Origin: Clavaria fumosa
Lineage: Eukaryota; Basidiomycota; Agaricomycetes; Agaricales; Clavariaceae
NCBI GenBank assembly: GCA_951802425.1
Contig: OX637794.1
Coordinates: 5,208,001 to 5,272,000 of the forward strand
DNA: 64,000 bases
Reading direction: 5' to 3'
The notes under the pieces are model-generated. The model saw nothing but the letters and a program-made list of their open reading frames with translations. It did not search any database and had not been told where the DNA came from. Shown here piece after piece: positions 1-64,000 of this stretch (the stretch's first letter is position 1; the number at the start of each line of letters is the position of its first letter). The position numbers were made by a program, and so were the translations under genes.

Positions 1-1224
1 ATGCTTGTGCCATACATGTCACTCTCACCACTTCCATCATCCACCCCACTTGCCTCATTTGCACTGCCTACCCTGCTCAACCCACTTGTGACATCCACCC
101 TGCCCATCCCACTTGCACTGCTGACTGCTAACCATGATTGCCCACTCACCTGCTCACCCTGCTTGCACTGCCTATCTGACTCAATCCAATTGCACAGCCT
201 GCCCCACTGACCTGCTTGCCCTGCTTCTACTGCTTTGTTGACTGACAATATGTGGATGCCATTGACTGACTATTTGCACATATCATTGGTCAACAATATG
301 GGCATGTTGTTGATTGAGGGTTGAGTTTCCTTGATCAATTATATGAACAAACCAAAATATGCACAAACAGCTAACTGACAATATCCCAGCAAATGGAACA
401 GGGCCTGAACAGCCAGTAGCTCTGTGACATCAATGCACAGCAAGAAACAGGTACCTGTTTGCTCACCTTCCATCCTGTTCTCCAGCTCTTTATGTACCCA
501 TGAATTTGTGCCTGCAAAGATCTCATGGGATTAGTGAATGCAACAGTGCACACTTACTGAGTAGAGAAGAGACAGAACTATACAAGCAAGACATCGAAGA
601 CTACAGGATGAGCAAAGGAGAGGTGCACACACTGCTTGTCAACAATGCAGATCTGTCTGCCCCAGGCATGCATGCACCTGAGCCATGCAGGGCCTATGCC
701 AATGACAATGTGTGCATCAAGATTGCCAAGTCACAAGCAGCAAACCAAGAGACCAGCACATTGTCCCAACCCAACTCATTCTTCACCTGCCATCGTCAAA
801 ACTCCTAGACCCACAAACACTTTCCATGGTCCTCCACAAACTGATGACACTTGCCAGCAGGACTGTGCTCACACTGCCAGCCCTTTGCAATGCAATTGTC
901 ACAATCCTGTGACTCAACAATTAGAAAAAACGATTGGAATGAGAAATACCATTATGCACCTCTCACTCCATCCCATTCCACTCCTTATTTTCTTTCACTG
1001 ATCCAATGTTTTTCCATGCCTTCAAGAACTCTGTGGGCAATGGATCTACTACACCTGTGATGTTGTCCCTTGCCTTGCTAGGGCTTGCAACAATACCTGC
1101 TGCCTTGCTGTAGCTTGCAACATTGGCAACTGACTGACAGGTACTTACTTGAGGGGTAGGGTGACTTGCTGCCTGTGGACAATGGAGGTCTGAGATGAGT
1201 GGGGACAAGCAAGCACAGAGACTG
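1..1224. repeat. CpG-poor repeat remnants left of palindrome 1
   Basis: No convincing gene. Positions 1 to about 175 are an inverted copy of about 50,690-50,873. Positions 1,131-1,217 are a direct copy of about 50,901-50,983. The open frames here are low-complexity (Pro/Leu/Cys/His-rich) and are not conserved in any recognisable way. CG dinucleotides are very scarce while TG and CA are abundant, as expected for long-methylated repeats. Confidence 0.6.
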
Positions 1225-3500
1225 GGAATTTTGTTTCCACATTTCATGAGTATTTCTTGTCCACATGGATGACATTGTTATGCCTTCCTGTCTCTACTAC
1301 CAACTAAGGGCCTTCTTCTTCCATTCCATCTAGCATCCATTCAAGCCCTCCTCCATCTCAGGTGCTCCCTGTTGCCCCTATAGCACCATCAGATAGTCAC
1401 CCATGTACCAGCATACCATTGCCCTTGTATGATTGTCTGCTCTCCTGTCTCTTCCCCAGTCTCTTCATTCAGCAATTGTGTCTCCCCCATTCTCCCCCAT
1501 GTGTTGATAGCTGTGGGCCACACACATGCTTTCAAGCTTTGACACAAACTCAACTCATCACTTAACTGACTTTGTGAGATGGGGCATCCAGGACACCCAC
1601 TTTGACATTCACATCTAGTCAACTTTGTGTGTCATTTGGGCATGGCAGTCCTGGACACCCACCTTGAGGCACACATCCAGTCAACTTACTTTGTGTACAT
1701 TATGAGAGATGTGGGTGTCCTGGTCCTCCTGGCATGGCTTACCTGTATCTGTATGATGTCCCAGCCTGCATCACATTGGATCTTGGTAGGTATGTAGGAC
1801 CTAGGTTTGGCATGTTAAGAGTGAGTAGCACAGGTGGTGTAAGTAGGATGGAGGGTGGACAGTGTGAGTGGAGTGAGTGGGTGGCACAGGCAAGGTGTGT
1901 AAAGCAGGTGGCACAAGTGAGGAGGTGCAAGTGAGGCAAGCCATGTGGTGTAGCACCAATGAGGTGAGTGGGCAGGCAGTGCAAGCAGGGTGGATGGCAC
2001 AATTGGGGTGAGCAGCATGGGTGGCACCATTGGGACAAGTTTGGTGGACAGTGCATATTATCAGTCAATGATAAGTTAATAATTCCTTGTATTATTCATG
2101 ACATGTCTGCTTGAGTAATGTATGTGTTTACTGTGCTCATGCTTGTCATACCTGGCACTGCTCATGTTCATCAGTCATTGCTTATGTGTGCCATACAGTG
2201 CCTAGGCTATGTCCATGCTGCTCATAGCAACCCACCTCCAGACCCTGTTCTTTTTTCCCTTCCCCAGGTAGTCCAGCACAATGCAGTTCTGCCTCCACCC
2301 CTTCCTTGCCATGTGCTATCCACTCTATGCTGCTTGTCTTGTTCTTCTGTCTAGGAGTCTGGTGATTAACATAGACCCAAGAACAAGTTAAGCAGCATAG
2401 AGTGGATAGCACATGGCAAGGAAGGGGTGGAGGCAGAACTGCATTGTGCTGGACTACCTGGGGAAGGGAAAAAAGAACAGGGTCTGGAGGTGGGTTGCTA
2501 TGAGCAGCATGGACATAGCCTAGGCACTGTATGGCACACATAAGCAATGACTGATGAACATGAGCAGTGCCAGGTATGACAAGCATGAGCACAGTAAACA
2601 CATACATTACTCAAGCAGACATGTCATGAATAATACAAGGAATTATTAACTTATCATTGACTGATAATATGCACTGTCCACCAAACTTGTCCCAATGGTG
2701 CCACCCATGCTGCTCACCCCAATTGTGCCATCCACCCTGCTTGCACTGCCTGCCCACTCACCTCATTGGTGCTACACCACATGGCTTGCCTCACTTGCAC
2801 CTCCTCACTTGTGCCACCTGCTTTACACACCTTGCCTGTGCCACCCACTCACTCCACTCACACTGTCCACCCTCCATCCTACTTACACCACCTGTGCTAC
2901 TCACTCTTAACATGCCAAACCTAGGTCCTACATACCTACCAAGATCCAATGTGATGCAGGCTGGGACATCATACAGATACAGGTAAGCCATGCCAGGAGG
3001 ACCAGGACACCCACATCTCTCATAATGTACACAAAGTAAGTTGACTGGATGTGTGCCTCAAGGTGGGTGTCCAGGACTGCCATGCCCAAATGACACACAA
3101 AGTTGACTAGATGTGAATGTCAAAGTGGGTGTCCTGGATGCCCCATCTCACAAAGTCAGTTAAGTGATGAGTTGAGTTTGTGTCAAAGCTTGAAAGCATG
3201 TGTGTGGCCCACAGCTATCAACACATGGGGGAGAATGGGGGAGACACAATTGCTGAATGAAGAGACTGGGGAAGAGACAGGAGAGCAGACAATCATACAA
3301 GGGCAATGGTATGCTGGTACATGGGTGACTATCTGATGGTGCTATAGGGGCAACAGGGAGCACCTGAGATGGAGGAGGGCTTGAATGGATGCTAGATGGA
3401 ATGGAAGAAGAAGGCCCTTAGTTGGTAGTAGAGACAGGAAGGCATAACAATGTCATCCATGTGGACAAGAAATACTCATGAAATGTGGAAACAAAATTCC
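1225..3500. repeat. Long palindrome (foldback element), copy 1
   Basis: Positions 1,225-2,353 and 2,372-3,500 are reverse complements of each other (paired positions sum to 4,725) around an 18-bp loop, ggagtctggtgattaaca. The arms are about 1.13 kb and look almost identical. Open frames occur as mirror pairs, which argues they are by-products and not genes. The sequence is degenerate CA/TG-rich and CpG-poor. A related palindrome lies at 50,983-53,370 with the same loop in the same orientation. The left end of this copy lacks the outermost 40-50 bp present in copy 2; the right end continues to about 3,584 with sequence shared with 53,315-53,398. A transcript would fold into a long hairpin. Confidence 0.9.
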
Positions 3501-3584
3501 ATTTCTTAAGATGAGTTGCAGATTCATGTGAATATACAATATGGGTGAAGGATGATCAGCAGGGGATGCACATGGGTTGATGAT

Positions 3585-5367
3585 CTAGCTGTAAAACAAA
3601 TGGCCAATGCAAGATTGGCCACATAATAAAAAACTGCAAAATGTGTTATAGGAACCTTGTAGACATGTTCTATAGGTAAAACAATACAACTTTTGTATGG
3701 ATCATGTCTCACCCCACTTGCTACTTCAAAAGATCCCCTGGTTTTCATTTTGGCCTCTTCCTAGTGTATCATTACAAAGAATAGCATATTGTACAATATG
3801 TAGGCATGGGAGGCCTATGAAACTTTGAGGAGACATTCTCTATAGTATATCAATGGTTTATGGCCACTTACCTGATCCCCTAAGCTTCTACTTTCAAAGA
3901 TCCCCTGAAAATGCCCAAAAAACTCATTTTCCCGGGATCTTTGGACCTGGACACTAAAACACTTATGTAAAGCACCCACACCCTTTCCCTATACCCCCTC
4001 TAACCCCCCATACCATTCACTACCAAGTGGCCAATGCTCCACTTTCTGCTGACCCTTCTCTAACATCTGGCCACAGCTGGCCACTGTAGTTTCGGAACCT
4101 GGGATCTTTGGAAGCATAAGGTATACCACACTCAAAACACCTGGAACCTGGTGTCAAATAGGTGCCCTAACCCCAGGAATATTTTCAGAATTTTTGAACC
4201 GCTTATAGATTCTGGCCAATAGGCCACTTTGCCAAGACCCTAGCTGTAAAACAAATGGCCAATGCAAGATTGGCCACATAATAAAAAACTGCAAAATGTG
4301 TTATAGGAACCTTGTAGACATGTTCTATAGGTAAAACAATACAACTTTTGTATGGATCATGTCTCACCCCACTTGCTACTTCAAAAGATCCCCTGGTTTT
4401 CATTTTGGCCTCTTCCTAGTGTATCATTACAAAGAATAGCATATTGTACAATACGTAGGCATGGGAGGCCTATGAAACTTTGAGGAGACATTCTCTATAG
4501 TATATCAATGGTTTATGGCCACTTACCTGATCCCCTAAGCTTCTACTTTCAAAGATCCCCTGAAAATGCCCAAAAAACTCATTTTCCTGGGATCTTTGGA
4601 CCTGGACACTAAAACACTTATGTAAAGCACCCACACCCTTTCCCTATACCCCCTCTAACCCCCCATACCATTCACTACCAAGTGGCCAATGCTCCACTTT
4701 CTGCTGACCCTTCTCTAACATCTGGCCACAGCTGGCCACTGTAGTTTCGGAACCTGGGATCTTTGGAAGCATAAGGTATACCACACTCAAAACACCTGGA
4801 ACCTAGTGTCAAATAGGTGCCCTAACCCCAGGAATATTTTCAGGATTTTTGAACCGCTTATAGATTCTGGCCAATAGGCCACTTTGCCAAGACCCTAGCT
4901 GTAAAACAAATGGCCAATGCAAGATTGGCCACATAATAAAAAACTGCAAAATGTGTTATAGGAACCTTGTAGACATGTTCTATAGGTAAAACAATACAAC
5001 TTTTGTATGGATCATGTCTCACCCCACTTGCTACTTCAAAAGATCCCCTGGTTTTCATTTTGGCCTCTTCCTAGTGTATCATTACAAAGAATAGCATATT
5101 GTACAATACGTAGGCATGGGAGGCCTATGAAACTTTGAGGAGACATTCTCTATAGTATATCAATGGTTTATGGCCACTTACCTGATCCCCTAAGCTTCTA
5201 CTTTCAAAGATCCCCTGAAAATGCCCAAAAAACTCATTTTCCCGGGATCTTTGGACCTGGACACTAAAACACTTATGTAAAGCACCCACACCCTTTCCCT
5301 ATACCCCCTCTAACCCCCCATACCATTCACTACCAAGTGGCCAATGCTCCACTTTCTGCTGACCCTT
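3585..5367. repeat. 655-bp satellite, 2.7 tandem copies
   Basis: Units begin at 3,585, 4,240 and 4,895 (each starts with ctagctgtaaaac), giving an exact 655-bp period. The third unit is cut off at 5,367. The copies differ by only a few bases, for example atatgtagg versus atacgtagg, a TG/CG change. Short frames repeat once per unit, so they are not separate genes. Confidence 0.9.
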
Positions 5368-5806
5368 ACCCACAACACTTGGCCAATGCTGCATTGGCCA
5401 ACTTCTGTTAAATAATTTCCAATAATCACCAAAATATTCATATGCCTAGTTCCCATTTTTGGCATCATCTTTTGTATGAAAACCACATCCCACTTTCCAT
5501 CTGTTCCAAAGATCCCCATTATTCTTGATATTAAATGAGCATGGCACATTGGCTATATCTCAGCAAACACTTCATATATTTTCATCAGACTTTGTGAGTA
5601 GATGCATACCTATGAGCAGTATCTTCAGTAATATTTATATGAATTTACATGATTTAATGTAAAGGGTAGAGTGGGTGTGCAGATGAAGCAGAAGTGTGAG
5701 CCAGGGTGAGAGTGAAGATGATTGTGAGAGTGACAGAGTAAATGGGGTGGGTGAGGGTGAGTAAGAGTGTTCATGAAGGTGAAGGTGAGGGGTGAAGGTG
5801 ACTAAT
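5368..5806. repeat. 436-bp direct repeat R, left copy
   Basis: Positions 5,368-5,803 recur almost identically at 12,332-12,768. The two copies flank the Ty3 element on both sides. The content is a non-coding AT-rich half followed by GTGAG-rich short repeats. No gene was seen. Confidence 0.85.
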
Positions 5807-6347
5807 TGTCAGTCCAAGTCCCTCACAGAAGTGAGAAGGGGAAAGAAGCTCGATTTCAACGTAGGGAACTACACACATTACAAAGGTACTATATATACTG
5901 GGGAAAGGGGGCTGTGTAGGGGACAAGTCATAAAAAGGGGAATGAGGCTACGCGCACTGAGTCGCGCGGAATAGGGGAGGCAGTATAGGGAAAAGGGGAT
6001 ACCAAATACAGAAGGTAGCGGCAAGGGACGGATAAGGGGAAAGTGACAAGAGAAATGCTTAGCATGGGCTTGGCTGGCCGTGGAGGGGCCTGGATTAGTC
6101 CCGATTAGGGTAGATTACTTGATGGGAGCTGTCAGAGGAATTATTGCTGATCCGCCTCCATCACAAATTGCAAAGCGTGGGAAAAGGTCGAGGAACGTGG
6201 GTGTGGGCATGTGGCGGCGCTTATCAGGAGCTCATAGGCGCCGCTGCATGGTCGCGGAGGGTCAGGTGGTCCCATACTCGGCCCTCGTAACTAGTCCCTA
6301 GCGCGTTGTGGATTCAGTGACAGCGGCTTACGTAATGGATCCTGACA
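5807..6347 (-). repeat. 3' LTR of the Ty3 element
   Basis: 541 bp, with terminal inverted TGTCAG/CTGACA. It is downstream of pol in the direction of transcription. It pairs with 11,786-12,326 without indels. Confidence 0.95.
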
Positions 6348-6358
6348 TGGCCCCCTCC

Positions 6359-6563
6359 TCAAGGCTGGGCATCTCGACTGGCCAATCGCGCCTTGTCCGG
6401 GTGCTTGAGGAAGAAGTCACGGAGAAGAATTGCGGTGTTGGTAAGGTTTTGGCAGGGTTCCCAGGTGTTTTCTTCAATGGGGTAGCCTAGCCACTTTACC
6501 AGGTATTTCACTCCTCATCCTACTTTCTTCACATCCAGGATCTCTTCGACCTCATATTCTAAA
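6359..6563 (-). pseudogene. Chromodomain at the end of Ty3 pol
   Basis: Reads YEVEEILDVKKVG, stop, then GVKYLVKWLGYPIEENTWEP and a helix, ending at a TGA at 6,359-6,361. This is the classic chromodomain pattern (EVEEIL, YLVKWxGY, TWEP) that guides integration to methylated H3K9 chromatin in chromoviruses. The interrupting TGA near 6,515 restores to CGA (Arg) with a single C, so the break is a CpG transition. Confidence 0.85.
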
Positions 6564-7882
6564 TGGTCATCATCAATGCTTGGAGGAGGTGGAGGAGGTC
6601 GGGCTTGGGAGGCGAAAGAAGGGGGAATGAATGGGGTTAGGAGGAACTTGTTGAATACATCGTGAATGCGCCAAGCGGGGGGTAGCTTGAGGCGATATCC
6701 TGCTGGTCCTACTTTCTGGACGATGGCAAAAGGCCCAGCCCGTTTGTTGTCAAGTTTCTTATTTGGGCGGTCCATTTTCAAGTTTCGCATGTCGAGCCAA
6801 ACTAAGTCTCCCTTCCCATACTCGTGGCTGGGTCGTTTTCCGCTGTCGTAGCTTTTCTTCATTGCCAGCGCGGCTTTCTCCATGGCCTCTTTGGCAGCAT
6901 GTCGCAACTCTTCCAACTTCGCCATCCACTCATCAGCAGCTGGGTTCACCTCTGTCCGCGGGTGTATACCTCCATTTCAGGGGTGTCAGCCGTAGTCCAG
7001 AAAGAAGGGCGTGTAGCCTGTCGCGGAATGTTCCCGGTTATTCAGTGCGAATTCCGCTGTGCTCAACCACTCCGCCCAATCATCCTGGAGATGGTCGACG
7101 TATTCCCGCAGGTAGGTTTCGATCTCCTGATTCACCCGTTCCATTTGTCCGTCAGTTTGGGGATGGAAGGCAGTGCTCGGATTAGCCTTTATCCCAATCA
7201 TCCGGTAGAACTCCTTCATGAATCAAGAGACGAACTGCGGGCCACAATCGCTGACAACCTTCTGGGGGATTCCATGGTTCTGGAATACTCGGTCGCGGAG
7301 GATTCTAGCTGCTCCCAAACTTGTTAAGTTGAAACCGATTGCTTCGATGAGCGTGCGCTTGGTGAATTTGTCGACAATTACAAGGATAGAGTCGAAACCA
7401 CGGGACTGTGGCAGCGGCCCTACTATGTCCCAGCTGATTGCCCACCGTGGACCATTCGGGACTGGGTGTGGGTGTAGGGGCGCGGCACGCTTGGTTCGGT
7501 CGGGTTTGGTTCTCTGACAGCCTTCACATCCAGACACGTACTTCTCCACATCTTTTACCATCTCGGGCCACCAGTAGGCTTTGAGCATCGCGGCTTTCAT
7601 CTTCTTAATTCTGGGGTGTCCCGCGATGGGAAGGTCATGTTCATAGTTGAGTACCACCTCGCGGACTGCCGGGGGTATCCGTACAGTGCCACTTCTCCAC
7701 CACAATCCCAGACAGTCTCGCGTCCAGCTGTCGTCGATTTCCGCGGGCTTGGTGACGTGTTCCACGCTCCTTTTCTGGAGGAGCATCTCCATTTCAGATG
7801 TGAAGCCGGTGCGTACGTCCATGTCGGGGGGGAGCATCTGGACGGGAGCATCTTCTTCAGCGGCATCCCCATAGTCGGGTCT
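6564..7882 (-). pseudogene. Ty3 integrase
   Basis: The N-terminal zinc-binding region is near 7,500-7,680 (H of AGHPRIKKM, then CEGCQRTKPDRTKR). The catalytic core includes WDIVGPLPQSRGFDSILVIV, then SDCGPQFVS, then NPSTAFHPQTDGQMERVNQE. In the middle motif the expected DxGxQF reads DCGPQF. A TGA just after QFVS (about 7,220) interrupts the core and is explained by CGA-to-TGA. The C-terminal part (6,515-6,949) has the GDLVWLDMRNLK-type GPY/F module, then the chromodomain. Confidence 0.9.
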
Positions 7883-9330
7883 TCACGAGAGGGTATCGGC
7901 TTTGGTGTTGCTTTTACCGGTCTGATACTTGATCACAAAGTCAAAGTTCTGGAGTTCTCCGTACCAGCGTATTTGTCGTGGTTTCAGTTTTTGGGGCTTT
8001 CTGAAGTATTGCAAGTTTGCATGGTCAGTCCATATCTCGAAGGTTTCGTCCACTCCTATGAGATATGCTCTCCACTCTCTCAACACTCTGATAACCACGA
8101 GGAGCTCCTTGTCATAGATGTCATAATTCTTTTTGGCCGCTGTGAGGGCCTCGGAGATGTAGTCGACTGGCCTCCAGGTCCCATCGGGCTGCTGCTGGGA
8201 AAGAACCCCACCTGTTGTGAGGTTACTAGCGTCTGTTTCTACTTTCCACCTGCCCGTATCCTGGTGTAGAGCAAGGACCGGGGCTGAAACGAGCGCTCCT
8301 TTCACGTCCAGGAAAGCCGTGACCTGTTCGCTCTGCCAGCACCAGGGGATGTTACCGGTGAGCTTAAACAGGGGTCTGGCTCGCGAGGACAGATTAGGGA
8401 TGAACCTCCGCAGGTGGTTGATCATTCCCAGGAAACATTGGAGTTCCTTAACATTTCGGGGCTCTGGCCAGTTTCGGATTGCTTCCGCCTTGGCCGGGTC
8501 GTGCTCGAGTTGGTTGTGCGAGAGCCTGAGCCCTAGGTAGAATACCTCCGTCTTCTCGAACTCACACTTGCTCAGTCGGAGGCACAGTCCATTGTCGTGG
8601 AACCTCTGCAGGACTCAGTCCATCCAGAAACGGTGGGTCGCGAGGTCGTCCGCGAAGATAATGACGTCATCGATATACGCGAGTACATGTCCGCCGGCGA
8701 TTTCTTCTCTCAAGATATGGTTCATAAATCTCTGGAAGGTTGCGGGAGCATTCTGGAGCCCAAACCACATTACCGTGGGTTCGAACAAACCTCGCGATGT
8801 CAAGAAGGCGCATCTCTCCTGGTGTCCTTCCCACAGCCTCATCGATGGAAACCCTCCCTTCGCGTCAATCTTGGAAAAGATCCTGGCTCCTCGCAGTTTG
8901 TCTACACAATCACGGATGCGTGGCAATGGAAACTTATCCTTAATCAAAAACAAGTTGAGGCATGAGTAATCAATGATGGGCCGGAGCTTGTCTTTTTCTC
9001 GCTTGAAAAAGAACGGGCTGGCATAGAGGGATTTGGAGGGCCTTATCCTTCCTGAAGCCAGCTGCTCGTCGATCCACCTATTCATTTCTGTCATTTCCTC
9101 CCTAGTCAGCAAGTACAGTTTGGAGGATAAGTGCCCTGGGTCCTTGCGGAACTCGATCTTGATGTCAAAATCAGGTCACGGTTTGGGTAACTCATCCCAT
9201 TTTGCTTCACTAAAGACCGTTGGATATAGCAACGGCCAGTCGGGCATATCTCCAGAGTCAGAAAAGCGAATGTCTATGGTTGTCTGTAGCACATTGTCTC
9301 ATATACTGCCTTTAGGATAGGCCCAAGGGC
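7883..9330 (-). pseudogene. Ty3 reverse transcriptase and RNase H
   Basis: The RT motifs read LRPIIDYSCLN, FSKIDAKGGF, FGLQNAPATFQRFMN and AYIDDVIIFA (YIDD catalytic pair, about 8,665). RNase H follows with WKVETDASNLTTGGVLSQ, YDKELLVVI and IWTDHANLQYF. Four TGA stops fall in this stretch, at about 9,295, 9,172, 8,616 and 7,883. Each sits where a CGA arginine codon would keep the frame open. No frameshift was seen between the stops. Confidence 0.92.
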
Positions 9331-9504
9331 TCGCAAGATGTGGGTCAAAGTGGCAACTTGTGGGGCAGCGCGTGAAGGAAACCTTGCCTAGTGGCCAATT
9401 GATCTTGGGGTTGTGTTTGGACAGCCAGTCATGCCCCAAGATGATCTTGTGCGATTTGGCAGCTCCGAGCAAGAAGTGTATTCGCTCCTGGTGGTCCCCT
9501 ATTG

Positions 9505-9885
9505 TTAGCAGGAGGTCGATGCCGTAGCAGATCCATCCACATTGTACACTTTGATCGGGTTTTGTAGTGGGATGGGTTCCAGTCCAAGTTCCTTACACCA
9601 GGCCAGGTCCATAAAACAATTGGTACATCCTGAGTCGATCAGGACCTTAACACCTCCCCATTCAGCTGTAGTCAGAGTTTCAAAGTGCGCCGGTAAGGTC
9701 AACTCTCTCTTCTGCCTCTTTGGTTTCTCTTCCGCGACTTTTGTTGTTCTGTTGTCCTCAAGTTCGTTCGCGCTCTGAGCATGTCTCCGTTGCAAGATCG
9801 TGTATTTGGGTATACTTGCTACAGGTACAGGGGCGGGGGCGGGAACATTGCTTGTACTATTACAGAGACGTGAGTTTGGACTCAC
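9505..9885 (-). pseudogene. Ty3 aspartic protease region
   Basis: Contains the retroviral-type aspartic protease core VLIDSGCTNCFMD (DSG catalytic triad) about 90 residues in. The frame follows gag across a TGA at 9,882-9,884. That stop could be read as a programmed gag-pol boundary, but CAGTGAGTC is again a possible CGA-to-TGA change. The frame is lost at about 9,505 shortly after the protease core. Confidence 0.8.
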
Positions 9886-11766
9886 TGCATCTCTTCTCCA
9901 AAACCCTGCTCCTGGGTGGGAGCCAGCGGGAGCTGTTGTTGTTGTTGCTGGGCCTGCGGGGCACCAGCCATCTGTCTCTCTCTCTCATATATCGCGAGCC
10001 TGTCACGGAGTAGCGCGAGTTCATTCTCATATTCTTCCACCTCTACTGGGCCAGGGACCATCGCGCGAACCTGCGGCCTTGGGACATAGGGTCGCGAGTC
10101 CGGGAGGTGGCAGTTTCGGGCGATGTGACCCACCTGGCCACAGCGGAAGCATCGACGTTCAACCGCAGGAGCCCGCATCTGGTCCACGATCATCCTGTCA
10201 CCGGCACCAGCGGGACAGGGCATGATCTGAGGAGCAGGGGCGCGTTGCTGCTGCTGCGGAACGGAGGGGAAGCGAGGCGCGGGTCGCGGTGGGTTCGGGT
10301 TCGGGTAGTGCGGAGGCGTAGGGAGTGGTCGCGACTGCTGGAATTGGGTAGGGGCGGGGCGGCTGGCGTTTTGCTCGTGTATAATGGTGTCGAGTCTCCT
10401 CTGTTGGGCATCCAACGTTTCGACCAGTTGCTTCCATTGGGCGTAGGTGACTGGCATGGGGTTGACGTTGTAGACCCGTGTGGTCAGCCTCCAGTTGAGG
10501 TTCATCTCCAACCAGTGGATTAACATGTCCGAGTCGTCGACCGGGTCCAACTCTGCCTTGCGCATCAACGTTTCGAATAGAGCGAAGAACTCCACGGCTT
10601 CTAGCACTCCCTGTTTCAACTTGGTGATATCGTTTAGGGCGGTCGCCATGATGTTAGGGTCATCGAAGGCCCTGCACAGATCCAGGACGAAATCTTCCCA
10701 AGTCCTGGCTACTCCAGCATTTAGGATCTCATCACCCCGCATGTTCACCCATTCTGCTGCGAATCCTTCTCCTGTAATCTTACTCAGCGCAAACAAGATC
10801 TTGTTCAGATCACTGGCATAGAGCCCCTGGTTTCCCAGGAACTGTAGTCGGAGGGACCTGAGGAAGGTCCAGAAATTCTTCTTATTTCCATCTTTTGATG
10901 GAACGGCTAGGTCCAGCCTCGGCATTGGGGCCGCGGGGATGGTGTCTGCCATTTCGGGTGTGGGCGAGGGTGGCGGTGAGGGTTCTGGCGGCGATGGACT
11001 TGCGGGTTGGGGTCACGGTTCCGGTTCTGGAGTCGCAGGTGATTGTGGTGGTGGTGGTGGCGACAGTGCTGGCCGGGCTAGGCGCTCGTCTAAACTCGCG
11101 AAGTCTACGGGGGGCTCGGTATGAACTGGTGGTGCTGGGGGGGATGGGGTTGATGGGATGACAGATGAAGGTGAGGGGTCGGTAATTGTGGATGAGGAAT
11201 TGTTCGATTCCGATGAGGCTAAGCTCTGTCTGGATTGCCACGGAAACGTGCGTGGATTCGTTCGTCGACTCATCGTTGTCACTGTTCACATAGTCCTCGA
11301 GGTCATCGAGGTTAATGTCAATGGTGCTGTGTATGGGCGATCTTGTGCCTGAGGTCGCGGAATCCGGTAGGGCAGCTCTCAGTGCCTCTCTCAATCTCTC
11401 TTCTTGTCGACTCTGTTCCTGTGCATACAACCTTGCGAAATAGGGGGCAAGTCATCTCTCCTCCTCAATAATCCACAGTTCGAAAGGGCATAGCTCTCGC
11501 AGTCTCAGTACCGCAGTTTCCGTCTCCAATATGTTGGATTCCGTCAGGGCATCCGGGTAGAATTCTGTTCTTACACGGGCGTCAAAGTATCGGGCCCAAT
11601 ATTCGTCCTCACCAAAATCTAGGACCATGGTGAGCCACTCGTCTGTTATGTCTTCATTACGCATCAGGTATGCCAGGATGATTCTCTCGTCGTTCTGTTG
11701 CACACGACGGGCAGGGGGTAGGGAGAAAGCTAGGCCGACCGCGGGTTGACAGGGTCGAAGTAGCAA
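9882..11766 (-). pseudogene. Ty3 gag with CCHC zinc knuckle
   Basis: The longest open part (9,882-10,952, 356 aa) has a capsid-like helical domain (WTFLRSLRLQFLGN, then EEFA/ALFETLMRKAEL-type helices) and a zinc knuckle, CFRCGQVGHIARNC, followed by a Gln-rich tail. Upstream, coding potential continues to 11,766 but is broken by TGA at about 11,013 and 11,452 (both explained by CGA-to-TGA) and by one frame change near 11,215. The capsid and knuckle identify it as gag; the N-terminal extension is Pro/Ser-rich and unassigned. Confidence 0.85.
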
Positions 11767-11785
11767 GGGGTGGACATTGAAATTG

Positions 11786-12326
11786 TGTCAGTCCAAGTCC
11801 CTCACAGAAGCAAGAAGGGGAAAGAAGCTCGATTTCAACGTAGGGAACTACACACATTACAAAGGTACTATATATACTGGGGAAAGGGGGCTGTGTAGGG
11901 GACGAGTCATAAAAAGGGGAATGAGGCTACGCGCACTGAGTCGCATGGAATAGGGGAGGCAGTATAGGGAAAAGGGGATACCAAATACAGAAGGTAGCGG
12001 CAAGGGACAGATAAGGGGAAAGTGACAAGAGAAATGCTTAGCATGGGCTTGGCTGGCTGTGGAGGGGCCTGGATTAGTCCCGATTAGGGTAGATTACTTG
12101 ATGAGAGCTGTCAGAGGAATTATTGCTGATCTGCCTCCATCACGAATTGCAAAGCATGGGAAAAGGTCGAGGAACGTGGGCATGGGCACGTGGCGGCACT
12201 TATCGGGAGCTCATAGGCGCCGCTGCATGGTCGCGGAGGGTCACGTGGTCCCATACTCGGCCCTCGTAACTAGTCCCTAGCGCGTTGTGGATTCAGTGAC
12301 GGCGGCTTACGTAATGGATCCTGACA
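11786..12326 (-). repeat. 5' LTR of the Ty3 element
   Basis: 541 bp, with the same TGTCAG/CTGACA ends as the partner LTR. It lies upstream of gag on the minus strand. Many positions that are CG here are TG or CA in the other LTR and the reverse, so both LTRs have decayed independently from a CpG-rich ancestor. Confidence 0.95.
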
Positions 12327-12331
12327 CTGCT

Positions 12332-12768
12332 ACCCACAACACTTGGCCAATGCAGCATTGGCCAACTTCTGTTAAATAATTTCCAATAATCACCAAAATA
12401 TTCATATGCCTAGTTCCCATTTTTTGGCATCATCTTTTGTATGGAAACCACATCCCACTTTCCATCTGTTCCAAAGATCCCCATTATTCTTGATATTAAA
12501 TGAGCATGGCACATTGGCTATATCTCAGCAAACACTTCATATATTTTCATCAGACTTTGTGAGTAGATGCATACCTATGAGCAGTATCTTCAGTAATATT
12601 TATATGAATTTACATGATTTAATGTAAAGGGTAGAGTGGGTGTGCAGATGAAGCAGAAGTGTGAGCCAGGGTGAGAGTGAAGATGATTGTGAGAGTGACA
12701 GAGTAAATGGGGTGGGTGAGGGTGAGTAAGAGTGTTCATGAAGGTGAAGGTGAGGGGTGAAGGTGACT
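12332..12768. repeat. 436-bp direct repeat R, right copy
   Basis: Near-identical to 5,368-5,803, with one extra T in a T-run. It directly follows the 5' LTR after the five bases ctgct. Confidence 0.85.
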
Positions 12769-13849
12769 GAGAGTGGGGTTCAGGCTTCTTTTCTCATGAC
12801 TGTGATGGTCCCTTGTCCTTCACAGGTGTAATACTTTCTATCCCTCAAATGAACTGGACTCAATGGTATATTGAGCTAGTAGTTCTATGTAAAGGGATCC
12901 ACCCCTCTGTACAGTTGTGACACAGTATATATATGTGAGTGGCCTATCAGGACCCATTCATTTTCCCTTACCCAAGCAGACTCTACTGACACTTATGAAC
13001 CTCCCAACAGCCTTCTACAACCTTGCGAGCCCCTTTACACACTTCTGGAACCTGCAGTCCCCTTCCAGAAGCCTCTCCGACCTTCCCTGCTCTTACATGA
13101 CACTCACAACCACCAGGCTGTACTTGCAATGCCCTTCCCTAACACACCTTATGCATACCTACCACCTGAACCCCATTGCACATCTGTTATGGATCTGGTA
13201 CTGGGTGCAGTCAGAAATGAGTCACTGAGAATCAGGATGACTCAGACAGGTCCTCAATTCCTTATGCAGTTGGCCTACAGGACTAGTAGACCCTCCAGTT
13301 CCATACCTTCCTGCTAACAGTATTGAAACCAACACTGCTAGCAAGGCATTGCTTTGGGCAGATATTATTATTAGTTAGTAACCTAAGTCACAACATCCCA
13401 TGGGCTTAGCCATTGTACAGTAGAACAGCTTGTACCCTATACCAAGATATCTGTAACTTGCTCAATACTTACCGCGCCGAGGGAGTCGGCATAGGGCGGC
13501 TCGATCAAAGCCTGGGTACCCTTGGGTACCCAGATCACTTGACCAGATTAAGTCCTTAGTCAGCAATTACTAGATTTAGTTCAACTAGATTTAGTCCTTA
13601 GTTTAACTAAATTTGTCCTTAGCTCCTTGCTGGGCTAGACATAGGCTTAATCCTCTTGGGGGATGGTGTAATCGATAAGTGGGTATATAATGATGCCTGC
13701 AACGTGAGGTTCCGTCAGCTATTTATACTCAAATTTGCATATCTACTACATTTGGAAAGATTCAACATAGCTCCTTAACTAGTAATCCTAACATACCATT
13801 TAAGGACTCTAAATTAAGGAGAATTTGGTAGGTTTACATATCAGGCAGG
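12769..13849. other. Non-coding, retroelement-derived spacer
   Basis: No gene recognised. Positions 12,839-12,948 are shared with 45,999-46,106 (aactggactcaatggtatat, then a TATATATA box). This looks like an LTR or promoter fragment of another retroelement family. The rest is AT-rich with no conserved frame. Confidence 0.5.
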
Positions 13850-14547
13850 TGTCACAACCCAACACACCCCACTATGGGCCGCCCGATGCACCCGCACACA
13901 CCACGACTACTCCCAATGTAATTCTGCCGCCTGACTGCTGTCCCAAATCGACAATCAGCAATACCATGCATGGGTCGAAATTCCAACATACTCCGCATGC
14001 TTCGCCATTGTTCAGCTGACATCAGGAAACTTGGGAAACAAGTGGAGTCGGTTTAGGACTTGCAGGGTGGTCACCAGATGAGTTAATGAAGGTCCCTTAA
14101 CAATATTAGATTTGGGGATTTGGATACTGTGGCTGAAACATGTTTCTGGGCAATTCCTTGGTCTTTGTTTTATAACTTCTTCTTTGCAGATTTTCTCCTA
14201 CGCTATCCTATTTTAGATACCACTTACTATATAAACCCCAAGGTTGTAGTAGTTACTACAGCATACAACATAAACTCGATTACCTGCTTATGCACAAGGA
14301 TCGCTGTCGAGAGCTGCCTCAGGTACTGGACTGGGCATCACATAGTGGCCACCCTCTCAGGTGGTCTCCAGGTCAAAACCCCCCCTTATGTTGTTCTGCT
14401 ACCTCCCACCTCCTCCTGTTGTATCTGTGCCTCTTCCTGCCAATGCAGCTTGCATGCAGAATTCCCTCTCACCATCAGAATTACTGCTACACCCTCCCTC
14501 ACTGTCGTTTACACTTGTATTTTGGTGGAATTGACCTACTCTTGACA
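13850..14547 (+). repeat. Putative 5' LTR of the split Ty3 element
   Basis: Begins TGTCACAACC and ends CTTGACA, giving the inverted TGTCA/TGACA ends typical of LTRs. A TATA-like ctatataaacc sits near 14,228 and gag begins right after. The partner 3' LTR is not in the window, so the boundary is a proposal only. Confidence 0.45.
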
Positions 14548-16196
14548 GTATGTCGTATGCTGTGCCAAAGACACCCCAACCCAACCTGCTGAGGATGCGC
14601 TTGAGGTCCCATCAGGATGAAACAGTGCCACCTCAGGCCCCCTTGCCATCCATACACACCCGACCAACAACCTTTGGGTCCCCAGACCCCTTGCCATCCA
14701 TACACACCCAACCAACAACCTTCGGGTCCCCAGACCCCTCGCCATCTATACACACCCGACCAACAACCTTCGGGTCCCCAGACCCCAGCCTCTGTGTCCA
14801 CTTTGTTAGGGATGATGCTTGGACCAGGTTTGGTTTCCTCGGGGAGCTCCAACCCCTTGGTCCCAGTAACCCTGTATCCTCCCGCTCCACCCACAATGCC
14901 TCCAAGCCCTACTCCACTACCTCGACCCTCAGTCCCTGCTCTTGTGTTGAGATATACACTTACACCAGTACTACCCCCACTATCCCTACTCACAACTAAC
15001 TACTCTGGAGTGCTACCAGTGCTTCCTTTTCCGATACCCAGTGTCAACCCACCATCCTCAGCATGAGGGTCACGATGTCTGCTGCTGCCAACCCCGAGCC
15101 TCCCGCCACAGTTGCCGCCACGACCTTTCGAGATTCTGGGGATTCCGCAAGGAATTCCACCGGCGGTACCTCCTGTGGTACCCATCGGAAATCTGCCCGC
15201 CGGTCTGCCATACTACATCTACTACCCAGCACCTGGAGACGATGGCCCCAAACTCAAGGAGCCCGACATCTTCACGGGTAAGGACCCAGCATGGCTAACA
15301 ATGTTCATCTTGCAGTGCATTACATGGTTTCTGGGGAAGCCACGGAAATTCGCTACTGATCGGGATCGTGTTCTATTCGCCACATCGTATCTCCGAGATC
15401 AAGCAAATACCTGGTGGATGCCATACCTTGTCCAGCAACCACCCTCCACAATGTTGGACAATTGGGATAACTTCACCATGGAATTATTTCTGGTATTCAG
15501 AAACCCCCCCCACATATGACTTCGAAGAGCGTGCTGCATAATTTGAAGATGCCCAACAATTCCCATATCACAGAATACATCGTCACCTTCAATTCGCACG
15601 CACCCTACACTGGATACAATGACACCGTGCTCGCCAAGGCCTTTTACCAGGGGCTTGCCAACTGCATCAAAGACCAGTTTCAATACACGAGTCGAGAGCA
15701 GGAGTTCACCGGACTCCGTCAACAAGCTTTGGCCTTTGAGCAGCGGTACTGGCAATGCGAGGAAGAACAAGGCCGCTTTCCGACATCTGTCCAATACAGA
15801 AAGCGACCCGGCGACTCGTTGTGTGGAAATTTGTCAAACCCGATGAAAGACCGCAATGCGAAACCCGCCAACAACCAATCCTCGAACCGCCCTGCGCCCA
15901 CTCCAGTAACCAACCCCATCATGACATCCGCTCCAGCCAAACCTGCCTCGACCCCTGTAACGAAGCCGAAGGAGGGAAAGATGGAGAAATCCACACCTTG
16001 CAGACCACTCTCCACCAGGCCGCTGGACTTTGCTTATATTGCATGGGTCAAGGGCATTTCTCGAATACATGCCCGTTGATCCCCACTAACTGCAAGTCTG
16101 CTGCCCATGCCACCCTCACATTTACCATGACCGCAGCTGAGCCCTTGGCCAGCGACAAGTTGGGAAATGCTCCAGCATCTCAAGGCATGTAGGGAG
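14548..16196 (+). pseudogene. Decayed Ty3 gag (split element)
   Basis: The N-terminal region has three 48-bp tandem repeats (from about 14,645) coding Pro/Gln-rich sequence. A capsid-like domain is readable at 15,112-15,519 (FTGKDPAWLTMFI, then LRDQANTWW) and resumes in another frame from 15,516 (FNSHAPYTGYND). A zinc knuckle, CLYCMGQGHFSNTCP, lies in a third frame near 16,030-16,075. Frame changes and stops show the gene is dead. It continues into the protease and, beyond the 26-kb insertion, into RT at 43,067. Confidence 0.8.
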
Positions 16197-16299
16197 ATTC
16201 TTGAGTTGCGATATTGCCATAGATACCAATACTGATACCTGTACCATGGATGAACTCCCCTTATAAACGGTTCTGTCATCTATTTCTTCTGCTGCCTTT

Positions 16300-16837
16300 T
16301 TGATTTCCGTTGTTATTCTGCAAATTAGCAATACCCCTGTACCCACACTTGTAGATTGTGGAGCTACCGAATGTTTCGTTTTGCCCAACTTTACACCTTT
16401 GAAATTCCGTTCAACACTAACCCACCCTATACAACTTAGGCTATTTGACGGGTCCATCGCAGGACTGATCACCCAAGTGACCAACCAACAATTCTGCTTT
16501 GAAGACAGCACAATGCACACTGAATGTTTCTATGTTACCCAACTCCATTTGGATGTGAAGGTCATACTCGGACTGTCATGGCTTTGGAAACACAACCCAG
16601 ACATCGATTGACCAACCCTCTTGATATGATTCCGCAATTCCGATACCTGACCACTGATGATGAAGCCCTTGCCCACTGTGGCCACCGATGCAGCAAGGCC
16701 TGTGGGGTCTCATGACCCAACCACTGATGAACTCAGGGTCCTGAAGGAGCTCGCTCCTAAGGACTGGTCAACACTGAGCCCAGGACTACCCACGGGGACC
16801 ACTGGAAATCCACTGTCGGAGTTGAACCCCACTGCGC
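16300..16837 (+). pseudogene. Split Ty3 protease and pol linker, 5' part
   Basis: The aspartic-protease core reads TLVDCGATECFV (DCG in place of DSG), followed by VILGLSWLWKHNPDID, a strand-and-helix typical of Ty3 proteases. After a stop near 16,611 the linker continues in another frame to LNPTAP at 16,837, where the large DNA transposon interrupts it. The linker resumes in the same codon phase at 43,074 as DSNSAMSG. Confidence 0.8.
16831..16837 (+). repeat. 7-bp target site duplication, left
   Basis: ACTGCGC immediately precedes the transposon terminus CACCCCCTTCAGC. The same 7 bp follow the right terminus at 43,067-43,073. Removing one copy and the element restores the Ty3 reading frame. 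Confidence 0.92.
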
Positions 16838-16870
16838 CACCCCCTTCAGCACACCCACCCCCTATCCAAA

Positions 16871-17034
16871 AGGCCTAGCCGATTTTGACTGATGCCCTTT
16901 TTATGGGCCCAGCCGATCGTCGGCCGAGATATAGCTTTATAGGCTTGGCCGATCAACTTGATATACCAAAATCCTGCCAGGCATACAGGGATCCCATGGT
17001 AATGATGATACCCTTTCAAAAGGGCTGGCCGACA
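16871..17034 (+). promoter_or_regulatory. Subterminal repeat motif, four copies
   Basis: A 14-bp motif recurs in the same orientation close to the terminus: AGGCCTAGCCGATT at 16,871, GGGCCCAGCCGATC at 16,905, AGGCTTGGCCGATC at 16,941 and AGGGCTGGCCGACA at 17,021. The mirror copies lie at 43,020-43,033, 42,986-42,999, 42,950-42,963 and 42,870-42,883. Short subterminal repeats of this kind commonly bind the transposase. The binding role is inference. Confidence 0.65.
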
Positions 17035-18163
17035 CCCATTTTAGGAACCAGTGTAGAGGGTCTGAAGCACCCTATTCAAACATTTCTCTCACTTACATGA
17101 CAAATTAGATCAAAAAGCTGGGGATAAAGCATATGCACAAGATTAGGAAGCAAAGATCAGATGTGCTATTTGATAGATATGTAAATTACAAGGTCATCTG
17201 CATCATTTGAGACTCCTTATCATCTGAGACTCCTCCATGACAACTTAACATAGTTGGGTGCGATGAAAACAAATATGCCTTCCAATAGGTCTTCAAAGGG
17301 TAGAAGCAAATGTACCAATCGAATATGCAATGGAGCCATTATAAACTAGAGTGAAATGTGGTTGTCAACTGAGTCAGGATATTCTTTGGAAAAGGATGGG
17401 CCTTAATATCCTTTCTGAAGAGTATTCAAATCCACTTTGAATACATGTTCTAAAGGAGAATGTATTGTTATTGTTCAAATATTCTTGCAATGTAGAATGT
17501 ATTGTTATTGTTCAAATATTCTTGCAATGTAGAAGTTGTGCATGTGAGTCTGTTATCACACCTTGTGATTATATCATTCTGTGGCTGTGCCCGGAATCCC
17601 GGGTGTGACAGTCACACTGTGACCAACTCTGCATAAGAGTATTCAAATCCACTTTGAATATGTGTTCTAAAGAAGAGGAGAATGTATTAGAATTGTTCAG
17701 GATGAGCCTTTGTACATAAAAATGATCCATTGTGGTCTAGAATTAAATTGAGGAAGTGATGCAAAGCAGTATATAATCTGATATTCCTTATAAAGAGACA
17801 AACCATTATAAAAGGACCCACATATGTGGTTCAATGGGGCACACTCCACCTTCAACAATCTAGTGGGAATAATGAAGGAGGATATTATTATCAGATATTG
17901 CTTATAAAGGTATGAATCTTCTGAACAGCATGATGCATCTAATAACAAGACTCAAATATGCTTTCTGATAGGCACAGGTTCTTCAATGATGTAATGCAAA
18001 GCTGACTGATTCAGGAAGTGGATCATTATCTGAAATTCCTTAGAAAGGGCCAAACTATAGGCACCACAAAAGGACAGATTGCAAAGAATTATTAGGACCT
18101 AGTGAGACATCATGCAGATTGATATGCACTACAAATGACTGTCACCAGTGTCAAGGATGATTT
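17035..18163. other. Outer non-coding part of the left arm
   Basis: No gene in about 1.1 kb between the subterminal motifs and the 3' end of the arm gene. It holds the 37-bp direct duplication and one copy of the recurring motif gtgtgacagtcacactgtga with a CCCGGG-like core (17,580-17,690). The same stretch is mirrored at 41,741-42,869. Confidence 0.6.
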
Positions 18164-20271
18164 TCAGTGCTTCACCCTTGGTCGCAGTACCCGCTTCTTG
18201 GCATCCATGGAAGCCCTCTCTCTAGCCCTGGTCCTATATTGCTTAGACCTCTCCTCCTCCTCTTCATCATGGTATACCCTTTTCCTCTTGGGCAGGCTGG
18301 GCCCTGCCTCCTTGTGGATCTGAACTGCCATATGAGCAACAAGGCCATGAACATCTCTATGCACACCCACATCATCCCACATCCCTTGTTCTCCTGTCCA
18401 AAATTCCATTATCTGTATTGTATTTATGCTGGACTGGAAAATTCTCACCTGGATGTTGCCTGTCATGGTCACCTTCTAACCCATTCCCCTCAATACCATC
18501 ACCCCTTCGCATATCCACCTGCTTGCTCAGACAGGATTCTTCTGCATCACTATCAGGGGGAACAGAAGCCTCAACCCTATCATCATTATCCCCATCATAG
18601 ATGCACCCCGAATCACTGTCTGACTCATCTGAGCCAATGTCTTCACTATGTGCATTTCAAATGTGCATTGATGATGATGATGATGATGATAATGATGATA
18701 TGAGAACACTCACTCAGTACTGATATGGACAGGCTGGACCTCTCGTTCTTTCCCCTTCTTGAGGGAGAGCCTCTTCACCTCTTTGTCAGATGACAATGAT
18801 GGCTCTTGTTCAGGTTGCTGGTGATAGTTGACTAGATGCCTTGATGGCTTCCCTCTCTGGTGCTGTGGGAGAACATATTGAAACCGTAATATTTTCTGGC
18901 CCAAAGTCTGTCGGTGATGCAGGAAATCACAGAGCCTTCTGACATCGACATATTGCATTTTTGAAGGCTCGCGAATTTGCATTCCCTCTGGAAGGTATTC
19001 ATGAGGAATAAACTTGTGTGGAGCATCAGCTATCAGTTGCCAAGGGACAGCAACCTTCTTGTTTTTTGTTGTATTGCCTACATGTTGGAAGTAACTTGTC
19101 AGACTTGGACTATTGAGCAAGACAGACTCACGATAAGTGATAGTAAAAAATGACCGCAAAATTTCTTTGAGTTGTGCGAGTGGTAGGTTGAGTTCCAAAG
19201 GAAGAATGGGCCATCCCTCATGATCTGTTAGCAAATCCCATGGCACACTAATATCTCTTCCTTTCCTTGATAGCATCTCCTCTTCATCAACAAAAGGCTT
19301 CCTTTGTAACTCATCTGAAATCCTGTCAGTACTTCCCCAACCTTGGCTTCACATCATTTTCTCACCATTCCATGTCTCAGCCAAATATTTATCCCACTCC
19401 TCCCACACCTCACAACCAACTTTGTGAAATTGTACCTTGAACCCACTAGTCACAGGTCCAGGGGTCTGAATCCTGGAGCATGTATACAGAGAATTAATCT
19501 GATGGACCAGTGGGCATGCAATTGAGACTCACTTTGCCTTCTTTATATTCCCTTTCTCATCTTGCCAGCCAGTCAACATAAATAATTCAACACCCATCTG
19601 CTCCTTTGCAAAACGGGCAAACTTCAGGGCCTCATGCATAAATTTGCGAGAAGCCAATCTCCAAGCAACATTTCAGCCATTCTACTGGTTGAGAAAGGTA
19701 AATTAAAATACTCACTCTCTCTGCACAGGAACTGGGACAGGCTCCCTATTCCATTTCTCCACCAACCCCATGTATTTCTGATGCTCCTCTTGTGTTAGCT
19801 CTTGACAAATCTCAGTCCTAGCACGACGATATGAGCTGAGGAACTGGACTGATCCCCTCTCAGCATTTGACAACTCCTGGGCCCTGGCATTGATAATCCC
19901 CTTCTTGCACTGCTCCACAACACGCTGGAGGGTCCACCTCTGTCGTTTGCTGAACTGAAGGCCTTGGTTGCCATCATCTTCTGAACCAGAAGACTCCTCC
20001 CCTCCACTGACAGCCCTGCGGTTATTGTGGAGCCAATTGCGAATTTTCTATGAACAGACAAACATCAAATCAACTCAGGAGACACATAAAATGCATAGGT
20101 TACGGTGCTAAGATCCTCTGGGACACATTTGTTGTCCTGCTCAGCTGAATCCTTGATTTTCGCTTTGATTTGCTTGACAATTTCGAGGCGGTCTTTTGAG
20201 TTTGCCTGTCTGTAGGCTACAAGACTTTCTGTGAGTATTTTGGTATACTCTGGGGTCGTCCACCGTGTCAT
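18164..20271 (-). CDS. Arm gene, left copy: probable DNA-binding protein
   Basis: Mirror image of 39,633-41,740; see that entry for the exon model. It reads outward toward the left terminus. The only protein difference from the right copy that I found is Glu instead of Asp in the KKGKERxVQPVHIS segment near 18,745. About 60-90 bp upstream of the start lie two TCACGTGAG palindromes (20,329-20,357), which are plausible transcription-factor sites. Having two complete copies means that loss of one arm by recombination still leaves the gene. Confidence 0.8.
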
Positions 20272-20535
20272 TTTCTTTGCTGCCTAACTGATAAAGCAGT
20301 GGTGTTGTTGGGAAGCAAGAGGTGGTGTGTCACGTGAGAAAATAACTTGGCTCACGTGAGTCACTTGTCACGCGTTGTGACTGTGACTTGCTGAGGCTGT
20401 GCCCGGGACCCCGGGTGTGACAGTTACACTGTGACCGTAACTCTCCATAACAATATGCAAAATGTCCTTTGAATATGTGAGCCTTGTGTATTTTTTTAAT
20501 GTACGAAATTCCACAGCAGTCACATCTTACAGCCA

Positions 20536-21350
20536 GAGTGATGACGAAGGTTCGGCTAATGGTCTATCTGAAAGAGGACTAGTACGTTTAGTTTAAACTC
20601 CTATTGGTTACGTGCTTGCCAGCGCAGTGGCCTCAGGGCCCTGAGGATTTTTCGTACCGCCGTATCTGGAGCTTCACATCTTGGTTACGTGCTTGCCAGC
20701 GCAGCGGCCTCAGGGCCCTGAGGATTTTTCGTACCGCCGTATCTGGAGCTTCATGTCTCTCGCGTGAACTCCAGGTATGTGCTATCCTTGTGATCTTTAT
20801 TACACTACTGAATACACTATGTCTCTCGCGTGAACTCCAGTCCTCTCGATCCGAAGCCTTCTCTGCATTATATATATATGATATTGCTTCTGAAGTGAAG
20901 CAATGGCACATTTTGATGCAAAATAACATAGCTTTGCTCATGTGAATTGTGTGTTGGGAGATGTGACTGTGACTTGTTGTGGCTATGCCCGGGATTATGG
21001 GTGTGACTCACACTGTGACCATAGCTTGGCATCAGAATATCCAAATGCTCTTTGAATATGTGTGTTCTGGGTAAGAGGAGAATGTATTGCTATTATTGCA
21101 GAAACTAGGAAAAGCTGACTAACGTCAGCAGAACCTTTGCTTGAATATCTTTGCATAAATTTGTGATACAACTATGGCTCACAATTGTGGTACCAGACAA
21201 TGTCAGATAGTCATGCTGGTCCACAGGGGTTGTGAACAACGCTGTATTTTCCAAAAGATTACCCACTCATAAAGTTAGTGTGGCTGTGCTGATGCTGTGA
21301 TAACAGATGTCACATAGTGTGACTGTCGCATACACTTTTGTCGATATCCA
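20536..21350. other. Non-coding spacer with short tandem repeats
   Basis: No gene seen. A 77-bp unit (ttggttacgtgcttgcc...) is repeated from 20,604 and 20,681. The 19-bp tctctcgcgtgaactccag occurs at about 20,757 and 20,822. Positions 20,955-21,090 carry a third, diverged copy of the GTGTGAC/CCCGGG motif also found at 17,580-17,690 and 20,385-20,480. Confidence 0.6.
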
Positions 21351-23104
21351 CCATGTCTGCCCCAATCATCCTTCCTTGTGCTGCTGTCCGTGTGGGTGGA
21401 AACACCAGCAACCCCAAATCCTTGGTTGCCTCGTTTCAAGTCCAGGGTGCCATGTAAGTACTTTTGTTCTTGTCCATTCAATCTCCTCACTGAGTTGTGA
21501 AAGGGCCGCAATGACTTTGACAGGCATGGGGTTTCCCCAAGTACAAGTTCGCTTAGAAAGGGATTCATCAGCTTGTAAAGTGAGTCTCCCCAAACTGCAG
21601 GATAGGCATTACTAATGACATTAGATGAGTCACCCTGATAAGAAAGGGCGTCATGTGGTCATGGTCCTCCATGTCAATCTGGTTCGACCTTTGAAACCCC
21701 AATTAGCACAGTTTTGGGGCAAGACTAAAGGTATGTACTTTTGAAAGCTTGCTCCATGTCTGTCTGAGAGGATCTAGGATGGGTACTGTTTCCAAAACTA
21801 TTTCTCCTTTTTGACCAAGAATCAAGTCTCTGGAGTCAACAAACATATGAAGCGTTTGTTCAATCTGTCAAGCCTAACTTTCCGGGAGACACATGGCAAT
21901 ATCTTAGGTATGTGGCTTGTTTTGAAAGCTAAATTTCAACATTAATGATTGGCAATATCATAAGACCTGAGGAATCCGAAGCTGCATGGGTATCTGGTGG
22001 GACAACATCAGGGTAGATCAATAACCTCATGTAATCAATATATTTGACATATTTTTCTCATTGTAGTGTTGGGAGCACACATATGCTTCTAGGTCCAGTT
22101 CAATTGAAAGATATTGAACTTGACCAACTCAAGGCTGGTCAATGGATAGGGGGAGATATTGTCAACTTTGCACTTCAGTACGTCAACCAATGTTCAATTG
22201 TTAACAATGCTCAAGGTGGACAGAGAGACATACAAAGCATTGGAAACAGGGGCATCTGGAATATGGCTCGCAAATACATATTTCCTTCCAGTACTGAGGT
22301 AATTTCACCCCTTAATGATGTGGGTGAAAGCTGATCATTTATTAGAAGAAAGGATGGCACCAGAGATATTATCGCATGGCTTCCAGAATCTGCACACAAA
22401 TGCAGATACTGGATTATTCCTGGGTTCAGTGAGGAACTGTACGTGGCTGATATCTTGTTGGAATTTATGGGGATGCTATACCTATTACAGGAAGCATTGG
22501 TTTACCATAATTGTGGCAAACCCAGGCCATTGCTTTCTAGTCGATCAGCCAGATGGTAACTGGGGATGGTGAGTGTACCATTTCTTGCAATATTTTTGGT
22601 ACTAACATCTTTACAGTACCATTGTCATACTTGACAGCTTTTTTCGTGACAGGGTGCATTCCAAAGACGCAAAGGCAATCCAAGACCTCTTCCGAGAGCT
22701 TGGGCATCAACAGGGCCTAAAGTACACCAAGGACCCAAAGGTTATCCAACCAAAGGTTTGTGGCAAATTGTGCAAAAAAGGGTGCTTCATATATTTTCAT
22801 ATGTTCTTGCTTAGGTTCCAAAACAGAAAAACGGAGATGATTGTGGCATATATGCGATCCATTTTGCAAGGCTGTGGTTGCATGAAGGTGACAGATTAAT
22901 GGATGTGGTGCTGGTAATTGGATATTTCTTTTCTTCTTCTAATGTCATTTCAACATCCCTTAGAACCCCTTGATGTCTCAACAAGACATTGAACAAGCAT
23001 GGAAGTGCTGGAGGATTGGTGGGCTTCGGACAAGGCTACAAGAAGAGATCCTCACCGTTGCAGAGAAGAGTTGGTTTGAGCATGAAAAACAAAGGATAGT
23101 CTGA
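21351..23104 (+). CDS. Ulp1-like SUMO protease (peptidase family C48)
   Basis: A multi-exon gene; the 3' half is clear and the first exons are tentative. The core shows the Ulp1 order. WIGGDIVNFALQYV is the substrate-binding entry (22,130-22,190). HWFTIIVANPGHCF carries the catalytic His (22,495-22,497). ILDSF carries the Asp (22,633-22,635). NGDDCGIYAIHFARLWL carries the nucleophile Cys (22,842-22,844). The last exon reads NPLMSQQDIEQAWKCWRIGG and ends at 23,104. C48 enzymes remove SUMO from conjugates; C48 domains are frequent passengers or partners of eukaryotic transposases. The predicted start MSAPIILPCAAVRVGGN is in the first open exon but other upstream starts are possible. It lies head-to-tail with the transposase gene, about 210 bp apart. 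Confidence 0.82.
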
Positions 23105-23202
23105 TTGCCATTTACAGGCCTTTCTTCTTGTAATTCTACTGCCACTGGAATTTTATTGTATCTTGTATTTGTATTACTCTAACACTTTGCAACATAGAAG
23201 TT

Positions 23203-23297
23203 GCATATGTGAGTTTTTCAGTCAGCCCAATCACATGACACAACACTTTGCATATGTGAGTTTTTCAGTCAGCCCAATCACATGACACAACACTTTG
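23203..23297. repeat. 47-bp direct duplication upstream of the transposase
   Basis: gcatatgtgagtttttcag and the bases after it occur at 23,203 and again at 23,250 (47-bp period). The repeat lies in the presumed transposase promoter, about 20 bp before its start codon. Confidence 0.75.
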
Positions 23298-23315
23298 TCC
23301 ACTGCAACCTCCGCC

Positions 23316-26300
23316 ATGCCAATCACTAAACGAAAAGAACATGCCCAGGAGGTTGAATTTGTTTCAATTTACAATAAATGACTGCGGAAATCCTTTTTGA
23401 AGTCTCGAAATGTCTACAAACAACCTGCTCAACCATACAACGTTCTACATAGCAAGCTTTGGTCTGGGACCTGCTCCAATGATTCCCTACTCCCCCAAAC
23501 ACCCCATAGCGAGGCCAAACAGACTCTGCCCTTTACATTTAATGCAGATGGTGACCCTGAGTGCATACTGGATTCTGATGCCCAAAGGATTTCACATAAG
23601 AAAAAGCAAGGAAAGGTGAGGACTCCAAGTTGTTCTCTGTATGCTGAAGTATCTGAAAATGTACACATTCAGACTCAGAATGAATTCCTTGAGGATTGGC
23701 TTCCTTTAAGAACAGCTTACCTGAGGGAAATCTTGGAATTAGAAGCTCCACCCCCTTCCAAAATTTGTCAGGTCTGCAATCAGAACAACTTCAAGTTTCG
23801 ATGCCGTGATTGTTTCTATCGGCCTGCAACTTGCTCCTCATGCTGCGCCAAATCTCACATCAATATCCCATTCCATTCCATTGACGTTTGGAATGGAGTT
23901 TGTTTCCTGCCATCTGATCTCCTACATGTTGGACTGGCGATTCACTTAGGGCATCAAGGCTCACCGTGTCCAGAATTCAAAGAGGAAGGGTACAGGGAGA
24001 AGGATCAATGGGAGCAAGATACCAGAAATGAACCTAATTTGGATAGGCCAGGTGCAAGTCTGCTTCTAGTTGTACACTCAAATGGAGTGTGCCGACGGAG
24101 CATCTATTACTGCCAATGCTCAAATGCTCCTTCCCACCATATACAGCTGCTTCAACACCGTCTGTTTCCTGCCAGCTATACGAAACCTCAAACAGTGTTC
24201 ACATTTGAAGTCCTTGGTCACTTCCATATTGAGGCTATGGAGTGTAAAACCTCAGCAGGCGCCTTTTACTCCAAACTAAAGAGATTTACCTCTAATGCTT
24301 TCCCAGACACTGTACCAGTTAGTATCCTCCTCTCCTTTTCCCTCCATTTGTATTGACAAGCTGCTGGCATTAGGATCGATACCGTGAACTAATGAGAGTA
24401 TCTCGTCAATGGCGAGACTTGACAAATAGAAAACGATTTGGTTTTGGGCACGACTTGGATAGGAAAACAGGAAATGGGGACCTAGCACTGTTTTGTCCTG
24501 CTTGCCCTCAACCTGGCATTAATCTTCCTAACAACTGGCAAAGTCAACCAGATCAGTAAGTCTTGTTTTCATTGAATGCATGTGAACCCTGATAAAGAAA
24601 TGCCAGATGGCTTTTCCGCAGATCCCTGGTTGTTGATGGAAATTTCTCAGCAGAACACTTGAAAATGCGAAGAGCAGAGAAAGATGTTAGGTTAGCAAAT
24701 GGAGAGGCATATATTGTAGAGGAGGTGAATTATCAACATCACCTCTCTGAGGGCTTAGAGATTCGAGATGTAGGTGTCTAACTTGGACTGGTCACCTGAG
24801 ATTCACTCCTACAACAGAAATCAAAATGCTCAAATCACAGGGCTATAAGCCAGTCAAATGCTCACTCAAGTCACCTGGAAGCCACAGGAATAGGGGCATG
24901 TGCCTGCTCACGGCATGGGTGTTTCGTGCCACATTCTGTGGTTGATTTCCAGAAGGGCGAGCGGTGAGCTGAAAATGTCTGTATATTTTAATTTGGTTGC
25001 AAATACTTGTTGCTTTTTCTTCCAGTCACATCAACATTGACTATGCAATTTGCCAAGCTATCAAATATAGGACAGAAGGGATGACAGAGACTTTAGTCAT
25101 CTATGATATCTGTTGTCAGTGGATTCGCAATTTCGACAAGAGGGTCCAGGGGAGCCAGTATCTGTCTGTGCACCCTTCAACAACAATCATACCTGCAGTG
25201 GGTAAATTTCACTTGGGGGCACACATTCGTTCCTGTTTCCCACTGTTCTCCTTGAACTTTGTTCATGGTGCTGGCCAACAAGATGGAGAGATTTTGGAGA
25301 CTCTGTGGTCAAACCTGAACAAGGTCTCCAGCAGCATACGGGCCATGAGCAAGGCACATCGGCACGAAATATTAGACGACTACATGCGAGATTCAAACTG
25401 GAAGAAAACAGTGGGTATTGGTGGGTATCAAAATTTTCTAAGCGAATTTGGGATAACTGAATATGCAATCTAGTGAAGGCCCTCCTGGCGAAGTACAATG
25501 CTGCAACAGAAGGTCTTCGACAAACCAAGATTGCATTCAATGATTTGAATGAAGGGATTGGATCAGAAGCAAGAGAAGAATGGATGAATTTAGAGCAGAT
25601 TGCTCTGCAAAATCGAGGGGAAGCCCTCAAAATATACGATATACAACTGGAAAAGAGTGAGTTGATATTCCTCACTTCATCACTAGAGACAGAAATCTGA
25701 AAATTTCAATATGAAGCACCAACTCTTGCAGATATCAGGCTAACTCTCTCAGCTAGGGAAAAAGAAACTGGAGTACCTTCAGGGATTACATCATTCCTGA
25801 CTCAAGGCATGGATCTGGAACATATTCAGTAAGTGACATCCAAGATGCTAAGCCTACACACATGCCAATGAGCCTCCAGATGTTCAATTGACCTAACCCG
25901 GAAGAGGAGACTCACAGCAGCTCAGAAGCAAAGCATTATTGATAAACAGAATGCACTTCAATCCAAAATTGAAAATTTCAACCAACGAGTCTATACTGTT
26001 CTGGGAGATTTCGAGTGGGATGACCAACACCAGGAGACCATGCCAGAAGACACTGGACCTAGAGAAGAAACACAGGATGATCCTCAAGATGGTGACGTGG
26101 AAGACCTGGACATGGACGAGCAGAATTTCATACAGAACAGGCTTTGGATGCCTTCTACGTTTGGCCACGACTTCTGCTTGAAAAATGGGTGGGAAAAATT
26201 TGTGGATCAAGAAATACAGCTGCGGGTGGTACAAGCAGAGGAGTCACTTGAAGGGCTCAGACTGGCAATCGGACACAAGTCGTTGCTTTACAAGATACGA

Positions 26301-26916
26301 ATTCGAAAATCCAAAACCCAGGCAAGCAAGACCAGGAGCCGCTCAGAACTCCTCCAAGTGAATGACAAGATCAAGGAGTATACTGGGAGGTACAAGTGTG
26401 CTAGGTCTGCCTTGATAAGCCTGGGAGCACCTGCACATGTACTTGAGAAGTTTCAAGTTCTCCAAGACACGGACTTGAAAGTTAACACAGATGTGGCAGA
26501 GGAAAACCGGATTGGGCAGCGAAATGATGCATTACCCTGGTTCTGGAGGATTGGGACTGGGGGGAATGCCAGGAACCCTTTGATGAATGAAAGTGAGTTC
26601 TTCGATATGTTAGCTTCCTCATATGTTTCTATGCTGACTGAAATAAGTATTGAGGGTGAACTGGCTGAGAGCAAAGGCTCGATATGACAGGTGGGAAGAA
26701 GAGATGTTATTGGTGAGACACGAAATGACATGGGCATTGGCATGGTATTCACACCAACAAAGGGAATGGGAGAGGAGGAGAGTCTGGGCAGAAACACAGT
26801 GCTTGCATGGTCACAGAAGCTATGCTGAGAAGCAGGCTATGGTATGGAAGTGGATGAAGGAGGCTGCATCTACTGCCTGGGGTGATATTTTGAGTCTACC
26901 ACAAGTCAAATCTTAG
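23316..26916 (+). CDS. KDZ-family transposase with CxC2 zinc cluster
   Basis: About ten exons, roughly 1,030 aa. The start is MPITKRKEHAQE, spliced to SRNVYKQP across a 51-nt intron. The CxC2-type cysteine cluster (CQVCNQNNFKFRCRDC, then CSSCCAKSH) lies at about 23,768-23,860. The RNase H-fold core follows: FGFGH and LFCPACPQPGIN, VVDGNFSAEHLKMR (Asp at 24,635-24,637), a zinc-like CACSRHGCFVPHSVVDF block, LVIYDICCQW (Asp at 25,105-25,107) and GAGQQDGEILETLW (acidic residues at 25,282-25,299). The C-terminus is charged, ending in RVNWLRAKARYDRWEEE and KWMKEAASTAWGDI. I followed the frame through every intron with no stop or frameshift, so the enzyme looks intact. It should act on the arm ends in the nucleus. 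It is convergent with the TET/JBP gene. Confidence 0.93.
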
Positions 26917-27027
26917 CTAGCCACATCAATTGTGGGGATACAAAGCACTGGAATTTCACCCAGACAGAAGCTCTTTTCCTGGAGTTCAGCAACAGTGATG
27001 AAGTGACCAGTTTCTATATAAATGTAC

Positions 27028-28203
27028 CTAGGTCAACAATTGCATGTACGTATTTTGAGTTGGGTAAGTTGGTCGTGGTATCTGTAGACGGTCATGAACA
27101 GAATCTTTCATGAAATGAGCAATGCACAATCGTTCGCCACCCTCCCAATCCATCACTTCATGCAGAAAAACTTTACCCGCAAATACAAGGACAGTTCCAG
27201 GATTGTAGGCAAATTGACCACCAAGTTCCTGGAGTGTCATGTATGCCTGCTTGTGAGTTCCAGCACTAACCAAAAGATCGTAGTGAGCCAGGCAGCCTCC
27301 CTTGTCGCGATGTGCAGGAGTCTTCCTGTTCACGATGACTTCCATTGCCGTAAAGATTGAGGGCCAAAGCTGCACATTCTTGTATGTTTTTGCCATTGCC
27401 ACCCCAGATTGCACTTGGTCAATGGCTGAGCTCCCAAAGTCATATTGTTCTGGTGCGACCAAGGCCATAATTGAATTGCACAGCTTCTCTGCATGTGCGA
27501 TTCCTCGAATGAAGGAGGAACCATATGCAGTCTGCAAGCTGGTCGAAGCATGCAGTTTATCACTGAGCTGTTGACATTGAGACAGTAAAACAAGGTAGTT
27601 ATGTGACAGCATTACCTGTTGCTGGCCTTGCATAAACCAGCCAGGAGAGAAGGACTTGATTCCGGCACCAAAACGACCTCCGCCTTCAGGTTCGACAAAT
27701 CCCGTAGTACGCCCAGCATTACTTGGCAAGTCTCTGTCCAGATGCTTGCTAATGTGCTCACACCCTCTGTTGTACTGCTCCTGTAAATTGGTTAGAAAAT
27801 ATGGTTCAAATTTGATTGCCTTATCTCACCACTCTAGCACTAGAAAGAATTCCAGGCAGAGCCCACAGCAAGATACGACCGTGCTTATCAATTATTGTGC
27901 AGGGTTCCTCTTGAACACCGAGGTCTTGAGGCTGCTTGAAATACTTGCTGAATTTCACCAAGGCTGCATCGAAATTATTGCTGCGTTTGGCTATGAGATT
28001 GATATGTTTCACACTGTCTGCAAACCGATCTATGTCCCATTCCGTTTGAACTGAATGGTCAAAGTGTTCAGCTGATTGTTGCAAGTCATTTAAGCTAACG
28101 CACTTGGGTTGAAGAGGGCATAGGCCACAGTTAGAACTACACGTTGTAGTTCTTCTTGAGTCACAGGTTGGTCGTCAGCATTACTCTCGTTGCTGGAATC
28201 CAT
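27028..28203 (-). CDS. TET/JBP-family 2-oxoglutarate/Fe(II) dioxygenase
   Basis: Four exons, including a probable 48-nt in-frame intron near 27,573-27,620. The double-stranded beta-helix core shows the HxD iron motif in NRKTPAHRDKGG (His codon 27,310-27,312), a strand QLGGQFAYNPGTVLVFAG-like segment, the distal His in FLHEVMDW, and the 2-oxoglutarate Arg in GERLCIAHFMKD. This arrangement, with its place beside a KDZ transposase, matches the fungal TET/JBP group, which oxidises 5-methylcytosine. The start ATGGATTCC at 28,203 is a choice; the frame stays open upstream to at least 28,255, so the protein may be longer. An intron of only about 32 nt near 28,085-28,110 is unusually short. The function follows from family knowledge; activity is untested. 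Confidence 0.87.
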
Positions 28204-28725
28204 GGCAACTCTCAATTCCTCAAGTTCGCCCCAAATTTTCAACCTTCCTTCAATTTTAGCTGGCTTAACAGGATTAAAAATTGATGACTTGCCTTGTCTT
28301 GAGTGGCTTTTGCATTTTATGAGTTACGTGCTTGCGTATCGTAGTGCGTAAGAGGCTCCACATGGTGCCTTTCAAAGTAGATGGCCTTGGGTGGGCATTA
28401 GACATCAACTCAGCTCAGTTAGACGATACATATGCATCACAAGGAGCATAATTGGTCCTCTTGTTTGAGCCAGATAAGTCAGTCTCTTGATGCTTCCTTT
28501 TGGCCATTGGATGAGCTGAATTCGCAAATCTATGTTAGGGGGTTTGACAGTCAACAAGGTCACATGACTCCTTTTTTTTCTATTCTTCTTTTGAATCAGC
28601 ATTTATATACTGCAACATTGGCAAAGACAAAGACGCGGTTGCACGTATGGTGCATATTTATGAGATAAAGGATGAATTGGGGACAGAGGTATGTGGCATG
28701 GGTTTTTAGGTTATATTGCCGTCAT
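28204..28725. other. Non-coding spacer with left copy of a 155-bp repeat
   Basis: No gene recognised. Positions about 28,588-28,743 (tgaatcagcatttatatact...) are repeated at 29,484-29,640 with a few differences, mostly CG/CA or CG/TG. Confidence 0.6.
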
Positions 28726-29142
28726 TTAGTGTGGGTCAGGCGGGTTTGTTGGGTATGATGCAGTATCGAAGAGGTTAAGGCTGGGTAGTTCTAGTGGGAT
28801 AGGGGGTTTGAGCGGCTCTCCGGTTGAGGTGAATACTCCGGAGATTCGTAAGAATTTCGCGATGGCGAGTAGTCCTTTGGTACCGCTGAGCGGGATTGGC
28901 GGAGAGTGGTCGCGATGCACTTCCGATAGTATGTCTTGGTGTAAGAATTTCGCGATGGCGAGTAGTCCTTTGGTACCGCTGAGCGGGATTGGCGGAGAGT
29001 GGTCGCGATGCACTTCCGATAGTATGTGTCGGTGTTCGTCGTATGCTCGGCAATTATGGAATATATGGTCTATGTATCTCGTCGCTGGAGTTGTTGGGAT
29101 CGTGTCTCCGCAGAGGCATTCGGGCTCGTGAGGTATTTTCAT
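28726..29142 (-). pseudogene. C-terminal fragment of a non-LTR retrotransposon (LINE)
   Basis: The frame starts LCGDTIPTTPATRYIDHIF and has HIFHNCRAYDEHRHIL, then GTKGLLAIAKFL, then RISGVFTSTGEP. This is the Cys/His tail and last helices found at the end of fungal jockey/Tad-like LINE polyproteins. A stretch of about 85-90 bp (DILSEVHRDHSPPIPLSG...) is tandemly duplicated, at about 28,850-28,940 and 28,941-29,030. The 5' part of the element is missing, as is common for LINEs. It lies between the two 155-bp direct repeats, so those repeats flank an insertion inside the large transposon. Confidence 0.65.
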
Positions 29143-29693
29143 ATATTGTGATGCTCTCTTATGACAGGCACACAGTACAGCATTGATGGCAGAGGATAGT
29201 CATTTAGAGAAGTTCAATCAGAGTAGCTGGTAACAAGGCAATGTGAGAGCCAGTGTCATCTAGGCCTTTATGTTGGCCCTGATATATGCCTCATTAATTG
29301 ATGAATGGGCCATTGAGCAATGTATTAGCCACAGTTATGTAGGCCTATATGTTCATTACTACAAATTTACAATTCGGCCAACATGCAGTCTTCGCAGGTA
29401 ATACATTTTTCAGGCTGGGCCTACACATTTGCCCAATGATGTCTCTTGATCGGCCCTCACGTATGCCTCATTAATTGATGATTGGGCTGTTGAATCAGCA
29501 TTTATATACTGCAACATTGGCAAAGACAAAGACACGGTTGTATGTATGGTACGTATTTATGAGATAAAGGATGAATTGGGGACAGAGGTATGTGGCATGG
29601 GTTTGTAGGTTATATTGCCATCATTTAGTGTGGGTCAGGCGGTTAGGTCAGATATCCATGTTCCTTCATACGTGAAGGAACAGATGCTTTACA
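29143..29693. other. Non-coding spacer with right copy of the 155-bp repeat
   Basis: tgcctcattaattgatga occurs twice (about 29,287 and 29,464). The right 155-bp repeat is at 29,484-29,640. No coding frame was recognised. Confidence 0.6.
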
Positions 29694-31271
29694 CTACTGT
29701 TGATTTATAATTAGCCAGCGCCCTCCAAAAATTTCGCCTCCCAGCCAAACTTTCTCCTCAGGTGCATTGAAGATAAGTTTGTTGGTGCACTGCGGATTTC
29801 GACAAGCAAATATTCTCGCCCCAGCATTACCAGTAGATGAGACCCAGGAGCGGATGCAGCCACAAGCCTTGCACTGCACTGGGAGCTGATTTCCCCAAGG
29901 GCGAAGCTCAGGGTGAACCCACATATAACGAGCACCACGTATTTGTCCCTCTCTTGCCTGGAGATGGACGATGTCGGTGTGGCGACAAATTGCTGATGTC
30001 GCAGGTAGGAGCCTCCGGAGACAGTCCTCCAGAGGGAATCCCTCCACCAGAACTTGCTGGGCATAGCCAACTACAAACCCTGCCGTAAGGCAAGGTTGCA
30101 GCTCAGCGGCTGTGAATGTGATGACATCCGAAATCAAAAGGCTGGAAATTTTGATTAATTAGCAAATTGAGAGTGCTAGTTATTGTCTTACTGCTTGGTT
30201 GCCTCTGCTAGCTCTGAATAACTACGGAAGTTCTTGACTAATGTTCCACAGGACATCATCCACAATGTGACCTCTGCCCCTTTGAGGAATGTCAAGTGGG
30301 CAGGTGGGAGGAGGACGTTGAGAAACTAAGGCTTCAAATTAGCTGGAGGCAGATGCATTGTAAACAAACTCATGGGTTTGACCTGGGTGCATAACCCAGG
30401 TGAAAGAAAGAGGTTGCCAGTGTCATCATGAGAATGATTCGTAATAAAAATTACGACACGGGGATGTTTATTTCTGTGAAAATGGTTAGTACAATATGAT
30501 ATGAAACAGAAAGCTCATACTGAATCTTATGCACCAAGCTCTTCATGTACTCTGCGTGCAAATTGATAAGGATGTCATTGGCAAGATCGAACACAACCTC
30601 TTCATACTGCAACGCCTCATCTCCAAGATACGACCGCATATAGTCGGCGAGAAGTCTTGCCGGCGTTCCAGCATGATCCATTCCTTTGAGGAGAAAGTGC
30701 AAGACAAGTAGTCCCTTGTTGCTGACACGAGAATTTGCAGTCATTTGAAAATTGCCTACTACCTTGAGAGGTTGTGCAAACGCTGGTCGCAATCTTGCCG
30801 TGTCGGGCTTCCCGTCGATGATGTCAAGGCCCTTTGTCAAATAGAACCCCTACAATGCAAAGATAAGAGAACGAAACAGAATAAGTAAATCAATGCTCAC
30901 ATAATATGGGCTGAGGGTGGGTCCTTTGAAAGACCGAGCATGGCAGGTGAGACACATGAACTTGAGGTGTTCGGTGTCGATCGAAGTCGGGACAGTGAGG
31001 CATTTTGTGCATAGCGCCCGAGCACAGTAATCAAAGACAAAAAGAAAACCACCATTAAGGCACATGTAGCAGAACTGTGGAAAAAGTTTATTGTTTTGTA
31101 CCAGTGCTCAGAGCAAAGGCGAATACTCACATTTTCACCCTCACTAGCAAATTCTGGTCTAACCAGCACTGTAGAAGTAGCTGTCGTTCTTGTGGATACA
31201 GCTGACCCTGGGACAATGCGGAGAGCGCGACCGCCGGTACTTCTCTGTGCTGTTTGTTTGTTTCGAGCCAT
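29694..31271 (-). CDS. Zinc-finger protein with a histone H3-like N-terminal tail
   Basis: Exons 31,271-31,131, 31,074-30,901, 30,849-30,521, 30,473-30,192 and 30,141-29,694. The first residues, MARNKQTAQRSTGGRALR, match the H3 tail (ARTKQTARKSTGGKAPR) at 12 of 17 positions. K4, Q5, T6, S10 and R17 are kept, while K9 and K14 are Arg. Exon 2 encodes a PHD/RING-like cysteine domain (FCYMCLNGG, YCARALCTKC, FMCLTCH). Next come PYYGFYLTKGL, a helical region with LLVLHFLLKGMD, and a C-terminal Cys module (CKACG, CRNPQCTN). An in-frame TAG at 30,326-30,328 is avoided if 30,326-30,382 is spliced as a 57-nt intron; otherwise it is a nonsense mutation. From memory, the body resembles a large family of unnamed Agaricomycete proteins. 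The mimicry is seen; its function is inference. Confidence 0.78.
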
Positions 31272-32437
31272 TGCGAGGGGGATAAGCACTAAGAGAGAGT
31301 GAGGGTCATGCATATATAATGTTTTCCAGATCACCTTGACTACAACAATACAAGACTACATCTCTTGAATAGGGGAGGTTCAGTCGACAGTGGTACCACA
31401 CAACGATTAGACAGAGGGGAGAACAAGGTGTGAAGCAATAAGTTCAGACAAGAAGGAAGTTTCTATAACTACCAGGGTAGGCAAGTACAATGATTGGACA
31501 AAGGGGGAACAAGACATGTTCAGACCAGGAAAGACTACTGTATGTGTAGTTACAAAGGCACAACAAGAATATATCCAAGGCTGGGACAAAGCATCAAGAG
31601 AGCGTGATGAGTGTTGAGAAGGGCTCATGCTCAAACGTTCTCTCGTTTACTTGTGTCTATAATAATTCTCATTCACTTGTTTATAGTTGTCCCTTTGTGT
31701 CTACCTGCTCTCCTCTCCTTGTATTTACCTACTGGTGCCGTCGTGCCCTCTTGGCATTCGTGCTATGGCCCTGTAGCGGATACTTGCGGAGACAAGACCT
31801 TGTGCATGCCTGCCACTGCCATGCTGTCCCGCCCTGCCCTGCTGCCACTGCTGCTCCCTTTCCCCACCCTGACGCTCTGCTTCTGCCCTGTCCCTGCTGC
31901 CACCAATGGCCCCAGTCCCCGCCATTGGTCTGTGACCACTGTTGGGGGCTTGGGCCATTGCTGCCGCATGCTGCAGCCGCAGCCGCCACCACTGTCATTG
32001 CCGCCACATACAAATGGCGTAAACTGATGTAAAACACTCCCTTCACAGGATGTGTGATGACAGCAGAGGGTGCATGGCTTCGAAGCCACTAGCCCTGCTT
32101 AGGGTTAGGGTTAGGGCTGCAAAACTGCATAAGTTACAGTATGATTTCTTTATATCATCTTCATTTCAAAAAAAGCGTCAAGTACAAATAATTTACAAGT
32201 CTAGTGTAAAACGTATCAAAAAGAAAACCATGTCAGGCATTTACGTCAGAGGATGGGTGGCCAAATCCACCTCTGACTAGCCATTCACATCGCAATATAT
32301 GCTTCATTGCAAAGAGGGCACTGCAATCTAAGCAGTGCCCCACTTCGCTGAAGCAAGAGTTCCCCCCAGTCTCGAGTAGATAAAAAAAACGGACTTACTG
32401 ATTGTTGTCCATAAGAGAGGGAATCTGTAAGAAACTG
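31272..32437. other. Non-coding, low-complexity spacer
   Basis: No gene supported. Pro/Ala/His-rich frames on both strands at 31,600-32,090 reflect CCN/CTG-rich sequence. A 70-80-bp segment at about 31,893-31,972 (caatggccccagtccccgcc...) recurs inverted at 33,838-33,915 and 34,098-34,175. Three TTAGGG units stand at 32,099-32,117. Confidence 0.55.
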
Positions 32438-32662
32438 GGGTGGGAGGACGCTAACCACATGGCGGCTAGCAGTCCATCCCGGAGCCCATACGGCAACCCC
32501 AAGGTATGAGTGGGGTGAGAGGACGCTAACCACATGGCGGCTAGCAGTCCATCCCGGAGCCCATACGGCAACCCCAAGGTATGAGTGGGGTGAGAGGACG
32601 CTAACCACATGGCGGCTAGCAGTCCATCTCGGAGCCCATACGGCAACCCCAGGGTATGAGCA
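32438..32662. repeat. 75-bp tandem repeat, three copies
   Basis: ctaaccacatggcggctagc starts at 32,451, 32,526 and 32,601, an exact 75-bp period with one or two differences per copy. The period is a multiple of three, so the minus strand stays open with a 25-residue repeat (VAVWAPGWTASRHVVS...). Nothing else supports coding. Confidence 0.85.
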
Positions 32663-34980
32663 CAAGCAAGGCAAAATCACTTACAATGATGAGGGGTTGG
32701 GGGAGGTCGTCTGCATAATAGACGACACTCACATCCTTGGCCCAATTGGCCACCCCAGGTGGGTATGAATGAGGGTTGGTTGGGGCCGGCTCGCATCTAA
32801 GCCGCCACCAAACCAAAAGGCCCATACGGCCACCCTCTTCACATAAAATTCTGAAAAACCACATCAACGAGCACCACATCGACCAATAATGAGTCGCATT
32901 GGAATACACGCACCTCTGCAGGTGTCGAGCTAAGAGACACCTGATGACAGACAAGGGCAGCATTCCCTGTGCGGCACTGCAGTTGCCGCACAGAGAATGC
33001 TGTCCCTGTCCATCACGAACCATAAAATAGATGTCCCAGGCGGCGTGGCAGGAGGCTCGGTGGGCGGGTAGACAGGGGAAACAAGGCGGACAAGAGCGAC
33101 GAGGCGGACGAGAGCGATGAGGCGGACGAGAGTGACGAGGCGGACGAGAGTGATGAGGCGGACGAGAGTGAGGTGATGGAGCGGAAGACAAAAGATGGTG
33201 CGACCATCTTTTGTTTGTTTGTTTGATATCTAAGGCGATTCAACATTTGGCTCTGTTTGTTTATATTGATATGTCACATGATCTCAATAAATTACACGAT
33301 CACGTGTTGCCTTCTCACTGCCCTGCTCACTCCTGCCATGCCTCACCCGCTCGCTCCTCGCTCTGCCGCGTCTGACCCGCTTCTCGACCACCCGCTCTCT
33401 GCTCTGCTAATTCCAGTGCACCCAGTGCCCTGCTTCTGCCGCTTAGTGCACCCTGCACCCTGCCCACACCGCTTAGCACACCCTGCACTCCATCCACAAC
33501 ACCTGGCGCACCCCGCGTTCCATCCACACTGCCTGGGCCCTGCATATGCCATCTGGTGCACCCTGTACTCTGCCTACACCAACCCCGCCTTACTGCCCAC
33601 TCCCAACCTCATGTCAGCAATGGTGCGTTGTTATCCCATCCCCCTTCTCCCCTTGCTACTCTTTCAGCCTCACGGCAACCACGGCGGCAGCATCAACGAC
33701 AACGACAACGATGGTTGCATGGCCAGCAACGACGGCGGTGATGACAGTAATGGCGGCGGCGGCTGCATGGCCAGTGACGACGACAACGGCGGCAGCAGCA
33801 GCGGCCAGCGATGACGACGGCGGCGGTGGCGGCGGCACAGCAGCATGCGGCAGAAATGGCCCAAGCCCCCAACAGTGGTCATAGACCAATGTCAGGGACT
33901 GGGGCCATTGCGGCAGCGGCAGCAGCAGCAACAATGATGGCTACGTGGCCAGCGACGACAACGACGACGACAGCAGCGGCCATCAATAGTGACGATCGTG
34001 ACGGCTGCATGGCCAGCAATGACGACGGTGGCGGCGGCGCAGCAGCAGCAGCATTGGCACGGCCAGCAAGGACGACGAGGACGGCGGCGGCAGCGGTGGC
34101 GCGGCAGCATGCAGTGATAATGGCCCAAGCCCCCAACAGTGGTCATAGACCAATGGCAGGGACTGGGGCCATTGGGCAAGGAGCGGCTGGGCGGAGAGTG
34201 GCAGTAGGAGCAGCAGGGCAGGGAATGGCAGCAGGGTGTGGAATGTGGAACCGGGGTGGCAGCAGGGCGGGGAATGGGTGGGCGACGAGCAGGTCACAGA
34301 ATTGGTTGGCGACAAGCAGGTCAGGATGGGAAGCGGGTCAGGGATCAGGGACGGTAGCAAGGCATGGAGGAACAGAGGTGGCAGCAGGGAGGAGGGAGCA
34401 GGGGCAGCAGCACGGCGGTGATGCATGACAGATCGAGGGTGGCAGCAGGGCGGGGAGCGCGACCGGGCAGGGAGTGTGGCAGATGAGGAGCATGGCAGGG
34501 GACCATGGCGGGGCAGGGAGCAGGCCGTTCCCTGCCCCATCAGACACATGATGAAGCAGACCAATCAGGGGTGGCGGCAGGGCAGGGAGTGATGAGATGG
34601 GGGTGATGTAATGCAACAGGGGATGGCGGTGGTCAGGAGGTGGAGGAAGTCTCCAAGGACAGGAAGGTGTCATCCAGCAGGGACGCCTAGTGCTGATATC
34701 GCTGAAAATTGTACTACAAATGACATTATTTTTCTCATGTTACCTTTCCTTTCATTTCGGAGCCTTCTGTGCTCATACACTTCCATGTCATTAGAGGGAG
34801 ACCACCCGGATTGTGCTACATTCAGATTTCAAGCAGAAGCACAAGAGCAGAGGCCCGTGACAGTGTAACAGGTGTGACATGTAACAGTGGGGATCCCGGG
34901 CACTGCCACCGTCAATTTCATCCTTTTTTAGTACTTGAATCCTTGTTACGTACTTGAACTTACTCCCAAACCACACTTCA
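32663..34980. other. GC-rich simple-repeat region of the element
   Basis: No gene supported. It holds an 18-bp repeat, gaggcggacgagagtgac, about five copies (33,095-33,178). A perfect 12-bp stem hairpin (acaaaagatggt/accatcttttgt, loop gcg) lies at about 33,190-33,216. Trinucleotide-rich GCGGCA/GACGAC sequence runs from 33,660 to 34,120, and GGCAGCAGGG-type repeats from 34,190 to 34,560. A partial copy of the GTGACAGTGTAAC...CCCGGG motif is at 34,855-34,905. It directly precedes the JmjC gene. Confidence 0.6.
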
Positions 34981-37900
34981 ATGTCTACTTCGATGAACAA
35001 ATCCTCTTCCTCGACAAGCAAAATGTCGACTTCAGCATTGCTCACCATCTTCGATCCCCAAACAGTCCGCACGAGTGCTGTTTTCCAAAACTATCCTTGG
35101 TTGACCGACATCATCATGAAGCCTGGACTTCTGGAAAGCAACATTGCTACTTGGCTGGGACAGCACCACAACTTAGGAGAGGAGCAAGTTTCCCTCTGCA
35201 AGGTTCAATTCAAACTTATAAACTTAGGATTATTTGCTTATCAAAGCTAATCGTCTAGTCGATCGCTCAGTCTTTGGATCGTTTTGGACCTGGAAGCACG
35301 GCACTGAAGAAGGAAAGAGCAGTCAACGAATACTTCCGGGCATCATACAGTGACTTGGTTAGCAGAGAGAAATGGGAGAAACACGACACATCAGCTCTCA
35401 TGAGCGCTGCTCATTTCGTTTTTCGTCATGCCCTTTTGGACCGCTTGGCATTTTCGATTGTTGAGGCTTCTCCATCCCAGCTAACGCCTCGATCTGAATT
35501 GCCTAAGATGCCCAAGAAGTTTAGCGATGTGCGTTAAATTTCTTTCCCTTATTCCAAGTTTCTTATCTTTCATAGTATATTGGTACCATTAAGGATTGGC
35601 TCAAGCCCATTGAAAAAGCACAGGGGTCTCAAAGCTTTCAAGCCATGGATCCATTGACGAATTCTGCGGCGTATTTTGGCACCTCCCTTCCTGCACACCC
35701 TTCGCCAAAGCAGGAACAACTGATCAAAGCTGTAAAGTTCCTTGGTGGGGGCCTGGAACGAATGCGAGACATCCAGGTCAAGTCCGTACTTCTAAACTTT
35801 GAGATGATGGCATTTGCCATCACTTGGTTTGGCTTGGTTTGTGTCCAGCAATTTTTTTGTTGGGAATTATAACTAACAATCTCTCAGAATAATGCCACAG
35901 GTTTTGCTGAGTCGACCCAGGACTGGGTCAATATTTTAAATGAGTGAGAGCAACATAGTTTGCCTTATCCAAATTTCCAACTAAGTTTTTTCACACAGAC
36001 AATTAGAAAGCGAGGGTCTTCCTCTGTCTTCCAGCCTTGTCTCAAGGCTCACAGATCCACGTCTTGGCCCGATGCTCTTCGAGCATGTGCGCGGACTCTT
36101 CCACTACTGCCTCTCTGTCAGTCCCCTTTTTGCCCTGACAACAAGGGCATTTGACCAGTCGCAACTGCGACAAAGTTTCTTGGTATCGGTGAGTGCCTCA
36201 TTTTTATGTCAGATTGTGTTTACGAAACAGGCAATATAGACTGCAATGTACTTGGGTAACGAAAAGCCTGCGTTTTTGGGATTGACGGAGAAAGCACTGT
36301 GGAGAGCTCTGATGCAAACAAGCATCACCGGCGACTCATCAGTGGCCCTGAATGGCTTCCTTACAGAGTTTCAAGACCTTCAGGTGCAGTTCAAGGGGCC
36401 AGAAATTCAGATGGATTGGTATTCTCCATCCCGTATGTTATTTTGATCTTTTCGTCCCTGAATGAAACTGACTGCAAAGAAAGGGCAAGTCCAACGTGTC
36501 ATCACAGCTCCCGAACCATGTTCCATCGAAGAAGAAGCAGAGCCCATCATTGCTCCTGAAGCTGGTCCCCCGGAGCATGTCGAAGACATCATTCCTGCTC
36601 TGGAAGCAGATCCCCAGGGCGTCACTTCTGCTCATGAAGCAGGTCTGATTGAGCAAACACCAATTTTCCCCATGCTCGAATACGACCAGCAGGAGCTCTC
36701 AGACACTCAAGATGCTGAAGAAGCTGAAGGTGCATTGGAGAAGCCACTGAAACACGAGGTTCATCGTCCAACGCGAAGGGCAGCAAAGAGACTCCGGCAT
36801 GAATCAGACCAGGAGAATAAGGATGACGAGTTGATCCCCGATGAGGAAGCTGTGACGAGGAAAGGGAAAGGAAAGGCGACACAGGATACACATGTGGGCC
36901 AAGGCAAGACAAAGCCACCTGGACCCATCCACCAGGGTAGAAAGGCTGCCTTGAAGCCAATTCGGAGTATCATTGACCTGACGGTCAAGGTATGACTTAT
37001 ATTGACACCCCAACAAATGCTGATTGAATTGTTTTATTTAGCACGTAGAGAAAGTGGAGGAGCTCTCCTCTTTACCCCTCCCCAAGGTAAGCAAAATCTC
37101 AACTACTGCGTAATATTTTAATTCACACAATGCAGATGGAGAATCACTCCATCAAAGTCAAAATGTATGATGCAAATCCTGATACCGAGCCAACCGTCTA
37201 TGAGCATTTCACAACTTCAGATTCAGTATGTTTAACACTTTTTTTCATGGATATCTCTCAAAATAAAGCAGGCATTCCGCGAGTATCCTGTCCTAACGGA
37301 CATAATAGAAATGGTCGAAGAGGAATATGTCAATCAGGTCCCTAAGCATCGTCTTCCAACTGCCAGGTCGCGAACATTCCATCCAGATGCGTCTGCGATA
37401 TTCGTCACAACCTGGACTGAGTTCATGAAGATGACTAGTCTGGAAATTCAAGAGGTGTTCCGTCGTCGACATATTCTTATTACGAATACGCCAATTTCAA
37501 CCCTCGACTTTGATGAGGAGGGATTATCGACATTGGCTCCTCTACATCAGGAATGTGTGTTCCAAGGTGAGTCTAAAATATTTTTCAAGTTGATTCATCT
37601 AAGTCAGCTTCTATAGTTGCAGAGATGCGAAAGCACTCTGATGCAAATCTGCTCCGCACTGGGACACTCCACGATTTGCTGGAGTCAACACGTGATATTA
37701 CAAAACGACGGATTTTGAATGGCCTTGACTTCCCGATGGGAAGCCTCAGCCTCCCTCCACCACCTCGATTCAGGCATGTCCCATTTGTTGCTCTGACACA
37801 TGACAACTGAAACAATAACTAAATCAGCGCTTTTGCAACTCATGAGTGGGCACGCCACCAAACCCAAAAGATGGATGGCTTCGCAAACCAACCTGACAAA

Positions 37901-39239
37901 GACAACCTGATCTGGGGCATTGCAGCCACTGGTGGGACCATCAGCATGCCCCATATTGATGATGTTGGCCTTGCAGTTGTTTCGACTGTCATGTCAGGGT
38001 CAAAGTGGTGGGTGGTGATGCGCCGCCGTACAGACGCAGAAGACTACGACTATCGCGGCAATATCTTTTCGACGCATGCCTTCCCCCTCAGTTGGGGTGA
38101 TTGTAGCACCGGAAAAGAATTTTTATGTGCGGAGGCTATACACCTGAAGACAGGAGATATTTTGTGAGTTGCAATAATTATCACGTGCAATATTTACTGA
38201 CAATCCTACAGTTTCATGCGTCCTGGCACACTCCATTTTGTGCTTGGCCCAGAGCCGACGATTGTTTACGGCCGGCACTTTTATTCCGCATCCACGATAG
38301 CTCGCAGCTGTGCTTCAGCCCTGCATACGTTTGTGCTCAACCCGATAATCACCAATCAAGAGCACCAATCGACGACCACATACTTGTGCAAGATGATGGC
38401 GGTCTGGGTTGAGCACTATGTCACGGGGAAATCCAAATATGGTAGAATCTCTCCATCATTATGTATGTCATCTGATAATTGTTTTAGCATTTGGTGAGGC
38501 ACTTGCCCACATCCCCGATGTCACAACAAGACATGGACTCCTCGATATTATCATGGTGGGGAACATGCTTGAATTTGCGATAGCCCTTGGCCTCAAGTCA
38601 CATGGGAGGAAACCACTGCCTGAAATACTTGAAGAGCAAAACGTTGCGATGTGGCGATACCGCATCTTCCAGAGCTGGTTCATCGAACGATACATTCTTG
38701 AGATTGGTGGTCAAGGGGTGAACCCATCATATCTCTTCTACAAATTGCTCATCCAGTTTGGCGCGGCACTTTGTTCTTACATGAAAAGGTGGGAGAAAAA
38801 GGCACCACTCACAATCACTGCACAGCAGGTGATTGCAGCAGTGCTTGAGCACCTTCGGAAAGACTGGCAAGACCTTCTGGATGCCTTCCAGAAGTTGCTC
38901 CATGACGATACCAGTGCTGGTAATTGGTTCTCCTGGGATGGCCCTGACTTCCACATATTTCCCCGCGACAATACTCAGGTTTGGACGGAGCTGGAAGATT
39001 TGCTGGATGATCCAATTTATGAACAGGTCTCTGAAGAAGAGCAAGAGGACAGTGATGCAGGAGATGACCGTTCTGAGTTGGGGACAATACGTTCTAAGAG
39101 GCCCCTCTCCCCACATGATGGTATGTGTTTCATTATATACTTTCATCTAGACGCAGCAGATTTTCTAATCAATACAACAGATAATTCAGACATGGAATGG
39201 ATGGTCCGTGTGAGACAGAGGCGCGGTTTCAATGCCTGA
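34981..39239 (+). CDS. JmjC-type 2-oxoglutarate/Fe(II) dioxygenase
   Basis: About a dozen exons. The N-terminus is Ser-rich (MSTSMNKSSSSTSKMSTS), followed by a helical region, then an acidic and basic linker (36,484-36,990) with a nuclear-signal-like RRAAKRLRHES. The catalytic part is at 37,850-38,400. GTISMPHIDDVGLAVV holds the HxD iron motif (His 37,952-37,954, Asp 37,958-37,960). Then come SGSKWWVVMRR, the GDILFMRPGTLHFVLG strand, and VYGRHFYS with the distal His (38,276-38,278). This is the JmjC/cupin arrangement of histone demethylases and hydroxylases. The C-terminus is helical and acidic. Frame is kept over each intron I checked. The substrate cannot be told from sequence; residues for 2-oxoglutarate are only partly clear. 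Confidence 0.78.
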
Positions 39240-39368
39240 CCCTAGCCATTGATTTTGATTAGACATAGAATAGAGCACATGTACTAGGAAGCACTGACTG
39301 AGTCATCGGAACCCTTGCTTGATGTATATATGCATTTACTTTTTTTGAAAGAAACTAACAGTTCGTAA

Positions 39369-42300
39369 TGGCTGTGAGATGTGACTGCTGTGGAATTTCG
39401 TACATTAAAAAAATACACAAGGCTCACATACTCAAAGGACATTTTGCATATTGTTATGGAGAGTTACGGTCACAGTGTAACTGTCACACCCGGGGTCCCG
39501 GGCACAGCCTCAGCAAGTCACAGTCACAACGCGTGACAAGTGACTCACGTGAGCCAAGTTATTTTCTCACGTGACACACCACCTCTTGCTTCCCAACAAC
39601 ACCACTGCTTTATCAGTTAGGCAGCAAAGAAAATGACACGGTGGACGACCCCAGAGTATACCAAAATACTCACAGAAAGTCTTGTAGCCTACAGACAGGC
39701 AAACTCAAAAGACCGCCTCGAAATTGTCAAGCAAATCAAAGCGAAAATCAAGGATTCAGCTGAGCAGGACAACAAATGTGTCCCAGAGGATCTTAGCACC
39801 GTAACCTATGCATTTTATGTGTCTCCTGAGTTGATTTGATGTTTGTCTGTTCATAGAAAATTCGCAATTGGCTCCACAATAACCGCAGGGCTGTCAGTGG
39901 AGGGGAGGAGTCTTCTGGTTCAGAAGATGATGGCAACCAAGGCCTTCAGTTCAGCAAACGACAGAGGTGGACCCTCCAGCGTGTTGTGGAGCAGTGCAAG
40001 AAGGGGATTATCAATGCCAGGGCCCAGGAGTTGTCAAATGCTGAGAGGGGATCAGTCCAGTTCCTCAGCTCATATCGTCGTGCTAGGACTGAGATTTGTC
40101 AAGAGCTAACACAAGAGGAGCATCAGAAATACATGGGGTTGGTGGAGAAATGGAATAGGGAGCCTGTCCCAGTTCCTGTGCAGAGAGAGTGAGTATTTTA
40201 ATTTACCTTTCTCAACCAGTAGAATGGCTGAAATGTTGCTTGGAGATTGGCTTCTCGCAAATTTATGCATGAGGCCCTGAAGTTTGCCCGTTTTGCAAAG
40301 GAGCAGATGGGTGTTGAATTATTTATGTTGACTGGCTGGCAAGATGAGAAAGGGAATATAAAGAAGGCAAAGTGAGTCTCAATTGCATGCCCACTGGTCC
40401 ATCAGATTAATTCTCTGTATACATGCTCCAGGATTCAGACCCCTGGACCTGTGACTAGTGGGTTCAAGGTACAATTTCACAAAGTTGGTTGTGAGGTGTG
40501 GGAGGAGTGGGATAAATATTTGGCTGAGACATGGAATGGTGAGAAAATGATGTGAAGCCAAGGTTGGGGAAGTACTGACAGGATTTCAGATGAGTTACAA
40601 AGGAAGCCTTTTGTTGATGAAGAGGAGATGCTATCAAGGAAAGGAAGAGATATTAGTGTGCCATGGGATTTGCTAACAGATCATGAGGGATGGCCCATTC
40701 TTCCTTTGGAACTCAACCTACCACTCGCACAACTCAAAGAAATTTTGCGGTCATTTTTTACTATCACTTATCGTGAGTCTGTCTTGCTCAATAGTCCAAG
40801 TCTGACAAGTTACTTCCAACATGTAGGCAATACAACAAAAAACAAGAAGGTTGCTGTCCCTTGGCAACTGATAGCTGATGCTCCACACAAGTTTATTCCT
40901 CATGAATACCTTCCAGAGGGAATGCAAATTCGCGAGCCTTCAAAAATGCAATATGTCGATGTCAGAAGGCTCTGTGATTTCCTGCATCACCGACAGACTT
41001 TGGGCCAGAAAATATTACGGTTTCAATATGTTCTCCCACAGCACCAGAGAGGGAAGCCATCAAGGCATCTAGTCAACTATCACCAGCAACCTGAACAAGA
41101 GCCATCATTGTCATCTGACAAAGAGGTGAAGAGGCTCTCCCTCAAGAAGGGGAAAGAACGAGATGTCCAGCCTGTCCATATCAGTACTGAGTGAGTGTTC
41201 TCATATCATCATTATCATCATCATCATCATCATCAATGCACATTTGAAATGCACATAGTGAAGACATTGGCTCAGATGAGTCAGACAGTGATTCGGGGTG
41301 CATCTATGATGGGGATAATGATGATAGGGTTGAGGCTTCTGTTCCCCCTGATAGTGATGCAGAAGAATCCTGTCTGAGCAAGCAGGTGGATATGCGAAGG
41401 GGTGATGGTATTGAGGGGAATGGGTTAGAAGGTGACCATGACAGGCAACATCCAGGTGAGAATTTTCCAGTCCAGCATAAATACAATACAGATAATGGAA
41501 TTTTGGACAGGAGAACAAGGGATGTGGGATGATGTGGGTGTGCATAGAGATGTTCATGGCCTTGTTGCTCATATGGCAGTTCAGATCCACAAGGAGGCAG
41601 GGCCCAGCCTGCCCAAGAGGAAAAGGGTATACCATGATGAAGAGGAGGAGGAGAGGTCTAAGCAATATAGGACCAGGGCTAGAGAGAGGGCTTCCATGGA
41701 TGCCAAGAAGCGGGTACTGCGACCAAGGGTGAAGCACTGAAAATCATCCTTGACACTGGTGACAGTCATTTGTAGTGCATATCAATCTGCATGATGTCTC
41801 ACTAGGTCCTAATAATTCTTTGCAATCTGTCCTTTTGTGGTGCCTATAGTTTGGCCCTTTCTAAGGAATTTCAGATAATGATCCACTTCCTGAATCAGTC
41901 AGCTTTGCATTACATCATTGAAGAACCTGTGCCTATCAGAAAGCATATTTGAGTCTTGTTATTAGATGCATCATGCTGTTCAGAAGATTCATACCTTTAT
42001 AAGCAATATCTGATAATAATATCCTCCTTCATTATTCCCACTAGATTGTTGAAGGTGGAGTGTGCCCCATTGAACCACATATGTGGGTCCTTTTATAATG
42101 GTTTGTCTCTTTATAAGGAATATCAGATTATATACTGCTTTGCATCACTTCCTCAATTTAATTCTAGACCACAATGGATCATTTTTATGTACAAAGGCTC
42201 ATCCTGAACAATTCTAATACATTCTCCTCTTCTTTAGAACACATATTCAAAGTGGATTTGAATACTCTTATGCAGAGTTGGTCACAGTGTGACTGTCACA

Positions 42301-43066
42301 CCCGGGATTCCGGGCACAGCCACAGAATGATATAATCACAAGGTGTGATAACAGACTCACATGCACAACTTCTACATTGCAAGAATATTTGAACAATAAC
42401 AATACATTCTACATTGCAAGAATATTTGAACAATAACAATACATTCTCCTTTAGAACACGTATTCAAAGTGGATTTGAATACTCTTCAGAAAGGATATTA
42501 AGGCCCATCCTTTTCCAAAGAATATCCTGACTCAGTTGACAACCACATTTCACTCTAGTTTATAATGGCTCCATTGCATATTCGATTGGTACATTTGCTT
42601 CTACCCTTTGAAGACCTATTGGAAGGCATATTTGTTTTCATCGCACCCAACTATGTTAAGTTGTCATGGAGGAGTCTCAGATGATAAGGAGTCTCAAATG
42701 ATGCAGATGACCTTGTAATTTACATATCTATCAAATAGCACATCTGATCTTTGCTTCCTAATCTTGTGCATATGCTTTATCCCCAGCTTTTTGATCTAAT
42801 TTGTCATGTAAGTGAGAGAAATGTTTGAATAGGGTGCTTCAGACCCTCTACACTGGTTCCTAAAATGGGTGTCGGCCAGCCCTTTTGAAAGGGTATCATC
42901 ATTACCATGGGATCCCTGTATGCCTGGCAGGATTTTGGTATATCAAGTTGATCGGCCAAGCCTATAAAGCTATATCTCGGCCGACGATCGGCTGGGCCCA
43001 TAAAAAGGGCATCAGTCAAAATCGGCTAGGCCTTTTGGATAGGGGGTGGGTGTGCTGAAGGGGGTG
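39369..43066. repeat. Right terminal inverted repeat, 3,698 bp
   Basis: Reverse complement of 16,838-20,535. The inner limit is set by loss of pairing at 39,368 and the outer limit by loss at 43,067. It includes the outward gene at 39,633-41,740 and the mirrored subterminal motifs near 42,870-43,033. Confidence 0.95.
39633..41740 (+). CDS. Arm gene, right copy: probable DNA-binding protein
   Basis: Seven exons: 39,633-39,800, 39,857-40,188, 40,246-40,371, 40,432-40,538, 40,590-41,190, 41,259-41,455 and 41,511-41,740. They total 1,761 nt, giving 586 aa with no stop. MTRWTTPEYTKILTESL is followed by KIRNWLHNNRR, which resembles the third helix of a homeodomain. Then come helical segments (KRQRWTLQRVVEQCKKG, KFMHEALKFARFAKEQMG), a mid-region LTDHEGWPILPLELNLP, an acidic stretch (SDESDSDSG) and a basic C-terminus (LPKRKRVYHDEEEEE, AKKRVLRPRVKH) fit for nuclear import. 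It resembles expanded unnamed Agaricomycete proteins, but no function is established. Placement inside the terminal repeats, with the motif-rich ends beside it, suggests a role in recognising the ends; that is inference. Confidence 0.8.
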
Positions 43067-43073
43067 ACTGCGC
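43067..43073 (+). repeat. 7-bp target site duplication, right
   Basis: ACTGCGC directly follows the right terminus ...GCTGAAGGGGGTG. It is identical to 16,831-16,837. Confidence 0.92.
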
Positions 43074-43699
43074 CTGATAGCAATTCTGCTATGTCAGGAA
43101 CTTTGAACTCCACCACATGGGACTGGGCAAACCTACCCAAGGAGCCTTTGCCACCTTTTCCCACTGTTGTTGCTGCTGATAAAACTTTACCCAACATGAA
43201 TTTACACAGAACAGGGTCACAGGAAAATTCTGCTGCCCCATTGCCCAAACCAGCACCTATCGATATTCGAATTTTGGATCCCGCCCACTTCACCAACCAT
43301 CTAGTGGGTGAGGATATAATTCTTCATGCTGTTTATCATTTTTTCCCTGCACCTGAAGACTCGCTCCAAGCTAATGCCGCACTAATCAATTCTGAACCCC
43401 CAGAAGCAAGGGCGAACCTACCACCTCAATACGCAGACTTTACCAATGTCTTCTCCGAGGAAGAGGCCTGCACCCTTCCACCCCACCGAACTTACAATCA
43501 TGTGATACAACTCGAACCAGACACCAAAGACCCTTGGGGTCTGCTGTATAACATGTCTGAGCTGGAATTAAAGGTTTTGCATGACTATATTGACGACATG
43601 CTCCAGAAGGGATTTATCCACCCTTCTGAATCCCCCACAGGAGCCCCTGTTGTAGTTGCAAAAAAGAAGGACAGTTCACTCTGTCTTTGTGTTGACTAA
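43074..43699 (+). pseudogene. Split Ty3 pol, 3' part (linker and start of RT)
   Basis: Resumes the linker interrupted at 16,837. It reads NLPPQYADFTNVFSEEEACT and LPPHRTYNHVIQLEPD, typical of the stretch before Ty3 reverse transcriptase, then GFIHPSESPTGAPVVVAKKK and LCLCVD, the first RT motif. Here the frame stops at 43,700 and the similarity ends. The rest of pol and the 3' LTR are missing from the window. Confidence 0.82.
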
Positions 43700-44355
43700 T
43701 AGCATAGTCCTTGTGCAGATGGAGTATCTGCGCTTTCTTTCACTGCAGGCTAACCACTCAAGCTAGTCTTATGAAATTTTGTGTGCCTATATCTACCCCT
43801 CTAATCCTCAATTTCCATAGTTTACATTTTCCCAAAACTCATTTCCCAATGCATGCCAAAGCTGCTGACCAACCCAGTCAAAATTCTCCCGCTTATCAAA
43901 ACCAACCATAGGATTCCAAAACAAATGCAATGCTATACTGGGCCATCCCATACCTATCATATTCCATCCCTCTCTCCCACCTCCCATCATCCTGCTTGGA
44001 GTTGCTTGGATGATGTGAAGAATGTTGAGGACAATGAGGATGAAAGCTCAGAGTTCAGGATCAAGGGATGATAATATTCAAATTGCAGAACAGGGAACTA
44101 CAGGTGGGATCTTATACTGCAAGGACAGGAGTAGAAGAGTACTCTGAAACATAGTATATATCAAATTTCCAGGAGGGTTTCACCACAAGTGCCTGTGCAA
44201 TCTTCAAGGAACAAAGGAACCACAACAACAATGACTCCCATGGGTCATGGGCATCCACCCATTGGTTACAAGAACAGGGGGATGGTGGGAGAAGGTTCTA
44301 GAACAGAGTCTGAGGGAAGTGTGAAGCAGAGTATGCAGAGTTATGGCAGAGCAGA
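43700..44355. other. No gene recognised
   Basis: AT-rich, CpG-poor sequence between two decayed retroelements. Short frames only. Nothing conserved was recognised. Confidence 0.5.
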
Positions 44356-45120
44356 TCAGAGAAGGTGCAGAGTCCAGAGCCTGGAGTGGAGATAGTGCTT
44401 ATGTGATTGGATGGGGTCATAACAGTTGCTGACATTGCTGGGGTATAGAGTATGTCTCATAATAATAAAATTGTCTTGGTTTCCCCCTTTGGGACCATGA
44501 TGTACATATCCCCCCTTGCCAGTGGCACAGAAGGTATGCCAGTAAGCTGTGTGAATGTTCTTGGGAGGGATTTCAGTGAAGTTTACAAACTTCAAACAGT
44601 AAGGGGACATGTGCCACAAAGTGCTGGAGTTGTATATTTTGACATTGCCATAGTCATGTGTCAGGTGAGTGGCAGGCTTTTTGCCTGTCTCAGGCTGACA
44701 ATCTTCTTCTATGACAGCCAGCCATGCTATCTTGTCACTGTCATGCTCAGCAGTGGCAGCCTTCTCAGTGTTTCTGCCCTTTTGTTGGGGGTCTTGCCCT
44801 TCCTTTCCCTCCCTCTTTTGCCCAACAATCATACTGATAATGTCCTGTCTTCTGCAGATGTAACACTTCCCTTTCAGCCAGTCCTTTTCCTTGGGTCTGG
44901 CAGAGTTCATTGTGGTGGTAAGTGCTGCCTCACTGCTTTCTTTCTTTTGGGTAGGCCCTTCTCTGAGAGTGCAGCAATCAGCCCCTTGGCTGAGCAGTTC
45001 AATGAGCAGGTCAAGGCTGATCTTCAGCAGGGTGATAATGGTAGTGAAGGCAGGTATTGTGACTCTTCTTATACTCCATTCAGGGACATGCACAGTAATC
45101 AGGATGGGTCCAGTGGGCAT
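44356..45120 (-). pseudogene. Decayed copia (Ty1-like) gag-protease fragment
   Basis: A 254-residue frame contains a partial zinc knuckle (KCYICRRQDIISMI, second half lost) and AWLAVIEEDC. It then has YNSSTLWHMSPYCLKFVNF, which matches the copia protease context where an Asp-Ser-Gly triad precedes HMSP. The catalytic Asp and Gly are gone (NSS), so it is dead. Weaker gag-like sequence may continue upstream to 45,666. Confidence 0.65.
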
Positions 45121-46755
45121 GAGTTGTCACAAGACACTGGCCATCACATGGGCATGATTGAGGTCACAGGCTGCAGGTTTTCACCACCATGCAGGGCTTG
45201 CTGGAGATGCACACCCCCCTTCCAAGGGACATTGGAGAAGATGTGCTAGGCTCTCACACCAGCCAGGATGTTGCATGCCACTGACCCTGAGTACTGGCTT
45301 GCAAGCGAGGCACCAAATTGGCAGAGGGACTCAGAAGCTGGCAGGCAGTCTTGCACTGGGACACTATTTGTGAAGCACAAATTGAGGTAAGCAGTGATAC
45401 CACAGTTGTGACTCTGCCCAGGACACAGCTAAGGCGATAGACACTGCATCATTTCCCAATGGCAGAGGTGAGATCACCAATTCCATTGGAGATGCTGGCC
45501 CATTGTTCACAGATGCAGGGTCAGCCACATTCAACCGGCCTGCTGGGGTGCTGGCAGGAGCTGGGACCATGGCCTCAATATGACCAACCATGATGGCAAT
45601 GAGGGCAGTTGCAACGATTGACTCAGAGTGTGACAATGGCATTGAACAAGGGAGTGAAGGGAGCAACTTCCTTTCTAGGCAACCCCAACAACACCATAAA
45701 AACCCAACAACAAAATCAAGAATACCCAGTCACCTAGTACCATAGTCCTTACAAGAGCCTCTTAACTACCATATCTACATTTCCAAACCACCTACCCATA
45801 CTAGAGCAGAGCAGAGAACAGCAAAATAAAGCCAAAAACCAAATGTTAACCAATGCCAGCAGTCACCAGACTGAAGATGCAGGGAGCAGCAGGACTACAT
45901 GAACACAACCCCCCCATACTGACCACCAGGACACACCCTGCCAGTCAAAAATCATGAATGACAACACCACCCAAGCCAGGGCCATTGAAAGGCAGCTTAT
46001 CCCTCAAAAGAACTGGACTCAATGGTATATTGAGTAGGTAGTTCTATATAGAGGGATCTGCCCTCTCTGTACAGTTGTGACATCGTATATATAGGTGAGT
46101 GGCCCTCCAGGAGCTGCTGATGTAAGCATAGCCAAGCGGCTATGCTTATTGAACTAAATATGGTATGTAGATTATGTAATAGGAAATATAGAAGGCCTGG
46201 GGCCTTACACCCTCCCCCACTGGAGAGGCCCCTAACCAGAGATGATGCGCAGGCAGTGCAGGATGACAAGCAGAATTGTAAAATAATATTAAAGGGGTGC
46301 ATCCCCTTGGGCAGAGTTGTCGCCATGTCACCAGGCGCAATCCCCTCCTGGGGCCTTTGCCTGGTGCTGACAGGTCCAGCCAAGTGGTCTGCATGACCTG
46401 CCCCCAGTTGGACAGTGTGTCACGAGTGGCACACCCTGGTGGGGGGTGTATTGTTAAACCTCCAATAGGCAGCCCTAGGGGGTTTCGGACAGTGGATGTA
46501 CTTCCACTGTCTTCCAGGGGCATGTTGCCCCTCCATTTGTCCCCTGTCCTCTCCCCCACCCAGAGGCAGCACAGATGTGCACTGTGCCCTATGCACTCTA
46601 GCAGTGCATACATTTGGGGGGTATGGGAGGCTTCTCCCATTCAGCCAGCACTAGCTGGATGTCATCATCTAAGGGGGCATTCCCCTTTCACATGTACTTG
46701 TGTGGGTACATGAGTACAAATTTGTCCCAGAGCTTCTTCAACAGAGACTCTGGCA
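45121..46755. other. Non-coding retroelement debris with an LTR-like piece
   Basis: No gene supported. Positions 45,999-46,106 match 12,839-12,948, including a TATATATA box, and look like a promoter or LTR fragment. A 9-bp inverted repeat, aagcatagc/gctatgctt, lies at about 46,125-46,148. Confidence 0.5.
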
Positions 46756-48321
46756 TCAGCAAATGCCTTGATTGTCTGTGCAACTGTCAGTGTTACTTTT
46801 GTGGTCCAGAGTCTGGACCATCACACAGGGAGGACTCTCCCTTTGATGGCCTGCGCATATGCCCCCTTTGAGACAAAGAGGGCCATGGCCATGGCCAGGA
46901 ACAGGCACCGCATCCGGGCCTGGGATGGCACACATGCCATTATGGTGTGCCAGATGGCCACCTTGCATGCAAAAGACAGGGGTGAGTCCCCATCTTTATC
47001 AATGCCAAGGATGGCCACTCTGCCCATCCTTATTTCCTCAACATAGCAGTGCAGGTCTGACACTGTGCCTCTGTCACCTTTTGGATTCATAGGGGGAATT
47101 TCCCCCTTCTCTCCTACAAAGGAGAGCCACAACTCTTGGGGGAGCAACAGCTCCCCGATGTCTATAAACTCCCTCATGGGAGGCACAACTACTCTCATCA
47201 TTGTCAGCAGCAATGTCTGGTACAATGGATAGGAGGGTACTCCCTCCTGTGACTTCCGAGGGTCCTGTCCTCAGGGATGGGTTGCCCATCCCTCCACTCT
47301 CTTGCAACATCTGCCCTTGCAGATGGCAGGCTACCTGGTCTGCTGATTTCTTGACCCTGGCAGGAACTCTCCAGTTCCTCACCAGCCAGTCCTCAACTGG
47401 CATGGGTGGCTTAGCCACTGTGGCGTTCTTCTGGGCCTCCTTGACAGCCCATCGCATCTTCATCATGGCAGTCATATCATAACTGCCGTCAGGCACTCCA
47501 TGATGCACCTATTGGTTGAGGGCAATCACCTCCTCAACTGTCTTCAACTTGACAACCCATGCACCAGGTTTCATGGACACCCCAGATGGCCAAGGGTAGC
47601 CATGTGGAGCTCTGTCTGGTTGAGGGGCATTAAAGGGATAACCCCTTGTCAGAGGTGTGAGAACCATCTCTGAGAAAGTTCATTAATGCCTCAGTGAGGC
47701 ATCAGGATTCTGCTGACTGACACCAGCAGGTGGAAGAGGGGGATATCCCTCTTCAAAACTCATGGGGATGTCAATGTCCCCTGTAGGCAGTGCTATGTCC
47801 GCATACGAGACAGTGGTGCGGGCCCATTTTGGGTCCCACTCCAAGGGGTCCCTTTCAGGTCCCTTTCCCTTTGCTGTGGTTCTCAGTGTGGCAAGCTCCT
47901 CATTGGTGCTTGCCAACTTTTCTGTCAAGGAGAGAATCTTCTCCTGTGCCCCTCTAAGGTCTTCTTCAACCTTGTCCAAATTATCATAAGCTTTTTCAAG
48001 CTTTTGCTGATGACCCACACAAAGGGCACTGCCCTTCTCATTATCCTTGCACAAGTCTTCCAGCTTGCACTGCATCACCTCAAGCCCCAGCCCAAGTTTG
48101 TTCTTAGCACTTTCCTGCACTTCCTTAAGTGTTTGCTGAAACACTTCATCCAAGTGCAACAGCAACTCGAAGATGTGACAATGGAACCTGATGCACTGAG
48201 GGCACCAGGATCTGTGAGTGATCACATGAATCATGTGGTCTTGGACCCAGGGGAGGGCCTCCTCCCCTTGTGACAATAATGGCTGGGACAACCCAGCCAT
48301 TCTGATGATGCTTGTCAGCAA
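46756..48321 (-). pseudogene. Gag-like coiled-coil protein remnant
   Basis: The frame at 47,683-48,321 (212 aa) is rich in Leu/Glu/Lys with heptads (LEKAYDNLDKVEEDLRGAQE and on), preceded by WCPQCIRFHCHIF. It is followed in other frames by PPMPVEDWLVRNWRVPARVK (47,074-47,508) and a helical piece (46,756-47,225). The order and place beside a Ty3 pol suggest a retroelement gag, but no zinc knuckle or capsid motif was certain. Stops and frame changes separate the parts. Confidence 0.4.
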
Positions 48322-48551
48322 CGAGTTTCCTGGTGCAAGGCCAGGGACAGTGGCAGCAGGGATAGCATGAGGAGATGGGGTCTCCCCATCAGATCATCCA
48401 TGGTTATGGTTGATGGAGAAATGAGAAAAAGAGGGTGGATCCTCTTAAGGTTTCGTACCTGAGCCACCATGTGACTCAACTGTGGCTAATGACCCTGCGG
48501 TCTGGCTCAATCTGTTTACTACTCTGCATGGGTGCTCTGTCTGCACTCTGC

Positions 48552-50464
48552 TCAAGGGTGCCTAGGCAGTGCCCTCCATGATTCCACCCCTTGCAATTCA
48601 AGGTAGTGGTCTAGAGCTGCTAGCTCTTTGACTCCCATATATGGCTCCCAAGTTGTATCCCCAAGATTCCATTGGACCTCACATTCTAGGTGGCATCCTT
48701 CCCACCTATGGCCAATAATGGCATCGACCAGCCATTCCTCCTTTGGATCCATTTCAAAGTCATAAAAGACTTTCACTTCATGGTGCAGAAACAACATGTT
48801 GTTGTTTGGCTCATGTTGCTGTAGCCAGCTGACATGGAACATTGGGTGGATTCTCCTTGACTTTAGTGAGTCAGGGAGCTCCAGCTCGTATGTGGATGAT
48901 TCCGGTCTACATGACCATATTGGGTAAGGCCCAATAAACTAATTCTCCCTCTCTAAATAGGTGCTCTTCCTGTCTATGCTGATTAGCATAAAACATCTGG
49001 TGGATGCAACTTTCTATGATCATGTCATGTGCCATTGAAAGGTTGAGTGCAGCCTTCTCTGCGAACATCCTTACTCCTCTGGGCTGTGCCCAGAGGTTGT
49101 CTGGCAACTCTGCCATCATCTGGGGCATATACCCATAGGTTAATTCAAATAGGGTGAACCCCATAGACATGCTTATCAGTGTGTTAATGGCAAACTTGAC
49201 CATTGGGATTCGCTCTGCCCAATCTGTCTGGTCTGGCTGGACCACAGATCAGATTGACTGCTCCATCACTCCATCTGTCTGCAGATGGAAAGCTGTGGAC
49301 ATCCACAGCTTAACACTGAGTAATTGGTGAGTTTCCTGCCAAAAGGCAGATGTGAATCTAGGATCATTGTTGGACACAATCAATCCTGGCAACCCATGTA
49401 GTCTCACTATATGTGTTAGAAAGAGCCAGGCTAGCTCTGCTGCCATTACCTGTACTGCTGCATCTACCATGCATAATATTGGTGTTTTACATGCCAATGC
49501 CTTGATCATCTCCATGCATCTATCATGGAGTGGCCTCCAGTGAAACATTTGCATTTCACTATACAGACTGGCTAATGGGCCAGTATATGCAGACAGATTG
49601 GGCAGGAACTGTCCAATGTACTGTACTAACCCAAGGAACCTCTGTACCTTGTTAACGCTTGTTGGTGTTTTCCATTTTATCCACTGTAATGTGGATTCGC
49701 CAGGCATCTATTATGTGCCCTAAGCAATCTATGCTCTTTGCATATAACGAGCACTTTTTCTTGCTCAAGAAAAGGCTGGTGCCTTTGAGGGTCTCAAAGA
49801 CCATCCCTAAGTGATGCTCATGGTCCTCCAAGGTCTTGGAGAGGGTGAATACATTGTCTAAGTACACATGCACATACTTCCCCAGCTGATGACAAAATAT
49901 GTGCATCATCAGGCACTGAAAGGTAGCAGGGGCATTACATTCCCCTATCTGCATCACCTGTGAGAACATGGTGCCCAAGACGGTCACAAATGCCATCTTC
50001 CACACCTCCTCAGGCTCTACGCATACTTGTTCGTTCACATCTGATAGGTCAATCTTTGACCTATATGCGGCTCTAGCCATGTCCTCTCTGATCTGATCTT
50101 GATCAGGCAATGGGGTAATATCCTGTACAGTGTTTGCATTCTGTTTCTGGCAGTCTACAACTGTCTGTAGCAGCAGGTTCCAGCTGCTTTTCAGTATACA
50201 CAGCATAGGAGCTGCCTGTGATGCTGCTCCTGCTTCCCACCAACCGTTAGTAATGTAATGGTTCACTTTCTCAAGGAATTGTTCCTTGAATGCCTCAGCA
50301 CACCAAGGCAAGTAATAGTTATAGACTTTCTTTTTGTCTATCAAGGGTATATGGTGGTTTACTGCCCAAAATGGAGGCAGTCTGGGGGGGACTCCCCCAA
50401 AGAGTTCAGCATACTGGTTAAACCAGTACTCATGCCTGCCCTTGAGGTAGGCATCATCTTTCAA
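48552..50464 (-). pseudogene. Decayed Ty3 pol with chromodomain-like end
   Basis: RT region 49,652-50,464: PPFWAVNHHIPLIDKKKVYN, then YRSKIDLSDVNEQV, ECNAPATFQCLMMHIF and YVHVYLDNVFTLS (catalytic YLDD changed to YLDN). RNase H is largely lost: the frame passes from VQRFLGLVQYIGQFLPNLS straight into integrase sequence (LPGLIVSNNDPRFTS, then FHLQTDGVMEQ). The integrase C-terminus is at 48,907-49,245 and a chromodomain-like EWLVDAIIGHRW...TWEP at 48,552-48,842. It is an internally deleted, dead element on the minus strand. Confidence 0.82.
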
Positions 50465-50982
50465 TTTTACAGAGGCATTAGCCTCTCCCCCTTCCAGGGC
50501 TCACCCTTGTCACAGGGGCCCAAGTGTAGTCAGCTCTTTGGAGCTTCCTTCCTTGGCACACTCTTTCCCAATACATGGAGGCGTAACACTTCTGTTTCCT
50601 CACTCGGGTGACATAGCCTGAAGGGTTTTTCCTTTTCCTTTGCAGATATGGATTGCCCACAACCAGCATAGTCATCTTCCATGACTTCCTAGGCAGTGCA
50701 AGCAGGGTGAGCAGGTGAGTGGGGCAATCATGGTTAGCAGTCAGCAGTGCAAGTGGGATGGGCAGGGTGGATGTCACAAGTGGGTTGAGCAGGGTAGGCA
50801 GTGCAAGTGAGGCAAGTGGGGTGGATGATGGAAGTGGTGAGAGTGACATGGATGGCACAAGCATGATTACTAGTGCAGTACAAGCAAGGTGAACATGATA
50901 GACAGGTACTTACATTGAGGGGTAGGATGACTTGCTGCCTGTGGACAATGGAGGTCTGAGATGAGTGGGGACAAGCAAGCAC
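50465..50982. repeat. Repeat sequence shared with the window's left end
   Basis: About 50,690-50,873 is an inverted copy of positions 1 to about 175. About 50,901-50,983 is a direct copy of 1,131-1,217. The stretch 50,465-50,690 may be the start of the adjacent pol. No intact gene. Confidence 0.55.
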
Positions 50983-53370
50983 ATCATCCTTCACCCATAT
51001 TGTATATTCACATGAATCTGCAACTCATCTTAAGAAATGGAATTTTGTTTCCACATTTCATCAGTATTTCTTGTCCACGTGGATGACATTGTTATGCCTT
51101 CCTGTCTCTACTACCAACTAAGGGCCTTCTTCTTCCATTCCATCTAGCATCCATTCCAGCCCTCCTCCATCTGAGGTGCTCCCTGTTGTCCCTATAGCAC
51201 CATCAGATAGTCACCCATGTACCAGCATACCATTGCCCTTGTATGATTGTCTGCTCTCCTGTCTCTTCCCCAGTCTCTTCATTCAGCAATTGTGTCTCCC
51301 CCATTCTCCCCCATGTGTTGATAGCTGTGGGCCACACACATGCTTTCAAGCTTTGACACAAACTCAACTCATCACTTAACTGACTTTGTGAGATGGGGCA
51401 TCCAGGACACCCACTTTGACATTCACATCTAGTCAACTTTGTGTGTCATTTGGGCATGGCAGTCCTGGACACCCACCTTGAGGCACACATCCAGTCAACT
51501 TACTTTGTACATTATGAGAGATGTGGGTGTCCTGGTCCTCCTGGCATGGCTTACCTGTATCTGTATGATATCCCAGCCTGCATCACATTGGATCTTGGTA
51601 GGTATGTAGGACCTAGGTTTGGCATGTTAAGAGTGAGTAGCACAGGTGGTGTAAGTAGGATGGAGGGTGGACAGTGTGAGTGGAGTGAGTGGGTGGCACA
51701 GGCAAGGTGAGTAAAGCAAGTGGCACAAGTGAGGAGGTGCAAGTGAGGCAAGCCATGTGGTGTAGCACCAATGAGGTGAGTGGGTAGGCAGTGCAAGCAG
51801 GGTGGATGGCACAATTGGGGGTGAGCAGCATGGGTGACACCATTGGGACAAGTTTGGTGGACAGTGCATATTATCAGTCAATGATAAGTTAATATTTCCT
51901 TGTATTATTCATGACATGTCTGCTTGAGTAATGTATGTGTTTACTGTGCTCATGCTTGTCATACCTGGCACTGCTCATGTTCATCAGTCATTGCTTATGT
52001 GTGCCATACAGTGCCTAGGCTATGTCCATGCTGCTCATAGCAACCCACCTCCAGACCCTGTGCTTTTTTCCCTTCCCCAGGTAGTCCAGCACAATGCAGT
52101 TCTGCCTCCACCCCTTCCTTGCCATGTGCTATCCACTCTATGCTGCTTGTCTTGTTCTTCTGTCTAGGAGTCTGGTGATTAACATAGACAGAAGAACAAG
52201 ACAAGCAGCATAGAGTGGATAGCACATGGCAAGGAAGGGGTGGAGGCAGAACTGCATTGTGCTGGACTACCTGGGGAAGGGAAAAAAGCACAGGGTCTGG
52301 AGGTGGGTTGCTATGAGCAGCATGGACATAGCCTAGGCACTGTATGGCACACATAAGCAATGACTGATGAACATGAGCAGTGCCAGGTATGACAAGCATG
52401 AGCACAGTAAACACATACATTACTCAAGCAGACATGTCATGAATAATACAAGGAAATATTAACTTATCATTGACTGATAATATGCACTGTCCACCAAACT
52501 TGTCCCAATGGTGTCACCCATGCTGCTCACCCCCAATTGTGCCATCCACCCTGCTTGCACTGCCTACCCACTCACCTCATTGGTGCTACACCACATGGCT
52601 TGCCTCACTTGCACCTCCTCACTTGTGCCACTTGCTTTACTCACCTTGCCTGTGCCACCCACTCACTCCACTCACACTGTCCACCCTCCATCCTACTTAC
52701 ACCACCTGTGCTACTCACTCTTAACATGCCAAACCTAGGTCCTACATACCTACCAAGATCCAATGTGATGCAGGCTGGGATATCATACAGATACAGGTAA
52801 GCCATGCCAGGAGGACCAGGACACCCACATCTCTCATAATGTACACAAAGTAAGTTGACTGGATGTGTGCCTCAAGGTGGGTGTCCAGGACTGCCATGCC
52901 CAAATGACACACAAAGTTGACTAGATGTGAATGTCAAAGTGGGTGTCCTGGATGCCCCATCTCACAAAGTCAGTTAAGTGATGAGTTGAGTTTGTGTCAA
53001 AGCTTGAAAGCATGTGTGTGGCCCACAGCTATCAACACATGGGGGAGAATGGGGGAGACACAATTGCTGAATGAAGAGACTGGGGAAGAGACAGGAGAGC
53101 AGACAATCATACAAGGGCAATGGTATGCTGGTACATGGGTGACTATCTGATGGTGCTATAGGGGCAGCAGGGAGCACCTGAGATGGAGGAGGGCTTGAAT
53201 GGATGCTAGATGGAATGGAAGAAGAAGGCCCTTAGTTGGTAGTAGAGACAGGAAGGCATAACAATGTCATCCATGTGGACAAGAAATACTCATGAAATGT
53301 GGAAACAAAATTCCATTTCTTAAGATGAGTTGCAGATTCATGTGAATATACAATATGGGTGAAGGATGAT
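50983..53370. repeat. Long palindrome (foldback element), copy 2
   Basis: Arms 50,983-52,166 and 52,185-53,370 (about 1.18 kb each) pair around the same 18-bp loop as copy 1. The pairing offset shifts by two bases because of a small indel (ttgtacatt versus ttgtgtacatt). The outer limit is set where atcatccttcaccc pairs with gggtgaaggatgat. This copy has the full outer ends that copy 1 lacks on the left. Frames are mirrored and not gene-like. Confidence 0.9.
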
Positions 53371-53400
53371 CAGCAGGGGATGCACATGGGTTGATGATCT

Positions 53401-53993
53401 GAGGTGTTGTTGAAGGGTTTTTTAATGTTTTTTAATGTTTTTTGGGTTTTTTTAAAAAACATTAAAAAACCCTTCAACAACACCTCCCAAACCTTGCGTA
53501 TGCACTCTGAAACTATGAAAAACCATTAAAAACTATTAAAAAAACCCAAAAAACATTAAAAAACATTAAAAAACCCTTCAACAACACCTCCCAAACCTTG
53601 CGTATGCACTCTGAAACTATGAAAAACCATTAAAAACTATTAAAAAAACCCAAAAAACATTAAAAAACATTAAAAAACCCTTCAACAACACCTCCCAAAC
53701 CTTGCGTATGCACTCTGAAACTATGAAAAACCATTAAAAACTATTAAAAAAACCCAAAAAACATTAAAAAACATTAAAAAACCCTTCAACAACACCTCCC
53801 AAACCTTGCGTATGCACTCTGAAACTATGAAAAACCATTAAAAACTATTAAAAAAACCCAAAAAACATTAAAAAACATTAAAAAACCCTTCAACAACACC
53901 TCCCAAACCTTGCGTATGCACTCTGAAACTATGAAAAACCATTAAAAACTATTAATGTTTTTTGGGTTTTTTTAATAGTTTTTAATGGTTTTT
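53401..53993. repeat. 104-bp minisatellite with inverted end pieces
   Basis: cccttcaacaacacc begins at 53,470, 53,574, 53,678, 53,782 and 53,886, an exact 104-bp period. The units look identical. The array is capped on the left (53,401-53,453) and on the right (53,950-53,993) by partial units in the opposite orientation, so both ends can fold back. Each unit is made of AAAAACATT/CCC-rich blocks with the internal unique part cttgcgtatgcactctgaaa. Confidence 0.92.
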
Positions 53994-54659
53994 CTAAGAG
54001 GGGAACGAGGACGCGGTTGGGCCATGCGCGTCCCGCACCGCCACTTCACCGCCACCGCCCCAGCCCTGCACCGCCACCGCTCTCGCCGAGCACCACCCCC
54101 GCCGTCAGCCCTGTACCGCCGCTATCCCTCTCCCCCTTTGGTGAGCACCGCCACCGCTCTTGTCGGTGGACCCCCCACATGCGCCGGGTACCTACATCTC
54201 AGGATGCGAAAAGCGACGATGGCGTCAAAGTTAGGTGATGGTGGGTCAGGTAGTAGCACACGCGCAACGGTAGCGTCGAAGTGCCAGTAGAAGCGATGGC
54301 GCGGCCCATGACGGCGGAGGGCGGCCGTCGTAACAGCGGCCATGCCGCCAGGGCCGGTTTCGCAGCCCATGGTCACGGCGGTAGCGGTAATAAAAGCGAT
54401 GATAGCGTCGAGGCGCGATGGCGCAGTTCACGATTGTGGGGGGGGGTGGCGGTAGCGAAGGCGATACTACCGTTGGGGCCCGGTCACAAAATTTACCATA
54501 GCGGCAGCCCCGCATGTGATGCCAACTCCTGGACTAACAACACCGAAAGCGGCGAGAGATCACCATGTACATGCCATGAATACTCCCTACTCTTCATTTG
54601 CCATTTAGAGTGGAGCTCGCAGCCATTTGGGATTGCGAAACCGACCCCACATCGCCTCA
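53994..54659. other. GC- and CpG-rich region, no gene recognised
   Basis: At about 53,995 the sequence changes abruptly from CpG-poor repeats to CpG-rich DNA (accgccaccgc- and gcgatggcg-type simple repeats). The Arg/Pro/Ala-rich frames are not convincing genes. Confidence 0.55.
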
Positions 54660-55500
54660 CGTGACTTCGCCGTGTCACCAAATTTGCGGTATTTTATTCG
54701 AGCACTCCTCGAGTACGAGTGCAAGGCCGTCACGTGATTGACATGCGGTACGCTGTATAAAATGTCAAGCCGCGAGATTGGGGCAGCGGTTTCGGCATTA
54801 GACAAGACTCGCAGCGGGATAGCGAAACCGACCCGTTCGATATCCATATCACGTGATTGACATTTGCGGTATTTCATTCGAGCATTCCTCGAGTACGAGT
54901 GCAAGGCCGTCACGTGATTGACATGCGGCAAAATGTCAAGCCCCGAGATAGGGACAGTGGTTTCGGAATTAGACAAGACTCGCAGCGGGATAGCGAAACC
55001 GACCCGCTCGATATCCATATCACGTGATTGACATTTGCGGTATTTCATTCGAGCATTCCTCGAGTACGAGTGCAAGGCCGTCACGTGATTGACATGCAGT
55101 ACACTGTAGAAAAGGTCAAGCCCCGAGATTGGGACAGCAGTTTCGGCATTAGACAAGATTCGCAGCGGGATAGCGAAACCGACTTTAAAGTCGCTTCACA
55201 TGACTTAAGTATCTTACCTAATTTGGGTCGCTCGATACTCATATCACGTGATTGATATTTGGGGCATTTGATTCGAGCATTCCTCGAGTACGAGTGCAAG
55301 GCCGTCACGTGATTGACATGCGGTACGCTGTACAAAATGTCAAGCCCCGAGATAGGGACAGTGGTTTCGGAATTAGACAAGACTCGCAGCGGGATTGCGA
55401 AACCGACTCCCACGTCGATTCACGTGACTTAAGTCCATTACTTAATTCGGGTCGTTCGACTCGAGCGTTCCTCGAGTCCATATACTGATATCACGTGATT
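54660..55500. repeat. Degenerate 170-225-bp repeats with clustered TCACGTGA sites
   Basis: gagtacgagtgcaaggccgt recurs at 54,711, 54,891, 55,062 and 55,286. Each unit holds a TCACGTGAT site next to gacatgcgg, a block like caagactcgcagcgggat, and a second TCACGTGAT. At least eight such palindromes occur in about 800 bp. A further partial copy is at about 60,880-60,925. CACGTG is the core site of many fungal bHLH factors; use here is inference. Confidence 0.75.
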
Positions 55501-55853
55501 CAGTTGTCGCCTGTTCCACAGGGTTTGACGTCGCGAGGAGGCAGCAAAGGCACATACAGTCGACTTGGGGACTGCAAGCAAAACAGGCATAGCTGACGCA
55601 GCACACCATGAGGAGAAGCGGGTGATACCGCGCTTGTAGAGTAGCCGCGATGAGGGAACCCACGCAGGAGTGATTGCAAACGTGACAGAATCCGGTTCGC
55701 ACCCTTGCAGCTGCCTTCCTCCAGCTGCGTGTGGAGGAATTGAGGTGTTGCGAATCGTGACCATCTTGGTCGTTTTCCTCCAGGAACTCGTAGCAGAAAG
55801 CCATAACAAATTATACTGGAAAGCGCTGCAACTACGCTACCGGGACGTCCGTC
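55501..55853. other. No gene recognised
   Basis: Between the TCACGTGA repeats and the 3' end of gene A. Short overlapping frames on both strands only. Confidence 0.45.
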
Positions 55854-57298
55854 TCATGCGCCTCCTGCGCCGTGATCACGAAATTGTGTACGATGTGCTT
55901 GTGCCAAGTGGCCTTCCCATGCGGTCGCCATCCTTTCGAACGCATCCTTCGTGGCTGCAAGGGCCTCTTTCATCGCTCGCCTCGCCGCGATGCTTTCCTT
56001 CTCCCGTAGTATCATCTCTTCCACGACCTTCACCTGCACCTCTTCCTGTGCTTCAAGGTCGTCTTCCACTCGCATGAGCCTGTTGATAGCAGCAGTAGTT
56101 CCCTTAATCGCGACGCCTAGGTCGCTTGCGACCCCATCCTTGACGTGGGTGTCGTCGTCATCCTCTGCATTGCCGTTGTTGTCGTCGTTCTCGCCTGCGG
56201 TGTCGTCGTCGTCGGGCGCAAATCGTGTCCTCTTACGCAGAAGCGGTTTTATCGCTCTCTGTCCAGAGCCCGATGCATGTGACCCCCTCCCTGAGATCAC
56301 TACGTATTGTGCACTGTTTGCTGTCGCGCTGCTTCTCGACGTTGGTCTATCCTGACCCGATCTTGCGACAGCCCTGTATTTCGTCGCACGGGGACCGCTC
56401 GACAAGCTGCACGATTGACGGGATGCCTTGCATCGATCGCAGGCCCTATTTTCCCGACGCGTGATACATATCTCGTCCTTCGCGGCACATCTAGAACAAC
56501 TCTGTCATACACACAATATGTCAGCTCCCATTCACATTAAAAAGTTCTCGGTTGCGCACCTTGAGTCCCGCCACTGGCGACTGCTCATCTTCCGACCCGT
56601 TCCTCAACACGGCTGAGCCCCCTTCCCCCGGTGCCCTTTGGGCAAGCCTCGCGGTTTCTTCTTCCGCTTGCATTTCGCGTAATGCCTCTCCTCTCCTATT
56701 TTCTCCCTCCCTCGCCTCTTGAGCCTCCCTAGTCTCCCGGGCCACCCTTGCCTTTGTCCCCGCCTCCTTAATATCTTTCGCTTTTCTCCTCCTTTCCTTC
56801 GCCTCTCTAGCCTCTCTCGCCCTCACCTCTGCCTCCCTGGCCTCCCTGGTCTCCCTCGCCTTCTTCGCTTTTTCTTCCGCCTCCTGCGCCGCTTTTTCAC
56901 GTTCCTCTCGTCCCGCTTCCCATGCCGAAGCCCGTTTCTTCACCTCCTCCATCTTTAGTGACAATTCCTGTATCACCGCTTCCAACTCACCCATAAAGCC
57001 GTCCGTGTCGGGCTCGCATCCTACCGATCGCGCCTGATCGCAGAGGACGTTTGACTTTTCCTGTTAAACTCATGTCTAGTTGTCCAGTCTACGGCGATTG
57101 GTTGTCATTTACCATAAGTTCTCTCGTCTTCTCTAGCCATCGTTTTCCTTCATCCCACATTCCCTGCTTCGTCGCATTGTATGCTGCCTCTTCATCCTGA
57201 CTGTTTGCGATATCCCCAAAGCGCCTATTCAGCTCTGCGCCCTCTTCCGGTGCCTCGGAGAGAACATGTCTGAAAGGGTTTACGAGTGGGATTATCAT
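55854..57298 (-). CDS. Gene A: coiled-coil protein with Zn2Cys6-like cluster
   Basis: Three exons, 57,298-57,113, 57,060-56,560 and 56,501-55,854, all joined in phase 0 (62, 167 and 216 codons including the stop; 444 aa). Exon 1 reads MIIPLVNPFRHVL and ends in WDEGKRWLEKTRELM. Exon 2 is a highly charged helix (EEREKAAQEAEEKAKKARE and on), probably a long coiled coil or single alpha-helix. Exon 3 opens with CSRCAAKDEIC, eight residues, then CDRCKASRQSC. That is CX2CX6CX8CX2CX6C, the spacing of a fungal Zn2Cys6 cluster, followed by a basic and an acidic stretch and a final helix (AMKEALAATKDAFERMATAWE). It is paralogous to genes B and C in exon 1 and the last helix. Function unknown; a nuclear DNA-binding role is possible. 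Confidence 0.68.
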
Positions 57299-57709
57299 GT
57301 TTAGGGACGGGCGAGTGTGGATAGCGCGGGCGGAGGCGGAAGCGGGGATAAGGCGTGCACTGGAAGTTCAACCGGATTACACAATCCAATCCTCTGTGAC
57401 GTCAGTTGCCGGTAACGCCAGTCACGCTGGTGCCGCCTTCGACGCCTGTGTCCCAAATTTCGCGTTGACGAAGGTGATCTTGTCCTTTGTAGCGAATTAC
57501 ATAGTAACATCCTCACTTGACAAAACATCAACATTTTAATTATGGCCATCGAATGACCCATCCTGGTTTTGTTTGAAAATTGGCAGATCAATCGCGTTCA
57601 AATGGTCATCTACAGTAGTCCAATCAGTTGCGGGTTAGAGCCCACGCGCCCAGTGACAAGCGTCGCTCGCGCTTCCGCACGCCCCACGAGGCGAGGGTAA
57701 ACCACTTGG
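57299..57709. other. Intergenic spacer between genes A and B
   Basis: CpG-rich, with no coding frame that fits the paralogue family. It likely holds the gene A promoter and the gene B 3' region. Confidence 0.5.
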
Positions 57710-59499
57710 CTACCCTCGCACACCTGCGCTTGGGTGAGGTACCCTCGTGCGCTTTTGTACGCTCTTCTCCCACGTCTCCACGAACCTCTGGAGCACCTCA
57801 TTTAACTCTTCTAATGCTAGAGACCGTTGCCTCAATGCCTCGAGGCGTCGCTCCTCTGCACGTAAAACTCGCTTCATTGCACGCCATCGTTCCTTCTCCA
57901 CGGTATACGCGTTTTTTTCCCTCAGCCCTAGCTCTTGGATAACCGCCGCCCCGGATGCCAGAGCCGCCTCTAGTTCCTTGAATTTGTTGGACTCCATCTC
58001 GTCATTGCTGGCATCTTCAGCGTTGTCTGTGTTATCATCTACGTTATTTTCTTGAGCCTTTGGATGTTGGTCAGAAAAGGATGGTGTTGGCCACGCGCAT
58101 ATCATTCGGGCGTATGGCCTATGAACGAGTGGGGGGGAGATAACGGGTAACTGAAATTTTTTAAGGTGTCAGTCACGTTGATGTTGCAAATTGACCACAT
58201 ACCCCACTTCCACTGCGGCTACCCGACATATCCACCGACGGGACGACGTCCCCCGCCATTGGTCGAGCGAGTGGGGGGGAGCTAACGGGCAACTGACATT
58301 ATTTAAGCTGTCAGTCACGTTGATGTCGCAAATAGACCACGTACCCCACTTCCATTGTTACCCCATATATTCACCGACGGGTTAACATTAGCTGCTATTG
58401 GTCGGGGGAGTGGGGGGGAATTGACTGGCAACTGAAAATTTTCAAGGTGTCAGTCACGTCGATGTTCCAGAGAGACCACGTACCCAAGTTTCGCGGCCAC
58501 CCCCTATATTCGCCGATGGGCCAACTTCACTTGTCACCTCGTTCCGACCCACTCGCGTTCCCACTGATGCTACCGGGTGGGTGTATTGCTTGCCAATGAG
58601 TGGGTTGGAAGTTGTGGGCACCTGACACGTTTCAGGATGTTGGAAGTCCAGATGCCAGATACAGACGACGTACACCAGTCCCACGCATACCTGACATATT
58701 CGTCGACGGGCCGATACCTTCCTCTCGCGTCGCCCTTTGTGCGACTTGGCGTCGATGCCCAGTCACTCCCGTGGTTGCTTCGCGTACACCAGTCCCACGC
58801 ATACCTGACATATTCGTCGACGGGCCGATACCTTCCTCTCGCGTCGCCCTTTGTGCGACTTGGCGTCGATGCCCAGTCACTCCCATGGTTGCTTCGCGTA
58901 CACCAGTCCCACGCATACTTGACATATTCGTCGATGGGCCGATACCTTCCTCTCGCGTCGCCCTTTGTGCGACTTGGCGTCGATGCCCAGTCACTCCCGT
59001 TGTTGCTTCACGAGTTCCCCGGCTATTGGACACATCCACCGACGCGCTAATCGCTCTTTCCATCTCGTTCCGACTCCCATGTACCGCCACTCGTGATGCT
59101 GGGTGTTGAGGCCCCGCCCTCACTCCAGTTGCCTCATCCTGAGCCTCCGACCGCGCAGCCAAACGCCTTTGGTACCGCCGACTCCATCGCTCAAGTTGGT
59201 CCCTCAGCTCGGTCGTCTCTGCGATAAGCCGATGTGCATCGGCCGGTGTCTCGTTTGGTAGAATATCCTATGTAAGCCGTGCGTCGATTCAATTTTTTTA
59301 AGAAATGTCAACAACAAAAAAGACATACTATGAGGAATCTAATTTCATCCAACCAATCTTTTGATCGCTTCCAGCCTTCGTGATTCGAGAGTTCGAAGGC
59401 CATTGTGTCGTCCTGGTGTCCATGTATTTCAGTGAGGAAGTCCCGGAGTTTGCGGCCATACACAAGGGAATTTTCAATGAAATCAGGAGGGACATCCAT
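57710..59499 (-). CDS. Gene B: paralogue of A with repeated exon-intron units
   Basis: Six exons, all phase 0: 59,499-59,329, 59,267-58,674, 58,621-58,484, 58,431-58,345, 58,292-58,203 and 58,150-57,710 (505 aa). Exon 1 (MDVPPDFIENSLVYGRKLRD, WKRSKDWLDEIR) matches gene A exon 1. Exon 2 has LRDQLERWSRRYQRRLAAR, shared with gene C, and three in-frame 114-bp repeats (58,670, 58,784 and 58,898) coding a 38-residue unit with GPSTNMSGMRGTG. Exons 4 and 5 and the start of exon 6 are copies of one exon (LPVxSPPLxRP...), each preceded by a 52-nt intron. The last exon ends in a helix with ALEELNEVLQRFVETWEK. No known domain was recognised. Confidence 0.68.
58130..58560. repeat. 139-142-bp tandem exon-plus-intron units in gene B
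   Basis: gtcagtcacgt recurs at 58,168, 58,310 and 58,449. Each unit contains one 87-90-nt exon (29 or 30 codons) and one 52-nt intron, so gain or loss of a unit keeps the frame. Confidence 0.8.
58670..59011. repeat. 114-bp tandem repeat, three copies, in gene B exon 2
   Basis: gtacaccagtcccacgcata begins at 58,670, 58,784 and 58,898. The copies differ at only a few positions. The period equals 38 codons. It is open on the minus strand (gene B) and also on the plus strand. Confidence 0.9.
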
Positions 59500-60327
59500 A
59501 GATAGACCTGGCTTGAGAACGCCGACAACACCAGTTTCGGAACGACAACATCAGCCAGGGGTTGATAATATGCGAGCACGACTCAGTGCTCGCGTGATGA
59601 GTAACAGCGATGTGGTACATACCAATTGTGAGGGGGACAACAGTTCACGAGATGTTCGATGGTGGAGGGCGATGTGACAACAAATTGCGAGAGCAACTCA
59701 GCCCCCGCAAGTTGTGATTCACCGATGAGAGCGTCGCGCCAGAAGCAGGGAGTGTGGACACAGCTCAGTGCCCACAGTTCACGCAACGACGACACGATAG
59801 GGAGTTGAGTGTGAAAAGAAAAGTTGGGCGAGCGTGAGAATGGCGGGCACGACGCGATCACGTGTTGGTAACGCAGATAACGCCCACAACCCTGTTAACG
59901 CCCGTCAATGTACATTTCTGTGTTTGAAAAAATACTCGCTTTATACGGATCGTCTAACCTCACAAGACTTGCCGTTCAAAGGTCCCCCGTCACCGTTTAT
60001 TTGCATTGTGTGTTATGCCTCAGATATTACGTGACTCACCAATCACCTGGCCGTCCAAGCGACATACACACGTAAAGGGGAAAGGGGGAGGGCATAGAGA
60101 CTGTCGTCATATAACACCCGGTTGTATGCAGCTATGCAGTTATGCCCCGCTGTAGCGCACATCGCCATTACCCGCTATCGTGCACTCCGCTATTACCCGC
60201 TATTGTGCACTCCGCTATTACCCACTTATTGTATCGTGTATATTCGTATCGCGTCTGATGCTCTCGCGTGCATTGTAATTATGAAAATCCCGTTGCTATC
60301 TGTCAATCTGATCTCAATCTGATCGCC
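59500..60327. other. Intergenic, upstream of gene B
   Basis: No gene recognised. Short repeats of gagcaactcagc- and gagcacgactcag-type occur at 59,575-59,700, and gctattacccgctat-type repeats at 60,170-60,220. It probably includes the gene B promoter. Confidence 0.45.
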
Positions 60328-60690
60328 GTCTCCAACGTCGCTATCGCCAATGTCGCTATCGTGAACCGCTGTCGCCAACCCCGCTGACTCTATTGCTAAC
60401 CCTGCTATTGCCTACTTCAATCTGGTCGCCGTCGCCAACCTCGTTATCGCCAACCTCGCTGTCGCTGTTGCTAACCCCGCCATTGCCAACTTCTCTATTG
60501 CTAACTTCCCCGTCGCTATTGCTAACCTTGATGTTGCTAACCTCGCTATCGTCAACTTCGCCATTGCGAACCTCGCCGTCGCTATCGCCAACTTTGATGT
60601 TGCCAACTTCGCTGTCGCTATCGCTAACCCCGATGTCGCTAACCCGGCTGTTGCCAATTTCGCCGTCGTCGCCATCGCTAAACCTAACCC
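60328..60690. repeat. Degenerate 15-bp minisatellite (gctatcgccaac type)
   Basis: Units such as gctatcgccaacctc repeat with variation. On the plus strand part of it (about 60,438-60,670) reads as A-N-L/F/P-x-V pentapeptides (VANLAIVNFAIANLAV), and on the minus strand as SN/xEV repeats. There is no plausible gene around it. Confidence 0.65.
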
Positions 60691-61281
60691 TGGTCGTCAA
60701 GACATGCCGTCCTCGCGTCGCCTTCTGTCATCGGCTAGTCTTAGTTAGGTAATTCAGGCCAGCGGACGTAGCGATGTGGGTTGATGTGGGGTCACTGGAG
60801 AAAATGCCCCATATTCGTTGCGATGGTGGTTAGCGACAATTTACACGTGACCTTTCACTCACATTACCTAATCTAGGCCATTTGACTCGAGCCTTCCTCG
60901 AGTTGATGTAGTCATCACGTGATCTTTCTATGGCAGTCTAACTCTTACCGCATGAGCCGTTCCCTACTTAGGGGCCCGGTGGAGTGCATGATCATTATTA
61001 TATACACTGCTAGAAAACTAGGGTATACTTCCCAAGCGTACGCCGTCCATACGTTTGGTCGCGAAGGCGATGGTATCCGTGTTTGCGACCTTACAAATGA
61101 TGATATGTTCGATATAATGAGAGCCCATCGGTAGAAACATAAACACTTTGTATAAGCATCGGATTGAGATTGAGCACTTGACACGCCCGCTGAGTGCTCC
61201 TGTCGCTCGGCGGTATGCGAGAGCGTGAGCATTGTTGATTTGATGTCACGTGCGCCTCGGTAACGTGCACCAAACCCCATC
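60691..61281. other. Intergenic, upstream of the coiled-coil gene
   Basis: No gene recognised. Positions 60,880-60,925 match the TCACGTGA repeat family (ctcgagccttcctcgagt, then atcacgtgat). TATATA-like sequence stands near 61,000. Confidence 0.5.
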
Positions 61282-63049
61282 ATGCCGACATCAGCGAACT
61301 TGAACGAAACCGAGACTGAGCTTCAGCGCAAGACGCGACCCTTCGAACAAGCCGAAGCGATCAGTAACGAGGCGAACCTGACATTGATGGAGGCCGCGAC
61401 GGCTCGCAGAAGTTCGGAGGATTCGGCGCGTGTTGCGCATGGCAGGCGGTCGGAGGCCAAATCGAAATCGCCAACGCCCGGTCCGTCAAAATCCAGGAGA
61501 TATGTATCTAGGGGGTCTGATTCTGAGTCAGCGGACTCCGATCCAGAGCCAGTGAGGAAGAAGGCGCGGAGGAAGGCGCGGGTGGCGAAAGGTTCGAAAT
61601 CCGGAGACTGGACCAAGGCCGAGTTGCTGAAGGAGTTCAAAGCGAGTGAACTCATAGCGGACCATCTCCGTGATAGCCTTGAAGTTATGGAACAAGCTTC
61701 CGAAAGTTTGCGGGGGACGTATGACACAGAGGTGGCGAAGGTGGAGAAGGTGACGAAGGAGTTGGGCGAAGCGAAGCGCGAGTTGGGTGAAGCGAAGCGC
61801 AAGTTGGATGAAGCGAAGCGCGAGTTGGATGAAGCGAAGCGCGAGTTGGATGAAGCGAAGCGCGAGTTGGATGAAGCGAAGCGCGAGTTTGGGGAAGTGA
61901 AGCGCGAGTTAGACGAAGCGAAGCGCGCGTTGGGGGAGAAGGACAGGACGGTGGGGAGCCCGCATCTGGTCGCGGATCTGCAGCGCGAACTCGCGACGCT
62001 CAAGCAGCAGGTGGTGGAACCCGAACAGAGGACAGTGTACGTGGAGCAGTTTGGGGGGGAGGCGGGCTTGGAAAGGAGACTAGAGGATTCAGAGCGCAAG
62101 TTGCAGGAGTTTGAAAGCGTCTTCGAAGCATCGCACCGCAGGATGCAAGGTGACTGCTCTCCCTTTAAATTTCGTCGTTATCTGATATATGTCGTTGCCA
62201 TGGAAGTGAGGGAGAGAGAGGCACGATCGGAATTGGAGACGATGATAGAGGACAGAGATAGTGAGTTCGAGCCTTGTGAGTACGGAGGCCAGGTTAATGT
62301 AACACAATTTTTTTTTAGGAGTACAAGTGTTGTTGGACGAGGCGGGCTTGGAAAGGAGACTAGAGGATTCAGAGCGCAAGTTGCAGGAGTTTGAAAGCGT
62401 CTTCGAAGCATCGCACCGCAGGATGCAAGGTGACTGCTCTCCCTTTAAATTTCGTCGTTATCTGATATATGTCGTTGCCATGGAAGTGAGGGAGAGAGAG
62501 GCACGATCGGAATTGGAGACGATGATAGAGGACAGAGATAGTGAGTTCGAGCCTTGTGAGTACGGAGGCCAGGTTAATGTAACACAATTTTTTTTTAGGA
62601 GTACAAGTGTTGTTGGACGAGGCGCGAGCTGGATTAAAGACAAACCAGGATGCTGTGGAAGCGAGCGCAGCGACGGAACGGGGTAAGTAAATGACGTGTC
62701 CGAGAATATATTACTAACTGCGACTTGATTAGATCTTCGCGCTACTTTGGATGGCGTGAACGACGCGCTCCACGAGTTGCGTGCACGAGGGCGACGTGGG
62801 TTGGAGGTCGTCTTTTTCGCATACGACAACTTGTTGCGGAAGTTAGATGCCGGAGCTTCAAAGTCGTGGGCGGTCGAATGCGTGTCGAAGGAGCAGAAGC
62901 GTTTGCTGGAGGAGCTGCGGGAATATCCCAGAGTCGACCAGTTCGGGATACTAATGGAGGATCCGGAGGAGGAAGAGAGCAAAGAAGAAGAGGATGCGGA
63001 GGACGAAGCAGAGGGGCGGCGGAAGGGAAAAGAACCTGCCCGCAAGTAG
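61282..63049 (+). CDS. Coiled-coil protein with ELDEAKR heptads and a duplicated exon
   Basis: Four exons: 61,282-62,260, 62,319-62,540, 62,599-62,682 and 62,733-63,049 (1,602 nt, 533 aa), joined in phase 1. The N-terminus is Ser/Arg/Lys-rich with a nuclear-signal-like RKKARRKARVAK. Residues around 160-215 form a run of near-perfect 7-residue repeats (ELDEAKR, ELGEAKR), an obvious coiled coil. Exon 2 repeats the end of exon 1 (GLERRLEDSERKLQEFESVF and on). The C-terminus is helical (LHELRARGRRGLEVVFFAYD), then acidic (EDPEEEESKEEEDAEDEAEG), ending EPARK. A 57-nt in-frame stretch after RRMQ in exons 1 and 2 could be a retained or alternative intron. No known family was recognised; it lies next to the gene A/B/C cluster on the other strand. 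Confidence 0.72.
62060..62619. repeat. 280-bp tandem duplication of exon plus intron
   Basis: Positions 62,060-62,339 and 62,340-62,619 look identical. The unit is one 222-nt exon (74 codons) plus one 58-nt intron, so the duplication adds 74 residues without changing frame. Identity including the intron points to a very recent event. Confidence 0.92.
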
Positions 63050-63141
63050 ACTGTAAAATTTCTCCTTTGTTTCATACCAATATATTTTATTCCATTCTAT
63101 TGGTGATATTAGTATACAATAAAAGACAACGTCGGGCAGGT

Positions 63142-64000
63142 TCAGTTTCTCCCCTCCCATGCTTCCACTAACTTTAAGAGCGCCTCGTTCAACTCGCCCA
63201 ATGCCACAGACCGTCGCTCTATCTCATCGAACCGTCGCTGATTCACGAGGAAAAGTCGCTCCATTGCCCGCAGTCGCGCCTTCTCCGCTTTTGCCACATC
63301 CTCTTCAGCGAACCAGAGCCTGCGGAGAACCACCCCTGCTGACGATAGTGCTCTATTTAGCTCGCCGGAGTCATCGCGGTCGTTGAGGTCCTCGCGGTCG
63401 GTTTCCGTTTCGTCGATGACTTCGTTTTTGTCCGTACCTCCATTACCTCCAGAATCGTTATCGTCACCTTCTGCTCGAAGTCCACGTGTTGGATGCGGTC
63501 CACATGTCATCCGGGGGTATGGTGTGCGAACGAGTGGGCGGGAAGGGTCTGGATGCGGTCCACATGTCATCCGGGGATATGGTGCGCGAACGAGTGGGCG
63601 GGAAGGGCCTGGGACCTCGTTCCGGTATCCCGCCCCAGTTCGCCTTGGCACGTTCGACATGGATGGTCTTAGTCGTGGGTTTCCGTGCGGTCCGTGACCG
63701 GGTGAACGGGAGGTACCAGGCATCTGAGATGTTTCAACCTGTTAGTTTTCTAAATACTGGAAACAGAAACAGGTGACGTACGTGAGATCCGCGACTCCCA
63801 GACACCCCCGTAGGCGGGCCAATGACCCCCTCAGCCTCGCTTCGGCCTTTTCGAACTGCCTCTCCTGCTTCTGTGTGTCGCGACAGAAGCACCGCCCTCG
63901 TCGCTTCTTCTTGGGCCCGCAGCTGCGCAGCCATATGCTCTCCGTATCGCTCACCCCATCGCCGGAGTTGGTCCCTCACCGTCTTCATCCTGGATATAAT
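63142..64000 (-). CDS. Gene C: third paralogue, 5' end outside the window
   Basis: Exons 63,989-63,782 and 63,723-63,142 are visible. A splice acceptor (tatatccag) at the right edge shows that more exons lie beyond. The first visible exon reads KTVRDQLRRWGERYGEHMAA, matching gene B exon 2, and ends GPPTGVSGSRGSH. The last exon has two 60-bp repeats (PLVRAPYPRMTCGPHP twice), an acidic stretch and the shared final helix (ALGELNEALLKLVEAWE). The matching PLVHRPYARMIC in gene B supports both models. Function unknown. Confidence 0.65.

Follow-up and report, generated by a model that had tools for sequence, protein, structure and literature searches.

A 26-kb Kyakuja-type KDZ transposon of Clavaria fumosa with a putative anti-silencing cargo that includes a histone H3-like tail

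In a 64,000-nt stretch of Clavaria fumosa DNA (the window), we identified a 26-kb element that moves as a single unit with 7-bp target site duplications (TSDs). Six different genes of this element form a set that recurs in a second, deeply diverged element of 38 kb in the same genome. The 26-kb element is probably a giant KDZ DNA transposon of Kyakuja type that is autonomous and has been active recently; its cargo would form an anti-silencing module, with escape from silencing as the likeliest role.

The initial annotation had described a bounded 26-kb element with terminal inverted repeats (TIRs) and a TSD, and its limits proved exact: two inverted arms of 3,698 nt each, with 3 mismatches over the 3,650 bp compared, are flanked by the 7-bp duplication ACTGCGC (Table 1). 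A TIR search of the genome returned at least ten long TIR-bounded pairs (a lower bound, with 40 of 183 candidates scored); seven were read, the window copy and six others, and the remaining three were assessed from hit positions alone. Termini of the form CACCC...GGGTG and the interior gene order are common to all seven, one of which is without most of Ulp1. Exact 7-bp TSDs flank five of the seven copies; copy F matches in six of seven bases, the deviating base itself being a CG->TG change, and copy G has none. The one small element read, a 7-kb non-autonomous one, has a 7-bp TSD too. That six other copies share these ends and this order strongly supports the earlier view of one unit and not a nest. 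Neither within the family, where the interior order is conserved, nor in the 38-kb element, which has its own ends and TSD, did the accessory genes appear as separate insertions. A chance nest of unrelated insertions, to which we give next to no probability, is ruled out because the copies that were read agree in ends, gene order and TSDs, and by the 38-kb element.

The window copy has open spliced models, predicted from sequence alone, for KDZ, TET/JBP, Ulp1, the JmjC-like protein, the H3-tail/PHD protein (H3m) and the end-genes, and among the seven copies read it is the only one intact in every model. Models are open in two of seven copies for JmjC-like, three for KDZ, at least four for Ulp1, and six each for TET and H3m.

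Table 1. Features of the 26-kb element, in window coordinates
Feature	Position	Strand	Basis
Left TSD ACTGCGC	16831..16837		sequence read
Left TIR, start CACCCCCTTCAGCACACCC	16838..20535	+	inverted-repeat comparison
End-gene, left copy, 7 exons, 586 aa	18164..20271	-	spliced model
Ulp1/C48 SUMO-protease-like, core exons; 3' end uncertain	21661..22913	+	Pfam C48 E 6.7e-11
KDZ transposase + CxC2 cysteine cluster, 10 exons, 1006 aa	23410..26916	+	spliced model, Pfam
TET/JBP dioxygenase, 4 exons, 403 aa	27028..28405	-	spliced model, Pfam, HxD
Duplicated 193-nt segment + 93-nt tandem repeat	28564..29655		LINE-like by eye
Putative H3-tail mimic + PHD-like finger protein (H3m), 6 exons, 438 aa	29694..31271	-	spliced model
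Low-complexity/minisatellite region	31400..34900		repeat content
JmjC-like protein, 13 exons, 1079 aa	35400..39239	+	spliced model
Right TIR, terminates GGGGGTG	39369..43066	-	inverted-repeat comparison
End-gene, right copy	39633..41740	+	spliced model
Right TSD ACTGCGC	43067..43073		sequence read

The LINE-like segment gave no match in Pfam. Part of the minisatellite region (~31400-33025) recurs in the 7-kb non-autonomous element; gene models at 31300-34900 look like low-complexity read-through and were not counted as genes.

The spliced KDZ transposase model matched Pfam PF18758 (E 1.8e-52) and CxC2 (E 1.2e-24). As described in Kojima 2025 (PMC12730594), TET-bearing Kyakuja transposons of Agaricomycotina resemble the window element in combining KDZ with TET/JBP, a 7-bp TSD and 5'-CA..TG-3' termini. 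We found such termini in all seven copies read, and the TSD trait extends from the five exact window-family copies to the small and 38-kb elements; TSDs are 8 bp in Zisupton, the Dileera example and KDZ1 (PMC12730594 and PMC12810828, both in excerpt). TSD length and termini fit the known TET-bearing Kyakuja transposons. The main departure lies in the TIRs: Kyakuja-1/2_LB are described without them, whereas those of the window element are 3.7 kb long with a gene in each (PMC12730594, in excerpt). Because of this departure we use the label "Kyakuja-type" and not "a Kyakuja", and we note that TIR absence is a described trait of two Kyakuja families and not the group's stated definition. The available text of Kojima 2025 (PMC12730594) contains no mention of JmjC, Ulp1 or PHD, and our literature searches found no Kyakuja with this cargo set. 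The active Cryptococcus transposon KDZ1 (~11 kb, 241-bp TIRs, 8-bp TSDs) likewise joins KDZ to a CxC cluster, and the part of its description available to us mentions no chromatin cargo (PMC12810828).

Most of the cargo first listed for the element stood up to closer analysis: KDZ, TET/JBP and Ulp1 exceed Pfam cut-offs, the H3 tail is present and the end-gene lies in both arms, but JmjC stayed below threshold and the PHD was without Pfam support in the window copy. The spliced TET/JBP model matched Tet_JBP at E 4.3e-18 (66.8 bits against a cut-off of 34.9); by eye it has an HxD...H motif with Gly/Asp spacing as described for CcTET, and the two CcTET residues named for AG type occur at the same spacing (PMC12730594, in excerpt). 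Ulp1 matched Peptidase_C48 at E 6.7e-11 (42.9 bits against 20.7), and a His/Asp/Cys triad was recognized by eye only. We regard the JmjC identity of the third enzyme as putative, with Pfam JmjC scores on three diverged cores below the cut-off (E 0.007-0.033, 15.1-17.2 bits against 24). The sub-threshold alignments in these three members span nearly the whole Pfam model, and the H, D and H of an HxD...H motif are invariant in four sequences (alignments A1 and A4). A search against PDB gave no match for the JmjC-like protein, and its single-sequence AlphaFold model reached a pLDDT of 39; its homologues in a large protein set were six single-exon fragments downstream of the JmjC core, useless for folding. 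Its gene model includes one predicted GC-AG intron, and further exons upstream are possible. The search with the JmjC protein scored 43 of 286 candidates, making its counts lower bounds, and only two loci were read for the JmjC type of roughly 50% identity. An NCBIfam search yielded nothing of use.

The end-gene product has a homeodomain-like N terminus by eye and a weak GTF2I-like match below the cut-off (E 0.018). Homologues occur as inverted pairs around other loci (75 of 361 end-gene candidates and 150 of 248 KDZ candidates were scored, so that both counts are lower bounds). The KDZ elements of Iyer et al. 2014, which link TET with KDZ as the window element does, reportedly encode additional proteins in some cases, including a divergent HMG domain, and the window end-gene is possibly the counterpart of that HMG protein. 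We know of no JmjC, H3-tail or Ulp1 set in those elements.

H3m combines an H3 tail, a PHD-like finger, a domain with invariant His and Cys, and a Zn-ribbon-like C terminus. Its H3-like N terminus, MARNKQTAQRSTGGRALR, was read directly from window DNA. In the middle of the window protein, an invariant His and a Cys-Gly lie 43 residues apart; the strand-His/strand-Cys spacing suggested a caspase-like (clan CD) reading, which found no Pfam or PDB support and is kept as a lead only. The window PHD has an incomplete Zn-ligand set, with Phe at one Cys ligand position; Pfam gave no PHD hit for window H3m and a match in only one of six family members, below the cut-off (E 0.018). For alignments A1, A2, A4 and A5, the non-window rows were put together by eye with guessed exon junctions, so that a few residues at the junctions are inexact (some six in row L035, for example) and row L042 reads through one in-frame stop. 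Because of this inexactness, the tail/PHD search was redone twice, once restricted to the exons for tail and PHD (A6) and once using just the window sequence. The window tail and PHD gave weak matches to PDB sequences (CHD4 0.0018, AIRE 0.0066, histone H3 0.072), and the five-family profile matched CHD4 at 2.7e-14, PHF21A at 1.3e-6, AIRE at 2.1e-6 and histone H3 at 5e-6.

AR[TNS]KQ starts recur in five families. Across the genome, the tail pattern matched 43 times against 0 for a reversed control, with canonical H3 genes accounting for two of the matches. Of the 41 other tails, 33 have a KDZ hit no more than 15 kb away (random 3.6, maximum 10; 300 draws), and the same distance separates 37 of 46 H3m loci from a TET hit (random mean 2.0, maximum 6; 300 draws); the random control makes no correction for repeated counting of copies from one family. 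The input comprised 64 TET hits (8 below cut-off), 150 KDZ hits out of at least 185 matches, the 41 tails, 71 of 133 H3m matches and 40 of 135 JmjC matches; the H3m and JmjC matches left out were, as far as visible, further exons of the same loci. The draws covered contigs up to C13, with approximate lengths for four of these 13. Counts from the H3m search are lower bounds (96 of 256 candidates scored), and among 8000 candidates scored in a large protein set no H3m homologue reached E <= 1e-3. Some diverged families have tail-less paralogues. With five families read and their profile matching histone H3, the N-terminal A-R-T/N/S-K-Q of this predicted non-histone protein resembles H3 beyond chance similarity.

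The H3-like start could nevertheless be no functional mimic, and instead the remnant of an H3 exon once captured, or a signal for nuclear import or stability. The window tail is identical to host H3 at 12 of 17 residues and K9 is absent from four of the five family tails read, as might be expected of such a remnant. We consider this quite improbable, since A1, R2, K4 and Q5 are retained at the extreme N terminus in all five families read, in one protein with a PHD of the class that reads H3, and the tail is kept while whole-protein identity falls to 28% (rows assembled by eye). Between the C1 and C9 families, 11 tail residues are common and 10 of these are encoded by differing codons.

The diverged relative, at C1:3240705-3279067, is a 38.4-kb element that starts CACACCCTTCAGCG and has the TSD CCCTGTT and TIRs 99.6% identical over 3,796 bp. 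Its gene set is rearranged, with protein blocks ~30-67% identical to those of the window element: JmjC-like (27-67% at the amino acid level per block), Ulp1 (34-59%), TET and two KDZ. It also encodes a tail-less paralogue and an ARTKQSA-tailed protein. Between the window and other families, NG86 dN/dS was 0.114 and 0.149 for the JmjC core, 0.105 for H3m exon 6 and 0.125 for TET (dS 1.3-2.8), showing purifying selection on the predicted JmjC, TET and H3-tail genes between families; in seven further comparisons, those with the 38-kb element among them, dS was saturated and pN/pS lay at 0.24-0.37. Within the family, synonymous and nonsynonymous counts were near-neutral, with no selection signal, as expected for recent copies, so the argument for function rests on between-family conservation. 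Captured host genes that merely ride along, useless to the element, would suit the broken genes (at least one in six of the seven copies read) and the LTR, LINE-like and minisatellite debris. This is a very improbable account of a set that recurs in a deeply diverged element, with dN/dS of 0.1-0.15 where measurable and H3 tails kept in the protein with different codons. The recurrence of one gene set in two elements of this genome that differ so much gives the cargo the look of a functional toolkit, not of a random accumulation.

Among the copies, 485 of 701 substitutions were CpG transitions, a 44-fold excess of transitions at CpG, so settled copies have mutated at CpG, most simply through methylation. 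The genome also has DNA-methylase and SRA-domain hits, and together with the CpG excess these indirectly support the initial suggestion that the host methylates CpG in repeats. Such heavy decay shows that copies are not protected once settled, and that TET does not spare them mutation at CpG.

As an anti-silencing module, the cargo would keep the element open to transcription, and its ends within reach, in a host that methylates CpG in repeats. TET/JBP would oxidize 5mC, perhaps 6mA too; the JmjC-like protein would erase a methyl mark on histones, and Ulp1 would free chromatin factors of SUMO. After the expected removal of Met1, H3m would present an N terminus resembling H3 (A1-R2-x-K4), which in four of the five families read would be without K9, the lysine that silencing depends on, and could occupy readers of unmodified H3K4, whether the PHD of H3m itself or host proteins such as those of the UHRF1/DNMT/Rpd3S kind. 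We assume that the transposase acts on the CACCC...GGGTG ends and that it also mobilizes non-autonomous palindromes, of which one was read.

Alternatively, the cargo may serve transposition itself, through target choice, assembly of the transposase complex or copy-number control, with the PHD reading target chromatin and the H3 tail acting as its intramolecular switch. The best PDB matches of the PHD are readers of the H3 N terminus, and tail and PHD share one chain, as in the engineered H3-linker-PHD 2l43 (E 0.042). The RAG2 PHD reads chromatin in V(D)J recombination, and RAG/RAG2 is a transposon-derived recombinase system with an H3-reading PHD, comparable to the one predicted in H3m; it is not known to include an H3-tail mimic, TET or JmjC. 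We consider this alternative unlikely, as it leaves the joint presence of TET, JmjC and Ulp1 unexplained.

We tentatively propose, as a possibility extending the anti-silencing reading, that DNA transposons evolved a dedicated H3 mimic (A1-R2-x-K4 with an H3K4me0-class PHD) that would jam H3-dependent maintenance of DNA methylation or heterochromatin and, with TET, JmjC and a deSUMOylase, would form a multi-enzyme anti-silencing system kept across several diverged Kyakuja-type lineages. Influenza H3N2 NS1 carries the histone mimic "ARSK", which is likewise a mimic of H3 residues 1-4 in a genetic parasite; it occupies the C-terminal four residues of an RNA virus protein, whereas the H3m tail is N-terminal, spans ~17 residues and belongs to a DNA transposon. 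PAF15 also has a non-histone, H3-like N terminus, and the UHRF1 PHD, a domain that reads the N terminus of H3, binds it in the maintenance of DNA methylation, but PAF15 is a host factor that promotes methylation and H3m is transposon-encoded (PMC7060239, in excerpt). SET methyltransferases in Phytophthora HarbingerS and MuDR and the anti-silencing protein of plant Vandal MuDR show that other transposons encode a histone-modifying enzyme or anti-silencing protein, with one such gene each in the source excerpt, against the DNA oxygenase, JmjC, deSUMOylase and H3 mimic predicted in the window (PMC12730594).

Transposons with TET were already known, and the DNA-, histone- and SUMO-directed genes kept jointly in one family make the anti-silencing idea directly testable. 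To the known mimics this family would add an N-terminal H3 mimic encoded by a transposon, a strategy that, to our knowledge, is otherwise known only from viruses and host factors.

The initial annotation had described a bounded element with terminal repeats and a target duplication, and this held: the inverted arms differ at 3 of the 3,650 positions compared, and ACTGCGC stands at both flanks as the target-site duplication (TSD). All predicted spliced gene models of this copy were open. They comprise a 586-aa end-gene in each arm, which accounts for the gene previously noted as present twice, together with Ulp1, a KDZ transposase with CxC2, TET/JBP, a protein with an H3-like tail and a PHD-like finger (H3m) and a JmjC-like protein. 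The KDZ, TET/JBP and Ulp1 assignments each had a Pfam match (see table), but the proposed JmjC dioxygenase stood only as a predicted JmjC-like gene, its domain match being sub-threshold. The TET motif reads HRDKGG....D, with a Gly and an Asp spaced as are residues 331 and 337 of CcTET (PMC12730594).

We searched the Clavaria fumosa assembly (17 contigs, 48.76 Mb), where the window is C1:5208001-5272000, with a 1,163-bp arm piece and scored 40 of 183 candidates, so that counts are lower bounds. There were at least ten inverted arm pairs spaced 25.9-44.2 kb and at least five spaced 7-10.4 kb, plus extra single ends. Seven of the ten long pairs (copies A-G, A being the window copy) were read, and H, I and J were assessed from match positions alone. 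Other copies with the same ends and gene order, sought since the initial annotation, were found: A-G (25.9-31.2 kb, block identity 97.6-100%) share both ends and an identical interior order. Of these seven, only the window copy has all gene models open; G carries a 2.1-kb deletion removing most of Ulp1 and a 6.9-kb insertion, and F a 1.5-kb insertion. Exact 7-bp TSDs flank A-E and none flanks G, while that of F reads CTTGTCG/CTTGTTG, the mismatched base itself being a CpG to TpG change. The window element moves as one unit, and its family has been recently active. Differences between the two arms of one copy number 3, 3, 4, 11, 12, 29 and 70 from A to G (per ~3,600), a sign that A-C are young. 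Between copies, arms differ at no fewer than 3 positions for A-B, and at no fewer than 11 (C), 13 (D), 12 (E) and 35 (F); arms are thus closer within than between copies for C, D and F, with ties for A, B and E and the reverse for G, which hints weakly at homogenisation of the arms on movement. The number of 93-nt tandem units is a marker for relationships among copies. By blastn, the one short pair read, of five, matches the window element over 660-806 bp at the termini and over a section of the minisatellite region, with none of the genes, which indicates a non-autonomous derivative.

Features of the element families and of the window (C1, C2 etc., contig positions; otherwise window positions)
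Feature	Location	Details
Window element	16838-43066	26,229 bp; inverted arms (TIRs) of 3,698 bp each
KDZ transposase, window element		Pfam E 1.8e-52
CxC2, on this KDZ transposase		Pfam E 1.2e-24
TET/JBP, window element		Pfam Tet_JBP E 4.3e-18
Ulp1, window element		Pfam Peptidase_C48 E 6.7e-11
93-nt tandem unit	28848-29033	x2 in A, x3 in B, x1 in C-G
38-kb element	C1:3240705-3279067	38.4 kb; TSD CCCTGTT both sides
Short element	C1:4235028-4242089	7,062-bp palindrome, 99.3% self-complementary; TSD CCACTCA
Sub-family	C3:485-503k, C4:3963-3981k, C10:3191-3207k	Ulp1, KDZ, TET, JmjC-like, H3m
Another family	C3, C5, C6, C8, C10	KDZ, TET, H3m, ordered as in window
L039, H3m-related locus	C2:4086600-4088600	decayed copy; tail MAQTKQMPKKSTGG
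Palindrome	1225-3500	near-perfect; arms 1,129 nt
Palindrome	51506-52845	near-perfect; arms 661 nt
Gypsy-type retrotransposon pieces	6515-11787 (-)	gag, RNase H, integrase (Pfam)
Direct repeats flanking Gypsy pieces	5367-6106, 11786-12720	98-100%; registers not matching
Reverse transcriptase RVT_1	49652-50500 (-)	E 1.5e-14
Tandem array	3585-5194	655-nt spacing x3
Tandem array	53348-53971	104-nt x5
Tandem array	61718-61975	21-nt x9; inside frame with weak coiled-coil matches
Weak TET/JBP matches	C10:59155, C1:5273111, C4:21061, C11:2822034, C8:50823, C2:4877557, C7:160147, C8:3347590	sub-threshold, 26.3-32.5 bits

Our main new result, from sequence comparison, is that the cargo genes form a conserved module. 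End-gene homologues (53-73% aa) form inverted pairs round other loci, and one such pair was traced out to the ends of a diverged 38-kb element, whose arms show 99.6% identity across 3,796 bp or more, with termini CACACCCTTCAGCG... This element contains two KDZ matches, TET, Ulp1 (34-59% aa) and a JmjC-like gene (27-67% aa, depending on the block), as well as an H3m paralogue that lacks the tail and a protein that starts with MARTKQSAKRSSG. Gene order and orientation are unlike those of the window element; therefore, the set is conserved and its arrangement is not. Two further groups hold genes of the set (see table), and in the sub-family H3m lies in the opposite orientation, with tails altered or stopped. 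NG86 dN/dS between the window and other families was 0.114 and 0.149 for the JmjC core, 0.105 for H3m exon 6 and 0.125 for TET; in seven further comparisons, among them the two against the 38-kb element, synonymous sites were saturated (pN/pS 0.24-0.37). Within 15 kb, 37 of 46 H3m loci had a TET match (random mean 2.0, maximum 6), 19 of 25 JmjC-like loci an H3m or tail (0.9, maximum 4) and 33 of 41 tails a KDZ (3.6, maximum 10), each family copy being entered separately in these counts; the independent evidence is the between-family comparison.

The eight weak TET/JBP matches lie toward contig ends, one of them (C1:5273111) 1.1 kb past the right end of the window, and had no KDZ within 15 kb among the matches listed; they are possibly a second, subtelomeric TET type. 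The two window palindromes, foldback-type elements flanking the transposon on either side, have 100% complementary arms, an 18-nt spacer and 98-99% mutual identity.

A DNA pattern for M-A-R-[T/N/K]-K-Q-T-A with at most one mismatch matched the genome 43 times, and its reversed control 0 times. Two matches are canonical H3 genes, told by KAPRKQLASKAARK past an intron; the tail types were ARNKQTA (18, window family), ARTKQSA (13), ARTKQTP (5), ARTKQTA (4, one with a stop) and ARSKQTA (1). A1, R2, K4 and Q5 are invariant in all five families read, position 9 being R in the window, C1 and C3 families, K in C5 and T in C9. By eye, residues 1-17 match host H3 at 12 (window), 13 (C5), 11 (C9), 10 (C1) and 12 (C3) positions, and the C1 and C9 families use different codons at 10 of 11 common tail residues. 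The tail of L039 is consistent with a CpG-changed descendant of a ARTKQTPKKSTGG-type tail. After the tail comes the PHD-like finger. A five-family profile of tail plus PHD matched CHD4 (2.7e-14), PHF21A (1.3e-6), AIRE (2.1e-6) and TRIM33 (8.7e-6) in PDB, and its first 35-42 positions matched histone H3 (5e-6 to 6e-5), in agreement with the initial reading of an H3-tail mimic. The window piece by itself gave far weaker matches than the profile, and Pfam PHD was found in one of six family members (E 0.018). Many PHD fingers of the matched kind read H3 unmodified at K4. In alignments whose non-window rows were put together by eye, four tailed proteins share in their middle domain a His and a Cys-Gly that are invariant. 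The Cys is missing in both tail-less paralogue families read (L035, L036), perhaps an inactive partner; both sit in elements or loci that also have a tailed H3m protein. A protease reading of this domain was not supported by Pfam and PDB searches.

Iyer 2014 is said to be the founding study of the field. Among titles and abstract starts in open-licence PMC, a set outside which Iyer 2014 falls, we found neither chromatin cargo of this kind nor transposon histone mimics. We file the window element as a Kyakuja-type KDZ element. In its available text, Kojima 2025 (PMC12730594) describes TET-bearing Kyakuja with 7-bp TSDs and CA..TG ends, refers to transposons of other types that carry SET or anti-silencing genes, and has no mention of JmjC, Ulp1 or PHD. 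Its two Laccaria Kyakuja families are without TIRs, whereas the window element has giant ones; we regard these TIRs, each with a gene, and the multi-gene chromatin cargo including the H3-tail mimic as probably new.

We infer an anti-silencing role for the cargo. The UHRF1 PHD reads the N-terminal ARTK of H3, and the H3-like N terminus of PAF15 engages it in methylation maintenance (PMC7060239). By this precedent, a transposon could supply a free H3-like N terminus that occupies such readers; just as well, the tail may be a switch that binds its own PHD. As part of the anti-silencing role, TET and the JmjC-like protein would erase marks and Ulp1 would remove SUMO.

Along with its conserved cargo, the family has undergone CpG decay. 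In the unique interior of copies A-G, 485 of 701 substitutions are CpG transitions, at 0.41 per CpG site versus 0.0095 per other C or G, a 44-fold excess; copy A by itself has 35 against 9 others. Such an excess is the mark left on these elements by cytosine methylation or by a process akin to RIP. Together with DNA-methylase matches at two genome loci and one partial SRA match, this excess indirectly supports the earlier proposal that the host methylates CpG in repeats. The decay means that the host counter-attacks at CpG and that, in the long run, the cargo fails to stop it.
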